Source of the DNA: a virus
Virus record (IMG/VR): IMGVR_UViG_3300050821_005740
Coordinates: 1 to 51,940 of that record
Strand: one strand, 5' to 3'
Length of the DNA: 51,940 nt
Shown here: piece after piece, positions 1 to 51,940 of the stretch
Position numbering within the stretch: position 1 is the first letter of the stretch
Layout of the letters: every line of letters starts with the position of its first letter
Notes under the pieces: generated by a model
Database searches by the model: none
What the model was told of the DNA's origin: nothing
What the model saw: only the letters and a program-made list of their open reading frames with translations
Made by a program: the position numbers and the translations under genes

Positions 1-41
1 GCGCCCAGCAGGATTCGAACCTGCGACAACCGGTTTAGAAG
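1..41 (-). other. Attachment-site core: 3' half of tRNA-Arg(UCU)
   Basis: Read on the minus strand, this is the 3' half of a tRNA: anticodon loop CTTCTAA (anticodon TCT), 3' anticodon strand ACCGG, T-arm GCAGG-TTCGAAT-CCTGC and acceptor strand TGGGCGC. The sequence upstream of the loop (plus positions 42-90) does not pair with ACCGG and has no D-arm, so the tRNA is not complete here. A tRNA 3' half next to an integrase gene is the classical att core. The discriminator base and CCA lie outside the window. Confidence 0.8.
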
Positions 42-80
42 AAGCCTTTTATTTTTATTAGCCTCACATGCCGCTCTATC

Positions 81-94
81 CCCCTTGCATGGTG
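81..94. repeat. Dispersed palindrome, degenerate copy
   Basis: CCCCTTGCATGGTG, a degenerate member of the CCCCTTGCAAGGGG family. It lies between the att core and the integrase start. Confidence 0.5.
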
Positions 95-120
95 AAGACA
101 ATCAAATCTGAGGAAAGCGG

Positions 121-1227
121 ATGCCTCGAAAGAATTATTCTCGCATAAAAAAGAAAGATGACGGCATAGCAGTTATTGATGCTGTTAACGATTATCTTGA
201 AAGTCAGCACGTTCAAAATTTGAGTCTAAGGACTCAAGAAGAGTATAGGGATGAACTTCAGACGTTTGCTAGCTGGTGTCAATCCCATCAAATTCGCAAT
301 GAGAAGGGCAAGAGAGAGGCTATAAAAGGTGATGGTGTTCTTATTCATCAGGTTGGCGCTCACGCTGTAAGACTCTTCCTGGACGATTTCCAAGCTACTC
401 ATAAGCCTTCTAAGAAAGGTCAATCTGAGATATCCACTTACACGCTGGCCGGCTATGTTCGTGTGATTAAATCGTTTCTTACCTGGTGCTTGCATGATGA
501 CCAGTATGGTGTAGATATTAAAGTGATTCAGCAGATTGAAAAACCTCGCGTCGTGGAAAAGATTGTCGAAACTTTTTCTCCTGATCAGATTGGAGCATTA
601 TTTAAAGCGTGCGAAAAAGAAGAAAATGACCATCTTCAACTCAGAGATAGAGCTATCTTGGCAGTGTTGCTTGATTGTGGTTTACGGGCAGAGGAACTAA
701 TCACGTTAATCATAGGCAATGTTCATGTAGATCCTGGAGATAGTTACCTGAAAGTGTTTGGGAAAGGGAGCAAGTGGCGTGAAGTTGGAATGGGAATAGA
801 TACGCGAAAATATGTACAGAAATATATTCGTGTGTATCGGGAACCAACAATAGAGTATGCAGTGAAACAGCAGTACAAGAATTTATCTGAACGTCAGCAA
901 AAGCAAAAAAGTAAAGAAATTACACAAGAGTTATGCGTTTTTGTTGGCAGAACTGGCGATAATCTTACTACCAACGGGCTCTTTCAAATTATTCGGCGTT
1001 TAGGTGAATGGGCTCATATAGAAGGCGTTCGGTGTTCTCCACACACTTTTCGTCACACGTTTAGCAGAATGTTTATGGAGAATGATGGGAACATTTATAC
1101 ACTGAGTAAACTGCTCGGTCATACTTCAGTAGGCACTACTGAAACCTACCTCAAAAGCTTACAAAAAAGTAGCGCACGCAAAGGCGCAAAGTCAGTACTG
1201 GATAATATTGACCATTTACAAAAATAG
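121..1227 (+). CDS. int: Tyrosine-type site-specific recombinase (integrase)
   Basis: 368 aa. It carries out phage integration and, with a directionality factor, excision. The N-terminal ~125 residues form the SAM-like core-binding region. The catalytic domain shows the full family set: R189 (CGLRAEE), H308-x-x-R311 (HTFRHTF), H334 (LLGHTS) and nucleophile Y343 (TETYLK). Start ATG has AGGAAAG just upstream. Its position directly beside the tRNA-derived att core supports a role as the lysogeny integrase. It is XerC/D-like in length. A second, only distantly similar recombinase lies at 33.4 kb. Confidence 0.93.
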   Translation: MPRKNYSRIKKKDDGIAVIDAVNDYLESQHVQNLSLRTQEEYRDELQTFASWCQSHQIRNEKGKREAIKGDGVLIHQVGAHAVRLFLDDFQATHKPSKKGQSEISTYTLAGYVRVIKSFLTWCLHDDQYGVDIKVIQQIEKPRVVEKIVETFSPDQIGALFKACEKEENDHLQLRDRAILAVLLDCGLRAEELITLIIGNVHVDPGDSYLKVFGKGSKWREVGMGIDTRKYVQKYIRVYREPTIEYAVKQQYKNLSERQQKQKSKEITQELCVFVGRTGDNLTTNGLFQIIRRLGEWAHIEGVRCSPHTFRHTFSRMFMENDGNIYTLSKLLGHTSVGTTETYLKSLQKSSARKGAKSVLDNIDHLQK

Positions 1228-1236
1228 TGATATACT
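1208..1236 (+). promoter_or_regulatory. Sigma70-type promoter inside the integrase 3' end
   Basis: TTGACC (1208-1213), 17-nt spacer, TATACT (1231-1236). It lies at the end of the integrase gene and would start transcription just upstream of the excisionase-like gene at 1268. Confidence 0.65.
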
Positions 1237-1267
1237 TACGAAAGAACACGTAAGGATGGTATCAAAT

Positions 1268-1444
1268 ATGGTTGATGCACCTCAAGAACGTTTCATGACT
1301 GTAAAAGAGGTTTCTCAGTTTTTGCGCATAAAAGTACAAACAGTATATGACCTGCTTGCAACTGGAGATATTCCAGGGGCAAAATTCGGAAATGCATGGC
1401 GCATTGACAGGGAGAAGCTGGAGAAGAAGTTAGAAGGGAAGTAG
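1268..1444 (+). CDS. Excisionase-like helix-turn-helix DNA-binding protein
   Basis: 58 aa from ATG 1268, preceded by TAAGGAT about 11 nt away. In-frame ATGs lie further upstream, but 1268 is best placed after the promoter at 1208-1236. The sequence (MTVKEVSQFLRIKVQTVYDL, then GDIPGAKFGNAWRIDREKLE) is the compact winged HTH of the HTH_17/excisionase family. Its place directly after int suggests a recombination directionality factor or a small regulator of int. Two further proteins of this fold lie at 39.7 and 50.5 kb, so which one partners which integrase is open. Confidence 0.8.
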   Translation: MVDAPQERFMTVKEVSQFLRIKVQTVYDLLATGDIPGAKFGNAWRIDREKLEKKLEGK

Positions 1445-1471
1445 TTTCGAGCGTCCCCCTACTAAGGCTGA

Positions 1472-1485
1472 CACCTTGCAAGGGG
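1472..1485. repeat. Dispersed palindrome copy
   Basis: CACCTTGCAAGGGG, intergenic, downstream of the excisionase-like gene. Confidence 0.75.
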
Positions 1486-1553
1486 ACTGACCAACGTACA
1501 CGAGTGAGCGTGTAGCTGGCTGGCATAATGATAGCATAAAACCGCTTCAAAAG

Positions 1554-1590
1554 CCTAGTCACTACACCAGAAAGAAAGGACTAGGTTTTT
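1554..1590 (+). terminator. Intrinsic terminator
   Basis: CCTAGTC, 18-nt loop, GACTAGG, then TTTTT. The long loop carries the AAAGGA that may serve as ribosome-binding site for the next gene, so terminator and translation signal overlap. Confidence 0.55.
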
Positions 1591-1593
1591 ATT

Positions 1594-2649
1594 GTGTTAG
1601 AAGATCAGTCACATATGCCGGTTGCAAATAAAAATGCAATTATAGGCATTTGTAAGTTTTTTGCCGCTGTTATTCTTATTGGCGGTGTTGTCTATTCTGA
1701 GATCCTTTTTCTTGGAATAGTGAGCAATCTCTTTCCCACTGGTCCAATGGCGATAGGTGCGATGCTTGGAGCTATAACCACTGGTGCTAGTATTCTCTTG
1801 CTTGTATTAGCTAAGTCGCATTGGTTTAGACCTGGCAATCAGCTAATGGTTGCTTGGATTTTTACTGCTGTCGAAATCACTGTGTTGATTTTGAATGACA
1901 TCTTAGCGTATCAGATTCATCAGGGTGGGCAGTTAGATCAGTACATGGCTTCGTGGCGGTTGTTTTGTGTGGCGGCTCCTGTTGTGTCTGTGGTTGGATG
2001 GATATTGTTGTTCTACTTTGATCCTCAACGATCTATCACCCATCGCCGGATGGAAATGGAGGACAATGTTGCAAAGTCACAAATTGATTTTCAGTCTCGT
2101 ATGCATATGCGGACAATGGCCCTTCGGATTAAAGCCGCTGATATGGCCCTTGCAAAATTTGAAGAGAAAGTGGAACATAAACTTGAATATCAGCTTGATG
2201 TAGCGGCGGCGAAATATTCAGCACGTGTCGCTAGTGAACTAACTGGAGAGCATGTTTCGCATACCGATCTTTTAGGGCCAGCTTCTAGCGCTCCACAGAT
2301 CAGTAGTCCCAAAGTTGTGGAGTCTAATCCTCCTGCTTCTCCAGCAAAAGCAGCATCCAAAGATCAAGTCGTTGACCCACATCAGGTAAAACCATCGGTG
2401 GACAAAGAAGTAAAGCCACTGGAGAAGAAAAAATCATTTGGGCAGTTGCTTGGATCAGCGCATGCAGCATTCCATGGAGCGGTTGACAACGCGCTCGACA
2501 AGAAAACAATCCCAGTCGAAAAATCCGACTACTCACCCGAGTTTGAGGAGGAGCTAGAAAAAGAAATTGCACAACCTGTTCAACCGAAAGTGACAACCGT
2601 TTTCGTGAGTCCGGCTGAAGAGGAGGAGGAAAACGAAAACCCTCAGTAA
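1594..2649 (+). CDS. Four-helix membrane protein with long charged tail
   Basis: 351 aa from GTG 1594 (alternative ATG at 1615). No family recognised. Hydrophobic segments at about residues 16-38, 45-70, 84-108 and 124-148 suggest four membrane helices. They are followed by a predicted coiled coil rich in Met/Ala/Lys/Glu (about 155-220), then a Pro/Ser/Lys-rich tail ending in a run of glutamates. Topology puts the large C-terminal part on one side of the membrane, probably the cytoplasm. The position between the integration genes and the packaging operon suggests lysogenic expression (a possible lysogenic-conversion or exclusion protein), but this is inference. Confidence 0.75.
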   Translation: MLEDQSHMPVANKNAIIGICKFFAAVILIGGVVYSEILFLGIVSNLFPTGPMAIGAMLGAITTGASILLLVLAKSHWFRPGNQLMVAWIFTAVEITVLILNDILAYQIHQGGQLDQYMASWRLFCVAAPVVSVVGWILLFYFDPQRSITHRRMEMEDNVAKSQIDFQSRMHMRTMALRIKAADMALAKFEEKVEHKLEYQLDVAAAKYSARVASELTGEHVSHTDLLGPASSAPQISSPKVVESNPPASPAKAASKDQVVDPHQVKPSVDKEVKPLEKKKSFGQLLGSAHAAFHGAVDNALDKKTIPVEKSDYSPEFEEELEKEIAQPVQPKVTTVFVSPAEEEEENENPQ

Positions 2650-2678
2650 GCTCTGATGATCGGCCTAATTCAGAGCTT
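2648..2678. other. Hairpin over a stop codon
   Basis: AAGCTCTGA (2648-2656) pairs with TCAGAGCTT (2670-2678) across a 13-nt loop. It overlaps the stop codon of the membrane protein and has no T-run, so it is more likely an RNA hairpin than a terminator. Confidence 0.45.
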
Positions 2679-2696
2679 GAAAGTGATTCTGAACCG

Positions 2697-2972
2697 ATGC
2701 AGCTTTCTCCCCTCCCTGAAAAAGATAATCACTCAGGGAGGGGAAAGGTTGGTAGAAAGAGAACATTTTATGAAACCATTGAAACTTTGCAATCGGTTCG
2801 TGAGTCTGGTAAATGGCCCGGAGGAACGTTAGTAGGTCTTCAATTTTACTACAAACAAAATTATCCGGAGTACTTTAGAAATGGAAAAAGAGCAGATCAA
2901 ACGAGGGCAGACAAAGAGTCAAAAGCCAGACGCATTAAAGCCGAAAATCGTCCTAGACGAAAGAAGGTTTAA
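2697..2972 (+). CDS. Small basic hypothetical protein
   Basis: 91 aa, rich in Lys/Arg especially at the C-terminus. No family recognised. The start is uncertain: no clear ribosome-binding site precedes ATG 2697, and the frame stays open upstream into the end of the membrane-protein gene, where GAGGAGGA sits without a start codon after it. A strong 12-bp hairpin (2708-2719 with 2733-2744) lies in its first codons. It overlaps the next ORF by 92 bp. It may be a separate gene or the product of a frameshift from 1594. Confidence 0.5.
   Translation: MQLSPLPEKDNHSGRGKVGRKRTFYETIETLQSVRESGKWPGGTLVGLQFYYKQNYPEYFRNGKRADQTRADKESKARRIKAENRPRRKKV
2708..2744. other. Perfect 12-bp inverted repeat
   Basis: TCCCCTCCCTGA and TCAGGGAGGGGA with a 13-nt A-rich loop, inside the first codons of the small basic ORF. 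It could be a transcriptional pause or attenuator, or a translation-blocking hairpin. Confidence 0.5.
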
Positions 2973-3228
2973 GGAGATACGAGATCTTCTTTATATTGAA
3001 TTTAGTTTTGATGGAATTGAGGTGATAAGTGTTTATGATGCTTTACCTCCTCAAATGGATAGGTTAGCAAATATGTATGCTAACGTTTCGAATGTTAATG
3101 TTGACGTTTGGCCCGTGGAAGAACGTCTTGATTTTGTGAATAATTTGTGGGATTTTTGCCAGAAAAAAGGTTATAAATTTCCACTTCGTGTCAAAGAGTC
3201 AAAGCGTTTTGTAGAGCCGATTGGCTAG
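2881..3228 (+). CDS. Hypothetical protein
   Basis: 115 aa. GGAG lies about 10 nt before the ATG. The N-terminal 25 residues are basic. The rest looks like a small globular domain (DERRFKEIRDLLYIEF, then DRLANMYANVSNVNV, then PVEERLDFVNNLWDFCQKKG). No family recognised. It overlaps the upstream ORF by 92 bp in a different frame, which is long for a phage. One of the two starts may be misplaced. Confidence 0.6.
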   Translation: MEKEQIKRGQTKSQKPDALKPKIVLDERRFKEIRDLLYIEFSFDGIEVISVYDALPPQMDRLANMYANVSNVNVDVWPVEERLDFVNNLWDFCQKKGYKFPLRVKESKRFVEPIG

Positions 3229-3232
3229 ACGC

Positions 3233-3280
3233 AAATTTAGTAGCCAAATTAAGATTACTACTAATTTGGCTACTAAATTT
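3233..3280. repeat. 19-bp perfect inverted repeat (operator or hairpin)
   Basis: Left arm AAATTTAGTAGCCAAATTA (3233-3251), 10-nt loop, right arm TAATTTGGCTACTAAATTT (3262-3280). It sits between two genes, 18 bp before a GTG start and directly before the AGGAGG of that gene. No T-run longer than four follows. Either a repressor operator or an RNA stem controlling the downstream zinc-ribbon genes. Confidence 0.7.
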
Positions 3281-3297
3281 TGTAGGAGGATAAATCC

Positions 3298-3471
3298 GTG
3301 TTACTTTTTGTTTGTCAGTGTGGGCAGTGGCGAAATTTCGTATCCCTCGCGCAGATCATGGGCGATAATTTCATTGTCCAATGCATCGATGGATGTGGAC
3401 CGATGACTCAAGTCCAATCAGAGGATAAGCTCCAAATAGTTCCCATCCCAGTGAAAGTTGAGAAAGGATAA
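3298..3471 (+). CDS. Small cysteine-containing protein
   Basis: 57 aa from GTG 3298, chosen because AGGAGG lies 8 nt upstream. The sequence begins MLLFVCQCGQWRNF and has CIDGCG near residue 34, a Cys pattern that suggests metal binding. It ends 5 nt before the next small zinc-ribbon-like gene, so the two are likely co-translated. No family recognised. Confidence 0.7.
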   Translation: MLLFVCQCGQWRNFVSLAQIMGDNFIVQCIDGCGPMTQVQSEDKLQIVPIPVKVEKG

Positions 3472-3476
3472 GATTG

Positions 3477-3674
3477 ATGCTGCTTTATGTCTGCGATGAC
3501 TGTGGAAAATGGCATATGCTTGCCTCAACTAATGAAGTACCGGAGGATGTTTTATGTCCTAGATGTTTTAGTACCATGTGTCAAGTCCAAGAAAATCAAG
3601 AATTAGTTGTTGTGGAGCAAGGCAAGATAGAGAACATGAAACGATACTTTCGACAAGTGTTCGATAAGAAGTAA
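3477..3674 (+). CDS. Small zinc-ribbon-like protein
   Basis: 65 aa from ATG 3477, preceded by GAGAAAGGATA. CDDCGKWH near the N-terminus and CPRCFSTMC near residue 31 form a two-knuckle zinc-ribbon pattern. Such proteins are common as small phage accessory regulators. The specific role is unknown. It is the last gene before a terminator. Confidence 0.75.
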   Translation: MLLYVCDDCGKWHMLASTNEVPEDVLCPRCFSTMCQVQENQELVVVEQGKIENMKRYFRQVFDKK

Positions 3675-3675
3675 C

Positions 3676-3689
3676 CCCCTTGCACGGGG
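3676..3689. repeat. Dispersed palindrome, degenerate copy
   Basis: CCCCTTGCACGGGG, one base off the palindrome, immediately after a stop codon. Confidence 0.65.
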
Positions 3690-3736
3690 AATAGAAGTGT
3701 AGTAGTATTGAGTTGCATCTTTCATGTCTAGGAATT

Positions 3737-3769
3737 GGAGCTTGGGTTTTGCAATCCGGCTCCTTTTTT
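3737..3769 (+). terminator. Weak intrinsic terminator
   Basis: GGAGC...GCTCC stem followed by six T. It closes the leftmost operon before the late promoter. Confidence 0.5.
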
Positions 3770-3801
3770 GTGCTCAAATTTGATGAGTATTTTCATAAAT
3801 A

Positions 3802-3830
3802 TTGCATACTGCTCAAAAGTGATGTATATT
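3802..3830 (+). promoter_or_regulatory. Putative late promoter
   Basis: TTGCAT (3802-3807), 17-nt spacer, TATATT (3825-3830). It lies about 40 bp upstream of the small terminase gene, the first gene of the packaging and structural operon. Confidence 0.5.
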
Positions 3831-3870
3831 TCATCTATGAAGTTGGACAAATCGCTACATTATTACGCGC

Positions 3871-4437
3871 ATGAGAAACCATAGAATGAATGATGCAGAG
3901 CAAGCGCAAGTAAAATATAATTTTCTTGAAGCATATGCTAAAACTGGGAATATTCTTCTTTCATGTAAAGCTGCTGGCATTGCTAGGAGCACTTATTATA
4001 ATTGGCAAGAAAAAGACGAAGAATTTAGCTTTAAGGCACATCAGGCTGAGAGAGAATTTGCAGATATTGTGTTAGCTGAATTCGTACAACGTGCTGTACA
4101 TGGATATCAAAAGCCAGTGGTGAGCGCTGGCAAGATGGTCTATGATGAGGTTCCTGTTCTGGACCAGTGGGGCAATCAGGTTGTAGACGAACGTGGTATT
4201 CCTCTCTTTGAGCGTAAGCCACTTATGGAACGTGTGGTCAGTGACAACCTGCTAGCCATGGCAGTGAAAAAACATTTCCCTGAATATCGCGAAAAGCAGC
4301 AGATAGATATGAATACGACACAAACAAATGGTCAAGACAAAGCATTGCATGATAAGCTTATGGAAGTTTTAAATGATTATCCTGACATTAAGTATAAGAT
4401 AGCAGAAGTGATGAATGAATTGGGCAAAACTTCTTAA
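3871..4437 (+). CDS. terS: Terminase small subunit
   Basis: 188 aa. Recognises phage DNA at the pac/cos site and hands it to the large subunit. Residues ~10-60 contain the family helix-turn-helix (YAKTGNILLSCKAAGIARS, then TYYNWQEKDEEF). A conserved middle region follows (FADIVLAEFVQRAV). The C-terminal region (about 115-188) is helical and charged. Its place directly before the large subunit, overlapping it by 23 bp, fits. No strong ribosome-binding site precedes ATG 3871; ATG 3886 is an alternative start. Confidence 0.85.
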   Translation: MRNHRMNDAEQAQVKYNFLEAYAKTGNILLSCKAAGIARSTYYNWQEKDEEFSFKAHQAEREFADIVLAEFVQRAVHGYQKPVVSAGKMVYDEVPVLDQWGNQVVDERGIPLFERKPLMERVVSDNLLAMAVKKHFPEYREKQQIDMNTTQTNGQDKALHDKLMEVLNDYPDIKYKIAEVMNELGKTS

Positions 4438-5164
4438 TCCAAATGAACTTGATCCTGTTATTATGGCAAAGAATGCAGGAATTGAGTTAGATGATTGGCA
4501 ATCTCGGCTTGTTCGGAGTAAAGCAAGCCGTGTCTTGGTGAATTGCTCTCGGCAAACTGGCAAGAGCACAACTGTATCAATCATCGCTGACCACATGGCG
4601 TTTTATGAGCCTGATTCGCCTATCCTGCTACTCTCACCATCGCTTAGGCAGAGTAGCGAACTGTTTCGTAAGTGCTTGGAAGTGTACAGAGCACTGGGCA
4701 AGCCTGTTCCTGCAGAAGCTGAAACAGCACTCCGTTTAGAGCTCGAGAATGGGTCAAGGATTATGTCTCTTCCTGGCAAGGAGGGAACTGTCAGGGGCAT
4801 ATCAAAGGTGAAGCTTCTCATCATCGATGAAGCTTCACGCGTCCCTGACGAGCTCTACAAGTCGGTACGCCCAATGCTAGCAGTATCAGGCGGGCGGCTT
4901 ATTCAAATGAGCACGCCACATGGCACACGCGGCTTTTTCTATGAGTCATACAAAAATAAAGTCAATTGGGATTATTATGAAGTTCCGGCTACGGATTGTC
5001 CTAGAATATCTCCTGAATTCTTGGAAGAAGAAAAAGAGGAAATGGGGGAATGGTGGTTTCAGCAAGAATATATGTGCCAATTTATGTCTTCTGCAATGGA
5101 TGCATTTAGACCTGAAGATATCGATAGTATCGTAAAAAAGGACATTGAGGTATGGTCATTGTAG
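4415..5164 (+). CDS. terL: Terminase large subunit, ATPase part
   Basis: 249 aa. Packaging motor ATPase. Walker A-like SRQTGKST spans residues 45-52 with K50, Walker B is LLIIDEAS with D138 and E139, and motif C is IQMSTPHG. The ORF stops right where the nuclease domain would begin, and that domain continues in the next ORF. Normal large subunits carry both domains in 400-600 aa, so this gene is either truly split or interrupted by a frameshift (natural or assembly). Confidence 0.88.
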   Translation: MNWAKLLNPNELDPVIMAKNAGIELDDWQSRLVRSKASRVLVNCSRQTGKSTTVSIIADHMAFYEPDSPILLLSPSLRQSSELFRKCLEVYRALGKPVPAEAETALRLELENGSRIMSLPGKEGTVRGISKVKLLIIDEASRVPDELYKSVRPMLAVSGGRLIQMSTPHGTRGFFYESYKNKVNWDYYEVPATDCPRISPEFLEEEKEEMGEWWFQQEYMCQFMSSAMDAFRPEDIDSIVKKDIEVWSL

Positions 5165-5868
5165 AAGAAGATCTTAACCCAATAACGGTAGGAATAGATG
5201 TGGGCCAAATTAAAGATCCGACCGCCGTTTGTGTGTGTGAAGTGACACAAGTGGATACTGGGAAAGTTCGATATGCTGCAAAGCAAACGTTGGGGAAGCC
5301 TGACCACAAAGGGAACTGGATACCGGCCACAGGTATCGATCCAGTGATGAGATCGGAATACACCGTTCGTCATATCCGGCGTCTACCGCTTGGAACAAGC
5401 TATCCCGATGTCGCAGAACACATTGCAGATATGCTTTGCAATGACTTATTTCAAAATCGCAATGTACGTGTGCTGATAGATGTTACTGGAGTAGGAAGAG
5501 CTATTTATGATGATTTAAAACGTGAAATATCGTTACGCCCGAAATGTAAACATATTATTTTAAAACCTATTAGTTTTGTTCATGGCGAAAAATACAACAA
5601 GACCCTTGGCACACTTGGTAAAGCGTTTCTGGTGTCAAAGCTGCAATCAGCCTTACAAGGCAGACGGGTACATGCGCCTGACACTCCAGAGATGAAAGCG
5701 ACGATTGACGAATTGCGTGTGTATGAGATTAAGGTTACCGATGAGGGGAAAGACACATACGGCGCGTCAATTGGCAAACATGACGACTTAGCAACGGCCC
5801 TAGGCCTATCATGCCTAGAAGATCCATTTTTAGAGCGTGTGCGATATTCAGCAGGAAGGGTGTATTAG
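5152..5868 (+). CDS. Terminase large subunit, nuclease part
   Basis: 238 aa. RNase H-fold nuclease domain that cuts concatemers: GIDVGQIKDPTA with D16 as first metal ligand, VLIDVTGVG as the second acidic strand, and KHDDLATALGLS near the C-terminus as the third. It overlaps the ATPase ORF by 13 nt in the -1 frame. GAGG lies only 3 nt before its ATG, so stop-start translational coupling is the likely way it is made. Together the two ORFs have the length of a normal terminase large subunit. Confidence 0.85.
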   Translation: MVIVEEDLNPITVGIDVGQIKDPTAVCVCEVTQVDTGKVRYAAKQTLGKPDHKGNWIPATGIDPVMRSEYTVRHIRRLPLGTSYPDVAEHIADMLCNDLFQNRNVRVLIDVTGVGRAIYDDLKREISLRPKCKHIILKPISFVHGEKYNKTLGTLGKAFLVSKLQSALQGRRVHAPDTPEMKATIDELRVYEIKVTDEGKDTYGASIGKHDDLATALGLSCLEDPFLERVRYSAGRVY

Positions 5869-6084
5869 ATGAATGTGATTGCCTTAGACAACTGTATTCA
5901 TCCAACTATCGTATCTTGGGAAAGTCCAATGCTCTTTGAGCTTGTTTTTCAATGTGAGGTGTGTTGTAAAAAGGTGGCTATTCCAATGCTAACACGAGCT
6001 GAACACACAGAAGAGGATATGCATAACATTTTATTTATGACATTTGGGAGGTCAATTGACATTATGCATAAGGGGTTAAATTAA
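5869..6084 (+). CDS. Small hypothetical protein
   Basis: 71 aa, starting directly after the terminase nuclease stop, with AGGAAGG about 10 nt upstream. A CEVCC motif near residue 30 suggests metal binding. No family recognised. Translationally linked to its neighbours in the packaging operon. Confidence 0.65.
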   Translation: MNVIALDNCIHPTIVSWESPMLFELVFQCEVCCKKVAIPMLTRAEHTEEDMHNILFMTFGRSIDIMHKGLN

Positions 6085-6327
6085 ATGGATATCACTCAAG
6101 ACCAAACAGCAATGCTTGAGTCAGGCGATTTCGAGAAGCTTGACAAGCAAGAAAAAGAAGCATTTAACGCATTGCAAGAGGAAATGATTGCAATGCTTGT
6201 TCAGAAATCAAATTATTTTAAAACGAAATTTCCAGGTTTGCATATAGAGTGGAGATTTCAAACAGAAGTGTACCAGCGCGTTCAAAACAATCCTGGTACA
6301 GTTCGCTATAGTTCGAGGGTGTATTAA
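6085..6327 (+). CDS. Small hypothetical protein
   Basis: 80 aa with AAGGGG upstream, starting immediately after the previous stop. Mostly helical and charged. Its last residues (VRYSSRVY) resemble the last residues of the terminase nuclease part (VRYSAGRVY) at protein and DNA level, which hints at a local duplication. Function unknown. Confidence 0.65.
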   Translation: MDITQDQTAMLESGDFEKLDKQEKEAFNALQEEMIAMLVQKSNYFKTKFPGLHIEWRFQTEVYQRVQNNPGTVRYSSRVY

Positions 6328-6329
6328 AT

Positions 6330-6518
6330 ATGAGACGATTTCATTTAAAGCAGGATGATTTATCAGTTGAAGGCGTGATGTTTTCAGATGGGTTTGTTGT
6401 GATACATGGCTTGTTTTTCTTTGGGATGCATGTAGTCTCAATATACGAGTTAAAAAATAAATTTCCTAAAGCTAAGATTGAATGGGTAGATAAAGATGAG
6501 AAGGCCGAAAAAGCATGA
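6330..6518 (+). CDS. Small hypothetical protein
   Basis: 62 aa. Predicted mixed alpha/beta with a hydrophobic centre (FVVIHGLFFFGMHVVSIYEL). It starts 3 nt after the previous stop and its stop overlaps the portal start (ATGA). Function unknown. Confidence 0.6.
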   Translation: MRRFHLKQDDLSVEGVMFSDGFVVIHGLFFFGMHVVSIYELKNKFPKAKIEWVDKDEKAEKA

Positions 6519-8080
6519 ACACCACACAAGCACCTCCAAAGACCGATCAGCCTCAATACGAGATCACCGATGAAGACCGTAAACGCATCAAACGCATTCA
6601 AGCCGCTTGGAAAGCCTATGAAGGCGATTTAGAAAAGCCGCTCATCCCAATGGAGAATGAAGCAGACGACAACGTGCTCACAAACGAGATGGCAGGCATT
6701 GTTGATAGGATGGGCGACTTCCTATTCGGCAAGGAACTGGAGATCAAGCCGGATGAAGGATCACCGGCAGATGCACAAGACTTTCTCAATACTGTTTGGG
6801 GAAAGAAAGAAACCCGCATTCCTTTGCTCTTGCGCTTACACATGAATGGTGCAATGTCTGGCCGCGCATTTCTTCGTATCGTCCCAGGTCGTCAAGACGG
6901 CACGTTTCGACTCATCGAAATCGATCCAACCATCATATACGTGCAGACAGCTCCACAGGACTGTCAAACGGTTCTGCTTTACTGTATCCAGTACTGTGTA
7001 GAAGGCAAGGGTGGATCCGATGGGAAGCAAACGATCAAGACCTACTACCGTGAGGAAATATCTCGTATCGATCCCGAATACAATGCAGATAACCAGGAAG
7101 ACGCGCTAGCATCCGGCATTGATCAAAAGATTAGTTGGAGCATTCAGCACTGGACTCAGCAGAAAAACACATCCACCGAATCATCAAAGACCGGATGGAC
7201 ACCTGCAGGTGATCCTATCCCCTGGAACTACCCATTCGAGCCTATCCAGAGTTGTCAGAACTTGCCGAAACCAAACGACTTTTGGGGCTATCCTGACGTT
7301 ACTCCAGATCTCATCGGCGTCAATGAAGCAGTCAATCTCCAAGGCTCCAGCGCAAACCGACTAGGCAAGCTTCTTGGCAATCCGCTTATCTTCTCTAATG
7401 GCATGGGCGAGTCTGATATCGATCGTCGGCCAGGACAAATTATCCATCTCCCATCCGACACCAGCAAGCTGACAGCAGTCGCAGTCCAAGATGCGATAGC
7501 GTCAATCCTATCTATCGTTGAAGATATGCGATCCAGCGTTGATGCACGTTCTGGTGTTCCCTCGGTAGCAATTGGGCGCGTCAAAGACTTGCCAAAGGGC
7601 AATATTTCCGGTGTTCTTGTTGAAATGCTTTACTATCCATTGATAAAGAAAATGGATAAAAAGCGATGCACCTATGGAGATATCGTTATTTCAACCAGTA
7701 AAGCATTAGTGCAATTAAACGGGATGAGTAGTGATATCGATATTTCTCTGTTATGGCAAAATCCGCTCCCGTCTGACGATCTCGGAACAGTTCAATCTGC
7801 AATTGCGAAAAAAGAAATTGGTATCTCGGATACCACATTGCAGCGCGAGCTCGGCTACGATCCTGAAGAGGAGCAAGAACTTTCTCAGCTTGAAGACGCG
7901 AAAAAGCTTGTGAACTTTAGTCGAGGCATGGGTATGCCACCGTCTACCCCCTTGCAAGGGGATGGACAAGCACCTCCTGCTTCACAACCTCCACAGCAAC
8001 AGCCAGGAGGACTTCCACAAGCCGTACCAGGAGTTGCACCGTTACCAGGACAACCACCCGCAATTAAACCAGGGGGATAG
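6515..8080 (+). CDS. Portal protein
   Basis: 521 aa. Dodecameric portal of the capsid vertex through which DNA is packaged. Position after the terminase, length and sequence (ENEADDNVLTNEMAGIVDRM at the N-terminus; RLHMNGAMSGRAFLRIVPGR; the late VDARSGVPSVAIGRVKDLPK region) fit the SPP1-type portal family. The C-terminal ~60 residues are Pro/Gln/Gly-rich and low complexity. They include PLQGDG, produced by a copy of the dispersed palindrome at 7948. Start ATG overlaps the upstream stop. Confidence 0.85.
   Translation: MNTTQAPPKTDQPQYEITDEDRKRIKRIQAAWKAYEGDLEKPLIPMENEADDNVLTNEMAGIVDRMGDFLFGKELEIKPDEGSPADAQDFLNTVWGKKETRIPLLLRLHMNGAMSGRAFLRIVPGRQDGTFRLIEIDPTIIYVQTAPQDCQTVLLYCIQYCVEGKGGSDGKQTIKTYYREEISRIDPEYNADNQEDALASGIDQKISWSIQHWTQQKNTSTESSKTGWTPAGDPIPWNYPFEPIQSCQNLPKPNDFWGYPDVTPDLIGVNEAVNLQGSSANRLGKLLGNPLIFSNGMGESDIDRRPGQIIHLPSDTSKLTAVAVQDAIASILSIVEDMRSSVDARSGVPSVAIGRVKDLPKGNISGVLVEMLYYPLIKKMDKKRCTYGDIVISTSKALVQLNGMSSDIDISLLWQNPLPSDDLGTVQSAIAKKEIGISDTTLQRELGYDPEEEQELSQLEDAKKLVNFSRGMGMPPSTPLQGDGQAPPASQPPQQQPGGLPQAVPGVAPLPGQPPAIKPGG
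7948..7961. repeat. Dispersed palindrome copy in portal gene
   Basis: Exact CCCCTTGCAAGGGG. It encodes P-L-Q-G in the low-complexity tail of the portal protein. Confidence 0.85.
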
Positions 8081-8084
8081 TCAA

Positions 8085-8222
8085 ATGAGCAAGAATCGCT
8101 ACTTTTATGAGGATATGAGAGACTTGCGTGAGGCATATGACAGGTTAGCAATTGCAATGATGGAAGCTTGTAAACCGTTGCTAATCTGGCTTTTAGATAA
8201 GTTGAATGGATGGATAAAATGA
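8085..8222 (+). CDS. Small hypothetical protein
   Basis: 45 aa from ATG 8085, with AGGGGGA 7 nt upstream that favours this start. Helical, with a hydrophobic C-terminal half (MMEACKPLLIWLLDKLNGWI) that could be an amphipathic or membrane helix. Its stop overlaps the next start (ATGA). Function unknown. Confidence 0.65.
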   Translation: MSKNRYFYEDMRDLREAYDRLAIAMMEACKPLLIWLLDKLNGWIK

Positions 8223-8599
8223 CAAATAATCCACGTGACACACAATTCCAAGGCTTTGCGCATGCGCTTTTATTGCAGTTGGCAGAAGAGAACGCATTAG
8301 CGCTCAATTGGGATCGTTTCTTTGGAGATTTGGAGCTGACTGTAGCGCGTCGGGCATATGACTTAGCAACACATGCATCAACTCACTTTGATGATCATGC
8401 TTGTAGCTTGCTAGGGTTTGAAGAAACGTTGCATCTCATACCAGACATGACCGAATTGCCAAAGGAACCTTTAAGCGAAGATGTAAAGCAAGCGGCTATT
8501 CAGATAGCCAGGGCGCTTGAACCTCCTCGTGGCTATGATAACTTTGGGAGAATTATCACTTTTTCAGAAGGACCAGAACCTCCAAAGGAGCAAGAGTGA
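8219..8599 (+). CDS. Hypothetical protein
   Basis: 126 aa from ATG 8219, which overlaps the upstream stop (ATGA). ATG 8210 in the same frame is an alternative. Helical N-terminal half, Pro/Glu-rich C-terminus. No family recognised. It lies between portal and the minor head protein. Confidence 0.65.
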   Translation: MTNNPRDTQFQGFAHALLLQLAEENALALNWDRFFGDLELTVARRAYDLATHASTHFDDHACSLLGFEETLHLIPDMTELPKEPLSEDVKQAAIQIARALEPPRGYDNFGRIITFSEGPEPPKEQE

Positions 8600-8916
8600 A
8601 ATTTGATAATATCGCTATCCACATAGAGTCCAAGCATACATGTGGGCATATGCATAAAACAATATTTCATGTGAAAGATCCAAAGCTTGAAGGTCATGTG
8701 AGCACGCAATACTCACTATTTGATATTATCGGAGAGGATGAAGATTTTACACTTCCTAATGAGCCTGAAACAGAGAACAAATTAGAGCTAACTGGAAGCT
8801 TAGGATGTGTCGAGCTTACCACGTGTGTATGTCACCTGAGTAGACGTGCTAGGTTACGACAATGGATAGCGCGGTTATTTAGTAGATATCGCTGTAAGGA
8901 GTCAAATGCCGACTAG
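8596..8916 (+). CDS. Hypothetical protein
   Basis: 106 aa from GTG 8596, overlapping the upstream stop. Contains HTCGHMHK near residue 14 and CVELTTCVC near residue 72, so possible metal ligands, and a basic C-terminus. No family recognised. Confidence 0.6.
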   Translation: MKFDNIAIHIESKHTCGHMHKTIFHVKDPKLEGHVSTQYSLFDIIGEDEDFTLPNEPETENKLELTGSLGCVELTTCVCHLSRRARLRQWIARLFSRYRCKESNAD

Positions 8917-9934
8917 CCGTCTCCAACAAGTCATCTCCCAATATCGTGCTCAGCTTGCAGCTCATGAGAGTACTGCTACACGCGCATTGCAGACTGCTCA
9001 TGCTCACACAGTAGCCAAAATACAGCCACATCTGGACACGCTCTACAAACAAATTGGAGATGCGCAAGCAAGCGGCACCCCAGTATCGCCTTCTTGGCTC
9101 TACCAAGCGAACAGACTCAAGACAACCAAGCAACTCATATCAGGAGAGATTGATCAATATGGAGCACTTGCAAAGACGACAACAAACCAGCTTCAGCGCA
9201 CTGGTGTACAGATCGGTGAAGCATCCGGCATGGCCCAACTCAACGCTACAAAGACGTCTGGCATTGCTTACAGCTTTGGCACGCCTTCACAAGGCGCTAT
9301 GGAGTCGATTGTGGGCGCTACACAAAAAGGAAGTCCACTAGCAGACTTGTTTGACGGGTTTGGAGCTGAAGCAGCAGAGCAAGCTGGACAATCGCTTATC
9401 ACTGGCATAACGCTTGGCGATAATCCACGCCGGATAGCGTCAATGGTAGCATCAGCTTTGGATATCTCTAGGTGGAGAGCGTTGACGATTTCCAGAACTG
9501 AGATGATTAGAGCATATCGCCTTTCAAATCAAGATATATTTCGAGCAAATGATGACGTGGTCGACTCGTGGGTTTGGATAAGCGCATTAGATGCACGTTG
9601 TTGTGCCGTCTGTATTGCAATGCATGGAACTATACATCCATTGTCAGAGGATATGGGAAGTCACCCGAATTGCAGGTGTACACCCACACCTCGGACAAAG
9701 GATTGGTCTGCTATCCTAGGTAGGGATATTGGCATATCCAATCCTGAGCCTTTACAAGGTTCAGATTGGTTTGACAATCAGTCTGAGTCAACGCAACGTG
9801 CTATCCTTGGATCGAATGCTGCATATGATGCATATAGCAATGGAGCATCATTAAGCGATTTTGTGGGTAAATCAAGTGACCCTGATTGGGGAGACTCAGT
9901 TTACCAACGTTCAGCAAAGGATGTATCAGGATGA
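8906..9934 (+). CDS. Phage head morphogenesis protein (Mu F / SPP1 gp7-like)
   Basis: 342 aa. Minor head protein that sits inside the procapsid near the portal. The N-terminal half is helical. The family signature is WISALDARCCAVCIAMHGTI followed ~14 residues later by HPNCRC, the Cys/His pattern of the Mu F-like domain. AAGGAG lies 4 nt before the ATG. Its position after portal and before scaffold and capsid matches SPP1-type gene order. Confidence 0.88.
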   Translation: MPTSRLQQVISQYRAQLAAHESTATRALQTAHAHTVAKIQPHLDTLYKQIGDAQASGTPVSPSWLYQANRLKTTKQLISGEIDQYGALAKTTTNQLQRTGVQIGEASGMAQLNATKTSGIAYSFGTPSQGAMESIVGATQKGSPLADLFDGFGAEAAEQAGQSLITGITLGDNPRRIASMVASALDISRWRALTISRTEMIRAYRLSNQDIFRANDDVVDSWVWISALDARCCAVCIAMHGTIHPLSEDMGSHPNCRCTPTPRTKDWSAILGRDIGISNPEPLQGSDWFDNQSESTQRAILGSNAAYDAYSNGASLSDFVGKSSDPDWGDSVYQRSAKDVSG

Positions 9935-10179
9935 ACAAAGGTGAGATTTTAGTAGAGATACATGAAATGAGAGGTGAGTATGCCCGCGCTTCTGATGAAG
10001 CTCTCAAGAGGATAGGTAAGGCTTCACTTAATGACGGAGTTTTTCCTATTATACTAAACAATTCGCATCTTTCTAAAATTTACTATACAGCGCAAGCAAA
10101 AGTATTTGTATTAGATGAATTGCTTGAAAAGATTGCAAAGACACCTGATGATTCAGGTGAAGTGAAAGGAACTAATTAA
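9931..10179 (+). CDS. Small hypothetical protein
   Basis: 82 aa from ATG 9931, overlapping the upstream stop (ATGA). Predicted all-helical (MNKGEILVEIHEMRGEYARA and later VFVLDELLEKIAKT). Function unknown. Confidence 0.65.
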   Translation: MNKGEILVEIHEMRGEYARASDEALKRIGKASLNDGVFPIILNNSHLSKIYYTAQAKVFVLDELLEKIAKTPDDSGEVKGTN

Positions 10180-10180
10180 C

Positions 10181-10468
10181 ATGGCAACACGTATACCGAT
10201 GATCGGTGTTCCACAGCCTGATCAACAACCACAGCAGTTTCAACCAATGATTGATGCGGAAGTTGGTCCTGACGTGACCATTTTCAAAATCCAGACAAGC
10301 CCATTCGATATCAGAGTGACTCCGGTTGGAAACGATTTGATGGCTCAAATTGTGCAACACTGGCTAAACATTCATCCTCAAGAGGCAAATGAGATACTGG
10401 ACGCATTCAAGAAGAATATGCGTCAAGAGCTTGATATCATTCGTACTGTCAATAAGTCAAAGATTTAG
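10181..10468 (+). CDS. Small hypothetical protein
   Basis: 95 aa, AAAGGA 10 nt upstream. Gln/Pro-rich N-terminus followed by a compact domain (TIFKIQTSPFDIRVTPVG, then IVQHWLNIHPQEANEILD). No family recognised. Confidence 0.65.
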   Translation: MATRIPMIGVPQPDQQPQQFQPMIDAEVGPDVTIFKIQTSPFDIRVTPVGNDLMAQIVQHWLNIHPQEANEILDAFKKNMRQELDIIRTVNKSKI

Positions 10469-10478
10469 AAAGGATGTT

Positions 10479-10613
10479 ATGGCTAAAAAGCAAAAGTATG
10501 TCATGACAGGTAAGATGAAGGATGGAAGTTCAGCTCCATCAGGAGGTGTAGTCAAGACGGACAAGAATGGAAAACCGATATTACGTGACGATGCAAAGAA
10601 GAAAGGCAAGTAG
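10479..10613 (+). CDS. Very small basic protein
   Basis: 44 aa from ATG 10479, with AGAAAGGATG upstream that favours this start. Gly/Lys/Ser-rich and basic (MAKKQKYVMTGKMKDGSSAP). No family recognised. One of a run of very short basic ORFs. Confidence 0.6.
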   Translation: MAKKQKYVMTGKMKDGSSAPSGGVVKTDKNGKPILRDDAKKKGK

Positions 10614-10614
10614 C

Positions 10615-10728
10615 ATGGGTGGACCTCCCAATAAAGGCACAAAAGCAGACAAGCGCTTGAAAGGCAACAAAAATACAACACCACCAACTCAGCAGAAACC
10701 GCCAATGCCACCAAAGAAAGGGAAATAA
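10615..10728 (+). CDS. Very small basic Pro/Lys-rich protein
   Basis: 37 aa (MGGPPNKGTKADKRLKGNKN, then TTPPTQQKPPMPPKKGK), GAAAGG 9 nt upstream. Disordered and highly basic. Tightly packed between two ORFs with good spacing, which supports translation. Function unknown. Confidence 0.6.
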   Translation: MGGPPNKGTKADKRLKGNKNTTPPTQQKPPMPPKKGK

Positions 10729-10730
10729 TC

Positions 10731-11030
10731 ATGTCAGACAAAGAACCAAAAACCGATCCGGCCTTGAAGGCTGTAAAACCACCTGCTCAAGATGATATGC
10801 TCAATCAAGCAAAGGATTGGATATTTAATCCTCCTGAGAAGACACAACAGCTTGGTCCTGAACCCGCTTCACAAGACTATGTGCATGTCTCTGGTTTCAG
10901 TAGGAGCCTTTCACATCTGGTCACTCATGCCGACAAACACGCTCAAGTTGAAGGTGAGTATCAGAGCAGGTGGCAGGACTGGAAAAACAAGCTAGAGTCA
11001 CTCTGGAAAGAGGTCAATTCTCATGTCTGA
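10731..11030 (+). CDS. Small hypothetical protein
   Basis: 99 aa. Disordered N-terminus, helical C-terminal half (HADKHAQVEGEYQSRWQDWK). No family recognised. Its end overlaps the next start by 8 nt. Confidence 0.6.
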   Translation: MSDKEPKTDPALKAVKPPAQDDMLNQAKDWIFNPPEKTQQLGPEPASQDYVHVSGFSRSLSHLVTHADKHAQVEGEYQSRWQDWKNKLESLWKEVNSHV

Positions 11031-11181
11031 TGAACGTCCTACAAAGGTGCGATGGTTCAGTGCGGATGGAAGTGAGCATTCTGTTGAGTCATCTGATGAT
11101 GATGAGGTCACAGTGAGATGTCTTGTTCTGCTTTTAAAATGGGTAAAAGGTGAAGTGCTCAAGATTATAGTAGAACATTAG
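11023..11181 (+). CDS. Very small hypothetical protein
   Basis: 52 aa (MSDERPTKVRWFSADGSEHS, then an acidic stretch, then LVLLLKWVKGEVLKIIVEH). It overlaps the end of the upstream gene, with AAAGAGG upstream. No family recognised. Confidence 0.55.
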   Translation: MSDERPTKVRWFSADGSEHSVESSDDDEVTVRCLVLLLKWVKGEVLKIIVEH

Positions 11182-11191
11182 GGAGATTATT

Positions 11192-11401
11192 ATGTCTGAT
11201 GAAATTGAGTACAAGATAGAACGTCCTGGATGTGGGCATATGGCAACGATCATGGCTCGCCCACAGCAGAACATCAGTGACTATACCCATCGGCTTGTCC
11301 CTGAATTGAGAGAGGCCATTCAGAATACACCGTGTAGTGTGTGTGAGGAGATGAAGAATGAAAATCAACCCGCAAAAGAAAATACAAAAGCAGCGAACTG
11401 A
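11192..11401 (+). CDS. Small hypothetical protein, possibly metal-binding
   Basis: 69 aa, AGGGAG upstream. CGH near residue 14 and CSVC near residue 48 could form a zinc site. No family recognised. Confidence 0.6.
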   Translation: MSDEIEYKIERPGCGHMATIMARPQQNISDYTHRLVPELREAIQNTPCSVCEEMKNENQPAKENTKAAN

Positions 11402-11582
11402 GCAAGAAATGCGTACGGCTTTATACGATTTCCGTATAGGTCACCCAAAGCTGAACATTGACATTGATGATACTGATACGGTATTTGCAGATGTCATTGA
11501 GGAGCTGCTCGAAAAACGCGAGATCCTAGAACAGATACGCGGCTTTGTTGTCGTGTGGTCAGAAAAGCTGATGAGGAGATAG
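11358..11582 (+). CDS. Small hypothetical protein
   Basis: 74 aa with GAGGAG 7 nt upstream. It overlaps the preceding ORF by 44 nt. Acidic helical C-terminal half (ADVIEELLEKREILEQIRGF). No family recognised. Confidence 0.6.
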   Translation: MKINPQKKIQKQRTEQEMRTALYDFRIGHPKLNIDIDDTDTVFADVIEELLEKREILEQIRGFVVVWSEKLMRR

Positions 11583-11585
11583 AGC

Positions 11586-11783
11586 GTGAATCCAATAGCG
11601 AGAACTATTCTTACTTTTGTAGGAGTGGTTTCATTTGTGGCAAGCGTGTACTACTTTTGGCCTGGATTTGAACATCTAGGCACAAGTGGTACAGGTTCGC
11701 AACCAACACTAGGGGCACTATCAGTTATCATTTTTCTATTCACATTCTTATTTGCTGTACAGCTAACACCAAAGAAACCATAG
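11586..11783 (+). CDS. Small two-helix membrane protein
   Basis: 65 aa from GTG 11586. Two hydrophobic segments, about residues 6-24 and 43-60, joined by a Gly/Ser/Thr loop, with a basic C-terminus. Function unknown. Unusual in the middle of head genes. Confidence 0.6.
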   Translation: MNPIARTILTFVGVVSFVASVYYFWPGFEHLGTSGTGSQPTLGALSVIIFLFTFLFAVQLTPKKP

Positions 11784-11793
11784 GAGATAACTA

Positions 11794-12141
11794 GTGAAAC
11801 AAGAAGAATTGATAGAGCAGTTGGCAGATAAAGAACATGCATCGTGGGCAAGGTGGATGGAATACTTGTTTGCTACCTGCGAAAACCATAATGATGGGTC
11901 TGTTACTATTCCAACCGACCTTGTACTGCGATGGTCTAGGCAAGCAAAAACGCCCTATGCAGAGCTATCAGAACGTGAGAAGCAATCTGATAGGGACGAA
12001 GTAGCTCATATCTTGCCCGTTATCGACAATCATGTAAGTGACAATCTGACAAATGCAGTTGTGAAAACAATAAGTCGTGGTGGATTGGGAAATCCTGTAG
12101 GCAAGCACCCAATGAACCCCTTGCAAGGTGGAGAGGGATAA
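11794..12141 (+). CDS. Hypothetical protein with RyR-like motif
   Basis: 115 aa from GTG 11794, TAGGAG upstream. DKEHASWARWMEYLF and TPYAELSEREKQSDRDEV resemble the short conserved phage domain related to the RyR repeat. Specific function is not known. The last residues (NPLQGGEG) come from a copy of the dispersed palindrome, so the repeat forms the C-terminus and lies across the upstream region of the next gene. Confidence 0.65.
   Translation: MKQEELIEQLADKEHASWARWMEYLFATCENHNDGSVTIPTDLVLRWSRQAKTPYAELSEREKQSDRDEVAHILPVIDNHVSDNLTNAVVKTISRGGLGNPVGKHPMNPLQGGEG
12117..12130. repeat. Dispersed palindrome copy at gene end
   Basis: CCCCTTGCAAGGTG(G). It encodes P-L-Q-G-G at the end of the upstream ORF and lies just before the ribosome-binding site of the next. 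Confidence 0.8.
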
Positions 12142-12142
12142 C

Positions 12143-12487
12143 ATGGAAGGGCAAGTAAAAGGTCGAGCTCTTTTGTTGATAGACAATCAAATTACAAAGA
12201 TGGCTCCTGTCAAAATTGAAACCCCAACCTATGGGCGGATTGGATGGGGTTTGATGGAAATGAAAGAGCTTTTCGATCTGTGGAAATCATTTCTTTTGTT
12301 GCCAGAACAATACGCTATTCTTGGAGTGTATTTTGATGCAATGAAACAAATGTGGGCACTTGTTCTTGAGAGTAAAGAGTTACCACCTGTCAAGGTAAAT
12401 ATGGAGCCGCGTCATCTTTTGCCTGTTTATTGGATTGATGAAGATGGCACGGTAGGTATTTCAGAGATGAAATTGATGGATTGGTGA
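12143..12487 (+). CDS. Hypothetical protein
   Basis: 114 aa from ATG 12143, chosen because GGAGAGGG lies 5 nt upstream. Compact mixed-fold protein (RALLLIDNQITKMAPVKIET, then FLLLPEQYAILGVYF). No family recognised. Confidence 0.65.
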   Translation: MEGQVKGRALLLIDNQITKMAPVKIETPTYGRIGWGLMEMKELFDLWKSFLLLPEQYAILGVYFDAMKQMWALVLESKELPPVKVNMEPRHLLPVYWIDEDGTVGISEMKLMDW

Positions 12488-12492
12488 TAATC

Positions 12493-12506
12493 CCCCTTGC
12501 AAGGTG
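12493..12506. repeat. Dispersed palindrome copy, intergenic
   Basis: CCCCTTGCAAGGTG, directly followed by the GACTAGTAT motif. Confidence 0.8.
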
Positions 12507-12565
12507 ACTAGTATTGTGCATTTTGAAAAATGCTCTTGACTTTTATTAAAGGATGGACTTATACT
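12506..12565 (+). promoter_or_regulatory. Operator-like motif and possible promoter before scaffold
   Basis: GACTAGTATT (12506-12515), then inverted repeat GCATTTT-GA-AAAATGC (12518-12533), then TTGACT (12536-12541), 18-nt spacer, TATACT (12560-12565). The predicted start of transcription would fall just inside the scaffold ORF, so as a promoter it is uncertain. The GACTAGTAT motif recurs in three other regulatory regions of the window. Confidence 0.4.
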
Positions 12566-12566
12566 T

Positions 12567-13244
12567 ATGCCAGAAGACACAAATACTCCCTCACCTGGGA
12601 CAAGCGTGACGCCCACACCAGGTACGCCCGTGACGGGCACTCCAACAACTTCGTCGAGCGTGACGCCCTCGAAGCCAGCGGCTACAGTTGAGGAACTGCA
12701 AGCGCGTTTAGCTGAATTAGAGCATTCTCATACAAATGCCAAAGAGGAAAATGATCGGCACGCGAAAAAGATTTCTGTCTATGAAAAAGCAGAAAAGGAA
12801 CGAGAAGCAGCAGAACAAGCAAGAAAAGATGCAGAACTCGGCGAAGTAGAGCGAACCAAGAAACAATTTTCAGACTTGCAATCCCAATTTGAACAATACA
12901 AACAGCAGACGCAAGCTCGGATTGTACGGTATGAAATTGAAGCACAAGCATCCAAGCTCGGTATTATTGATCCAGAAGCAGCTTCAGCACTACTCAATAA
13001 ATCTTCTCTTGAATTTGGAGAGGATGGAAGTCCACTCAATGCTGAGAAACTGTTAAAGGATCTTATCAAAAGCAAGCCTTACCTCGCTCCGAAACCTGCC
13101 GAACCAACGCAAGAACCTAGCCAAACTGCTTCTCAACAAAAGCCACCTGCCACACCACCAATGAATCCAGGCAGGACTGCTATAGCCGCTCCGACCAATC
13201 CTCAAGGCCCTGTGAAACTGAACCAAATACAGTGGAAGCGTTAG
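12567..13244 (+). CDS. Capsid scaffolding protein
   Basis: 225 aa. Internal scaffold for procapsid assembly. It has a Thr/Pro/Ser-rich N-terminus, a long coiled coil at about residues 38-125 (TVEELQARLAELEHSHTNAK onward), and a Pro/Gln-rich C-terminus ending KLNQIQWKR, as in GP20/DUF4355-type scaffolds. It lies directly before the major capsid gene. AAAGGAT lies ~10 nt before the ATG. Confidence 0.85.
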   Translation: MPEDTNTPSPGTSVTPTPGTPVTGTPTTSSSVTPSKPAATVEELQARLAELEHSHTNAKEENDRHAKKISVYEKAEKEREAAEQARKDAELGEVERTKKQFSDLQSQFEQYKQQTQARIVRYEIEAQASKLGIIDPEAASALLNKSSLEFGEDGSPLNAEKLLKDLIKSKPYLAPKPAEPTQEPSQTASQQKPPATPPMNPGRTAIAAPTNPQGPVKLNQIQWKR

Positions 13245-13245
13245 G

Positions 13246-13288
13246 CCAGGAGGCAAAAAGCTCCTGGTGATAATCAGGAGCTTTAACT
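13246..13288 (+). promoter_or_regulatory. Mutually exclusive hairpins over the capsid ribosome-binding site
   Basis: Hairpin A: CCAGGAG (13246-13252) with CTCCTGG (13261-13267). Hairpin B: AAAGCTCCTG (13257-13266) with CAGGAGCTTT (13275-13284). They share the CTCCTG strand. B buries the AGGAG (13276-13280) that is 8 nt before the capsid ATG, while A would free it. There is no T-run, so control of translation is more likely than termination. Confidence 0.6.
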
Positions 13289-14299
13289 ATGACGATTTCC
13301 GCAGCTAGTCAAACCCTAGCTGATTTCGCTCTCCAATCCAATGATCCATTGGTGAAAGCGGTTACCTATTCCCTCATCGTTGCCGGAAATGCCGCGCAAG
13401 ACATCCCGTTTATAACTTCCGCTCAGATGGTAGCGAACGGGGTACGTTTTGAAGGTAATCTTCCAACGGTCAACTGGGCTCAGGTCAACAGTGAAGGTGT
13501 CACGACTAAAGGCACTCCTACCCCATACGGCGAACAGGTTTACACATTCCGCAACTACATTGACCTTGATAAACTGTTTGTCCGAGACATCAATGCAATT
13601 CAAGATCCTCGCAGTGTACAGGTAGGTGCTTTTCTTAGAGCATTAACTTACGACTTTAACTACAAATTTATCAGTAATGATCATGTAGCCGGTGATGTAA
13701 ACGCTCCGGTAGGTTTGAAGTACCGCATTAACAATGGCAGTGTGTTTGGTGTACGTTCTGAAAACCTGATTGATGCGGGTACGCTCAACATTTCCCAGTC
13801 GGGCGCTACTCAGGCAACTGCAAACAAGTTTCTTGAGCTTCTAGACCAGCTTCTATGGTCGGTAGACTCTCCAGACGGTGAAGATGTCACGCTGTATGTC
13901 AATGAGGTTATGAAGAGGCGTTTTAACTTCCTAGTCCGTTTGCTTGGTACCTCCGGTGGTTTCTCAACTGCTCAGGATCAATTCAATCGCACTATTCAGA
14001 TGTACAAGGGCGCGGTGATTAGGGATATTGGGCGTAAAGTTGACCAGTCGACTTTGATCATTCAGAACACTGAGAATGCTAATGGTGCCGACGATGGATC
14101 TAGCAATCAGACATCCATCTATGCTGTCAACTACTCTGATGACCACTTCCACGGGTGGCAGTTTGAGGATATCAACGTTCAAGACCTCGGCCTCATAAAT
14201 AACGGCGTCATCTATCGTACCTTTATCGACTGGGCACTAGGTCTCATGAATGAGTCAACCCGCTCTATTGGTCGTTTGTACGATCTGAAAATGGCATAA
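13289..14299 (+). CDS. Major capsid protein
   Basis: 336 aa. Position after scaffold, length and sequence fit an HK97-fold capsid protein: N-terminal helix region, a long beta-hairpin region (EGNLPTVNWAQVNSEGVTTK), and the C-terminal DLGLINNGVIYRTFIDWALG typical of the family's A domain. It is probably the most abundant structural protein. Translation may be controlled by the hairpin pair just upstream. Codon use is C/T-balanced and slightly GC-richer than the small ORFs before it. Confidence 0.88.
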   Translation: MTISAASQTLADFALQSNDPLVKAVTYSLIVAGNAAQDIPFITSAQMVANGVRFEGNLPTVNWAQVNSEGVTTKGTPTPYGEQVYTFRNYIDLDKLFVRDINAIQDPRSVQVGAFLRALTYDFNYKFISNDHVAGDVNAPVGLKYRINNGSVFGVRSENLIDAGTLNISQSGATQATANKFLELLDQLLWSVDSPDGEDVTLYVNEVMKRRFNFLVRLLGTSGGFSTAQDQFNRTIQMYKGAVIRDIGRKVDQSTLIIQNTENANGADDGSSNQTSIYAVNYSDDHFHGWQFEDINVQDLGLINNGVIYRTFIDWALGLMNESTRSIGRLYDLKMA

Positions 14300-14319
14300 T
14301 TGCCAGAAAGGAAATAATT

Positions 14320-14721
14320 ATGCCATCAGATGCTCTTATTGCACTTCAAGCAAAAGTCACAAAGACCGCAACGTTTAACGGCGCTGCATTCATCCTTGCT
14401 GGCGGAACACCTCGTAGAGGACTTGTCGCGAGGGTGATTTATAGTGCTGCACTTGTTACATCTTCGTCCGGTACTGACACTATTGTCTTTAGCGTGGACG
14501 TATGCTATGACGGAGTTCCTACTACTTGGAATAGTGACTTTTTAGCTCCTCCCATAACACTTACGACAACTGCACAGGCAAGTGAAATTTTCATTCCATT
14601 TAGCATTTCACCTACTAGTGTGGCAAATGGGACTCAGATCAGGCTAACAGCCACTTTCAGCGCAACATCACACGGCGATACCATAACGTATCAGGGTGAT
14701 ATCGTACCAGGACGTCCATAA
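14320..14721 (+). CDS. Putative capsid decoration or head protein
   Basis: 133 aa, GAAAGGA upstream. Beta-rich, Thr/Ser/Ala-rich, with no charged helices, consistent with a small beta-sandwich. Position immediately after the major capsid gene is where decoration proteins usually lie. No specific family recognised, so the role is inferred from position. Confidence 0.6.
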   Translation: MPSDALIALQAKVTKTATFNGAAFILAGGTPRRGLVARVIYSAALVTSSSGTDTIVFSVDVCYDGVPTTWNSDFLAPPITLTTTAQASEIFIPFSISPTSVANGTQIRLTATFSATSHGDTITYQGDIVPGRP

Positions 14722-14745
14722 GATTTTTGATTAGGAGGTGCACAC

Positions 14746-15357
14746 ATGGCAAGACCTACATCGGCGGCATTAATCGCACGTGTGCGCCTTTTGATCAATG
14801 ATGTTCTCCCATCAGGAAATGGGCAAATATTCACCGATGATCAAATCCAAGATGTTTTAGATGAGGGAAGGGTTGACATAGTAAATGGTGAACTAATAGC
14901 GAAACCTACATTCAGCGGTAGTTCAATACAGTATTTGGACTACTACAGTAAAGGCGGTGGGGGTTGGGAAGATGGAATGCTGCTGAAGCAGTATCTGACT
15001 GTTTTAGAAACGCCTTCTAGTGTGGAACCTATTGCAGGACATTTTCAGTTTGCGTCAAATGTATTCCCTCCGGTGTACATCACTGGAAAAATATTCGATG
15101 TCTATCGGGCTTCTGCTGATTTACTGGAAAGGCAAGCGGCTCAATGGGCTTTGTCTTACAACGTTACAGCCGATGGTCAGAACCTTGCGAGGAGTCAGGT
15201 TTTACCAGCTCTCATCAATCTTGCAAACCAGTATCGCAAGAAGCAGAGAGCAAAAACGAGCATAGGCGGGCGTTCGGATATTGCAGCAAAAGGTCATAAA
15301 CCAGGATTGCAGGCGACAGAATTGGATTACATGGTTAGCGGGAATAAGGATGGATAG
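14746..15357 (+). CDS. Head-tail connector (adaptor) protein
   Basis: 203 aa, AGGAGGTG 5 nt upstream. N-terminal RVRLLINDVLPSGNGQIFTD followed by DDQIQDVLDE is typical of SPP1 gp15-like adaptors that bind under the portal. The C-terminal half is helical and basic (LANQYRKKQRAKTS). Context, first gene after the capsid proteins, agrees. Confidence 0.75.
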   Translation: MARPTSAALIARVRLLINDVLPSGNGQIFTDDQIQDVLDEGRVDIVNGELIAKPTFSGSSIQYLDYYSKGGGGWEDGMLLKQYLTVLETPSSVEPIAGHFQFASNVFPPVYITGKIFDVYRASADLLERQAAQWALSYNVTADGQNLARSQVLPALINLANQYRKKQRAKTSIGGRSDIAAKGHKPGLQATELDYMVSGNKDG

Positions 15358-15360
15358 CGC

Positions 15361-15744
15361 ATGCCAACAATGAATTCCATTTCAGCTTCAGAGCTTGCCA
15401 GTATCCAAGCCGATGTATCAGCAGTGGCTTGCGATAAGCCTTGCCAGATACAACGTCCAAACAAGACTGGTGATCCGTATGGAAGCAAATCAGAACCATC
15501 GCTTATAACCATCTCACCTAATGGTCTCAAGTGTGGCATGCGTCAACCAAGTGCCGGACAGCTCCAGAACTACGATTACAAGATCGGATCACTTGCGGCT
15601 TGGGTGCTTGTCTTTCCAGTTGGAACGAACGTGCAAGAACAAGATTATGTGCTTGTGGAAGGGCAAAAGCTAGTAGTACAGGTTTTACTTGATCATCATA
15701 GCTATCCTGCACTTTTGCCAGTTCTGGCAAGTGAGGTGAAATAA
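15361..15744 (+). CDS. Head closure / head-tail joining protein
   Basis: 127 aa, starting 3 nt after the previous stop. Small beta-rich protein (LAAWVLVFPVGTNVQEQDYV, then EGQKLVVQVLLDHHSYPALL), matching SPP1 gp16-like stopper proteins in size, fold pattern and position. Overlaps the next start by one base. Confidence 0.7.
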   Translation: MPTMNSISASELASIQADVSAVACDKPCQIQRPNKTGDPYGSKSEPSLITISPNGLKCGMRQPSAGQLQNYDYKIGSLAAWVLVFPVGTNVQEQDYVLVEGQKLVVQVLLDHHSYPALLPVLASEVK

Positions 15745-16160
15745 TGCCTGACAATACATTCAATCACTTTGGTGATATTGCAAATGCAATACCTGACATT
15801 ATAAGCAAAGTAGTCCGCAAGGTTGCGTTCGATGTTCAGAGTGATGCACAAAGCCTTGCACCACGTGACACTGGATTTTTGGCAAATAGCATCTATGTAA
15901 AGACATCAAAGGATAGCTCATACAGCCAAGTAGGACAACCGACAAGTAAAGATGCTTCACTCTTGCCAGAAATGGAGACACCACCCGATGATCAAACAGC
16001 GTATGTGGCAGTTGGGGCAAATTATGGAATATATCTGGAGTATGGCACGCGCTTTCAACCTCCCCAGCCTTATCTCACACCTGCTGTTGAAGCGGGCCAG
16101 ACATCTTTGGAGAATGCTGCTAGTGAGATTGAGAGCATGATAGAGGATGCAATTGGATGA
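15744..16160 (+). CDS. HK97 gp10-like neck/tail protein
   Basis: 138 aa. APRDTGFLANSIYVK, VGANYGIYLEYGTRFQPPQP and YLTPAVEAG are the family signature of HK97 gp10-type tail-joining proteins. It functions in the neck between head and tail. Overlaps the next gene by 4 nt (ATGA). Confidence 0.87.
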   Translation: MPDNTFNHFGDIANAIPDIISKVVRKVAFDVQSDAQSLAPRDTGFLANSIYVKTSKDSSYSQVGQPTSKDASLLPEMETPPDDQTAYVAVGANYGIYLEYGTRFQPPQPYLTPAVEAGQTSLENAASEIESMIEDAIG

Positions 16161-16618
16161 GTGGAAACGAAGTCCTACTGGGTTACGCGTGGCTACAGTC
16201 CACCTTGCAAGGGGATAGCACGCTAGTCAATGAACTAGCTCCTGGTGGGGTATTCAGAAGTCTAGCCGATCCAGGCACAAGCACACCTTACATCATAGTG
16301 AGCTTTCAATCTGGTAGCGACACGACAACGTTTAACGGGTTTCGGGTGTTGACACAGATGACTTTTCAAGTCAAGGCGGTTGGTCCTGCTAGCGATACTG
16401 CTAGCCTTGCAAGTGCATCGAGCCGACTTGATGTCCTGCTCGGAGGACCTCCAACTTTCCCACCTGGAGGAGTGCCTATCACGATTGACGACTTTGACGT
16501 GGGGTGGATGTATAGCTGCATTCGACAGTCTCCGCTATCTGTAGACGAGCTTGTTGACGGGAAAATGTGGACAAACGCGGGGGGGCTGTACCGCTTAGAA
16601 GTTGGACAAATTTATTAG
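16157..16618 (+). CDS. Tail completion / terminator protein (DUF3168-like)
   Basis: 153 aa. Pattern of DUF3168 tail-terminator proteins: an N-terminal helix with LVNEL, then GGVFRSLADPGTSTPYIIVS, RVLTQMTFQVKAVG and a late beta-strand region. Residues S-T-L-Q-G-D near position 16 come from a copy of the dispersed palindrome, here inside a folded domain rather than a tail. Confidence 0.82.
   Translation: MSGNEVLLGYAWLQSTLQGDSTLVNELAPGGVFRSLADPGTSTPYIIVSFQSGSDTTTFNGFRVLTQMTFQVKAVGPASDTASLASASSRLDVLLGGPPTFPPGGVPITIDDFDVGWMYSCIRQSPLSVDELVDGKMWTNAGGLYRLEVGQIY
16201..16214. repeat. Dispersed palindrome copy in tail-completion gene
   Basis: (C)CACCTTGCAAGGGG. It encodes T-L-Q-G near the N-terminus. 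Confidence 0.8.
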
Positions 16619-16633
16619 AGGGAGGTGATTTAG

Positions 16634-17653
16634 ATGACTTTCACACCGGAAATTTCCAGTGTAAATCAACGTACGCAAATTGGAGCAGAGTCTACCATAG
16701 GCACGCCAGTTGCAGCAACAAAACTTCTTGAGTGTTTTACCTGGACGTATGGCATTAATGCTGACGTGAGCATGTTTGGTGCATCCGGCCATAAATACGA
16801 CGAAACGCAAGAAGAGAACTTCGAAGAGTCTACTATGGAAGCGTCAGGAAACTTAGATTTCAATGGTATCCTCTATCCGCTTTCATCTGTCATGGGAGCC
16901 GTTACCCCCGTTACGCACCTTGCCAGCGCCACTGCAAAGGACTGGATATTCACTCCTCCAATAACAGGTTCAGTCGCACCTCAAACTTATACCTTGATGC
17001 AAGGAGACGCGGTACGGGCCAGGTCCTTCCCCTACGGATTATTCAATTCATTCGGGTACAAAGGTACCCGTAAGACTCCGTTTACCGTAAGCGCCAAGGG
17101 CTTTGGGCAAGCCATGACCGATGGTATATCGCTCACAGCTAGCCCAACTGCTATTCCGCTTTCTCCCGTCGTTGGGAAGTTTTTTGACATCTGGCTTGAC
17201 ACCACGTCGGGCGGACTTGGAACGACACTTCTCACGCGCTGTTTTAGCATCGATTATTCATTCGATAATGTCTATGCTCCTTTCTATCCAATCAATAGGT
17301 CTAATGCTTCATTTACCGGACATGTCGATCTGAAACCGAAACCGACGTTGAAGATAAAGCTCGCAACTGACGCGGTAGGACTTGCCTCTATGCAGACAAC
17401 CTATCTGCAACAAGGCTCAACTGCCTATATCCGCATTCAGGCACTTGGCAATCAGATTGCTTCAGATGGTCCTGGTTCGATCAAGGCGACATACACCCAC
17501 GACATGGCTTGCAAGGTCGGAAAGCCGTCAACATTTGGTGATGACCAGGGGATTTATACCGCTGAGTGGGAGCTGACAATTATTGAAGATCCATTGTGGA
17601 ACTCAGGACAAGCGCAAACCGTTACCGTTACGAACCTTATCACAGCTCTTTAG
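16634..17653 (+). CDS. Major tail (tube) protein
   Basis: 339 aa, GGGAGGTGA upstream. Beta-rich tail-tube protein of the long-tailed phage type: RTQIGAESTIGTPVAATKLL near the N-terminus and a C-terminal YTAEWELTIIEDPLWNSGQA. Position between tail completion and tail chaperone confirms it. Its 300+ aa length suggests an added immunoglobulin-like or decoration domain compared with minimal tube proteins. Confidence 0.85.
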   Translation: MTFTPEISSVNQRTQIGAESTIGTPVAATKLLECFTWTYGINADVSMFGASGHKYDETQEENFEESTMEASGNLDFNGILYPLSSVMGAVTPVTHLASATAKDWIFTPPITGSVAPQTYTLMQGDAVRARSFPYGLFNSFGYKGTRKTPFTVSAKGFGQAMTDGISLTASPTAIPLSPVVGKFFDIWLDTTSGGLGTTLLTRCFSIDYSFDNVYAPFYPINRSNASFTGHVDLKPKPTLKIKLATDAVGLASMQTTYLQQGSTAYIRIQALGNQIASDGPGSIKATYTHDMACKVGKPSTFGDDQGIYTAEWELTIIEDPLWNSGQAQTVTVTNLITAL

Positions 17654-17661
17654 GGGTTTTT

Positions 17662-18024
17662 ATGCCAATTAAACTATCAGAATTAGTTAGTAAAATCGCC
17701 AGTATACAGCTTTGGTTTGACAAGGATGATTTGAATGTAGAGTACTATCCCAACAAAATTACCGATGAATTGATTATGGGATGGCAAGAAGCACAATCCA
17801 AAGGGGAAGCGAATACAGCAGAATACATTCAATCGAATAACCAAGCATTTCTTGATCTTATCAAGTCTTGGGATCTGTTAGAAGACGATGAGATCAATTT
17901 CATTCCTTTGACTCCAGAGCGCATGTTGAAAGTTCCAATCGTTGTGAAATCGCAAATCATGGAAGCCATCATGGGAGAAATGCAATCGGGGGAAGTGGGC
18001 AAGCCCAAGATCAAGAGACGATAG
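17662..18024 (+). CDS. Tail assembly chaperone, short form (gpG-like)
   Basis: 120 aa from ATG 17662. Helical acidic protein between tail tube and tape measure, the invariant position of gpG-type chaperones that coat the tape measure before tube assembly. AGGGG lies upstream. The end of the ORF overlaps a second frame that continues to 18218 and encodes the longer product. Confidence 0.8.
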   Translation: MPIKLSELVSKIASIQLWFDKDDLNVEYYPNKITDELIMGWQEAQSKGEANTAEYIQSNNQAFLDLIKSWDLLEDDEINFIPLTPERMLKVPIVVKSQIMEAIMGEMQSGEVGKPKIKRR

Positions 18025-18218
18025 ATCTTGGGCGCTATCTGGCAACTGAGGGGGAATTGGGCGAGTGCCCTGACTACTATCCGATCATTCAAGCCGCGAA
18101 ATACCTTGGATGCAAACCTTGGGAATTGATAGAGCAACCGATTTACTGGAAATTTGCCGCTCTCAAATGCATGCAGGCGGAAAGATCAGCGCAAAAGACG
18201 TTAGAGAATAAGGGATAA
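17662..18218 (+). CDS. Tail assembly chaperone, -1 frameshift product (gpGT-like)
   Basis: The -1 frame is open through the end of the short form and on to TAA 18216-18218. It encodes a typical T extension (YYPIIQAAKYLGCKPWELIE, then QPIYWKFAALKCMQAERSAQ). There is no start codon with a ribosome-binding site for a separate gene. Best slip site is G-GGG-GAA (17988-17994), read as GGG GAA in the gpG frame; after slippage GGG re-pairs exactly and GAA pairs with a U-G wobble. The site is a candidate only. Frameshifting here is conserved in siphoviruses. Confidence 0.75.
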
Positions 18219-18223
18219 CACAT

Positions 18224-20806
18224 TTGGCAATAACAGCAGCTCAAATGAATGCGGTAGTCCAAGTCCAAGGCGCACAACAGGCTAAATCAGATCTCCAATC
18301 TGTGGGGAAATCATCCGACTCTGCTCAAAATAGCTTTGGTGGATTAATCAAGCAAGGCCTTGCCACTGCTACCAGCTTTGCAATATTTAATGTGGGCGCA
18401 AAAGCAGTCGGGTTTCTCAAAGATCAGCTTGCTGATACTATCACCGTTGCTATCCAGCATCAACAGATCATGGCCCAAACAGCGCAAGTCATAAAGTCAA
18501 CAGGGGACGCATCAGGGCTAACAGCGCAATCTATCTCAGATCTCGCAACGTCACTTTCCCAAGTTACCCCCTTCAGCGAGGATGCAATCCAGAGTGGTGA
18601 GAACCTTCTCTTGACCTTCACTGGGATAGGCAAGGATGTATTTCCACAAGCGACAAAGACGCTACTTGACATGTCCCAAGCGATGGGAGGTGATACCAAA
18701 TCTGCTGCTATCCAGCTTGGAAAAGCTTTGAACGATCCGGCTACAGGGCTCACTGCGCTAACACGTGTCGGTGTTACCTTCTCAGATAGCCAGAAGGAAG
18801 CCATCAAGAGTATGGTAGCCGCAGGCAATACAGCGGGTGCTCAAAAGATTATGCTAGCCGAATTGCAGAAAGAATTTGGTGGAAGTGCTGAAGCGGCAGG
18901 TAAGACCTTCGGTGGTCAACTCCAGATTCTTCAGAATGATTTGGAGGATACAAAGCAGAAAATAGGTACGGCTCTTTTGCCTATCCTAGGGCAGTTGGTG
19001 ACTTCTGTAGCTGGTATGGTTATGCCCGCTATCCAGAAATTTGGTGATTTCCTTCAATCTCCAGCGTTTCAACAGTTCGCATCTGGAGTGGGACAACAAA
19101 TAGTAGCTGCATTTAAAAATATTGGATCATTTGTTAAGACTGATGTTGTTCCTGCTGTTAATGACTTTATTGGAGTGATTAAATCTCCTCAATTTGCAGA
19201 CTTTGTAAATAAGCTCAAGGATTTGGGATCAACACTTGGAAGTGTGGTAGGTCCTGCTTTTTCTGGAAATACTCCTGTAGTAAAAGATTTGTTTAATTTT
19301 GTTAAAACAACTGCTATTCCTGCCCTATCAGGTCTTGTTGAGGCTCTTACTAACACAGTCAAATGGTTACGAGATCATGGAAGTGCGGTTAGTTTTGTTG
19401 CAAGCCTGATTACAGCTCTTTATGTTCCTGCCCTTATTAAGGCGGGCGTTGAAGCTGCGATAGCTGGCGCAAAAACAGCGGCTGGATTTATTGCCAATGT
19501 TATCAAGGTTGGCGTGGAAGGGTTTCAAGCTGGTGCAAAGCTTCTGACTTTTACTATCAACATCATTCAAACAGGTGCAGAAGCAGCTATGGCAGGTATA
19601 AAAATAGGTATCAATTTTGTCGGATCTATCATTAAGTCTGGCATAGAGTCGGCTATAGCAGGTACGAAGGTAGCTATTAGTTTTGTTGCAAATATTGTGA
19701 AAGCTGGCATAGAGTCGGCTATAGCAGGTGCGAAGGTAGCAGGTTCTTTTATTACCTCAATAATTGCAGCAGGTACAGAGTCCGTTATTTCAGGTGCTAA
19801 AGTTGCAGGTTCATTTATTGTTTCGCTTATCTCAGCGGGGGTTGAAGCAGTCACATCGGGCGCTATTATTATGGCTTCAATCGTTCCTGCTTTACTTGCA
19901 ACGGCTGCGGGCGCTTTAGCTACAGCGGCTCCATTTATTTTGATTGGGCTTGTGATAGCGGCGGTAGTCATAGGGATAGTCTTGGCTATCCAGCATTGGG
20001 CGCAAATAACTGCATGGTTCCAAGGCGTATGGACAGTGGTATGGGGCGCTGTATCAAGCTTCTTTGTTGGCATTTGGAATGATATAATCAAGTTCCTTCA
20101 AAACGCGTGGAACTTTATAGTAAATGCTGCAAAAATAGGAGCATCTCTCCTCCTTGCCATGATCATAGGCCCTATTGGACTACTTGCTTTTTTCATCTTC
20201 CAACACTGGGATCAAATCAAAGTGGCTACAGGAGTATTGTTTAACACTGTTGTAAACTTTTTTGCCCAATTGCCTGGAAATATCATGAACTTCCTCCAAT
20301 CGTTACCAGGGAAGATCATGAATTTATGGAATAATATAATAACAGATGCAAAAAATGCAGGATTAAATATTGTGAAGGGTATAGCTGATGGGATAACAGG
20401 CGCTATCCATTTTGTCACTGATGCGATAACGAATGTAACTTCATGGATATCTGCCCACTTGCCCCACTCTCCTGCTAAAGTTGGGCCATTAATGCACTTA
20501 GCTGATCAGGGAGCAGAGATTTCTAATCAAATAGCCATGGGCATGATAAATGGCATGCCCATGCTTAACGGTGCTATTAACAATCTTTTGAAACCCATTT
20601 CCGTGAAAATGAACCCCTTGCAAGGGGGAATGACAGGCTTGCCATCGGGTACAACTGCTATCCCTTCAAGCTCTTCTAATAATCAGATTGTCATTGAAAA
20701 TTATCATTATCACTATTTGGATGGTAAGAAAATAACAGACAATACCATGAAAACAGCGACAAAAACTATAAGACAATCAGGACCATTAAGGAGTACGCTT
20801 TCATGA
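18224..20806 (+). CDS. Tail tape measure protein
   Basis: 860 aa from TTG 18224, AAGGGAT 9 nt upstream. Sets tail length; at ~0.15 nm per residue this predicts roughly 130 nm. The N-terminal region (QISDLATSLSQVTPFSEDAI, MSQAMGGDTKSAAIQLGKAL) is the TP901-type core. Residues ~407-552 are seven 22-residue hydrophobic repeats of form AGIESAIAGAKVAGSFITSI. Membrane-helix-like stretches follow (FILIGLVIAAVVIGIVLAI; AKIGASLLLAMIIGPIGLLA). HSPAKVGP near the C-terminus is also typical. A PLQGG from the dispersed palindrome lies near the C-terminus. Confidence 0.9.
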   Translation: MAITAAQMNAVVQVQGAQQAKSDLQSVGKSSDSAQNSFGGLIKQGLATATSFAIFNVGAKAVGFLKDQLADTITVAIQHQQIMAQTAQVIKSTGDASGLTAQSISDLATSLSQVTPFSEDAIQSGENLLLTFTGIGKDVFPQATKTLLDMSQAMGGDTKSAAIQLGKALNDPATGLTALTRVGVTFSDSQKEAIKSMVAAGNTAGAQKIMLAELQKEFGGSAEAAGKTFGGQLQILQNDLEDTKQKIGTALLPILGQLVTSVAGMVMPAIQKFGDFLQSPAFQQFASGVGQQIVAAFKNIGSFVKTDVVPAVNDFIGVIKSPQFADFVNKLKDLGSTLGSVVGPAFSGNTPVVKDLFNFVKTTAIPALSGLVEALTNTVKWLRDHGSAVSFVASLITALYVPALIKAGVEAAIAGAKTAAGFIANVIKVGVEGFQAGAKLLTFTINIIQTGAEAAMAGIKIGINFVGSIIKSGIESAIAGTKVAISFVANIVKAGIESAIAGAKVAGSFITSIIAAGTESVISGAKVAGSFIVSLISAGVEAVTSGAIIMASIVPALLATAAGALATAAPFILIGLVIAAVVIGIVLAIQHWAQITAWFQGVWTVVWGAVSSFFVGIWNDIIKFLQNAWNFIVNAAKIGASLLLAMIIGPIGLLAFFIFQHWDQIKVATGVLFNTVVNFFAQLPGNIMNFLQSLPGKIMNLWNNIITDAKNAGLNIVKGIADGITGAIHFVTDAITNVTSWISAHLPHSPAKVGPLMHLADQGAEISNQIAMGMINGMPMLNGAINNLLKPISVKMNPLQGGMTGLPSGTTAIPSSSSNNQIVIENYHYHYLDGKKITDNTMKTATKTIRQSGPLRSTLS
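19441..19880 (+). repeat. 66-bp coding repeats in the tape measure gene
   Basis: About seven degenerate copies of a 66-bp unit coding 22 residues each. Copies three to five are nearly identical at DNA level (GGCATAGAGTCGGCTATAGC recurs), which shows recent tandem expansion. Confidence 0.75.
20614..20627. repeat. Dispersed palindrome copy in tape measure gene
   Basis: Exact CCCCTTGCAAGGGG, followed by GG. Encodes P-L-Q-G-G in the C-terminal linker. Confidence 0.85.
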
Positions 20807-23800
20807 CAGTAACCTCCTTATCGGTCAAGATAGCTGGTGTAGAATACTCTACCATTGTTCCAGACACAAAAGGAAACATAACAGGTGGCAATCCGTTCGT
20901 TGGGAATGACAAGATTGAACAAAGATCAACGTGTGAATTTACTATCTATGATGCAAATGGTATTTATGCATTCAAAAAAGGTCAAAGTGTTGTTGTCACC
21001 GACTCGATAGAAGGCATTATTTTTTCGGGAGTAGTACAGTCCATAGTTCGTACAACCGACGTGTGGCCTCATGTGTACCATGACATCACCTGTTCTGACA
21101 AGATGGCTATATTAGATGGTCAAACATCAAATGAAATCTATAACGAGGAGTTCGCCGGTGCTATAGCAGTTGATCAGGTGAAGAACGAATGGGCGAATGG
21201 CATCCTTGCCAACTTCGCGATAGACAACGACACGACACAAGCTGATTTTGCGGCTGGTAACTTGAGCGGCACAGTAGCTGCTGCAAATGCTGGCGATGGG
21301 GATCTTGAGCTTGCTCCGGCGGGCGCTACGATCACTATCACAGAGTCTACAACCTCGGTCTTTAATAGCGGCACACTCACCAATATGACCGCGTCAAATA
21401 ATGCCCTAGGGCCTAGTGCTACCTCTGCCATGCGCATACAGGCAACCCAGAGCGTACAAGGGCTCGCAAATTCTTACACCTACTTGGAATTCTGGAATGC
21501 AGGTGGAATCACCATAGTTTCTGGCCGCTATTTTACCTATGACCTGTGGATTGCCTCATCATCACCACAGGCCATGATCGGGGTTGATCTCGTCTTCACC
21601 GATGGTACTGCATACAGGGATCAGGCCACATCAAATAACGGTGAGTGGTTCGATGCACAGAACAAATCGCCTCATCCAGGTACAGACCTTGGTGGACTAG
21701 CAGTTGACACGTGGTATCATCGCTCGTTTTTGATGGATAATTTTGTAGGGAAAACGATAGCCTACGCAATGATAGCCATCGAAGGGAACAATGCGGGTGA
21801 ATACACCGGATATGTCAAGAATGTTGTGTGGCTCGACTCTGGTGGGACTAATCACGGCACATTCTTCTCAGGCTCACTCGGTGTAAGCCCTCCCAAACAA
21901 ATGCAACGTCAGGGCTATGGAGTAACGAGCTTGACGGTTGTCAACACTTACGACTGTTCAACTGCTAGCCGTGTGTCACCTTCTTACAGCATTGATCCGA
22001 CGAAGATACTCAAGAGCTCATACCTAGCATACAAGACGAGCTTGCCTACGGGCTACACTTTTACTCTTCAGTACAGCATTGATGGTGGCAACTCATACAC
22101 TCCGATCACGAGCAACAATGCATCTCTACCAGCACTCCTAGCAGGTCAATCTATTGCCTCAAAATCTATCCAGTTTCTTGCAACATTTTCCCAAGGCGCG
22201 GGCGCTGAACCTACCCAACAACCGCTCTTGACATTCATGCAAGCCATGCTCTATCCAAGCTATACAGCTTCAAAGTCGGACATAAACGGCGAATGGACAA
22301 CCAACGCGCAATGGAATGCAGGTGCGAACACCAATACACAAGCCTCGAGCAACACGCTCTCCCCATTCGGAGCCGTGAGGAACTGGGATAGTGGCAGTAT
22401 CAGCGGCGCCATAGCCGGACAAACGCTCTTTGGAGGAGGTGCAACCGGACCAAACACGGCAACTACCTGCTTCCAATATGTCGACTCGAAGCAGTTTCGA
22501 TTGCAACTCCATCAATCCACAGAAGCGCGTAGCAGGCTTGACTTCACGGGTACGTGGGGTGACTTCCAAATGGAGTTTGACGTATCGGTAGACAACACGC
22601 TGATGAAGGTGGGATGCTGCTACCGCACTACCGGATGGAGCAACTACGACGGTACCTATGCCTATGCGATAGAGATAATTGGAACGACTATCAAATTGTT
22701 TAAAGGCTCGAATAACGCGGGCGCATCATCGAACTTTTCTCCTACTCAAGTCGGCCCAACTGCTACCGTCAACTTAACGAGCCAAGCCATGCACCGTATA
22801 AAAGTTATTGCTATCGGCTCAGCCCACAGCATTTATTTTGACGACACACTTGCTATCTCAGCTACTGACTCTACCTACACATCGGCTGGCAATGTCGGTT
22901 TCCGCATATCGAACACCGATCCTAGCAATGGGTACATCGGGACATTCGATAATTTCGGGATTAGCATCACAAACGTTTTTAATGGGGCGAACTGGACATC
23001 TCAGTCTGTTAGTCTCACGGGCGCTGGGACCTATCTCAATTCTGTTGTCCAGTGGGATGATATCTCGACTGATCCAACTCAGGTAGCTAATAACTTGTGG
23101 GCAAGCGTCAATGGCGGCTCAAGTTGGCAACAGTGCACCAACGGCGGGCCTCTTCCAAACCTCACACCAGGACAATCACTCTCTGGTGTAAGTCTGCTCT
23201 TGCAAATGCTCTTCAGTTACAACACCAGTACTGTACTGCCTGAAATACAAGATTTAACTGTGTATGTGTTGGGTGGATTTTCCAGTACTGGGACTCGTAT
23301 CAACAAAGCGCTCTTGCTTTCTGGCGTGGGCGTATGCGGCTCGACATTGGTAAGCATGAATGCCCTTACTCCAGCGAACACGAGCGTAGCGCTAGCAACA
23401 TCGCTAGACGGGGTGACCTATACCAGTGTCTCGAATGGCGGCTCCATATCGGGTATTAACCAGCAACCGTCGCCGACCATTGACACCTTTAACTTGATCA
23501 CCAGCGCCTCATACACCAGTACAGCACGCACTGGAGGAACGGCTACTAGTTGGATAGAGGACACTACAAACAGCCGACTCACGGTATCTGGCGGAACGAA
23601 TGCCCTTCTGTTGTATGGTGCCATTTCCTGTAAGGACGTGGATATCTCGTTCGACTTGGATGAAGCGGACAATGCGGGCGTTGTCTGGAGATGGACGAGC
23701 GCGTCAAACTACTACGAACTGCTTGTATTCGATGGATCGTCTAGCGCTGGCGCAACGAACAAAATCCGGTTGTTTAAAGTCGTGGCCAACGTCAAGACAC

Positions 23801-25419
23801 AAATTGGGTCAGATCTACCGATCACCCTTGCACGTGGAAGTATCGTCAAACGAGCACGCGTAACCATGATCGGCACGGCTATTGTCGTGTATTTCGATGG
23901 GACACAACTGCTCAGCACAACTGACTCTGCTCTAGCTGGTCCTGGTCAAGTTGGTTTCTCGAATGTATCTGGAGTAGCACGCTTCTACAACCTCCGAATT
24001 CAACCGCAAGGCGACAATCTCAGTGGGAAGTTTGTCTATGTCAAACAAACGTTGACTTCTACAGATCCAACTCAAACGCCACAAATTACAGGTCTCACCA
24101 CGCTTGTCACCAATCCAAATATCGCTATAGGATCATTAATATCAACTGCAAATTATGTCAATACCTATAAATCAGACAATATCAAGAACCTCTGTGGCCA
24201 ATCAAACTACTATAACAATATCAAGCATGACGGATCTTTTATCTTCCTGCCAAGGCAAACTATTCCGGCTCCTTGGGTTCTCACAAATCAAGATATCCTT
24301 CCTGACAATATGGAAGTTGACGACTCAGCAGACCTGTACCGAAGTCGCCATACCATGATAGGAGTGCAATCAACGGTCTCTCAGAGTGACACGTTCATGG
24401 GAGATGGGAGTAGCACTTCTTGGGATTTGAAATATAAAGTCGTATCGGTATCCTCTGTGTTGCTAGATGGACAAGTGCAGACATTCGGGGTAAAGGGTGT
24501 TGATAGCGGCAAAGATTTCTATTATGAGGTAGGTGCTACCTCGTTTGTGCAGGACTCTAGTGGAACCGTTTTACAGGAGATTGATAGCCTGGTTGTGAGC
24601 TACACTGGGCAATCGACCACCACAGTCACACGGGATAACACTGGGCAGTTCCCTGGTACCGTCTCGCAAAAGCAATACATCGATCAATCCGGCCTCTCTA
24701 TCCCAGTACAAATAATCCTCAACCAAGCTTCAGCGGCGGTTTCTACAAGCGGGAATAGCGATGATCTCGACGTGAGTCTGGTCAAAAAAATCGCCTTCGA
24801 TGCAAACATCACTGCCCAATCCGGAACTTCCCCGACGGTCAGATTTTTTGTTGATCGGAAAGGCGCTGACGGTAACTACTATCAGATTTACGACTCCGGA
24901 GTGATATCTGCTCTCACCTCAGTCTCTACCACCATTGGACCAAAGTGCGACATTACCGAAGTGCTCGGTTTCACCGTTCGTATCCGGTGGACTATTGGTG
25001 GCTCAGCTTCACCAACCAAGACCTTATCAATCTCCATCCAAGGCCGTGTCGATCCGGTCTTGGCCAACATCGGGATAGTGGAGATGGTGGAGGATGTATC
25101 GTCGCTTGGTATTGACGTTCCGACGGCCCAAGCGCGAGGGGATGCGGCGCTTCAAGAGAATGGTGTGCAAGGTCGGACATTCAAATTCGAGACCAAACGT
25201 ACGGGGCTATCCGTTGGACAAGACCTCTCTGTATTCCTTCCTGGTATGCAGATCAACGACGCTTCAATGCTGGTTACCTCTGTGCAAAGAAACCAACAAT
25301 TCAAAATGACCGCGGGAAGTCCTGACCAGACCTATATTTTTCAAGTGGAAGCAAGTGAAGGTCCTGTGCTTACCAGTTGGGGGAATACACTCAATAACGC
25401 GCTAGGAGGACAATCATGA
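20803..25419 (+). CDS. Giant tail hub / host-binding protein with lectin-like domains
   Basis: 1538 aa, overlapping the tape measure stop (ATGA). The N-terminal ~115 residues (KIEQRSTCEFTIYDA, SIEGIIFSGVVQSI) and the last ~120 (EMVEDVSSLGIDVPTAQARG, QDLSVFLPGMQINDASMLVT) look like the two parts of a baseplate-hub domain. Between them lie inserted beta modules: a jelly-roll-like region at about 200-350, two LamG-type lectin-like domains at about 564-716 and 934-1069, and a beta module at 1296-1416 whose homologue is the separate next gene. It probably forms the tail tip and binds surface sugars; domain assignments rest on sequence pattern only. Confidence 0.75.
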   Translation: MTVTSLSVKIAGVEYSTIVPDTKGNITGGNPFVGNDKIEQRSTCEFTIYDANGIYAFKKGQSVVVTDSIEGIIFSGVVQSIVRTTDVWPHVYHDITCSDKMAILDGQTSNEIYNEEFAGAIAVDQVKNEWANGILANFAIDNDTTQADFAAGNLSGTVAAANAGDGDLELAPAGATITITESTTSVFNSGTLTNMTASNNALGPSATSAMRIQATQSVQGLANSYTYLEFWNAGGITIVSGRYFTYDLWIASSSPQAMIGVDLVFTDGTAYRDQATSNNGEWFDAQNKSPHPGTDLGGLAVDTWYHRSFLMDNFVGKTIAYAMIAIEGNNAGEYTGYVKNVVWLDSGGTNHGTFFSGSLGVSPPKQMQRQGYGVTSLTVVNTYDCSTASRVSPSYSIDPTKILKSSYLAYKTSLPTGYTFTLQYSIDGGNSYTPITSNNASLPALLAGQSIASKSIQFLATFSQGAGAEPTQQPLLTFMQAMLYPSYTASKSDINGEWTTNAQWNAGANTNTQASSNTLSPFGAVRNWDSGSISGAIAGQTLFGGGATGPNTATTCFQYVDSKQFRLQLHQSTEARSRLDFTGTWGDFQMEFDVSVDNTLMKVGCCYRTTGWSNYDGTYAYAIEIIGTTIKLFKGSNNAGASSNFSPTQVGPTATVNLTSQAMHRIKVIAIGSAHSIYFDDTLAISATDSTYTSAGNVGFRISNTDPSNGYIGTFDNFGISITNVFNGANWTSQSVSLTGAGTYLNSVVQWDDISTDPTQVANNLWASVNGGSSWQQCTNGGPLPNLTPGQSLSGVSLLLQMLFSYNTSTVLPEIQDLTVYVLGGFSSTGTRINKALLLSGVGVCGSTLVSMNALTPANTSVALATSLDGVTYTSVSNGGSISGINQQPSPTIDTFNLITSASYTSTARTGGTATSWIEDTTNSRLTVSGGTNALLLYGAISCKDVDISFDLDEADNAGVVWRWTSASNYYELLVFDGSSSAGATNKIRLFKVVANVKTQIGSDLPITLARGSIVKRARVTMIGTAIVVYFDGTQLLSTTDSALAGPGQVGFSNVSGVARFYNLRIQPQGDNLSGKFVYVKQTLTSTDPTQTPQITGLTTLVTNPNIAIGSLISTANYVNTYKSDNIKNLCGQSNYYNNIKHDGSFIFLPRQTIPAPWVLTNQDILPDNMEVDDSADLYRSRHTMIGVQSTVSQSDTFMGDGSSTSWDLKYKVVSVSSVLLDGQVQTFGVKGVDSGKDFYYEVGATSFVQDSSGTVLQEIDSLVVSYTGQSTTTVTRDNTGQFPGTVSQKQYIDQSGLSIPVQIILNQASAAVSTSGNSDDLDVSLVKKIAFDANITAQSGTSPTVRFFVDRKGADGNYYQIYDSGVISALTSVSTTIGPKCDITEVLGFTVRIRWTIGGSASPTKTLSISIQGRVDPVLANIGIVEMVEDVSSLGIDVPTAQARGDAALQENGVQGRTFKFETKRTGLSVGQDLSVFLPGMQINDASMLVTSVQRNQQFKMTAGSPDQTYIFQVEASEGPVLTSWGNTLNNALGGQS

Positions 25420-25787
25420 GTAAAACAGTCTTGTTAAATCAAGCTGCTGTAATGCAAACATCAAGCTCAAATACCGGAAATATTTCGTGGGGGAATTGCG
25501 AGAAAATAGCGGTTGACGTGCTTGTGACCAACCAGCAAGGGACAAGTCCAACGCTTCAGATCCTTGTCGATCGACTAGGCGCTGACGGCGTGACGTACTT
25601 TAACATGTATGACTCAACCGCTATCAGCGTTTCAGGCGCAAGTGGGACCAATGTTGTCATCAAACAGAGCATCGGGCCTGGTTGTACGAAAACTGAAGAG
25701 ATATGCGCGTCCGGTCGTGTGAGATGGGTGATAGGCGGTTCTGCAACGCCAGGTGCTTTGTTTGGAATTTCGATACAAGGCGAATAG
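25416..25787 (+). CDS. Free-standing copy of a hub beta module
   Basis: 123 aa, overlapping the hub stop (ATGA). It aligns over its whole length with residues ~1296-1416 of the hub: LNQA..., KIAxD, GTSPT, VDRxGADG, YxxYDS, IGPxC, RVRW/VRIRW, IGGSA, SIQG appear in the same order. A beta-sandwich probably used as a tail-tip subunit. Arose by duplication of the hub module or donated it. Confidence 0.75.
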   Translation: MSKTVLLNQAAVMQTSSSNTGNISWGNCEKIAVDVLVTNQQGTSPTLQILVDRLGADGVTYFNMYDSTAISVSGASGTNVVIKQSIGPGCTKTEEICASGRVRWVIGGSATPGALFGISIQGE

Positions 25788-25801
25788 CCCCTTGCAAGGG
25801 G
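25788..25801. repeat. Dispersed palindrome copy, intergenic
   Basis: Exact CCCCTTGCAAGGGG directly after a stop codon; its GGGGAG lies upstream of the next start. Confidence 0.85.
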
Positions 25802-25815
25802 AGAAAGAAGATACT

Positions 25816-26586
25816 ATGTCAGATTTTACGACACTCAAGCTACAAGCTAACACAGGGGCCGGTGCCGCTGGTGAGGGTTCCGGTTCTGCAACCTGGACTG
25901 ATGTGCTCTTTGGTACATCAGGATATGAATTGCGAGCAGCACTATCAGGTGGCTCACAGACCACATCAACTGCTAGCGCATCATGGCCTAGCATCCTGAA
26001 ACCAGCATCAGGTACTACACTTATTGATAAGATGTACGCGTTTAGTGCTGATACGACTGGTTTAGCAATTACTACCTACGACGGTACAACGGCTCACTAC
26101 CTGCAATTCCGTATCAACTGGGATAACACAGGGACGTTCAACTCAGCACCGATTATCAGCGCTTGGAAGGACAACACCTTGCCTGCTGCTTCACCGGGTA
26201 CTCAGAACAGCGCGACGGTCGGAGGCGATGGCTCAAGTATTATCAATGGCACGGCTGGTGAGTCTGGTAGTTTCAGTCTGCTCAAAGCGAACGCGTATGG
26301 TCAGGGGCTTACCAGTGGCGGCTCACAGCAGACGCCAGCGGCTAATGCAGCAGGCACTGAGACGGTCAATGGTCATAGCGCGGCGGGCGCGGCAACGCCA
26401 GGAAGTGCAGCATGGCTTGCCACATGGGAAGATTTACAGGCGGCCACGGACTGGATAGCCAATGGAGGTATACCACAAGCCGTAACGGCGGGATTGTGGT
26501 ACCTGACATTGATCTTAAGAATAGCAGCTGGAATGACAGGTGGTATTTTGTTACCCGTGATCGGGTTCCAATATACTTGGATCTAA
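25816..26586 (+). CDS. Putative tail fibre / host-range structural protein
   Basis: 256 aa from ATG 25816 with GAAAGAAGA upstream. Ala/Gly/Thr/Ser-rich and beta-predicted in the middle (LAITTYDGTTAHYLQFRINW), with a small hydrophobic C-terminus (IAAGMTGGILLPVIGFQYTW). Position in the tail-tip cluster suggests a fibre component. No family recognised. Confidence 0.6.
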   Translation: MSDFTTLKLQANTGAGAAGEGSGSATWTDVLFGTSGYELRAALSGGSQTTSTASASWPSILKPASGTTLIDKMYAFSADTTGLAITTYDGTTAHYLQFRINWDNTGTFNSAPIISAWKDNTLPAASPGTQNSATVGGDGSSIINGTAGESGSFSLLKANAYGQGLTSGGSQQTPAANAAGTETVNGHSAAGAATPGSAAWLATWEDLQAATDWIANGGIPQAVTAGLWYLTLILRIAAGMTGGILLPVIGFQYTWI

Positions 26587-26595
26587 TAGATGTAT

Positions 26596-26617
26596 TAGGG
26601 GTAGATATCTACCCCTA
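26596..26617. repeat. 22-bp perfect palindrome next to a ribosome-binding site
   Basis: TAGGGGTAGATATCTACCCCTA, uninterrupted and self-complementary. Its last two bases are the first two of the TAGGAG ribosome-binding site for the next gene. It could act as a DNA operator or fold into a hairpin that hinders initiation. Confidence 0.65.
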
Positions 26618-26627
26618 GGAGATGCTC

Positions 26628-27173
26628 ATGTTCAAAGAAAAACTAACTGGACTCCGTGTCATGATGGCAGGCGAAAGCTACTGGTCAGTTCTGATGAAGT
26701 CAGGTAAAACGTGGAGCGAGCTAGACGAAAAATCTGTAGAATTCCCAAATTTGCGAGGCCCTAGCAAACGATATCTTGTGAGAAGACTTGAATGGAAGGA
26801 AGATTTGATCGACTCAGGAGACATTGCAAAAGTCAAAGAGATCCACCTGCACACACCACAAGGCGTAGCACGTACGCACGTCGGTGACGAGTATACAGGC
26901 TTCCAATTCTCACGTGGAACATCAGCACTGCTCACTGGTGAGAAGCTCAAGAACTTACAGGTGATAGGGGCGGTTGTGGACAAAGACAGCGGCGAGTGCA
27001 CGTTCGCACTGTGGGATTATCAAGACCAGAACTTGTATGTGGATATGCTATGGGATGCTGAGAAGAAGATGGTTGTCAGAGGACACAATAGTGTGCGGAA
27101 CTTTCGAGCATGGCGCGATGGAGTTATTCCGATCGGGCCGCTCAATATCAAGGCGATGGATGTGAGGATATAG
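26628..27173 (+). CDS. Hypothetical tail-region protein
   Basis: 181 aa from ATG 26628, 6 nt after AGGAG; ATG 26622 is too close to the site. Globular with no membrane segments (HLHTPQGVARTHVGDEYTGF, then KNLQVIGAVVDKDSGECTFA). No family recognised. In the tail-fibre cluster. Confidence 0.65.
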   Translation: MFKEKLTGLRVMMAGESYWSVLMKSGKTWSELDEKSVEFPNLRGPSKRYLVRRLEWKEDLIDSGDIAKVKEIHLHTPQGVARTHVGDEYTGFQFSRGTSALLTGEKLKNLQVIGAVVDKDSGECTFALWDYQDQNLYVDMLWDAEKKMVVRGHNSVRNFRAWRDGVIPIGPLNIKAMDVRI

Positions 27174-27209
27174 CACAGGGAAAATACGCAAGAAAGGAGG
27201 TGAGATAAG

Positions 27210-29510
27210 ATGACAACAGCCTTAACAGCTTCAGCTATCACAACAAATTCCACTACACTCTCAACTGCTAAAAAGCTGATATCGGCTACAGGCGGCGCGA
27301 AAGGCACCGGAATTACCACAAAGATAGGCACAAGCACGGGCTGGGGTGAAGTCTTTAGCCAGGGAACAACGAACGCATGGGCGGCTGGTGGGAGCATTGG
27401 GAGCCCGAGTGGAAATGGGTTTCTCTTTGATGTGACGACACTTGAAGGCCAGACTATGGTAAGTGGAAATTACGTTTTCACGTTCAATTTTCAGACAAGT
27501 GCAGGCTTTATTCAGTGTACTTTTACGTATAGGGCCTATATTTATAATGGATCAACTTATACCGCTATTTGTTCAGGCGTGTCTAGCTCAGGAAGTGTTT
27601 CGAGTATTAGCGCATCAAGCATAGCCGTCACAGTCAGCGGGGTTGCTGCTACTGCTTTTACAACCGGACAAAAGCTTTATATCGATATACGTCCTAATAT
27701 CACGGCAAATTCCACAGGCTCTTCAAGTGCCACTCTTGAATATTTCCCATCTAGTACGACATCAGCAGGCTGGTCGGGATGCGCACTTCAGACACCTGGA
27801 TACAATGCTTCGAGTACAGCGAACACACAGTCAACCAAGGTTCGCACCGTTGTTGCTACTCAAGTCACCAAATCGACAAAGCTACGCACAGTAGTACGCA
27901 CACTTAACACAATATCAGTTCCTATCAGAAATGTCATTAGAACACTCAATACCGTATCCACAAAAATACGAAGTGTTGTAGCCACAAATACCACTCGGTC
28001 ACTAGCTGTTAGAACACCTGTCAGGACACAAGTTACCAAGTCTCTGCCATTGCGCATAGTGGCGCGTGGTGTAACGCTCGTCTCGCAACTTAGAGCAGTC
28101 GTGAGAACGCTTACCACGCGCTCTCTTGCCATAAGAACACCTGTGCGCACTCAGGTCGCTGATAGCACGGCGCTAAGATCTGTCATCAGAACGCTCGCAA
28201 CCCTCTCTTCCCAAATGAGAGTTGTTATAGCAACACGTACTGCAAAATCAACAGCAGTACGAACACCTGTAAATACACAAGTTACGCAATCTGTTGTATT
28301 GCGCATTATCACGACGACATCAGGTACTACAGCGACTGTGTCGGCACTACTACGGACACTTGTACGCACTCTGGTCACGAAGTCGGCTCCATTGCGTGCA
28401 GTGGTCGCAAGTCTGGCAACTCGGTCAGCTCAACTGAGAACCAATGTCAGGACGCAAGCCACAAAGAGCTTGACAACCCGTATACCAGTTCGCACTCAGG
28501 TAACTCGCTCAACACCTTTGCGCATAGTAGCTAGGGGCGTAACCCTCATAGCTCAACTCAGAGCTATCATTGCCACAAAGACGGCACGCTCTACTCAGGT
28601 GCGAGTCGTTGCCAGGACACAAGTCACACAGAGTACGGCTGTGCGGCTGGTAGCTGCTACCAAGACCACGCGCTCTACTGTGCTAAGAGCAGTTGTGAGA
28701 GGTGTCACCAATGTCACTCAGCTAAGAGCGGTTATCAGGACGCTGGTGAGCAAGTCAACTCCTGTTAGAGCTGTAGTGGCGACTAAGGTCACAAAATCCA
28801 CAGCCGCTAGAACCGTCGTGCGCACGCTTACCACCAGAACGGTTGTCCTCCGTGTCATCACCACCACGAACGGTACTCTTGCCAGCGTCTCTCTCAAGCT
28901 ACGGGCGGTCATACGCACGCTAGCCACGCGCTCTACTGTTGTGAGGATTGTTGCCAGAACGCTGGTGAGTAAGTCGGCTCCATTGAGAGCTGTGATCAGG
29001 ACACAAGTAACCAAGTCTGTAGCAGCTAGGATTGTCGCTAGGACGCTCGTTACGGTCTCTATCAAACTTAGGACAGTAGTTAGGACATTGCAGAGTAAGA
29101 CGGCCCCTGTGCGCATCCTAGTGAGATCTCAGGTTGGCAAGAGCACGCCCGTGAGAACGCCTGTGAGAACATTGGTCAGCAAGTCTGTGCCCACAAGGCT
29201 CCCTGTGCGAACACAAAGAACGCTCTCACTGGCAACTAGGATCATGGCACGCACGCTCACAAGTCGCTCTACTCAGCTACGTACACCCGTGAGGACAAAG
29301 GCAACCAGAACGGTTGTGCTGCGTGTAATCACAACTCATGGTAGCCAGAACACGGTTTGCGTAGCTATACGGGTAGTTGTATTATCACAAATTATGACAC
29401 CTGTCTCTTTCCCTGCAACTTTACCAAGCACAACGTTTAATGCAACGCTACCAAATAACTCTTTCAATGTAACCATTCCAGATACAACATTTGAGGAATT
29501 ATTACCATGA
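27210..29510 (+). CDS. Arginine-rich 14-residue tandem repeat protein (tail fibre-like)
   Basis: 766 aa, AAAGGAGGTG upstream. The N-terminal ~205 residues are beta-rich, Gly/Ser/Thr-rich (YVFTFNFQTSAGFIQCTFTY). Residues ~208-730 are 37 tandem units, mostly 14 aa, with consensus xx[LV]R[TAI][VP]V[RA]T[LQ][VT]T[KR]S. Over these ~520 residues I find one acidic residue and no Phe, Tyr or Trp. Longer units (VVLRIITTTSGTTATVS type) recur at units 12, 25 and 36, so there is a higher-order period. The tail ends with three 9-residue units of form FNATLPNNS. It is probably a fibrous appendage; no known family recognised. The long ORFs opposite are shadows. Confidence 0.8.
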   Translation: MTTALTASAITTNSTTLSTAKKLISATGGAKGTGITTKIGTSTGWGEVFSQGTTNAWAAGGSIGSPSGNGFLFDVTTLEGQTMVSGNYVFTFNFQTSAGFIQCTFTYRAYIYNGSTYTAICSGVSSSGSVSSISASSIAVTVSGVAATAFTTGQKLYIDIRPNITANSTGSSSATLEYFPSSTTSAGWSGCALQTPGYNASSTANTQSTKVRTVVATQVTKSTKLRTVVRTLNTISVPIRNVIRTLNTVSTKIRSVVATNTTRSLAVRTPVRTQVTKSLPLRIVARGVTLVSQLRAVVRTLTTRSLAIRTPVRTQVADSTALRSVIRTLATLSSQMRVVIATRTAKSTAVRTPVNTQVTQSVVLRIITTTSGTTATVSALLRTLVRTLVTKSAPLRAVVASLATRSAQLRTNVRTQATKSLTTRIPVRTQVTRSTPLRIVARGVTLIAQLRAIIATKTARSTQVRVVARTQVTQSTAVRLVAATKTTRSTVLRAVVRGVTNVTQLRAVIRTLVSKSTPVRAVVATKVTKSTAARTVVRTLTTRTVVLRVITTTNGTLASVSLKLRAVIRTLATRSTVVRIVARTLVSKSAPLRAVIRTQVTKSVAARIVARTLVTVSIKLRTVVRTLQSKTAPVRILVRSQVGKSTPVRTPVRTLVSKSVPTRLPVRTQRTLSLATRIMARTLTSRSTQLRTPVRTKATRTVVLRVITTHGSQNTVCVAIRVVVLSQIMTPVSFPATLPSTTFNATLPNNSFNVTIPDTTFEELLP
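27832..29400 (+). repeat. 42-bp coding tandem repeats
   Basis: About 37 degenerate copies of a 42-bp unit, with 13- and 17-codon variants. Units differ mainly at synonymous and conservative positions. Confidence 0.85.
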
Positions 29511-29851
29511 GCATTCCATTGTTTTTCACGACAACAACGGCACCGCCTTGGACATTTACCTTTGCGGACGCAAGCGGGAATGTCCCACCTGGATTCTCAG
29601 GTGCAAGCTTCTCTCTGAAATTTAGGAGTGTGAGCACTGGAAACAAAATTAATGGAGGTGGCACATGGTCTAGTCCCAATGGATCTACCGGAGCCGTCAC
29701 ATACACGCTTTCTAATACTGATCTAGCGAGCGCCTATGCGCTTTTCTCAAGCAATCCAGGTGTTGAGACATTTGAGATTTTTGCAGAGGCAACAGTAGGG
29801 TTGAACGTGTACGATGGACTGCCCACACAAATACAAATTAGAAAGATTTAA
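29507..29851 (+). CDS. BppU-like baseplate N-terminal domain protein
   Basis: 114 aa, overlapping the previous stop (ATGA). Pattern of the immunoglobulin-like domain that begins many baseplate upper proteins: PWTFTFADASGNVPPGFSGA, SFSLKFRSVSTG, TGAVTYTLSNTDLASA, VETFEIFAEAT. Here it stands alone. Likely attaches fibres to the baseplate. Confidence 0.65.
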   Translation: MSIPLFFTTTTAPPWTFTFADASGNVPPGFSGASFSLKFRSVSTGNKINGGGTWSSPNGSTGAVTYTLSNTDLASAYALFSSNPGVETFEIFAEATVGLNVYDGLPTQIQIRKI

Positions 29852-29860
29852 GGAGTCTTT

Positions 29861-30220
29861 ATGTCAGCGGGAACATCGGGCCAGTGGCAAGAGAATATTC
29901 TAGACATGGCTCAAAATTTAGATACAGTAGCTAATCGTGCACCTTCTCATAACGCTACCCAAGCGGCTAACACATCGGGTGATGTGGTCGTCAAAGGTAC
30001 ACCAGGGACTCTATGGAGTGCTACTGTTACGACACTTGGAACGGCAGGCCTTGATATATTCGACAATGCATCTGCTGGTTCAGGAACTAAGCTCCTCAGT
30101 ATTCCTGCTAGTGCTGCTGTAGGAACAATTTACAATTTCAACAGTGGCGCACCAGCACTCAATGGGATCACATCCCACGGGGTCTTAAACTGTCCGGCGG
30201 TTACCTTTTCATATTCGTGA
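29861..30220 (+). CDS. Small structural protein
   Basis: 119 aa, AAGGAG 5 nt upstream. Beta-rich after residue 40 (SGDVVVKGTPGTLWSATVTT, then LGTAGLDIFDNASAGSGTKL). This short domain type is common next to phage tail fibres. Function not defined. Confidence 0.6.
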   Translation: MSAGTSGQWQENILDMAQNLDTVANRAPSHNATQAANTSGDVVVKGTPGTLWSATVTTLGTAGLDIFDNASAGSGTKLLSIPASAAVGTIYNFNSGAPALNGITSHGVLNCPAVTFSYS

Positions 30221-30227
30221 GGTTTTT

Positions 30228-31454
30228 ATGTCATGTCAAGATACTGCTCAAATCACGGGCCAACACATTTTGTTTTGCGGCACGTCAACGCAAACGTGGA
30301 CACTTGCCCAGTTCACACAAGCCGCTCAGTTCGCAAAAGCTCATGGTGTTGATTCGCTTCTGGTGAAAGTCGCGGATGGGACATACAAATGGTACGGCGG
30401 ACTAGCAGGATACCAGGCTATCAAGAACGCTATCCATGCAGAGGGAGTCGGATGCATCCCGTACACGTACAGCTATGGCAATACCTATGGAGATCTCGAC
30501 ACAGAGATCGATATTCTCATTTCGTACATGCAAGACTCTGGAGTAGTGTGTGCTGATATGGAGAGTGAATGGAATGGGCAAGTCGGATGGGCTCAGCATC
30601 TCGCGTCTCGCATGTCCTCCTTGCAAGGGGTATTCCTGGTGTCGACTTGGGCAGATCCAAGTATGCAAAATTGGAGTGGTGTTATCCAAGCGCTTAACCC
30701 GTGTGTGTCTGCCTATATGCCTCAACAATATACCTCGTTCTTAGAGACATTCTGGCAAGAATTTGGAGAGCTCGGAGCGAAATGCTTACAGCCGACCTTG
30801 GATATGACTCAAGATTTCGGCCCCAATGATCCGGTATCACTTGCGCAATCTGCCCACAGTCAAGGGCATACAGCTATCAGCATTTGGTACTACGAAACAG
30901 CAGCGGCAAATCCAGGACTCTTGGACCAGGTGCTAGCCGCTTTCCCAAAAACAATACAGGAGGAAACTATGACTTCAATCGATCTTACAAACGGCACTGT
31001 AGCCTCACACTTCACAGGATCAGACACTATCTGGAAATGCAAAGACAACGGATTTTTTATTGGGCATGCTATCCTTGCCTTCTATCAGCAGTTTGGAGGG
31101 ACTGATCTGTGTGGGCTCACCTTCCTCGGACTGCCCACATCAAACGAGACAGCAGTTCCAGGGCATCCTGGTGTTGTCTATCAGCGGTTCGAGCGCGCGG
31201 TAGTGATATACGATCCTACCCATGTGCTGGACAATCCTCCTGGAGCTGGCAGTGTGTACCTTGCCCATATTGACTCAGGATTTGGAGAGGACCCGAAAAT
31301 TCCCACCTTGCAAGGGGAGGTCACAGCACTACAGAGTCAGGTTACTCAGCTTCAAACATTGCTTGCCTCTTCTAATCTCGGGCAGATCGGCACGCTTGCC
31401 AAGCAAATCCAGGACGATGTTGCCTTGATTATGAAGTTGTCTGTTGTCCAATAG
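30228..31454 (+). CDS. Glycoside-hydrolase-like lysis or tail enzyme
   Basis: 408 aa. Residues ~15-245 resemble a TIM-barrel GH25-like fold (AKAHGVDSLLVKVADG, EGVGCIPYTYSYGN, GVVCADMESEWNG with acidic residues at a strand end, YMPQQYTSF, AISIWYYET). Residues ~260-340 form a separate domain with LGFP-like character (LCGLTFLGLPTSNETAVPGH, VYQRFERAVVIYDP). The last 60 residues are a coiled coil. Two dispersed palindromes encode S-L-Q-G (at the 131 region) and T-L-Q-G (start of the coiled coil). Position before the holins suggests an endolysin. Catalytic residues not confirmed. Confidence 0.65.
   Translation: MSCQDTAQITGQHILFCGTSTQTWTLAQFTQAAQFAKAHGVDSLLVKVADGTYKWYGGLAGYQAIKNAIHAEGVGCIPYTYSYGNTYGDLDTEIDILISYMQDSGVVCADMESEWNGQVGWAQHLASRMSSLQGVFLVSTWADPSMQNWSGVIQALNPCVSAYMPQQYTSFLETFWQEFGELGAKCLQPTLDMTQDFGPNDPVSLAQSAHSQGHTAISIWYYETAAANPGLLDQVLAAFPKTIQEETMTSIDLTNGTVASHFTGSDTIWKCKDNGFFIGHAILAFYQQFGGTDLCGLTFLGLPTSNETAVPGHPGVVYQRFERAVVIYDPTHVLDNPPGAGSVYLAHIDSGFGEDPKIPTLQGEVTALQSQVTQLQTLLASSNLGQIGTLAKQIQDDVALIMKLSVVQ
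30617..30630. repeat. Dispersed palindrome copy in glycosidase-like gene
   Basis: CTCCTTGCAAGGGG, encoding S-L-Q-G inside the barrel domain. Confidence 0.8.
31304..31317. repeat. Dispersed palindrome copy in glycosidase-like gene
   Basis: CACCTTGCAAGGGG, encoding T-L-Q-G at the start of the C-terminal coiled coil. Confidence 0.8.
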
Positions 31455-31463
31455 GAGCATATC

Positions 31464-31772
31464 GTGACTGAAGCTCAAGTAGTCAATGCTATTCTTTTTT
31501 TTATATGGCCGGCAATTTTTGCGCTTGCCTTTCTGCTGTTTCACTACCTAATACAGCGGCTTCCTGCTCATACGCGATTAGCACATAAGCAGTTTGCCCA
31601 AACATCTGTCGAGAAAGTGGAACAACAAAACCCTGACATGGGAAGGCAAGCAAAAAAAGCTCTTGCCAGAACAGAAATCATCAATCTTTGTGGAGACTAT
31701 GGGTTACCAATCCCAAAGCCGAAATCAATGGATGCCCATATAGAGTCGGCTGTATATCGATTAAGGCAATAG
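31464..31772 (+). CDS. LLH-family holin
   Basis: 102 aa from GTG 31464. One membrane segment near the N-terminus (AILFFIWPAIFALAFLLFHY), then a helical soluble part (VEKVEQQNPDMGRQAKKALA, ending AHIESAVYRLRQ) as in LL-H-type holins. It would open the membrane at lysis. A homologue lies two genes downstream. Confidence 0.75.
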   Translation: MTEAQVVNAILFFIWPAIFALAFLLFHYLIQRLPAHTRLAHKQFAQTSVEKVEQQNPDMGRQAKKALARTEIINLCGDYGLPIPKPKSMDAHIESAVYRLRQ

Positions 31773-31773
31773 T

Positions 31774-32154
31774 ATGAACCTGAATTTAATTCAGTCGCTC
31801 TCGGCATTATCAGGACTTATTACCGATGGCACCGTACTCTTTATTGCCATTATTGGAAGTTTTTTCCTTGTAAAAAGCGGGATAGGTAAAACTGTGAGTA
31901 AAGCAAACCAAGAGGCTATAACAGCACTTCAAGCAACAATTATAGCTTTACAGGCAGACCTATCAACAATGAGCAGGAAAATAGAGGAGGAAATAAAAAG
32001 AAATGCAAGACTAGATCAAACTATTGATACCATTTGTGCCGCATTAAAAATTAGAGGCATGGTTATCACCATTCAAGGTGAAATGATCCATGTCGAGGAC
32101 AGAAACGGGAAAACGACTACAACCCGTATACATGAGAAAGAGGATCATTCATGA
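31774..32154 (+). CDS. Single-helix membrane protein with coiled coil
   Basis: 126 aa. N-terminal membrane segment (TDGTVLFIAIIGSFFLVKSG), then a long coiled coil (ITALQATIIALQADLSTMSR) and a short C-terminal domain. Between the two holin-like genes, so a lysis accessory (antiholin or spanin-like) is plausible. Overlaps the next gene by 4 nt. Confidence 0.6.
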   Translation: MNLNLIQSLSALSGLITDGTVLFIAIIGSFFLVKSGIGKTVSKANQEAITALQATIIALQADLSTMSRKIEEEIKRNARLDQTIDTICAALKIRGMVITIQGEMIHVEDRNGKTTTTRIHEKEDHS

Positions 32155-32540
32155 ATGAGCAAATTATTCTTGCCCTTATGCCCTATGTTGTTCCTTCCCT
32201 GATAGGTCTCTGTGTGTACATCTATCATCAGGTCTTCCAAGCGTTGCCTGAAAAGCAGAGGGAAGCACTTGAGCAGTTAGCCGCTCCGGCTGTTCAGATG
32301 GTCGAGCAGATGTATGCAAACATCCCGCCAGATCAAAAGAAAGCAGCAGCTATCCATGCAATTGAGCTAGGATTCCAAGCATTCAAAATTCCTGCTCCAG
32401 ATGACGCTATCATCAATGCATTCATAGAAGCTGCTGTATTCGAAATGAACAGGCTCAAACCTTCAACGAACACACAGCAGATCCCCACCTTGCGAGGGGG
32501 AAGTATCGCAATAGACCTAACACAAAAGAAAGGCAACTAA
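32151..32540 (+). CDS. Second LLH-family holin-like protein
   Basis: 129 aa. Same plan as the 31.5-kb holin: one N-terminal membrane segment (MPYVVPSLIGLCVYIYHQVF), then LAAPAVQMVEQMYANIPPDQ and a late IINAFIEAAVFEMN. The extra C-terminal ~25 residues include T-L-R-G-G from a variant of the dispersed palindrome. Paralogous to the first holin. Confidence 0.72.
   Translation: MNEQIILALMPYVVPSLIGLCVYIYHQVFQALPEKQREALEQLAAPAVQMVEQMYANIPPDQKKAAAIHAIELGFQAFKIPAPDDAIINAFIEAAVFEMNRLKPSTNTQQIPTLRGGSIAIDLTQKKGN
32486..32499. repeat. Dispersed palindrome, variant copy
   Basis: CACCTTGCGAGGGG, encoding T-L-R-G near the C-terminus of the second holin. Confidence 0.7.
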
Positions 32541-32541
32541 A

Positions 32542-33291
32542 TTGACAAGACATCATTATGGATGTATTCCAGATTTAAAAGATCACAGAGATATTCGGTA
32601 CGCTATTCCCCATGGGCAAGTATTGCCCACATCGGTAGACTTGCGCCCACAAGACTCCCCAATTGAGGACCAGCTAGATCTCGGAGCTTGCACTTCATTT
32701 GCCAGTGGCGCGGCGTTCCGGTTTAACCTGAGAAAGCAAGGACTATCAGACTTTGTGATCAGCCACTTGTTTGAGTACTACAATTCTCGAGCAAAGAACG
32801 CGAAGTCGTCCGATAGTGGGGCAACAATTCGAGATGCGATTAAGGCGCTCAACACCTATGGGGTTTGCCCAGAGACCGAATGGCCGTACAATATATCGAC
32901 TTTTGCCAGCAAACCACCTACGAGGTGCTATACCGACGCCTTGAAAGATAGGGCTATCACCTACCTCCGTGTAAGTCAAAGCTTGACCATGATGAAGAGC
33001 TGCTTAGCGCAAGGCTTTCCGATAACAATCGGCATATCCGTCTATGAGTCATTCGAGAGTGATCAAGTTGCCAGCACGGGCATTGTGCCTATGCCAAGTC
33101 AGGATGAGCAAGTGCTCGGAGGCCATGCCTTGCTCGTAGTTGGCTACGACACAACAAAGCAATGGTTTATCGTGAGAAATAGCTGGGGTTCGTCATTTGG
33201 GGATAAGGGCTACGTGTACATCCCATTTGAGTACCTAGCAGATAAAGATTTAGCTAGCGATTTCTGGACTATTCGAACTATTGGATCCTAG
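32542..33291 (+). CDS. Papain-family (C1) cysteine peptidase
   Basis: 249 aa from TTG 32542, AAAGG upstream. The catalytic set of papain-like enzymes is visible: Q44 and C50 (EDQLDLGACTSFASG), H195 (GGHALLVVGYD) and N213 (VRNSWGSSFGDKGYVYIP). No signal peptide. The first ~30 residues are short for a propeptide. Placed directly after the holins, it may act in lysis or on structural or host proteins. Papain-type peptidases are rare in phage lysis modules. Confidence 0.9.
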   Translation: MTRHHYGCIPDLKDHRDIRYAIPHGQVLPTSVDLRPQDSPIEDQLDLGACTSFASGAAFRFNLRKQGLSDFVISHLFEYYNSRAKNAKSSDSGATIRDAIKALNTYGVCPETEWPYNISTFASKPPTRCYTDALKDRAITYLRVSQSLTMMKSCLAQGFPITIGISVYESFESDQVASTGIVPMPSQDEQVLGGHALLVVGYDTTKQWFIVRNSWGSSFGDKGYVYIPFEYLADKDLASDFWTIRTIGS

Positions 33292-33330
33292 CATTATTCT
33301 TGTGTAGCAAATTAGAACGTTTGTATTCCT

Positions 33331-33344
33331 CCCCTTGCAAGGGG
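33331..33344. repeat. Dispersed palindrome copy, intergenic
   Basis: Exact CCCCTTGCAAGGGG upstream of the second recombinase. Its TTGCAA is the candidate -35 box of a promoter. Confidence 0.85.
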
Positions 33345-33364
33345 GTTATCCTTTCTGGTATAGT
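33335..33364 (+). promoter_or_regulatory. Candidate promoter of the second recombinase
   Basis: TTGCAA (33335-33340, inside the dispersed palindrome), 18-nt spacer, TATAGT (33359-33364). Transcription would start near 33371, after the left arm of the inverted repeat 33347-33414. Confidence 0.45.
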
Positions 33365-33414
33365 GAATGCAGAATAAGACGAATTATCTTGTGTTCAAAC
33401 AACCAGAAAGGATA
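33347..33414 (+). promoter_or_regulatory. 13-bp inverted repeat sequestering a ribosome-binding site
   Basis: TATCCTTTCTGGT (33347-33359) and ACCAGAAAGGATA (33402-33414), perfect complements 42 nt apart. The right arm carries the AAAGGA of the second recombinase (ATG 33420). Read-through RNA from the lysis genes would contain both arms and mask the site, while RNA from the promoter at 33335 would lack the left arm. Confidence 0.6.
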
Positions 33415-33419
33415 GGTTT

Positions 33420-34316
33420 ATGCAGTCGGTTATTAGCTATCATGAGGTAAGACTCATGCAAGAAACAGGTGAAACACTTTTTATTCACATACCGTATGAT
33501 GCAGACTTTATAAAGTTATGGTTACATGGGAAGAGTTATAATACTCAAACGGCATATCTGTTAGATATCCAGAGATTATATGATTTAACTGGCAAGTCTT
33601 TGCGTGAATTAACTCTTGATGACTTCCAAGGTTTTGCTGATAATCTTTATCATCTAAAGCGTTCTTCACGTGCTCGCATTATGGCTAGTGTTAAAAGTGC
33701 TTTATCATTTGGACTAAAAATAGGATATCTACAAGTAAATGTGGGATCTGCTGTGGAGTTGCCCAAATTGGAGAACAAGCTAGCAGAGCGAATACTCAGT
33801 GAACAGCAGATAGCAAAAATGTTTGCACTGGAGGACAACCCGCGTAACCATGCAATACTGATACTGCTCTATCGGGCAGGACTCCGAGTCTCTGAATTGT
33901 GTGATTTAACATGGAGAAATTTACAAGAACGTGATGAAGCTGGTCAGATTGCAGTGTTCGGGAAGGGAAAAAAGACTAGGCATGTTTTACTTGATCCTTC
34001 TACTTGGCAAGAGGTTACAAGTCTGAAGATTGAGAAAGCTGGTCCTGATGATTATGTGTTTCAATCCAGAAAGGGCAAGTCTCGACTAGATGAGAGCACA
34101 ATCCATCGAATTGTTGCCAGTGCATCAAAGCGGGCGGGTATCACTGGGAAAGTTTCCCCTCACTGGATGAGACATGCTCACGCTACCCATGCTCTAGAAA
34201 GAGGAGCTCCAATAACATTGGTACAGGCGACACTAGGGCATGAGAGCATGGAGACAACTGCCAAGTATACCCATGTCCGGCCAAACGCTAGTAGTAGTCA
34301 ATTCTTAGGAATTTAG
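33420..34316 (+). CDS. Second tyrosine recombinase (XerC/D-like)
   Basis: 298 aa. N-terminal core-binding region (LWLHGKSYNTQTAYLLDIQR) and catalytic set R156 (AGLRVSE), H248-x-x-R251 (HWMRHAHATH), H274 (LGHES) and Y283 (AKYTHV). Length and sequence are Xer-like, unlike the 368-aa integrase at 0.1 kb. Possible roles: resolution of phage multimers, inversion or mobility of a cassette, or a second integration system. The last plus-strand gene before the strand switch. Confidence 0.9.
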   Translation: MQSVISYHEVRLMQETGETLFIHIPYDADFIKLWLHGKSYNTQTAYLLDIQRLYDLTGKSLRELTLDDFQGFADNLYHLKRSSRARIMASVKSALSFGLKIGYLQVNVGSAVELPKLENKLAERILSEQQIAKMFALEDNPRNHAILILLYRAGLRVSELCDLTWRNLQERDEAGQIAVFGKGKKTRHVLLDPSTWQEVTSLKIEKAGPDDYVFQSRKGKSRLDESTIHRIVASASKRAGITGKVSPHWMRHAHATHALERGAPITLVQATLGHESMETTAKYTHVRPNASSSQFLGI

Positions 34317-34611
34317 GCAAAAAGAAAGGGCAGTTGTGGAACTGCGGCAAAATACACATGCACTTTCCAATTTGCCCAATACTTCCCACCGTTACAAGCT
34401 ATCATAGGCTTCACCAGAAGGCCGAGAAATGGCTTTGCATGATGAAAACGAATATTTGTACCTCTCTCAAATATGCCCCTATTTGGCACTGAGAAGCAAA
34501 ATTTGTAATTGGACAACGAAATAGGCAGACTAACACGTTGCTAGCCTGCCTACTCCGATTAAATAAGCCATATTTTATTGTAGAGACACTATTGCCTCAA
34601 GAAGAGTATAG
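34317..34611. other. Intergenic region with small hairpins
   Basis: No gene supported. A 67-codon minus-strand frame exists but lacks a ribosome-binding site and a clear start. Hairpins: GCAGTT-GTGG-AACTGC (34330-34345), and AGGCAG (34523-34528) with CTGCCT (34546-34551). They probably help end the converging transcripts. Confidence 0.4.
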
Positions 34612-34650
34612 CAATAAAAAAGAGGGCAGTCAATAACGAGACATGCCCTC
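34612..34650 (-). terminator. Intrinsic terminator, minus strand
   Basis: On the minus strand GAGGGCA, 15-nt loop, TGCCCTC, then six T. It ends the small gene at 34657. A near copy of the hairpin lies at 34921-34950. Confidence 0.75.
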
Positions 34651-34656
34651 AAGTAT

Positions 34657-34878
34657 CTATCTGGAGAATTGTTCTATAGGGATATCAATGTGAGGCTTCA
34701 TTGCGAGTGGCAGAGTAACAATTCCCATGCTGCTTATTGTCCAGCATGTTACAATGCCTCCGATTTTCAATTTTACTTGTTCTTCAATTACAGTGTTCAT
34801 TGATCCATCATAATTCCTTTGATAGCCAATACATTTTTGACTAACAACACTCTCAATTTGACCTATGAAATCTACCAT
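34657..34878 (-). CDS. Small hypothetical protein (moron-like)
   Basis: 73 aa, AAAGGG 8 nt upstream. Beta-rich (VKLKIGGIVTCWTISSMGIV). No family recognised. It has its own terminator and a TATAAT box, and it is flanked by two near-identical hairpins, the layout of an independently expressed moron. Confidence 0.65.
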   Translation of the reverse strand: MVDFIGQIESVVSQKCIGYQRNYDGSMNTVIEEQVKLKIGGIVTCWTISSMGIVTLPLAMKPHIDIPIEQFSR

Positions 34879-34910
34879 CTGGCTGCCCTTTCTTTACTAG
34901 ACTACTCTCA

Positions 34911-34950
34911 ATTATACAATGAGGGCAGTCCTGTTTGTAGACATGCCCTC
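34911..34950 (-). promoter_or_regulatory. TATAAT box with duplicated hairpin
   Basis: On the minus strand TATAAT (34916-34911) follows a GAGGGCA...TGCCCTC hairpin (34921-34950). The -35 match is poor (TACAAA). The hairpin and the following AAGTATC duplicate the terminator hairpin at 34622-34650. Confidence 0.45.
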
Positions 34951-34956
34951 AAGTAT

Positions 34957-34970
34957 CCCCTTGCGAGGTG
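34957..34970. repeat. Dispersed palindrome, variant copy
   Basis: CCCCTTGCGAGGTG, intergenic. Confidence 0.65.
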
Positions 34971-34986
34971 GATTATTCCTTTGCTT

Positions 34987-35151
34987 TTAGGGTTTCAGGA
35001 ATACATAACTCCAACGTTTTCTTGAGGGACTTAGTTCCATCCCTCTGTAGCAGTGATAAAGATTATGCGCTTCTTCTGAATAGCCTTCAAGCCATTTCAT
35101 AACGTCTTCATCTGTTTGGGGACTTGGATCACCAGCACTATGAAAGTACAT
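34987..35151 (-). CDS. Small hypothetical protein
   Basis: 54 aa from ATG 35151, chosen because GGAGGG lies 9 nt upstream. Helical and acidic in the middle (TDEDVMKWLEGYSEEAHNLY). No family recognised. Overlaps the next minus-strand gene by 14 nt. Confidence 0.6.
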   Translation of the reverse strand: MYFHSAGDPSPQTDEDVMKWLEGYSEEAHNLYHCYRGMELSPSRKRWSYVFLKP

Positions 35152-35482
35152 TTTTCTTTTCCCTCCGCTTAGTGATGAGCTGCTTCCATTCCCGTGTGAG
35201 ACGGTCATAATTTTGAGAGTCTTTTTCTGTCAATCTTTCACTATCCGCAAGCTTGACGCTAAACCCATGCTCGGCCGACAGATCAAACAGCTCTTGATCG
35301 GTTTGCGCATGTGGGAAAAGCTTTTTGAGCGTGTACCAATAGTCCCGAATGTCTTCAGATTGACCCAGTACACAATGACACGACTCCATAAGGTCAAGAA
35401 AATCAAGGTCTTGACGCTCTTCCCACTCTGGTATGTTCTCATCTAGTAAAGCCGCGCCCGCTTTAATCTCTTCATTAAACAT
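35138..35482 (-). CDS. Hypothetical protein downstream of csrA
   Basis: 114 aa, AAGGAGG 6 nt upstream, overlapping the csrA stop by 8 nt and so co-translated with it. Acidic and helical ([20 protein letters not shown], then [16 protein letters not shown]). No resemblance to FliW, the usual CsrA antagonist, was seen. It may still be a functional partner because of the overlap. Confidence 0.65.
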
Positions 35483-35642
35483 TCTGAACCTCCTTGTCTG
35501 CTATTTCTTCCCTGACAATGTGAATATTGTCAGGCGCTTCAATCCCAATTTTGACTCTTTCACCTTCTATTGAGAGAATTGTCACCTTAATATCTCTATC
35601 AATAATGATAGACTCACCAGCTTTGCGTCTCAGTACTAACAT
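35475..35642 (-). CDS. csrA: CsrA-type RNA-binding translational regulator
   Basis: 55 aa from ATG 35642 (AAAGGA 8 nt upstream). The sequence [20 protein letters not shown], then [17 protein letters not shown], then HIVREEI covers the whole CsrA fold, including the N-terminal LVLxRK and the VxREEI RNA-contact strand. CsrA dimers bind A-N-GGA in mRNA leaders and block or change translation. A phage-borne copy could reprogram host or phage mRNAs. Several genes in this window carry AAAGGATA ribosome-binding sites that resemble CsrA sites. Confidence 0.93.
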
Positions 35643-35662
35643 TGCTTGATTCCTTTCTGTTT

Positions 35663-35710
35663 CTACTTTCAAAAGTAGTGTATACTAGTCATAAATACCC
35701 ACCGGAGCAA
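35663..35710 (-). promoter_or_regulatory. Divergent promoter/operator between csrA and the 35.7-kb gene
   Basis: Minus strand TTGCTC (35710-35705), 17-nt spacer, TAGTAT. On the plus strand TATACT (35681-35686) faces the other gene. The shared GACTAGTAT motif lies over both -10 boxes, and an inverted repeat CTACTTT-CA-AAAGTAG (35663-35678) lies in the csrA leader. Confidence 0.5.
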
Positions 35711-35715
35711 GGACT

Positions 35716-36012
35716 ATGGCTTTACAAATGAAGAAGGCCCTTCCATTCGATAAGGAAACGGTATCCACTGCTTTGTCGAGAATGGATACGGAAGTTGTCC
35801 CCATTGTCACCTTGCCAGAGGCTCCAGAACAATCCTCCTTGCAAGGGGTAAGACTACCACGTCTCAGCGTCCATTCATCTTGGATACCCGTGCTCATTTC
35901 ATTGTCTGGTCTCTGTGTGCTCATGCTCTTGTCCTTTGCTTTCTACACGTTCATGATTGTATTCATCTTACTGGGAAGCCTGCTCGGACATGTGGGTCAG
36001 ATCCTACGGTAG
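35716..36012 (+). CDS. Two-helix membrane protein
   Basis: 98 aa, GGAGCAAGGA upstream. Soluble N-terminal ~50 residues (with S-L-Q-G from a dispersed palindrome), then two hydrophobic segments, about 56-75 and 78-94. The only plus-strand gene in this minus-strand block. Function unknown; lysogenic or membrane-exclusion role possible. Confidence 0.6.
   Translation: MALQMKKALPFDKETVSTALSRMDTEVVPIVTLPEAPEQSSLQGVRLPRLSVHSSWIPVLISLSGLCVLMLLSFAFYTFMIVFILLGSLLGHVGQILR
35835..35848. repeat. Dispersed palindrome copy in membrane-protein gene
   Basis: CTCCTTGCAAGGGG, encoding S-L-Q-G just before the membrane segments. Confidence 0.8.
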
Positions 36013-36111
36013 TCTGTCCTGTATCCACATGCCAAGGGCTGATAAGATGACAACCAGGAAACACAGTCCTACGATCACGACATAGACGTTGCTGGCATTC
36101 ACAAAACCCAT
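36004..36111 (-). CDS. Single-helix micro-membrane protein
   Basis: 35 aa (MGFVNASNVYVVIVGLCFLV, then VILSALGMWIQDRLP), with GGAGGAGG 6 nt upstream. One membrane helix. It overlaps the end of the convergent plus-strand gene by 9 nt and the end of the upstream minus-strand gene by 13 nt. Function unknown. Confidence 0.65.
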   Translation of the reverse strand: MGFVNASNVYVVIVGLCFLVVILSALGMWIQDRLP

Positions 36112-36614
36112 GACACACCTCCTCCAAGTCCTCGACACATGATGTCATAGTCAACGTGATGGGTTGTTTCGTACTTGTACGGAATACGTATTCCGCTCTT
36201 GTGGTAGTAGTGATTTAAACGTGACTCAGGCACTCTGAAAGGCGAGAGAACTATATCCACTGGATACGCTTGTGTGTGCTGGCGGAAGAGCTCTACAGCT
36301 TCATAAACAAGGTCAGATGTACGAGCATAGATGTCCGAAACTTTTAAGCACATCCGCCCGTTTTCATCCTTCCAGAAAAACGGAAGAGACTTTTCGATTA
36401 TGTCAGGCTTTGCAACTGGGATTAATGTGGTCTTTTGATTATGAATGTTGATTTTTCTGGTGTACTCCGCTTGCTCTCTTTTCTTCTTCCTCTCTTCGTA
36501 TCGAATATCTTCCAGCAAAAGACCTCCTGTGTTCTTACGATGCATATACATCAGAAAAGCGTGTGGGTTCCAGCCTTGACGAACGGCATGGTAAAGCTCA
36601 TTCGGTTGGATCAT
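36099..36614 (-). CDS. Hypothetical protein
   Basis: 171 aa. Basic helical region (YEERKKKREQAEYTRKINIH) and a C-terminal domain with His residues (SRLNHYYHKSGIRIP, then TTHHVDYDIM). No family recognised. Overlaps the next upstream gene by 4 nt, so part of one operon from ~39.4 kb. Confidence 0.65.
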   Translation of the reverse strand: MIQPNELYHAVRQGWNPHAFLMYMHRKNTGGLLLEDIRYEERKKKREQAEYTRKINIHNQKTTLIPVAKPDIIEKSLPFFWKDENGRMCLKVSDIYARTSDLVYEAVELFRQHTQAYPVDIVLSPFRVPESRLNHYYHKSGIRIPYKYETTHHVDYDIMCRGLGGGVSWVL

Positions 36615-37237
36615 GATTGGGGCTCCTCTCCAAGAAGCTGGGCAGTTTGCCTGAATATTTCGTGATGTCTTGCATAATGCTCAGAATCATCGTCAAGTGC
36701 ATCAATCTGATAATAATGTCTCCACTCTCTCACCAGATTTTCAAGAGCATCGATACGCTTGCCCTGGTCCGTGATATTTGAGGCCATGGCTACACCAGCC
36801 TCTTGCATGGTCTCAAGTTTTTCTTCAAGGTCTGCATTCTCGTCAATGAGATTGTCAATTTGGCTAAAGCAAGCTCTTTTCTCTTTCTCAAGAATATCAA
36901 TGCGACCCTCTTGCACTTGAAACATTTCAAGAAGCTTTTCTACACGGATTTTCGGGTCGCTGATAAGCGATGCATGAGCTATTTGGGTATCCCCTTGCAA
37001 GGTGGTAGCAGGTTCGAGCGTGCCCGTCTCTGCAAAGGCTTGCAAGTAGGGCAAGAGAGATTTGATGTCCTCTTGCAAGAACTTGAAATAATCGCTATCA
37101 GTATCAATGAATAGAACTTTTGTTCCCTTCCCTTGTTTTGAGTGCTCTTCTACCCATAAACGTAAGTCGCTTGCTGATTGATCAGTAAATTCAATCATTC
37201 GATCCAATGAATCTGTTTTAACCTCTTTAATCTCCAT
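36611..37237 (-). CDS. Coiled-coil hypothetical protein
   Basis: 208 aa. N-terminal globular ~75 residues, then a linker with T-L-Q-G-D from a dispersed palindrome, then a coiled coil (about 105-165: FQVQEGRIDILEKEKRACFS onward) and a C-terminal acidic part. No family recognised. Stop-start overlaps with both neighbours. Confidence 0.65.
   Translation of the reverse strand: MEIKEVKTDSLDRMIEFTDQSASDLRLWVEEHSKQGKGTKVLFIDTDSDYFKFLQEDIKSLLPYLQAFAETGTLEPATTLQGDTQIAHASLISDPKIRVEKLLEMFQVQEGRIDILEKEKRACFSQIDNLIDENADLEEKLETMQEAGVAMASNITDQGKRIDALENLVREWRHYYQIDALDDDSEHYARHHEIFRQTAQLLGEEPQS
36991..37004. repeat. Dispersed palindrome copy in coiled-coil gene
   Basis: CCCCTTGCAAGGTG(G); on the coding (minus) strand it reads CCACCTTGCAAGGGG and encodes T-L-Q-G at a domain linker. 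Confidence 0.8.
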
Positions 37238-37671
37238 TATTCCTTCTCTCCGTTCTGTTTCAAAACTTCAGCTTGTTCTGGCAAAAGTGGGATGCGGGCC
37301 AGTGTTGGAATGCCCTCCTCAACACTAAACAAGACCGCTTTATACGTCTCCCCAAGCGGCATGAGATGCTTTACCACATGATCTTCCGGATCTCCTACCA
37401 CCACAAAGGTATGGGTGATTTCACTGAGATCCAAGCCGTTTGGAAGCTTAAACCCATCATACTCACCAGGAATGCATTCACGAATAAACGCGCATGTGCT
37501 CTTTTCAATGATGCTACGTAAATCCTCTAGAAAAACCTGATAGCCTTTGTCTGCATGTGTTGCAATAGAGATGCGCCCATTCTCCAATGTAGGCATATCA
37601 TCATCCTGCTCTACAACTTTCTTAATCTCCAGAGAATTGCCTTTGCGCACAAATGATCGGTTCGATTTCAT
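37237..37671 (-). CDS. Hypothetical protein
   Basis: 144 aa from ATG 37671, chosen for GAAAGGATA 9 nt upstream. Mixed alpha/beta globular protein (GRISIATHADKGYQVFLEDL, then THTFVVVGDPEDHVVKHLMP). No family recognised. Part of the minus-strand early operon. Confidence 0.65.
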   Translation of the reverse strand: MKSNRSFVRKGNSLEIKKVVEQDDDMPTLENGRISIATHADKGYQVFLEDLRSIIEKSTCAFIRECIPGEYDGFKLPNGLDLSEITHTFVVVGDPEDHVVKHLMPLGETYKAVLFSVEEGIPTLARIPLLPEQAEVLKQNGEKE

Positions 37672-37675
37672 GATG

Positions 37676-37879
37676 TTATCCTTTCTTGAACTTACGTACT
37701 CTCTTGCATGCCTCTTCAAAACTAATATCAATCTTCTGCTCTTTCAATCTCTTCTGAAGGATGAATGCGACGTGCCCAATACTTGGGCGGATAATCATCC
37801 ATGCCATTGGAGGATCTTGAGCAATCCCATTAATGCATTCATTGATAGCTTTTGTCCGCTTGGTTTGGAAGCAAAGCAT
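37676..37879 (-). CDS. Small hypothetical protein
   Basis: 67 aa, GGAAAGGATA 9 nt upstream. Basic and helical C-terminus (LKEQKIDISFEEACKRVRKF), which may bind nucleic acid. No family recognised. Confidence 0.6.
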   Translation of the reverse strand: MLCFQTKRTKAINECINGIAQDPPMAWMIIRPSIGHVAFILQKRLKEQKIDISFEEACKRVRKFKKG

Positions 37880-37885
37880 TGCAGT

Positions 37886-38623
37886 TTATCCTTTCCTGGT
37901 AAAGCAGCACTGACAGCTCAAACATTTTTCAGCATTCCTGTCTTTTTGCGTCTTACAAATTCTCTCCGGTAACTCTTGCTTTGTCTCCAACTTGTGCAAA
38001 GCGACTCTGAATTGACGTATCCTATCCAAGTAAGGTTGTACAAGCTCCTTGTCATACTCCACACACCACACCTTGATCTGTTGCGTATTCTTGTTCTCAA
38101 CTAGGACGAGACCATGCTTTAACCCGAGTAGGTGCATATACAGATTGCACTGGTTTGTAGCATCCGCCGGAGCTGGCCCTGACTCATCCATTTTGTCAAA
38201 GGTTTCAGCTTTATACCCTTTGATTTCAACCACCATGTTTTCCCCTTCTACCTCGAGGATTGCATCTGGAGAAAACCAGAGAAGCCGCGTGTCGTCGTAG
38301 TGGCTATAGTCAAGCTCTGGATTGTCGTTAAAAAACACGACTTTTCCGTACTTCAGAAAAAGATCCTGGTATTTCCCATGAATCATCCACCCGTGTTTGA
38401 AACGGGCGTTCATCTCGGTATCCCAAGACTTGGTAGTTGGCCGGACACATTCACTGGGATAGTGAGCTGCTAGGACAAGCTGACGCATGCAAAAGGAGTG
38501 ATCAGGCGCGAGGATGTTGCTAGCGTGAGGAAAGCCTGTACGGAGCGGCTTATCCTCGTTCCAAGAATTGAACATTTGCAGAACATCTTGCTTGAAAAGC
38601 GCGGCAACGGTTCGAGGGTTCAT
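37886..38623 (-). CDS. Cas4/RecB-like PD-(D/E)XK nuclease with cysteine cluster
   Basis: 245 aa from ATG 38623 (GAAAGGATA upstream). Nuclease motifs: D120 (FSPDAILEV), E133-x-K135 (MVVEIKG) and the Q158-x3-Y162 helix (NQCNLYMH). Cys45 (HSFCMRQ) plus C223, C234, C237 and C239/C240 near the C-terminus match the Fe-S-cluster layout of Cas4/AddB-type exonucleases. Lies next to an ssDNA-binding-like protein and an SF2 helicase, so a role in replication or recombination, processing DNA ends, is likely. Confidence 0.85.
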   Translation of the reverse strand: MNPRTVAALFKQDVLQMFNSWNEDKPLRTGFPHASNILAPDHSFCMRQLVLAAHYPSECVRPTTKSWDTEMNARFKHGWMIHGKYQDLFLKYGKVVFFNDNPELDYSHYDDTRLLWFSPDAILEVEGENMVVEIKGYKAETFDKMDESGPAPADATNQCNLYMHLLGLKHGLVLVENKNTQQIKVWCVEYDKELVQPYLDRIRQFRVALHKLETKQELPERICKTQKDRNAEKCLSCQCCFTRKG

Positions 38624-38630
38624 TTCTATC

Positions 38631-38673
38631 CTTTCAAAAAGAAAGGGCAAGAAGACAGTAAACCTTCTTGCCC
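38631..38673 (-). terminator. Intrinsic terminator, minus strand
   Basis: On the minus strand GGGCAAGAAG, 9-nt loop, CTTCTTGCCC, then TTTCTTTTTG. Lies between the ssDNA-binding-like gene and the nuclease gene, so it would make the downstream genes less expressed. Confidence 0.8.
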
Positions 38674-38685
38674 AAACTACAAAAA

Positions 38686-39432
38686 CTACCACGTTTCGAT
38701 TGTGTCGTCTTCTCCCATGGGAGTTATCTGACTGTCTTTTATCTCCTCAACAGAGATCTCTCTCACCTTTGCGGGCGCATCAACAATGAATGGCGCTCTT
38801 GCTTCAAGAACACGAGATTTCACATTCTCCATATTGATGGTAGAGGCAATCTTTACCAGTTGATCGGCCATTGGCTTTGCGTTTTTATTCTGAAGAATGA
38901 AAGTCTTGGTTGTCCCCTTCCCTACCTGAGAAAGAGAGAAGTCACATTCTGTAAGAGCGCAATTATCATCCTCTTTCACAAATTCTCTCAACCACTTGAG
39001 AATATCGCCTGTTGCACCAAACGCCGCTAGCTCTAAGAGCCGAACGCCTTTCACGGCTTTTGTCTGCTTAGAACCATCCTCCTGAGTCTCCTCATAAGAA
39101 ACTTCTGCTTGTGTTTTCTGATTTATGCCTTTGTAGACATAAATCGGGAGATAGAAGTGAAGTTTTGCTGTCAATTTCTTGTTATTGGCGGCTTGCTGGC
39201 AATACAGGCAAGCATTGCCTTCCTCTTGAGCACATACAGCATTCACACTCTTCGTCGGGTCCTCACTCCAGAGATTATGTTTCATCAGAACAACAGAGTC
39301 CTTCAAGTCGAAGAGGGGACGGATCAAGAACTTCTCATCTGGTTTGAGGAAAAGGAAAATCGGCTTCCCAGTTGAACGGGGAGCTGCTGCTTTTGCTAAC
39401 TGTTCATCCATGAGTTCTAATGCATTTACCAT
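38686..39432 (-). CDS. Putative ssDNA-binding protein with zinc site
   Basis: 248 aa from ATG 39432 (AGAGG upstream). Basic-aromatic N-terminal domain (PIFLFLKPDEKFLIRPLFDL), a CAQEEGNACLYC cysteine motif as in gp32-type proteins, and a very acidic C-terminus (EEIKDSQ...GEDDTIETW) typical of ssDNA-binding proteins that recruit partners by the tail. First gene after a consensus promoter, hence probably abundant. Confidence 0.7.
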   Translation of the reverse strand: MVNALELMDEQLAKAAAPRSTGKPIFLFLKPDEKFLIRPLFDLKDSVVLMKHNLWSEDPTKSVNAVCAQEEGNACLYCQQAANNKKLTAKLHFYLPIYVYKGINQKTQAEVSYEETQEDGSKQTKAVKGVRLLELAAFGATGDILKWLREFVKEDDNCALTECDFSLSQVGKGTTKTFILQNKNAKPMADQLVKIASTINMENVKSRVLEARAPFIVDAPAKVREISVEEIKDSQITPMGEDDTIETW

Positions 39433-39548
39433 TGTAAAACCTCTTTCTTTTTGCCTAGACATGGCTAGGTCTTTTAAATTAGTGGTTGTGCAGTATCAGA
39501 AACGTGTCTACTGGATTTTGATGTTCCACACAACCTTCACTGGTGACT

Positions 39549-39577
39549 AGTATAGATTGTTATTGTTCATTTGTCAA
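39549..39577 (-). promoter_or_regulatory. Consensus early promoter, minus strand
   Basis: On the minus strand TTGACA (39577-39572), 17-nt spacer, TATACT (39554-39549). A perfect-strength sigma70 promoter for the ssDNA-binding-like gene. The TATACTAGTC at its end holds the GACTAGTAT motif. Confidence 0.8.
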
Positions 39578-39602
39578 GAGTATTGAAAATATTGGTAAAT
39601 TA

Positions 39603-39631
39603 TTGACTAGTATTGATAAGTATGGTACAGT
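39603..39631 (+). promoter_or_regulatory. Divergent early promoter, plus strand
   Basis: TTGACT (39603-39608), 17-nt spacer, TACAGT (39626-39631), driving the HTH gene and helicase. The TTGACTAGTATTGATAAGTA stretch is identical at 47587. Confidence 0.65.
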
Positions 39632-39653
39632 ATTGAAAGTAGTAACCAATTCC

Positions 39654-39667
39654 CACCTTGCAAGGGG
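39654..39667. repeat. Dispersed palindrome copy, intergenic
   Basis: CACCTTGCAAGGGG in the leader of the HTH gene at 39688. Confidence 0.8.
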
Positions 39668-39687
39668 TGGCTGAAAGGAGAGAGACT

Positions 39688-39888
39688 TTGAACGATATCA
39701 AAGAAGATGTTGACACTTATATTCCAGTGAGGCAGGTAGCAAAGGAAATGAGTGTTAACAAGGCATATATCTTCCAGGAGATTAAGGAAGGTCATTTAAG
39801 AGCGTATGATCTTGGCGGCTACAAGATCAAACGCTCTGAATTAGTAGCCTACATTGAAGCTAGAAAAGTACTACCTGTTAGCAAATAA
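39688..39888 (+). CDS. Excisionase-like helix-turn-helix protein
   Basis: 66 aa from TTG 39688, chosen because AAGGAGAG lies ~6 nt upstream. Compact HTH_17/excisionase fold (YIPVRQVAKEMSVNKAYIFQ, then GHLRAYDLGGYKIKRSELVA). It lies under the duplicated promoter region and may bind the GACTAGTAT operators or serve as directionality factor for one of the integrases. Confidence 0.78.
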   Translation: MNDIKEDVDTYIPVRQVAKEMSVNKAYIFQEIKEGHLRAYDLGGYKIKRSELVAYIEARKVLPVSK

Positions 39889-39938
39889 AAGCAGAGGCAG
39901 ATCTTGATACTTTCTTCTCTGCAAAAGGAGATTTTTAA

Positions 39939-41618
39939 ATGATCGAACTATTCCCTGATCAACAGGAAGCATTAGATAAAGTTCTGGAGAGATACAAAGG
40001 GTGTCCGATAGGCGGTCGGGCATTAGTTGTAGCTCCTACCGCGTGGGGAAAAACAGTTTTCTTTAGCGCTCTTATCAATGCGCTTGATTTTGTCAAAAAG
40101 GGTATCCCAGTACTTATCATCGCCCACAGAGACGAGCTATTGGACCAGGCACGCGACAAGTTCCACATGTTTGATCCAACTGCCATTGTAGGTAAGGTCG
40201 GAGGTGGTCGGCATGAATACGGCTGTCCGGTTACTGTTGCCAGCGTTGACACCATATCAGGAGAGAAGCATCTGGAGAAGATTCCAAGCTTCAAATATGG
40301 CCTTGTGATAATTGACGAGTGTCATCACAGTCCAGCACCCAAATATCAAAAAGTTTTGAATGTTTTAAAAGAAGCTTTTCAACTAGGGGTTACTGCTACC
40401 GACGAGCGACTTGACGGAAAAAGCTTGGAGCCGATCTTTGGGAAAGCCCTTTTCAGAATGCCCATTGTTGATGCAATCGCAAAAAAAAGATTGTCTGATG
40501 TAAAGGCAGTTGCTATCCGAACTGAAGTCGATCTAAATGATATTGAATCAAGTAAAAACGCAGAAGGCGTAACTGATTTCAACCAAACAGAACTGAACTT
40601 GGCAGTGAACACGCCCGCTCGTAACCGTCGCATTGTAGAAGCCTATCAAGAGCATTGCCCAAACGAGCGAGCAATCTGTTTTGCGGTAACCGTTGCGCAC
40701 GCTAGCGCCATTTCAGACGCATTCAATGAAGCTGGCATATCATCAGTCTGTGTTACTGGAGAGACTCCGATAGAGGAGCGCAAACAAATCTATACCGCGT
40801 TTGATAAAGGTGAAATACTGGTCCTCACAAATGTCATGGTGCTTACAGAAGGGTTCGATGCCCCAAAAATCAAGGGGATACTTATGGCTCGTCCTACACA
40901 AAGTAGAGCATTGTATTTACAATGTGTCGGACGAGGGCTCCGCAAATCACCAGGAAAAACACACTGCATTATTCTGGATTTGACTGACAATTGTGATAAG
41001 TATCGACTAAAACCGCAAAGCTTACGTAAAGCAATCAAGGATGTACAAGAAGGCGAAACCATTCTTGAAGCCCTAGAACGTGAGAAGCTAGAGAATGAAG
41101 AGCGTCAAGTTCAGGTACGCAAGCTGAAAGAAAAGCGACTGAAAGACATTCACATTGACCTCTTTGAAACGTTGGAGTGGAAAGAGCTTCCCAATGGTGT
41201 GTATCTGCTCGAAATTGGACCAGAACGTCACAAGATTGCTTTGTCGCCTAGCAAAAGCAATCCAGAGTTGTACTATGTCCAATTGAAAAGGGCTCCCTAT
41301 AATAGTCCAACCGACAAAGCTCAGAAGCTTATTGATAGCCCAATGCCAATAGATTGGGCTCAGCAGGAAGCAGAAAAATGTGCTCGTAAAATCATGGCTG
41401 AGCCACGCGGGATTGCCCTGGTTGATCCTTCATCTCCATGGAGGAGTAAACCAATCTCGGAAAAGCAGAAGGGAATGCTCAAGTTGTATCGTATTCCTGT
41501 AACCGAAGGGATGACAAGTGGTCAGGCTTCAGATTTAATTGACGCCCACAAGCAAGAGATAGAGAAGCGCAAAGCCGCTAAGCAAGCGCGTAAAGCTGCT
41601 AAGGCAATTGAGGTATAG
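39939..41618 (+). CDS. Superfamily 2 DNA helicase
   Basis: 559 aa. ATP-driven helicase: motif I APTAWGKT with K38, motif II DECHH (126-130), motif III-type GVTAT, and motif VI QCVGRGLRKSPGK in the second RecA domain. Charged coiled region near 370-420, and a C-terminal domain rich in Lys/Ala. RecQ/RAD25-like branch, often the replication or recombination helicase of phages. Partners with the nuclease, primase and ssDNA-binding-like protein. Confidence 0.92.
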   Translation: MIELFPDQQEALDKVLERYKGCPIGGRALVVAPTAWGKTVFFSALINALDFVKKGIPVLIIAHRDELLDQARDKFHMFDPTAIVGKVGGGRHEYGCPVTVASVDTISGEKHLEKIPSFKYGLVIIDECHHSPAPKYQKVLNVLKEAFQLGVTATDERLDGKSLEPIFGKALFRMPIVDAIAKKRLSDVKAVAIRTEVDLNDIESSKNAEGVTDFNQTELNLAVNTPARNRRIVEAYQEHCPNERAICFAVTVAHASAISDAFNEAGISSVCVTGETPIEERKQIYTAFDKGEILVLTNVMVLTEGFDAPKIKGILMARPTQSRALYLQCVGRGLRKSPGKTHCIILDLTDNCDKYRLKPQSLRKAIKDVQEGETILEALEREKLENEERQVQVRKLKEKRLKDIHIDLFETLEWKELPNGVYLLEIGPERHKIALSPSKSNPELYYVQLKRAPYNSPTDKAQKLIDSPMPIDWAQQEAEKCARKIMAEPRGIALVDPSSPWRSKPISEKQKGMLKLYRIPVTEGMTSGQASDLIDAHKQEIEKRKAAKQARKAAKAIEV

Positions 41619-41621
41619 TGT

Positions 41622-41696
41622 GTCAAACATTGACACGCCAATGTTCTACAAAGTATACTTTTTGTATATTTGAATGTTCTTACAATTGATTGTAAA
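41622..41696 (+). promoter_or_regulatory. Promoter with two operator-like palindromes
   Basis: TTGACA (41631-41636), 18-nt spacer, TATACT (41655-41660). TGTCAA-ACA-TTGACA (41622-41636) covers the -35 box, and TTACAAT-TG-ATTGTAA (41681-41696) lies in the leader. Likely repressor-controlled. Confidence 0.65.
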
Positions 41697-41742
41697 TGGT
41701 AGATGGCTAATTGCACAAGGAGTTGTCATCTACATTACAGAA

Positions 41743-41973
41743 ATGAGTAACCGTATGATGGAACACGAATTTGAGACAAGTGATTTTGATAAAACATTTG
41801 TCTACAAGGAAAATGGACTCACTATCAATCTATCCAAAGTTGTAAGCGCTGGAAAAGATGATCCTGAGTGTCACATGATTGCTGCATATCAAGATGGACA
41901 AAACGAACCCGTGATAGAACTAAAATTTGCTGGAGAAAAAAAAGAACTTCTCCAGAGATGGATCAACCTCTAA
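41743..41973 (+). CDS. Small hypothetical protein
   Basis: 76 aa if ATG 41743 is used. No ribosome-binding site sits well for any ATG here; AAGGAG lies 20 nt upstream, and the same frame is open back to ATG 41674. Globular (KTFVYKENGLTINLSKVVSA, then EPVIELKFAGEKKELLQRWI). Monocistronic between a promoter and a terminator. No family recognised. Confidence 0.6.
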   Translation: MSNRMMEHEFETSDFDKTFVYKENGLTINLSKVVSAGKDDPECHMIAAYQDGQNEPVIELKFAGEKKELLQRWINL

Positions 41974-41979
41974 TTAAAA

Positions 41980-42001
41980 AGTCCTCCCATTTGGGAGGAC
42001 T
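41980..42001. terminator. Bidirectional intrinsic terminator
   Basis: AGTCCTCCCA, 2-nt centre, TGGGAGGACT, with A5 to the left and a T-rich run to the right. On the minus strand it is followed by TTTTT and ends the gene at 42009. Confidence 0.88.
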
Positions 42002-42008
42002 CCTTCTT

Positions 42009-42308
42009 TTATTCTTCCGAGTTTACCTCAGCTATCACGCGTTTCAGCTCCTCTTCCCATGCCCCCTCTTCTCCAACGCGAAAAGACTTCCTAAAAACAT
42101 CTAAGATACGCTTGTCGTGGTACACGTTCAAGTGATTTATCGGTAATTTGATAAGCGGGACAATAATCCCTCTCTCATTCTTCAATATTTTGACACGACG
42201 ACGGAATCCCGTATCCGTCATTCCAACGTACTTGGACCCATTGGACCAATTGTAGTACGCTCTCCCATTATGGAGATCGTACTGAATCCCTCTCTCATCT
42301 TCTGGCAT
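42009..42308 (-). CDS. Hypothetical protein, possible GIY-YIG-like fold
   Basis: 99 aa, GAAAGGA upstream. AYYNWSNGSKYVGMT followed by GFRRRV and a late acidic helix (GAWEEELKRVIAE) resembles a degenerate GIY-(10)-YIG nuclease with Arg and Glu ligands. The match is short and may be accidental. Hairpins isolate it from its neighbours, so it could be a late insertion. Confidence 0.55.
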   Translation of the reverse strand: MPEDERGIQYDLHNGRAYYNWSNGSKYVGMTDTGFRRRVKILKNERGIIVPLIKLPINHLNVYHDKRILDVFRKSFRVGEEGAWEEELKRVIAEVNSEE

Positions 42309-42464
42309 TCGATTTTTCCTTTCGAACTTGTTTCAAACTGCACTAAAATAGTTTAAACAATACCACTATCCCTTATTATAGAGCATTTTCAAAAATAGAT
42401 GCTAGGGAGATACAGGGACAAATAGTATTGCTTAGTATAGCAGTCGATGGGGAAAGCCCAAAAG

Positions 42465-42502
42465 TTACGAACACTATGGGAATAGGACCATAGTGTTCGT
42501 AA
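42465..42502. terminator. 15-bp perfect inverted repeat, terminator-like
   Basis: TTACGAACACTATGG, 8-nt loop, CCATAGTGTTCGTAA. It follows the primase gene on the minus strand; CTTTTGGG comes next, a weak T-run. Confidence 0.65.
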
Positions 42503-42511
42503 ATGGTGATA

Positions 42512-43816
42512 TTATTTCTTTTTTTTGAGTGCTTGTTCCAATACCCATTTCCCCCACACTTCCTGGCAAGGGCAGTTTTTATTAATGCATATGCCGGCTA
42601 CTAGGTTCCCTCTTTCCCATTCTCGAATGGTGATCTCGTTGAGATTGACCTCTGGTCCGTGCCACTGGGTTTTTGAAAGGTCAATTGGATATTCCCGTCT
42701 ACCCCTTGCAAGGGGGATAGTGGCTTCTGGCACAGGGGGCTCAATCTTTTTGATTGACATCAGTCCTGCTTCAACCCATTCCCGCAAAGTGCAGCCTTGA
42801 TATCCTTCAAAAAACTTCTTGAGCAAGATATCATTGGGGTCCTTTGCATTGTACGGACTCCATCGCTGGCATTTTGTCTTGAGATGCTCAATCCAATATT
42901 CTGAACCGGAGTCACCCGACTCGTCTTCATCGAAGCTCTGGAGGACATGGGATGCTAGGTTCAGCTCTGCTACCCATCTAGTCAATCGACCGCGTGTCGT
43001 ACTCCCTGTGGCCACACAGGAGATGAGATCTCCAGCCTCTTGCTCCACAGATAGAGCACAGATTTCCCCTTCAACAATCATGGCGGGGAATTCAAATTGG
43101 ATTTCTCCAACGTTGTAAAGACCTTCTCCACTGCCCAAGACTTGTCCATAGGACTGTTTCTCACCAGGACGTTTGATCGCAAGTCTCCAGAGATTTGAGC
43201 CTTCAAACCAGGGGATAAGTATCCCATTGGGAATACGCACTTTATCCTTGCTCGAGGTAGCAGGATCAAGTCCCCACGTCTCCAGATCCGCTTCGTAATA
43301 TTTTCCATTTGATTGAAGAGGAACATACCCCCATCTTTTCTTTTTGAGAATCTCATCACCTAATCCCCTACCGTGTAAGTAGTTACGCATATCTTTACAT
43401 GCAGGACTCCAGAGTGTTGCCACAGCACGATCTATAAGTATCTTGCCTTGCTCTTGCCACATTGCAAGGAGTGGTTGTTCCTTACCAGTTTGAACGCTCT
43501 GAACGGGTTTCGATGGAACATAATCGGCATTCTGCTCGAGACCTAAAATCTCGCACGCTTCAGAATGGGTCATGTTGCAATAATCCTTTAGGAAATCCAG
43601 GCAATCGCCGTTCCATCCACAACCACTGGACCGCGTAGCACAGGTAAACTGCCCTGTTTCTGGTCTTGTTATGAACCTATCATGACCTCCACAGCGAGGG
43701 CAGTTCGAATGGTACTCCAGAACTCCGTGTACCCGTGTCGGCTTGCCCACAATGTCAATGAGTGCGTAATGCTCAATGAGACTTTTCACGTCCCAAACTG
43801 GTGAAAGTGTCGGCAT
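42512..43816 (-). CDS. DNA primase (CHC2 zinc finger and Toprim-like)
   Basis: 434 aa from ATG 43816 (AAGGTGA upstream). Zinc-binding N-terminus NCPRCGGHDRFITRPETGQF followed by a Cys pair (TCATRSSGCGW). A Toprim-like segment appears later (FPAMIVEGEICALSVEQ, then QSFDEDESGD). Makes RNA primers for phage replication. The C-terminal region carries P-L-A-R-G from a dispersed palindrome, the one copy read in a different frame. Upstream overlap with the HTH gene in alternative starts. Confidence 0.87.
   Translation of the reverse strand: MPTLSPVWDVKSLIEHYALIDIVGKPTRVHGVLEYHSNCPRCGGHDRFITRPETGQFTCATRSSGCGWNGDCLDFLKDYCNMTHSEACEILGLEQNADYVPSKPVQSVQTGKEQPLLAMWQEQGKILIDRAVATLWSPACKDMRNYLHGRGLGDEILKKKRWGYVPLQSNGKYYEADLETWGLDPATSSKDKVRIPNGILIPWFEGSNLWRLAIKRPGEKQSYGQVLGSGEGLYNVGEIQFEFPAMIVEGEICALSVEQEAGDLISCVATGSTTRGRLTRWVAELNLASHVLQSFDEDESGDSGSEYWIEHLKTKCQRWSPYNAKDPNDILLKKFFEGYQGCTLREWVEAGLMSIKKIEPPVPEATIPLARGRREYPIDLSKTQWHGPEVNLNEITIREWERGNLVAGICINKNCPCQEVWGKWVLEQALKKKK
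42702..42715. repeat. Dispersed palindrome copy in primase gene
   Basis: Exact CCCCTTGCAAGGGG. Encodes P-L-A-R-G on the minus strand, the only coding copy not in the L-Q-G frame. Confidence 0.85.
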
Positions 43817-43820
43817 GATG

Positions 43821-44447
43821 TCACCTTGTCCTATCTGTATATTTATCTTCACCCAAACGACCTAGCCCTCTGTCTCCTGCCAGAATATCGACGACCCATA
43901 ACCAATCTACACGGCGTTGATCAATTTCTGTCGGATGAGTAACAATAAAATCCCTGATATTTTTATCTGTAAATTGCATCGCTCCCCCTTGCTCAAACCC
44001 CCTGATCCATCCTTTTTTTATCCACATCTGAATTCGTTCATATTTACAGCCAAAAGCCTCTTTTAAATCGGTTCCCGTATAATGATCTAGATTTTTCAAT
44101 CCTCCTCTTAATCCTAAGAAAAAAGCTTTCTTCCTTGTAGAGTCATAGGATTTTTTCAAATCCTTTGCGATATCGTGAAGGCTCTTCTTTCCATAATATC
44201 TCTCAAGATACGATATTTCATGAACAGTCCATTCGATTTTTGTCACTCTCGTAACACCGATCTTACCTGCCCAGTGTTTTACAACTTTACGCGGGACTTG
44301 TAACTCTTTCTGGATAAGTGTTATGCGTTCAGAAGTCCCATCGTATAAGTCCATAATCATGCGGCGGCCTCTCTCATCTAAAATCCATTTTTGTGGTCTA
44401 CCACCAGGGTAGGAGCGCTTTGCCCCTACCATATTGCCCTCTTCCAT
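43821..44447 (-). CDS. HTH DNA-binding protein
   Basis: 208 aa. Two HTH-like segments: RITLIQKELQVPRKVVKHWA near 40-60 and WTVHEISYLERYYGKKSLHD followed by IAKDLKKSYDSTRKKAFFLG (SANT/Myb-like pattern), then a third near 125-150. Overlaps the helicase-methylase start by one base. Likely a regulator or initiation factor for replication. Confidence 0.7.
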   Translation of the reverse strand: MEEGNMVGAKRSYPGGRPQKWILDERGRRMIMDLYDGTSERITLIQKELQVPRKVVKHWAGKIGVTRVTKIEWTVHEISYLERYYGKKSLHDIAKDLKKSYDSTRKKAFFLGLRGGLKNLDHYTGTDLKEAFGCKYERIQMWIKKGWIRGFEQGGAMQFTDKNIRDFIVTHPTEIDQRRVDWLWVVDILAGDRGLGRLGEDKYTDRTR

Positions 44448-46657
44448 TAGCCTACCTCCGCAAGGTCGAATAGGGTTGTCTGTGTTCGCTTTCCAAGAAC
44501 ACGCTCTAGGTTCTTATGGGCGGTCTTGAAGTAAGATGGTTTCAGCTCAATCCCAGTGAACTTTCTATTCAACTCTAGATCTTTTACGCCTTCTGAACCA
44601 ATTCCACAAAATGGTGACAAAATTCTCTCACCAGGATTGCTCCATAGTCGGATGCATCGTTCGATTGTGCCAAGCTGAAGCGGGCACACGTGGCGCTCGT
44701 CTTTCTCCTCTTTTGCAACCGCTGTGTTGAGCGTGTCTGTCTCGCTAATGTCATACCAGATAGGTCTGGCCCATTGAATCCACTCCTCATTTGAGACATC
44801 AGGGATGATAGGTACCTCGTTCTTTCCTGGTTTGCGGAGTAGCAGAATATAGTCAGCAAAACCAGGTCGGCTCCAGGAACTATCCTTATGAAGCTGCTGA
44901 AAGGCTAGCCCTTTCGTATGTGTGCGTATGGCCTGAACCTGTGGGTTTTTGTCTATGGTTACCTCGCCGTGATAGATAAAACCTCTATTCACAAATGCGC
45001 TAACCACATCACCTCTGAAATCTTTCATCCCAATAAAGCCATCGTGGATAAGGCTAGCTCCGATTTGTTGAACGTGTACGCACACATTGCGTCCTGGTTT
45101 CGTCACTCTTAAGAGGTGGTCAATGATATAGTAGAAATGCTGATAGAATTCTCCAGCATTGCGACTATTGCCTAAATCGCGTTCTGTAGGAGAATAACAA
45201 TATAAACTCATGAAAGGCGGACTAAACACTGATAAATCAATTGAATTATCTGGTATCTCTGCTAGCCTTTCACAGCTATCACCTAACATAAGCTTGTAGT
45301 CGTTTGTCTGGATTGTTTTCTCCTGATATTCTCCTTTCTTGGAGATGTTCTCAATCTCGTCTTTTTCAAACTGTTGAACGTGTTTAATTAATTGATCACT
45401 CATCTTTTTTGCTTCCTCTTCTTTTCGGAGGACATTTTGAAAAATCTCCTCCTCAATATCTGACAATACGATGTACACCCATACAGGATGATCTTGCCCA
45501 AATCGATATGAACGCCGGACTCCCTGGTAGTAAATTTCAAAGCTATCGGTTAGCCCTAACCATATTTGGTTATGACAGTTCTGGAGGTTGATTCCCATGC
45601 CAGCGATCTTGGCTTTTGTCACGAGAACGCGTATTTTTCCTGACTGGAAATCTTCAATCGTTTGGATTTTCTTATCAGGTGAGTCCTTTCCTGCAAGCTC
45701 AACTGCTCCTGGAATGGACTTCGTGCAGACTGACGACTCATCATTAAGTCCACACCACACAATCCATTGCTCATCCGGCTTGCTCTGAACAAGCTTTACA
45801 GCCTCTTGCAAACGATCTGCAATTGTGCCTTTACGCGCCTTGCTACGGTCGGCTACCCCTTTGAGTCCTGCAAAAAAGAGCTGTCCCTCGGGGACATAAT
45901 CGCTAACCACTATAGCTCGTTCAATGTTGAGAGGAGGTAAGATGTATCCAGTGTCATCAAAACCAATGTCAGACGGGCGTTTCACTGACATTGACCAACT
46001 AGCAAGCCACTGGTAGAAAGAGTCTTGCGCATGTCCTTTTAACCTCCAGCCACCGTGAGCACTGGTATCACTATCATGGACAAAGAACATTGCTTTCATT
46101 TCCGCGCCCGTCATAATTCCGAGAAATTCAGCGTGATTTGCAATCTCTGTAAGATCATTCGGAGCAGGAGTAGCAGTACAGCACAACCGATAGGGAATAT
46201 CCTTAGACTTTTCAATGAGCTTAGAGCGTATTTTTCCGTCAACCGACTTTAAAATGCTGCTCTCATCTAAGACAATGCATCCAAAGTCATCAAAATTAAA
46301 ATGGTCAATCATCTCGTAATTGGTGATGTTAATTCCATCAATTAAATCATCACCAGAACGTGTATAATACACTTCTACATTAATCTTTTTTGCTTCATTA
46401 ACTGTTTGCCTAGCAACTGACAACGGAGCAATAATCAATGTACGCTTTTCTGTCAAACGTGCGTATTCTACAGACATGAAAGTTTTACCCATGCCTGTGT
46501 CGACAAACAAAGCAGATCGGCCCTTGCGCAATGCCCACTGAACCAGGACTTTTTGAAATGGAAACAATTCAGGATGGATAGCGTCAAGCGGAACGTCTAT
46601 CCCTGATGTTTGGGCAATCGTTCTTTTTGACTGAAGAAATGACTGATAGTCTAGCAC
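44447..46657 (-). CDS. SNF2-type helicase fused to a DNA methyltransferase
   Basis: 736 aa from GTG 46657 (GGAGGT 6 nt upstream). Residues ~30-430: SF2/SNF2 ATPase with Walker A DTGMGKT (K58), VLDESS and a late YQGVRRSYRFGQDHPVWVYI motif. Residues ~460-736: beta-class amino-methyltransferase with motif IV SPPF near 479 before motif I LSPFCGIGSEG near 675. SPPF instead of DPPY points to N4-cytosine (or N6-adenine) modification. Probably self-protection against host restriction with DNA translocation. Such fusions occur in several phages. Confidence 0.87.
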   Translation of the reverse strand: MLDYQSFLQSKRTIAQTSGIDVPLDAIHPELFPFQKVLVQWALRKGRSALFVDTGMGKTFMSVEYARLTEKRTLIIAPLSVARQTVNEAKKINVEVYYTRSGDDLIDGINITNYEMIDHFNFDDFGCIVLDESSILKSVDGKIRSKLIEKSKDIPYRLCCTATPAPNDLTEIANHAEFLGIMTGAEMKAMFFVHDSDTSAHGGWRLKGHAQDSFYQWLASWSMSVKRPSDIGFDDTGYILPPLNIERAIVVSDYVPEGQLFFAGLKGVADRSKARKGTIADRLQEAVKLVQSKPDEQWIVWCGLNDESSVCTKSIPGAVELAGKDSPDKKIQTIEDFQSGKIRVLVTKAKIAGMGINLQNCHNQIWLGLTDSFEIYYQGVRRSYRFGQDHPVWVYIVLSDIEEEIFQNVLRKEEEAKKMSDQLIKHVQQFEKDEIENISKKGEYQEKTIQTNDYKLMLGDSCERLAEIPDNSIDLSVFSPPFMSLYCYSPTERDLGNSRNAGEFYQHFYYIIDHLLRVTKPGRNVCVHVQQIGASLIHDGFIGMKDFRGDVVSAFVNRGFIYHGEVTIDKNPQVQAIRTHTKGLAFQQLHKDSSWSRPGFADYILLLRKPGKNEVPIIPDVSNEEWIQWARPIWYDISETDTLNTAVAKEEKDERHVCPLQLGTIERCIRLWSNPGERILSPFCGIGSEGVKDLELNRKFTGIELKPSYFKTAHKNLERVLGKRTQTTLFDLAEVG

Positions 46658-46658
46658 C

Positions 46659-47003
46659 TTACACCTCCACAATATCTATTCCATATAAAGCTTTTACAAG
46701 CTTGCGCTTTAAATTGTACACAGGTGTTTTCATGCCCTTTACATCCTCAACGACACTATCACCTGTTTTGATATCTGTATAGCGAAAATCAGCTTTATAA
46801 AAGCCAATTTTTTGATCGTTTACTACCAGATCAAAACGAGGCTGCAATTCCAAATCTGTAATTTTTTTTGCACGCTCTAAGAGCAAAAGCTCCTGATAGC
46901 GACCAGCTTCTTTTTTGCTATCAAAAGAAATTCCATACACTTCAGTCTTTTTACTGTGATACTTGCTCTCCCCTTGCAAGGGGGGTTTAGCTCGAATTGG
47001 CAT
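46659..47003 (-). CDS. DUF1064-like nuclease (putative junction resolvase)
   Basis: 114 aa from ATG 47003 (AAAGGAG upstream). KYHSKKTEVYGISFDSKKEA, YQELLLLERAKKITDLELQP, DFRYTDIKTGDSVVEDVKGM are the DUF1064 signature; the D...E-x-K pattern is a PD-(D/E)XK core. Family members are thought to resolve recombination intermediates. Residues P-L-Q-G-E near the N-terminus come from a dispersed palindrome. Confidence 0.85.
   Translation of the reverse strand: MPIRAKPPLQGESKYHSKKTEVYGISFDSKKEAGRYQELLLLERAKKITDLELQPRFDLVVNDQKIGFYKADFRYTDIKTGDSVVEDVKGMKTPVYNLKRKLVKALYGIDIVEV
46970..46983. repeat. Dispersed palindrome copy in DUF1064-like gene
   Basis: Exact CCCCTTGCAAGGGG, encoding P-L-Q-G on the minus strand just before the conserved domain. 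Confidence 0.85.
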
Positions 47004-47007
47004 GGGG

Positions 47008-47211
47008 TTACTCCTTTGTGCATTCAATGCTTCCATCATTCTTGCGAAGAAACATGAAATCAGTTTCTTCGACTCTCAAAGCTACTACATTTGATCTGTC
47101 ATGAGTGCTGTATCCCATGATCAATTGCGCAAAGTCTTTTGATGTAATGTTTTGTCTCAATGGCAAAAGAAAACCGTATGCTTCAATCGCATATTTTGCA
47201 ATATCATTCAT
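47008..47211 (-). CDS. Small hypothetical protein
   Basis: 67 aa, GAAGGAG upstream. Mixed alpha/beta (RQNITSKDFAQLIMGYSTHD, then VVALRVEETDFMFLRKNDGS). No family recognised. Four bases after the next upstream gene region; part of the early minus-strand operon. Confidence 0.6.
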   Translation of the reverse strand: MNDIAKYAIEAYGFLLPLRQNITSKDFAQLIMGYSTHDRSNVVALRVEETDFMFLRKNDGSIECTKE

Positions 47212-47242
47212 GGCTTTTACTCCTTCAAGAAATACACTTTGA

Positions 47243-47500
47243 TCAAATAGCCAGCCCGTTTCGCACTGGAGCTAGTCGATTGCAGAAGAAACAGCGTCCT
47301 GGTTTCTCGCTCTGGTTATTCGCTTGGAAGTTCTCCTCCAGTTGCTCAGCTAAACGCGAATGCTCGCAGTATCGTCTAGCACACACGGTACACCGCATGT
47401 GCCCTCGGAATTGTTCCACGATGAAAATATTGGAGCTGTGTAATTCCCACCTAACTATGACTCCGAGATCATGGCGCTTGTGTTCGGTAAATGTGTTCAT
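47243..47500 (-). CDS. Small zinc-binding protein
   Basis: 85 aa, AAAAGGAG upstream. Cys/His pattern HMRCTVCARRYCEH and a late CFFC. Probably a zinc-finger regulator. First gene under the duplicated consensus promoter at 47533-47561. Confidence 0.7.
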   Translation of the reverse strand: MNTFTEHKRHDLGVIVRWELHSSNIFIVEQFRGHMRCTVCARRYCEHSRLAEQLEENFQANNQSEKPGRCFFCNRLAPVRNGLAI

Positions 47501-47532
47501 TTGTTTTCTCCTTTTGGTGACTTGTTACGACT

Positions 47533-47561
47533 AGTATAGATTATTCATAATCATTTGTCAA
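47533..47561 (-). promoter_or_regulatory. Consensus early promoter, minus strand (second copy)
   Basis: On the minus strand TTGACA (47561-47556), 17-nt spacer, TATACT (47538-47533), with the same TATACTAGTC end as at 39549. Drives the zinc protein, nuclease, helicase-methylase and primase operon. Confidence 0.8.
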
Positions 47562-47586
47562 CAGTATTGATTATTCTAGCAAATAA

Positions 47587-47615
47587 TTGACTAGTATTGA
47601 TAAGTATGGTATATT
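47587..47615 (+). promoter_or_regulatory. Divergent early promoter, plus strand (second copy)
   Basis: TTGACT, 17-nt spacer, TATATT (47610-47615). The first 23 bases match 39603-39625. Drives the genes at 47658-48856. Confidence 0.7.
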
Positions 47616-47657
47616 TGTGGAAGTATTAATGATTTTTCAACGAAAGGAGATTTCTCA

Positions 47658-48044
47658 ATGAAGTGGCGACTACGCCGGATGATGGAAAAATGTATGTTGT
47701 TCCTGGTGAGTATCAAGCCTATTCGCTGGTTTTTTGACCAGCTTTTTAGATTTGGGGAATGGGCAAGTAAAAAGCCATGGCTCCAAACTATCTGGAGATG
47801 GTATAGCAAGCTGTTTAAGCCATTCTGGTATAGCTATCTCATTTATTCACTGGTGATTGATGCTTGGAACCGCAATATCTGGAATGTCCTTATGGATATT
47901 GCTTGCATTCTTCTTGTTTTTGCCCTTGATAACAGACATGGGCCAGACAATAATGAAGAGGACGAACCGGACGAGCCAGATCCTACCCCGAATGGGGATG
48001 CTGTGGACCTGTGGCTCAAAGAACAGCAGAAAACGTTAGTGTAG
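47658..48044 (+). CDS. Membrane-associated hypothetical protein
   Basis: 128 aa, AAAGGAG 8 nt upstream. Trp/Lys-rich N-terminal half with hydrophobic stretches (YSYLIYSLVIDAWNRNIWNV, then LMDIACILLVFAL), then an Asp/Glu/Pro-rich tail. Probably inserted in the membrane. No family recognised. Confidence 0.6.
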   Translation: MKWRLRRMMEKCMLFLVSIKPIRWFFDQLFRFGEWASKKPWLQTIWRWYSKLFKPFWYSYLIYSLVIDAWNRNIWNVLMDIACILLVFALDNRHGPDNNEEDEPDEPDPTPNGDAVDLWLKEQQKTLV

Positions 48045-48068
48045 TTTTTAATGAAAGGATAGAACAAG

Positions 48069-48407
48069 ATGAACAAAAAGGTAACTGGACAGATGATCTA
48101 TGAAGCATTGTCTGCCCTAGTCGAGACGGGACAATACTGCATTGACGATATTGCGCCCGCCGAATCACAAATCTACCCTGATTTAGCGGAGAAACTGAAC
48201 GAGCAACTAACAGAAGAGCCTGAAATCACCATTGACCAGGCAATTGGGCAGTTAAAAGAACTGGGATACATTTATCTACCACAATCGCATGCAAGTACGC
48301 CGATTTGCTGGAAGGTGTTCAAGTCGCTAAATGGAGAATTAAAAACTTGCCACGATGATCAAAGTGTTTTTGATCTGCTCAACTCCTTGCAAGGGGGACT
48401 ATCATGA
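48069..48407 (+). CDS. Hypothetical protein
   Basis: 112 aa, GAAAGGATA upstream. Helical N-terminal half (MIYEALSALVETGQYCIDDI). The last residues S-L-Q-G-G-L-S come from a dispersed palindrome, which also supplies the AAGGGGG ribosome-binding site of the next gene. Function unknown. Confidence 0.65.
   Translation: MNKKVTGQMIYEALSALVETGQYCIDDIAPAESQIYPDLAEKLNEQLTEEPEITIDQAIGQLKELGYIYLPQSHASTPICWKVFKSLNGELKTCHDDQSVFDLLNSLQGGLS
48383..48396. repeat. Dispersed palindrome copy doubling as ribosome-binding site
   Basis: CTCCTTGCAAGGGG(G). Encodes the C-terminal S-L-Q-G-G and places AAGGGGG 7 nt before ATG 48404. Confidence 0.85.
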
Positions 48408-48856
48408 ACTACCAAGAAAAGTTAATTACTCTCCCAGTTCGCATTCAAGGAGAAGACGATTTGCTCACTATCACAGCTCAAATAGCAGGTGATAGTGGAC
48501 TTGCCTATCACGGCGTAGGAGGTGATGAACGGGCAGGTTGGGTTATCACCCATCTAGCAAGCAAGAAAGCACTCTGCTCCCCAATCGGGAAAGAGCATGA
48601 AATCAAGCTCTTGCTCGAAAGAGTAGCCAGAATAACCGATTGGAGTCAATCCGAAAAGGAATTTATCAAACAACCGAAGATTGCAGTTGAATTCAATAAA
48701 TGCCAGAAGACAGTAGCGCAAGAGTTGAATATGCAGCTTCAGACGGCCATGAAAGATGTGGGCATGCCTGAACACCTGGTAGAGACAGTGATGAATGATC
48801 TAGAGGATGATGTACTCAGGAGCGCTCTCCTATACGCCTTCAAGATTGTGCATTGA
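48404..48856 (+). CDS. Hypothetical protein
   Basis: 150 aa, overlapping the previous stop (ATGA). Globular N-terminal domain (DLLTITAQIAGDSGLAYHGV) and helical C-terminus (LNMQLQTAMKDVGMPEHLVE). No family recognised. Confidence 0.65.
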   Translation: MNYQEKLITLPVRIQGEDDLLTITAQIAGDSGLAYHGVGGDERAGWVITHLASKKALCSPIGKEHEIKLLLERVARITDWSQSEKEFIKQPKIAVEFNKCQKTVAQELNMQLQTAMKDVGMPEHLVETVMNDLEDDVLRSALLYAFKIVH

Positions 48857-48913
48857 CAATTGAGCACATGTCTTGTATAGTCTTGCCAATATCAAGATCT
48901 GTCAGAAAAAGAA

Positions 48914-48952
48914 GAAACCTATCCGATTCGCCCTCGGGTAGGTTTCTTTATT
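48914..48952 (+). terminator. Intrinsic terminator
   Basis: GAAACCTATCC pairs with GGGTAGGTTTC (one wobble) over an 11-nt loop, followed by TTTATT. Ends the short plus-strand operon from 47.6 kb. Confidence 0.85.
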
Positions 48953-49052
48953 GTTGATCGGTATGATATACTTTGGAGACTACTATGAAATAAACATTAA
49001 TGGCCTTCGATTTACCTTTCTATCCTTTCGGGAAAACGAACTGCACGAAAAT

Positions 49053-49081
49053 AGACCCTGGATATCGGCCATCCAGGGTCT
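49053..49081 (-). terminator. Intrinsic terminator, minus strand
   Basis: AGACCCTGGAT, 7-nt loop, ATCCAGGGTCT; on the minus strand followed by ATTTT. Ends the minus-strand genes that begin at 49.8 kb. Confidence 0.8.
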
Positions 49082-49097
49082 ACTGTTATTCTACGCG

Positions 49098-49340
49098 CTA
49101 CTCAGGAGGATTGTCTATCTTCTCCATTGCCTCTACCACCATCCGGCCAGCTTCATCATCGCCTATCAGTGGAGCCAATTGTCCTTGAATTTGTCCCATG
49201 CGCTCCATTCGAGCAGTGATGAATTCATGCTTGGAAACGTTCGATGCAAGCCCAGTTAATGCCCACTCTGCAGCTTGACGTTCGGCTTCGAACTGGGCCA
49301 TGAGAAAGGCCAATTCTGATTTATTATTCTGTGATGACAT
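49098..49340 (-). CDS. Small helical hypothetical protein
   Basis: 80 aa, AGAGGT upstream. All-helical and charged (SELAFLMAQFEAERQAAEWA). It overlaps the lytic transglycosylase end by 17 nt. No family recognised. Confidence 0.6.
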   Translation of the reverse strand: MSSQNNKSELAFLMAQFEAERQAAEWALTGLASNVSKHEFITARMERMGQIQGQLAPLIGDDEAGRMVVEAMEKIDNPPE

Positions 49341-49839
49341 TGATATACCTCTGTGTAGAACTAGGAACGCAATAATACCAATAACTACAATTGCGCATAG
49401 CCGACTGTAAACAACCCGTTCCGCATTGATAAGCAGCTAATGCCATTTTATAATCTCCATACTTGGCATTGTATGAAGCCATGAGTTGAGCGGCTCCTCG
49501 GAGCGCTTGTACTGGATCGTAGGGGTTAATGCCCAGTCCTTGAGCGGTTGATGGCTCGAACTGGCTTATCCCTTCCGCACCCGCTGATGAATAAGCGTTC
49601 GGGTTAAAACCGCTCTCCATATTGATTTGTCTCTCAAAGAGATCAGGATCAATACCAGCTTGCACAGCATCGGCACGGGCCATACATCGGTAGTCCTGGT
49701 ATCCACATGAGCTAACGGGCTTCTGAGAAGCATTCAAGTAGCTACTAGCACCTATAGCAGAGTCACAGCTAGAAGTTGACGCACTCAAAGCAACTGAAAC
49801 AAACATCAAAGCAACTGGAATAAGAAAAAATCCTTTCAT
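49324..49839 (-). CDS. Lytic transglycosylase (SLT domain), secreted
   Basis: 171 aa. Signal peptide-like N-terminus (residues 1-20, FFLIPVALMFVSVALSA). SLT domain with catalytic E75 in INMESGFNPNAYSSAGAEG, then ISQFEPSTAQGLG and a late AALAAYQCGTGC. Six Cys suggest disulphides outside the cell. It cuts peptidoglycan. Its place among lysogeny and early genes, far from the lysis module, suggests a role in DNA entry, conversion or host-wall remodelling rather than lysis. Confidence 0.88.
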   Translation of the reverse strand: MKGFFLIPVALMFVSVALSASTSSCDSAIGASSYLNASQKPVSSCGYQDYRCMARADAVQAGIDPDLFERQINMESGFNPNAYSSAGAEGISQFEPSTAQGLGINPYDPVQALRGAAQLMASYNAKYGDYKMALAAYQCGTGCLQSAMRNCSYWYYCVPSSTQRYINVITE

Positions 49840-49857
49840 TTCTTGTGTACATCCTCA

Positions 49858-49906
49858 TAAAAAAGCCCGAAGGGTGATATACTGAAGTCAGATAGTCCCC
49901 TTCGGG
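49858..49906 (-). terminator. Intrinsic terminator, minus strand
   Basis: GCCCGAAGGG (49864-49873) and CCCTTCGGGC (49897-49906). On the minus strand followed by six T. It separates the transglycosylase from the micro-ORF cluster upstream. Confidence 0.85.
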
Positions 49907-49965
49907 CGGATGTTTTCAAAGGTTTTAGCGGCTGAAGTTACCAGTCCTAAGCCGCTACTTACCGA

Positions 49966-50067
49966 CTAATCCTCTTCATCACTTGAGAAGAAGATAAATC
50001 TCACTACATCGACAACTGCAACAATAGCAACAAAAACAAGAATACACACTCCAATCATGACGAGCAT
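49966..50067 (-). CDS. Single-helix micro-membrane protein
   Basis: 33 aa (MLVMIGVCILVFVAIVAVVD, then VVRFIFFSSDEED). Very hydrophobic, with an acidic end. AAAGGAG lies 8 nt upstream, and the start is 1 nt from the stop of the Cys-rich ORF before it, so they are co-translated. Function unknown. Confidence 0.65.
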   Translation of the reverse strand: MLVMIGVCILVFVAIVAVVDVVRFIFFSSDEED

Positions 50068-50068
50068 T

Positions 50069-50194
50069 TCAACACTCCTTTACATAAGAGCCACATTCGG
50101 GATTATGGCAACAGTCACAGTAACTACATTCGTAAAATCCACAGCTTCCACACGGGCCGGATAGTTTGTGGATAAGCCATCTCCAGAAGTTCAA
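50069..50194 (-). CDS. Cysteine-rich micro-protein
   Basis: 41 aa from TTG 50194 (TAGGAGG upstream; overlaps the preceding stop as TTGA). Nine Cys in the C-terminal 28 residues (CGSCGFYECSYCDCCHNPEC), so a metal cluster or disulphide knot. No family recognised. Confidence 0.6.
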   Translation of the reverse strand: MNFWRWLIHKLSGPCGSCGFYECSYCDCCHNPECGSYVKEC

Positions 50195-50415
50195 GCTATA
50201 CCTCCTAAAATGGACTGGGTTTGAGGATCATTCAAATGAGTCATCATTTGGTGCACTTCAGAAGGAGTCAGCGTAATTTCTCTGTAAATATCGCCTTCCC
50301 CAAAGGTTAGCCCTATTGTTAGATCTCGCTCTCCCTTGAACGCTACAAAATCAACTCTGCTACCGTCGGGACGGGTTATCGTTTTTGAATACTCATCTGA
50401 ATTATTGGTGATCAT
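50191..50415 (-). CDS. Small hypothetical protein
   Basis: 74 aa from ATG 50415 (AAAGGG upstream). Beta-rich (SKTITRPDGSRVDFVAFKGE, then YREITLTPSEVHQMMTHL). No family recognised. Confidence 0.6.
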   Translation of the reverse strand: MITNNSDEYSKTITRPDGSRVDFVAFKGERDLTIGLTFGEGDIYREITLTPSEVHQMMTHLNDPQTQSILGGIA

Positions 50416-50459
50416 TGAAAATCCCTTTCTAGGGGCTAATGAAAGCCCCACTACAAAAC

Positions 50460-50636
50460 CTACTGCCCTAAAATCTTGTCGAGATTCGACTTCTTCACGC
50501 GGTACGATTTACGCTTGCCAGCGCATGGGAGCAGTACAGCAGGAAGTGTACCTGATTTAATCCAGCGCCTCACGGTTGTTTCATCTACACGAAGTCTCGA
50601 TGCAATTTCACTGATAGTTAAAAGTTCTTCAGACAT
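50460..50636 (-). CDS. Excisionase-like helix-turn-helix protein
   Basis: 58 aa, AAAGG 9 nt upstream. HTH_17/excisionase fold: LLTISEIASRLRVDETTVRR then WIKSGTLPAV and SYRVKKSNLDKIL. The third protein of this fold in the window. Being close to the repressor region at 51.2 kb, it may act in the lysis-lysogeny switch or as directionality factor. Confidence 0.75.
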   Translation of the reverse strand: MSEELLTISEIASRLRVDETTVRRWIKSGTLPAVLLPCAGKRKSYRVKKSNLDKILGQ

Positions 50637-50660
50637 AAAATGACCTTTCTACTAGCCTGC

Positions 50661-51125
50661 TTATGCGGCAGGCACTTTTTGTCTTGATGGGAGAGCGCTA
50701 AAGAATGCAGATGTACGAGCCGATTGTCCGTCCATTTTGCGTACAAGCTTATTGCCCTTTTTGACGAGCTTTGGAGCTGCAATAATCGGAGCGGCTACCA
50801 CCTGGTCTGCAATCTTAGCTAGCTCGTAAGCCTCTTCGATTGACTCAGCTTCATTCATCGATGCTTCAAGAGCTTTCTCTTCAGCCTTGACAATGTTTGT
50901 ACGGTAGATACGACTCCAGAACATCTCGACAGCAGAAGCGTGCTCACACGTACCCTTGTGGGCAAATTTGGAGCAACGACAATGTATTACTTGTGGACAT
51001 GTATCATTCTCCTCACAGTGGACTTTGAAACTATCACCACCCATACCTGGAACCTCAACATAAAGTCCTTTGTTATCCTCGTCTACCCTTAAGAATGACT
51101 GAATATACATGTTGTATGTAACCAT
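50661..51125 (-). CDS. SWIM zinc-finger protein
   Basis: 154 aa. C49-x-C51 and C60-x-H62 (CRCSKFAHKGTCEH) form the SWIM motif, with a second Cys pair at C37/C43. C-terminal half is Ala/Lys-rich and helical. SWIM domains bind DNA or proteins. Divergent from the XRE repressor, so likely first gene of the repressed early minus-strand operon. Confidence 0.82.
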   Translation of the reverse strand: MVTYNMYIQSFLRVDEDNKGLYVEVPGMGGDSFKVHCEENDTCPQVIHCRCSKFAHKGTCEHASAVEMFWSRIYRTNIVKAEEKALEASMNEAESIEEAYELAKIADQVVAAPIIAAPKLVKKGNKLVRKMDGQSARTSAFFSALPSRQKVPAA

Positions 51126-51175
51126 TGCCGTTACTCCTTAACTAATTTGGTAGCCACTCACTTGACTACGGAATA

Positions 51176-51204
51176 ATCATATCACGAAACAATTAATTTG
51201 TCAA
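51176..51204 (-). promoter_or_regulatory. Promoter of the SWIM operon
   Basis: On the minus strand TTGACA (51204-51199), 17-nt spacer, TATGAT (51181-51176). AT-rich inverted elements AATTAATT around it are candidate repressor sites. Confidence 0.7.
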
Positions 51205-51228
51205 GAGGTTATTCAACGAATTAATTAA

Positions 51229-51257
51229 TTGACAATTAAAGTCAAATACGATATACT
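51229..51257 (+). promoter_or_regulatory. Promoter of the XRE repressor
   Basis: TTGACA (51229-51234), 17-nt spacer, TATACT (51252-51257), 28 nt before ATG 51285. It faces the SWIM promoter, making a genetic-switch layout. Confidence 0.8.
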
Positions 51258-51284
51258 GTTATCATTGAAAGGAGATAAAAAATC

Positions 51285-51527
51285 ATGGCAAAACTTCGAG
51301 TCAAAGAGATAGCCGAGCAAAAAAAAATCAACCAGAGAGATCTGGCTGAAAAAAGTGGGGTTACTCCCCAACTTATCAATCGCTATTGGAATTACCCCAT
51401 GCAGAGGGTAGACCTTGACGCACTGGTGAGTATTGCAAAAGCACTAGGAGTAAAGTTCGCTGACTTGATAGACACTGAAGGGGAGGACTCCTCTGAAGAA
51501 AAGACACCAGAAGAAAGTGTAGCTTAG
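51285..51527 (+). CDS. XRE-family (Cro/CI-like) transcriptional regulator
   Basis: 80 aa, AAAGGAG 7 nt upstream. HTH at residues ~5-35 (VKEIAEQKKINQRDLAEKSG, then VTPQLINRYW), followed by VDLDALVSIAKALGVKFADL and an acidic tail. Size fits Cro rather than full CI. Its divergent promoter pair suggests control of lysis and lysogeny. Confidence 0.87.
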   Translation: MAKLRVKEIAEQKKINQRDLAEKSGVTPQLINRYWNYPMQRVDLDALVSIAKALGVKFADLIDTEGEDSSEEKTPEESVA

Positions 51528-51531
51528 GCCG

Positions 51532-51590
51532 TGGGCACATGACTGAAAGGATTCCGATTCATCTCCCCTACAGTAAAGATCATGTGCCCA
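51532..51590. other. Long hairpin after the XRE gene
   Basis: TGGGCACATGA (51532-51542) and TCATGTGCCCA (51580-51590), 37-nt loop, perfect 11-bp stem, no T-run. Between the XRE gene and the last gene. Could protect an mRNA end or be a small RNA. Confidence 0.5.
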
Positions 51591-51650
51591 TAGCGCTTGC
51601 CACAAGTATACCAGAATACACGCGCCAAAACTAGAGGGAGGGAAACCATT

Positions 51651-51940
51651 ATGCAACACAGAAAAGAATGGATGGATTTTGAAGAAGCAAGAGCATATAT
51701 TCGCTCATTAAAGTTGAAAAATCTTGATGAATGGAGAAAATACTATCCAACAGAAGAAAAACCTAAAAATATCCCTTCTGATCCTCCAAGAACATACAGA
51801 GATGAGTGGAAAGATTGGAATGACTGGTTAGGAACAGACAACAGGCAATACAACAAAGGAGAATGGTTACCGTTCGAAGAAGCAAAAGCATATGTCCAAT
51901 CTTTAAGACTCCGAAACATCAAAGAATGGAAAAAATATGC
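51651..51940 (+). CDS. Phage-integrase-repeat protein, cut by window end
   Basis: First 96 codons of a gene that runs off the window; GAGGGAGG upstream. It holds the start of tandem units of the phage-integrase-repeat type (PHINT): FEEARAYIRSLKLKNLDEWR, then WKDWNDWLGT, then a second unit FEEAKAYVQSLRLRNIKEWK. In other phages and in algae these units accompany integrases and DNA-binding proteins. The full product and any catalytic domain lie to the right. Confidence 0.8.
   Translation, partial: MQHRKEWMDFEEARAYIRSLKLKNLDEWRKYYPTEEKPKNIPSDPPRTYRDEWKDWNDWLGTDNRQYNKGEWLPFEEAKAYVQSLRLRNIKEWKKY

Follow-up and report, generated by a model that had tools for sequence, protein, structure and literature searches.

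Repressor arrays that span a whole genome are documented in few phage groups. Phage P1 carries several C1 operators scattered over its genome, asymmetric and tied to promoters, and the HIP1 word (GCGATCGC) of cyanobacteria is a short iterated palindrome, found in coding and non-coding DNA and abundant across host chromosomes. Cluster A mycobacteriophages (L5, Bxb1, TipsytheTRex) carry more than 20 short repressor sites, the stoperators, in genomes of about 50 kb, at promoters and in short intergenic spaces; those of L5 are 13 bp long, lack symmetry, face the direction of transcription and bind a monomer (PMC9283540, PMC6550527). In SPbeta of Bacillus subtilis, a short prophage-wide repeat reported as intergenic, SPBRE, is bound by the master repressor MrpR, a protein with a tyrosine-recombinase fold but no catalytic residues, which was found 24 years after the repeat became known (PMC10516654).

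Here, we analyzed a 51,940-nt stretch of DNA (the window; IMG/VR record IMGVR_UViG_3300050821_005740) from a virus of soil bacteria, along which a short palindrome recurs about once every 2–3 kb. The core word CCTTGCAAGG has 16 exact copies where a third-order Markov model predicts 0.13. Allowing one mismatch raises the count to 27, whereas 100 shuffles that preserved dinucleotide content averaged 1.9 such matches and reached 5 at most. A position weight matrix (PWM), its threshold tuned to roughly one false hit per genome, locates 26 sites. An earlier note had counted 20 dispersed copies over positions 81–48396 and judged them far above chance, and both points hold, the 16 exact copies and variants at 81, 3676, 32486 and 34957 making up the 20. 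With its flanks the site reads TTCC-N-CCTTGCAAGG-N-GGAA, with a dimer-like symmetry: positions −7/+7 are C/G in 16 of 16 copies, positions ±6 vary, and the central TGCA is conserved as much as the stem arms. What the note had taken for one element in two orientations (CACC.../...GGTG) is instead two states of the variable ±6 positions in one symmetric site, and orientation relative to transcription shows no strong bias (44 vs 28, with a residual asymmetry at ±6). The full 14-mer, CCCCTTGCAAGGGG, accounts for 6 of the 16 exact copies; CCCCUUGCAAGGGG is able to form a 5-bp stem. Across phages the core is near-invariant while the flanks are of two main types split by phage group, the predicted target of the binding protein being CNCCTTGCAAGGNG in the window and CCCTTGCAAGGG in the other group.

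Two of the window's sites edge integrase genes: the variant CCCCTTGCATGGTG (81–94) lies 27 bp upstream of a tyrosine integrase (121–1227, plus strand), and an exact 14-mer (33331–33344, same position in genome G036) lies 87 bp upstream of a second tyrosine recombinase (33420–34316, plus strand). Integrase genes are likewise edged by sites in most related elements, among them G024, G028, G034, G036, G092, DK1, DK2, P63 and P83b. Gene ends and junctions hold CACCTTGCAAGGGG in a co-directional gap (1472–1485), CCCCTTGCAAGGTG at the end of ORF 11794–12141 (12117–12130) and again a few bases past the stop of ORF 12128–12487 (12493–12506), preceding the scaffolding protein gene at 12567, the exact 14-mer immediately past the stop of 25416–25787 and ahead of the ribosome-binding site of 25816–26586 (25788–25801), the variant CACCTTGCGAGGGG at the end of ORF 32151–32540 (32486–32499), another 14-mer between 47008–47211 and the Holliday-junction resolvase gene 46659–47003 (46970–46983), and CTCCTTGCAAGGGG at the junction of 48069–48407 and 48404–48856 (48383–48396). 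Two further sites are CTCCTTGCAAGGGG, an intergenic copy in the leftward early region (35835–35848), and CACCTTGCAAGGGG between a promoter-like repeat (39545–39645) and the HTH_17-helicase operon (39654–39667). Inside genes, the exact 14-mer occurs close to the 3' end of the portal gene 6515–8080 (7948–7961), near the end of ORF 18224–20806 (20614–20627; matched by a site at the orthologous position in G012) and in the primase gene 42512–43852 (42702–42715; kept in the G012, G034 and G036 orthologues). Also genic are CACCTTGCAAGGGG at the start of ORF 16157–16618 (16201–16214), CTCCTTGCAAGGGG within ORF 30228–31454 (30617–30630), CACCTTGCAAGGGG near the 3' end of that ORF (31304–31317; common to the G023 and G026 orthologues) and CCCCTTGCAAGGTG in ORF 36611–37237 (36991–37004; common to the G023 and G036 orthologues). 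The variants CCCCTTGCACGGGG (3676–3689) and CCCCTTGCGAGGTG (34957–34970) were recovered by the one-mismatch search and the PWM.

Pooling 13 genomes, with our own gene calls and with p-values that take related genomes as independent, 59 sites fall in co-directional gene gaps (25 expected) and 7 in divergent gaps (4.7 expected), and 19 lie 1–7 nt past a stop codon. A further count puts 32 sites no more than 20 nt from a gene end (8.7 expected). The junction preference is a property of the pool and not of every genome, G024 having 1 of 25 sites so placed. In the window every transcription unit contains a site except 49098–51125 and 51285–51527, which encode HTH regulators and are short enough that they might lack sites by chance.

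The element is characteristic of one set of temperate phages, which belong to Ktedonobacteria (Chloroflexota) as hosts. It occurs in 4–25 copies in each of at least 10 related viral contigs, and integrated elements in host chromosomes carry it too: 15 of the 21 copies in Dictyobacter kobayashii lie within 0.7% of the genome, 12 copies being in a 21-kb satellite-like element, and in another host genome 21 of 31 copies are in one prophage. Outside integrated elements, Ktedonobacteria chromosomes contain the word no more often than background, with 6 copies left in the 8.8 Mb of D. kobayashii. This confinement, together with the count of zero HIP1 words in the window, rules out a HIP1-like host repeat, so that the likeness to HIP1 drawn by the note is limited to a brief palindromic word repeated both inside and outside genes. 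A tie to the capsid module is likewise ruled out, since G002, G004, G006 and G009 (three of them partial contigs) have the same capsid genes, differ in their other modules and contain no copy. A literature search for CCTTGCAAGG returned no paper on a phage or regulatory element, as judged by title and abstract, and no study of Ktedonobacteria phages was found in the literature searched.

The sites are conserved at the level of DNA: 43 of 158 alignable coding sites are kept at the orthologous place, against about 2 expected, and the primase site is read in three reading frames across the family. A mobile mini-palindrome that had spread by insertion could give many near-identical copies in genes and between them, but the gap fraction in homologues without the site is 5% at the site and 4% in the flanking protein sequence, and conservation spans only 10–20 bp before the flanks drift by phage group. 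With no clean insertion relative to site-free homologues, a transposon or mini-insertion is ruled out, and we regard this reading as barely credible; the note's preference for an iterated palindrome over a transposon is borne out, and the alignments indicate that the sites arise by substitution rather than insertion. An RNA function, as terminators, processing signals or occluders of ribosome-binding sites, perhaps with the phage's CsrA homologue (35475–35672), would fit the possible 5-bp stem and the many copies directly past stops or ahead of ribosome-binding sites. However, core variants are one-sided with no excess of compensated pairs, the would-be loop TGCA is conserved like the stem, no T-run is seen downstream of the sites, and the site has no Rfam match. 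The missing compensation, T-run and Rfam match rule out a hairpin or terminator as the main function, and RNA hairpins are highly improbable as an overall account. Given the fixed core, group-specific flanks, orthologous positions, origin by substitution, lack of RNA-type compensation and enrichment at junctions, the copies behave like protein-binding DNA sites.

On our preferred reading, the site is the palindromic target of a sequence-specific DNA-binding protein that is most likely phage-encoded and dimeric. A host-encoded protein instead (a nucleoid protein, global repressor or roadblock factor), for which phages of these hosts accumulated sites, would explain why the core is identical among phages whose proteins are only 30–60% identical and why the distribution of the sites is matched by no one phage protein whose recognition helix is conserved. 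We consider it unlikely: the word is at background level outside integrated elements, flanks differ by phage group, and the capsid-module sharers, whose hosts are not established, have none. That the sites serve the handling of phage DNA (replication, recombination, segregation or packaging) and not transcription seems rather improbable. Among the genomes compared first, sites went together with a replication/recombination module of exonuclease, SSB-like protein and helicase, and spacing is somewhat even in the window, G012 and PRO65, but strict linkage is ruled out by G092, which carries 15 sites and none of the three genes, even spacing is missing in G024, G026, G034 and G092, and such a role would not require concentration at co-directional junctions just past stops.

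Our preferred explanation, which we hold to be probable, is a genome-wide array of operators and roadblocks for a putative phage-encoded lysogeny repressor that silences the prophage. In the prophage state, the protein would occupy some 20–26 sites over the phage genome. Almost no multi-gene transcription unit lacks a site, and many sites sit in the space separating a stop codon from the following ribosome-binding site, while others adjoin the integrase genes; lytic transcription would be shut down at promoters and by roadblocks to elongation, while the units with small HTH regulators would remain site-free. Against this explanation stands the 62% share of pooled sites located within genes. 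The site-free units offer two candidate regulators. One is a 58-aa HTH_17 protein (50460–50636, minus strand) with recognition helix TTVRRWIKSG, which may bind the site; its homologues so far come from six genomes of the window's flank type and, as a distant one, from a host remnant, and the RRW form is restricted to the window's flank group. The other is an 80-aa Cro/CI-type HTH protein of the HTH_26 family (51285–51527, plus strand). HTH_26 is weakened as a universal binder because phages and host chromosomes rich in the family lack sites; subtype A, that of the 80-aa protein, occurs in the site-free G089, and subtype B is absent from the window, G036 and DK1. No protein family with a conserved recognition helix common to all carriers was found. 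A SWIM-type zinc-finger family, present in 8 of the 8 longest carriers and 0 of 5 non-carriers compared, is a candidate factor that stays a weak lead because only two of those non-carriers are long. A DUF3761-like membrane protein adjoining sites was dropped as a regulator after Pfam searches.

Set against the known systems, the array resembles the stoperators, sharing with L5 a temperate lifestyle, more than 20 dispersed repressor-like sites (20 near-exact, 26 by PWM) and a location in short intergenic spaces within units, which holds for a minority of sites (59 vs 25 pooled), with two integrases in the window; as in cluster A, a similar core goes with group-specific motif differences. Unlike those of L5, the window's sites are palindromic, without strong orientation and often genic, and the host is a member of the Chloroflexota. 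No L5-type repressor (N-terminal HTH and C-terminal stoperator domain) emerged when a subset of the window's ORFs was compared with Pfam and PHROGs profiles. The array would work like L5 stoperators but is palindromic, and is therefore not a member of the L5 stoperator family. It differs from SPBRE in that most copies are genic, and an MrpR-type degenerate-integrase repressor is ruled out for both window recombinases, which align with the catalytic R, K, HxxR, H and Y residues. As in P1, putative repressor operators are dispersed over one phage genome, but most sites here lie away from divergent promoter regions.

A broader idea, which we entertain only tentatively, is that the palindrome serves as a conserved 'address' common to phages that have diverged widely and to satellite-like elements, all from a single bacterial class, through which a shared phage or host protein would silence all residents via roadblocks inside and between genes, a direction-insensitive version of stoperators coupling satellites to helper phages. 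Because the 21-kb satellite-like element has the same sites, such joint control of phage and satellite can be put to the test, and in Ktedonobacteria genomes the site works as a sequence marker for both prophages and satellite-like elements. If the repressor array is real, its palindromic, direction-insensitive form would show that prophage silencing of this kind arose more than once.

The gene content of the window is that of a temperate tailed phage or prophage. For packaging and head assembly it encodes a small terminase, a large terminase in two parts, and portal, scaffold, head morphogenesis and major capsid proteins. It also has two tyrosine integrases, a primase, helicases, a Cas4-like exonuclease, a Holliday-junction resolvase and a lysozyme-like protein. 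The large terminase occupies two overlapping ORFs (4415-5164 and 5152-5868; span 4415-5868) and is a single long ORF in some relatives. The nearest named phage found for the portal protein is Microcystis phage Mae-JY09 (29.5%), whereas a relative sharing 54% identity with the exonuclease is encoded on the chromosome of the ktedonobacterium Dictyobacter kobayashii (Chloroflexota). Read on the reverse strand, positions 1-45 resemble a tRNA gene's 3' half, which suggests an att site or provirus boundary. The contig also carries a phage-encoded CsrA homologue (35475-35672; Pfam E 4e-21; relatives in viral contigs G023 and G024) and a promoter-like 101-bp repeat with iterated AGTATTGA words (39545-39645 and 47529-47629, 81% identical), located upstream of two rightward units.

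The palindrome CCTTGCAAGG is strongly enriched in the window, with 16 exact copies versus 0.13 expected under a third-order Markov background, and 27 matches with at most one mismatch versus 1.9 expected; six copies form the full 14-mer CCCCTTGCAAGGGG. The 20 copies counted in the earlier note are accounted for by the 16 exact ones and variants at 81, 3676, 32486 and 34957. Its two orientations dissolve on inspection: position -7 is C and +7 is G in 16/16 exact copies while ±6 varies, so one degenerate position with two states explains both, and these states are nearly balanced with respect to transcription direction (44 vs 28).

Related IMG/VR contigs are rich in sites: G024 (25), G034 (24), G036 (21), G037 (19), G026 (17), G092 (15), G012 (12), G025 (9), G102 (9), G101 (8), G010 (7), G023 (6) and G028 (4); several other contigs from a 14-mer scan have one copy each. 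G002, G004, G006 and G009, with capsid genes 58-70% like the window's and other modules not shared, have none. Position weight matrices across carriers reveal a single core with two main flank types: TTCC-N-CCTTGCAAGG-N-GGAA (window, G010, G012, G023, G025, G026, G028, G036) and A-CCCTTGCAAGGG-T (G024, G034, the prophage of host genome G065, a 21-kb D. kobayashii element and, by eye, G092). Flanks of the carrier element PRO83 are intermediate, G038 is aberrant, and G087 has a drifted form, CCC(C/T)TGC... A constant core with group-specific flanks is the pattern that would be expected from a diverging family of DNA-binding proteins.

Selection on the sites works at the DNA level: 43 of 158 alignable coding sites recur at the same place in an orthologue (~2 expected), and a shared position in the primase is translated PLARG, PLQGG or PPCKV depending on the phage. 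An RNA stem would show compensation, yet core changes affect one side only (CCCTGCAAGG is seen 14 times in the G065 prophage, 13 times in G092 and 9 times in G034), with one compensated arm pair among the 14 genomes counted. The earlier view that the element is not a transposon holds, since aligned site-free homologues have no additional gap at the site position; sites thus arise by substitution in variable protein parts, not by insertion.

In host chromosomes the site is specific to integrated elements. Two of these hold 15 of the 21 copies in D. kobayashii: a 21.0-kb element with 12 sites (L208:17224 to L209:18214), its ends marked by a 49-bp att repeat at a tRNA-Met gene, and a 38.9-kb prophage with three, at tRNA-Arg(CCG). 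The former is satellite-like in gene content: it has integrases, regulators, a frameshifted primase and a small-terminase-like gene, but the genes scanned included no recognisable capsid or tail gene. Contig L231 (8.3 kb, 9 sites) has several genes in common with it. In G065, 21 of 31 copies fall within a 51.9-kb prophage with a 46-bp repeat at tRNA-Arg(CCG) as boundary; this gene is the integration site of two different group prophages in two genomes (L225:8903-8948; the DK2 region of D. kobayashii, L211-L213). Genomes G083 and G063 have clusters of 16 and 9 copies on single contigs. The remaining Ktedonobacteria genomes mostly have copy numbers close to a reversed-pattern control; the large genomes G071, G073 and G074 reach 2-4x this control, which is not composition-matched, with copies unclustered.

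Relative to genes called with our own codon-model script, sites favour gaps between co-directional genes (59/187 versus 25 expected, 13 genomes pooled; p ~1e-10 if independent, although pooling counts related genomes as independent). Seven of the 13 genomes show this individually at p<0.05; G024 does not (1/25 sites). Nineteen of the 59 start 1-7 bases past a stop codon, and no T-run lies downstream of sites. Enrichment in divergent gaps is not clear in the 13 genomes (7 versus 4.7 expected). Most elements bear a site at the integrase gene edge, and in the window and G036 the second integrase has one 87 bp upstream. Two predicted transcription units of the window lack sites, 49098-51125 with a 58-aa HTH_17 protein and 51285-51527 with an 80-aa Cro/CI-type HTH protein; every other unit has a site. 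HTH_26 or HTH_17 units are likewise often site-free in G036, G034 and the G065 prophage, though not in G026; this may be chance, because the units are short.

Three families are candidate binders, each short of decisive in these comparisons, where co-occurrence tests are weak because carriers are mostly metagenomic contigs, several partial. HTH_26 proteins are present in most carriers, but also, in dozens of copies, in host chromosomes and, with the same recognition helix, in the site-free phage G089. That phage (L290-L293, 75.6 kb) has its own dispersed word, GTCAAGAGTT, in 10 copies on both strands, mostly within (G)TGTCAAGAGTTG. The chromosome of host genome G075 (Ktedonobacteria) has 39 matches to a small HTH_26 family (MIRLKVKEVA...), and the palindrome is not enriched there. 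Six of the eight genomes with the window's type of flank encode the RRW HTH_17 protein (window 50460-50636); outside this group the sole match is a distant homologue from a host remnant. A SWIM-like zinc-finger family is found in 8/8 of the longest carriers and 0/5 non-carriers, only two of the five being long.

Dispersed repressor sites with operator and roadblock action recall the L5 stoperators (PMC9283540, PMC6550527), and the master-repressor principle recalls SPBRE/MrpR (PMC10516654). However, L5 stoperators are asymmetric and oriented, which the window array is not, and both tyrosine recombinases of the window retain catalytic residues, contrary to what an MrpR assignment requires; we therefore assign the array to neither. 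The most economical reading is that a repressor, presumably phage-encoded, would bind the dispersed array and silence the prophage, acting at operators and, as a roadblock, halting transcription elongation.
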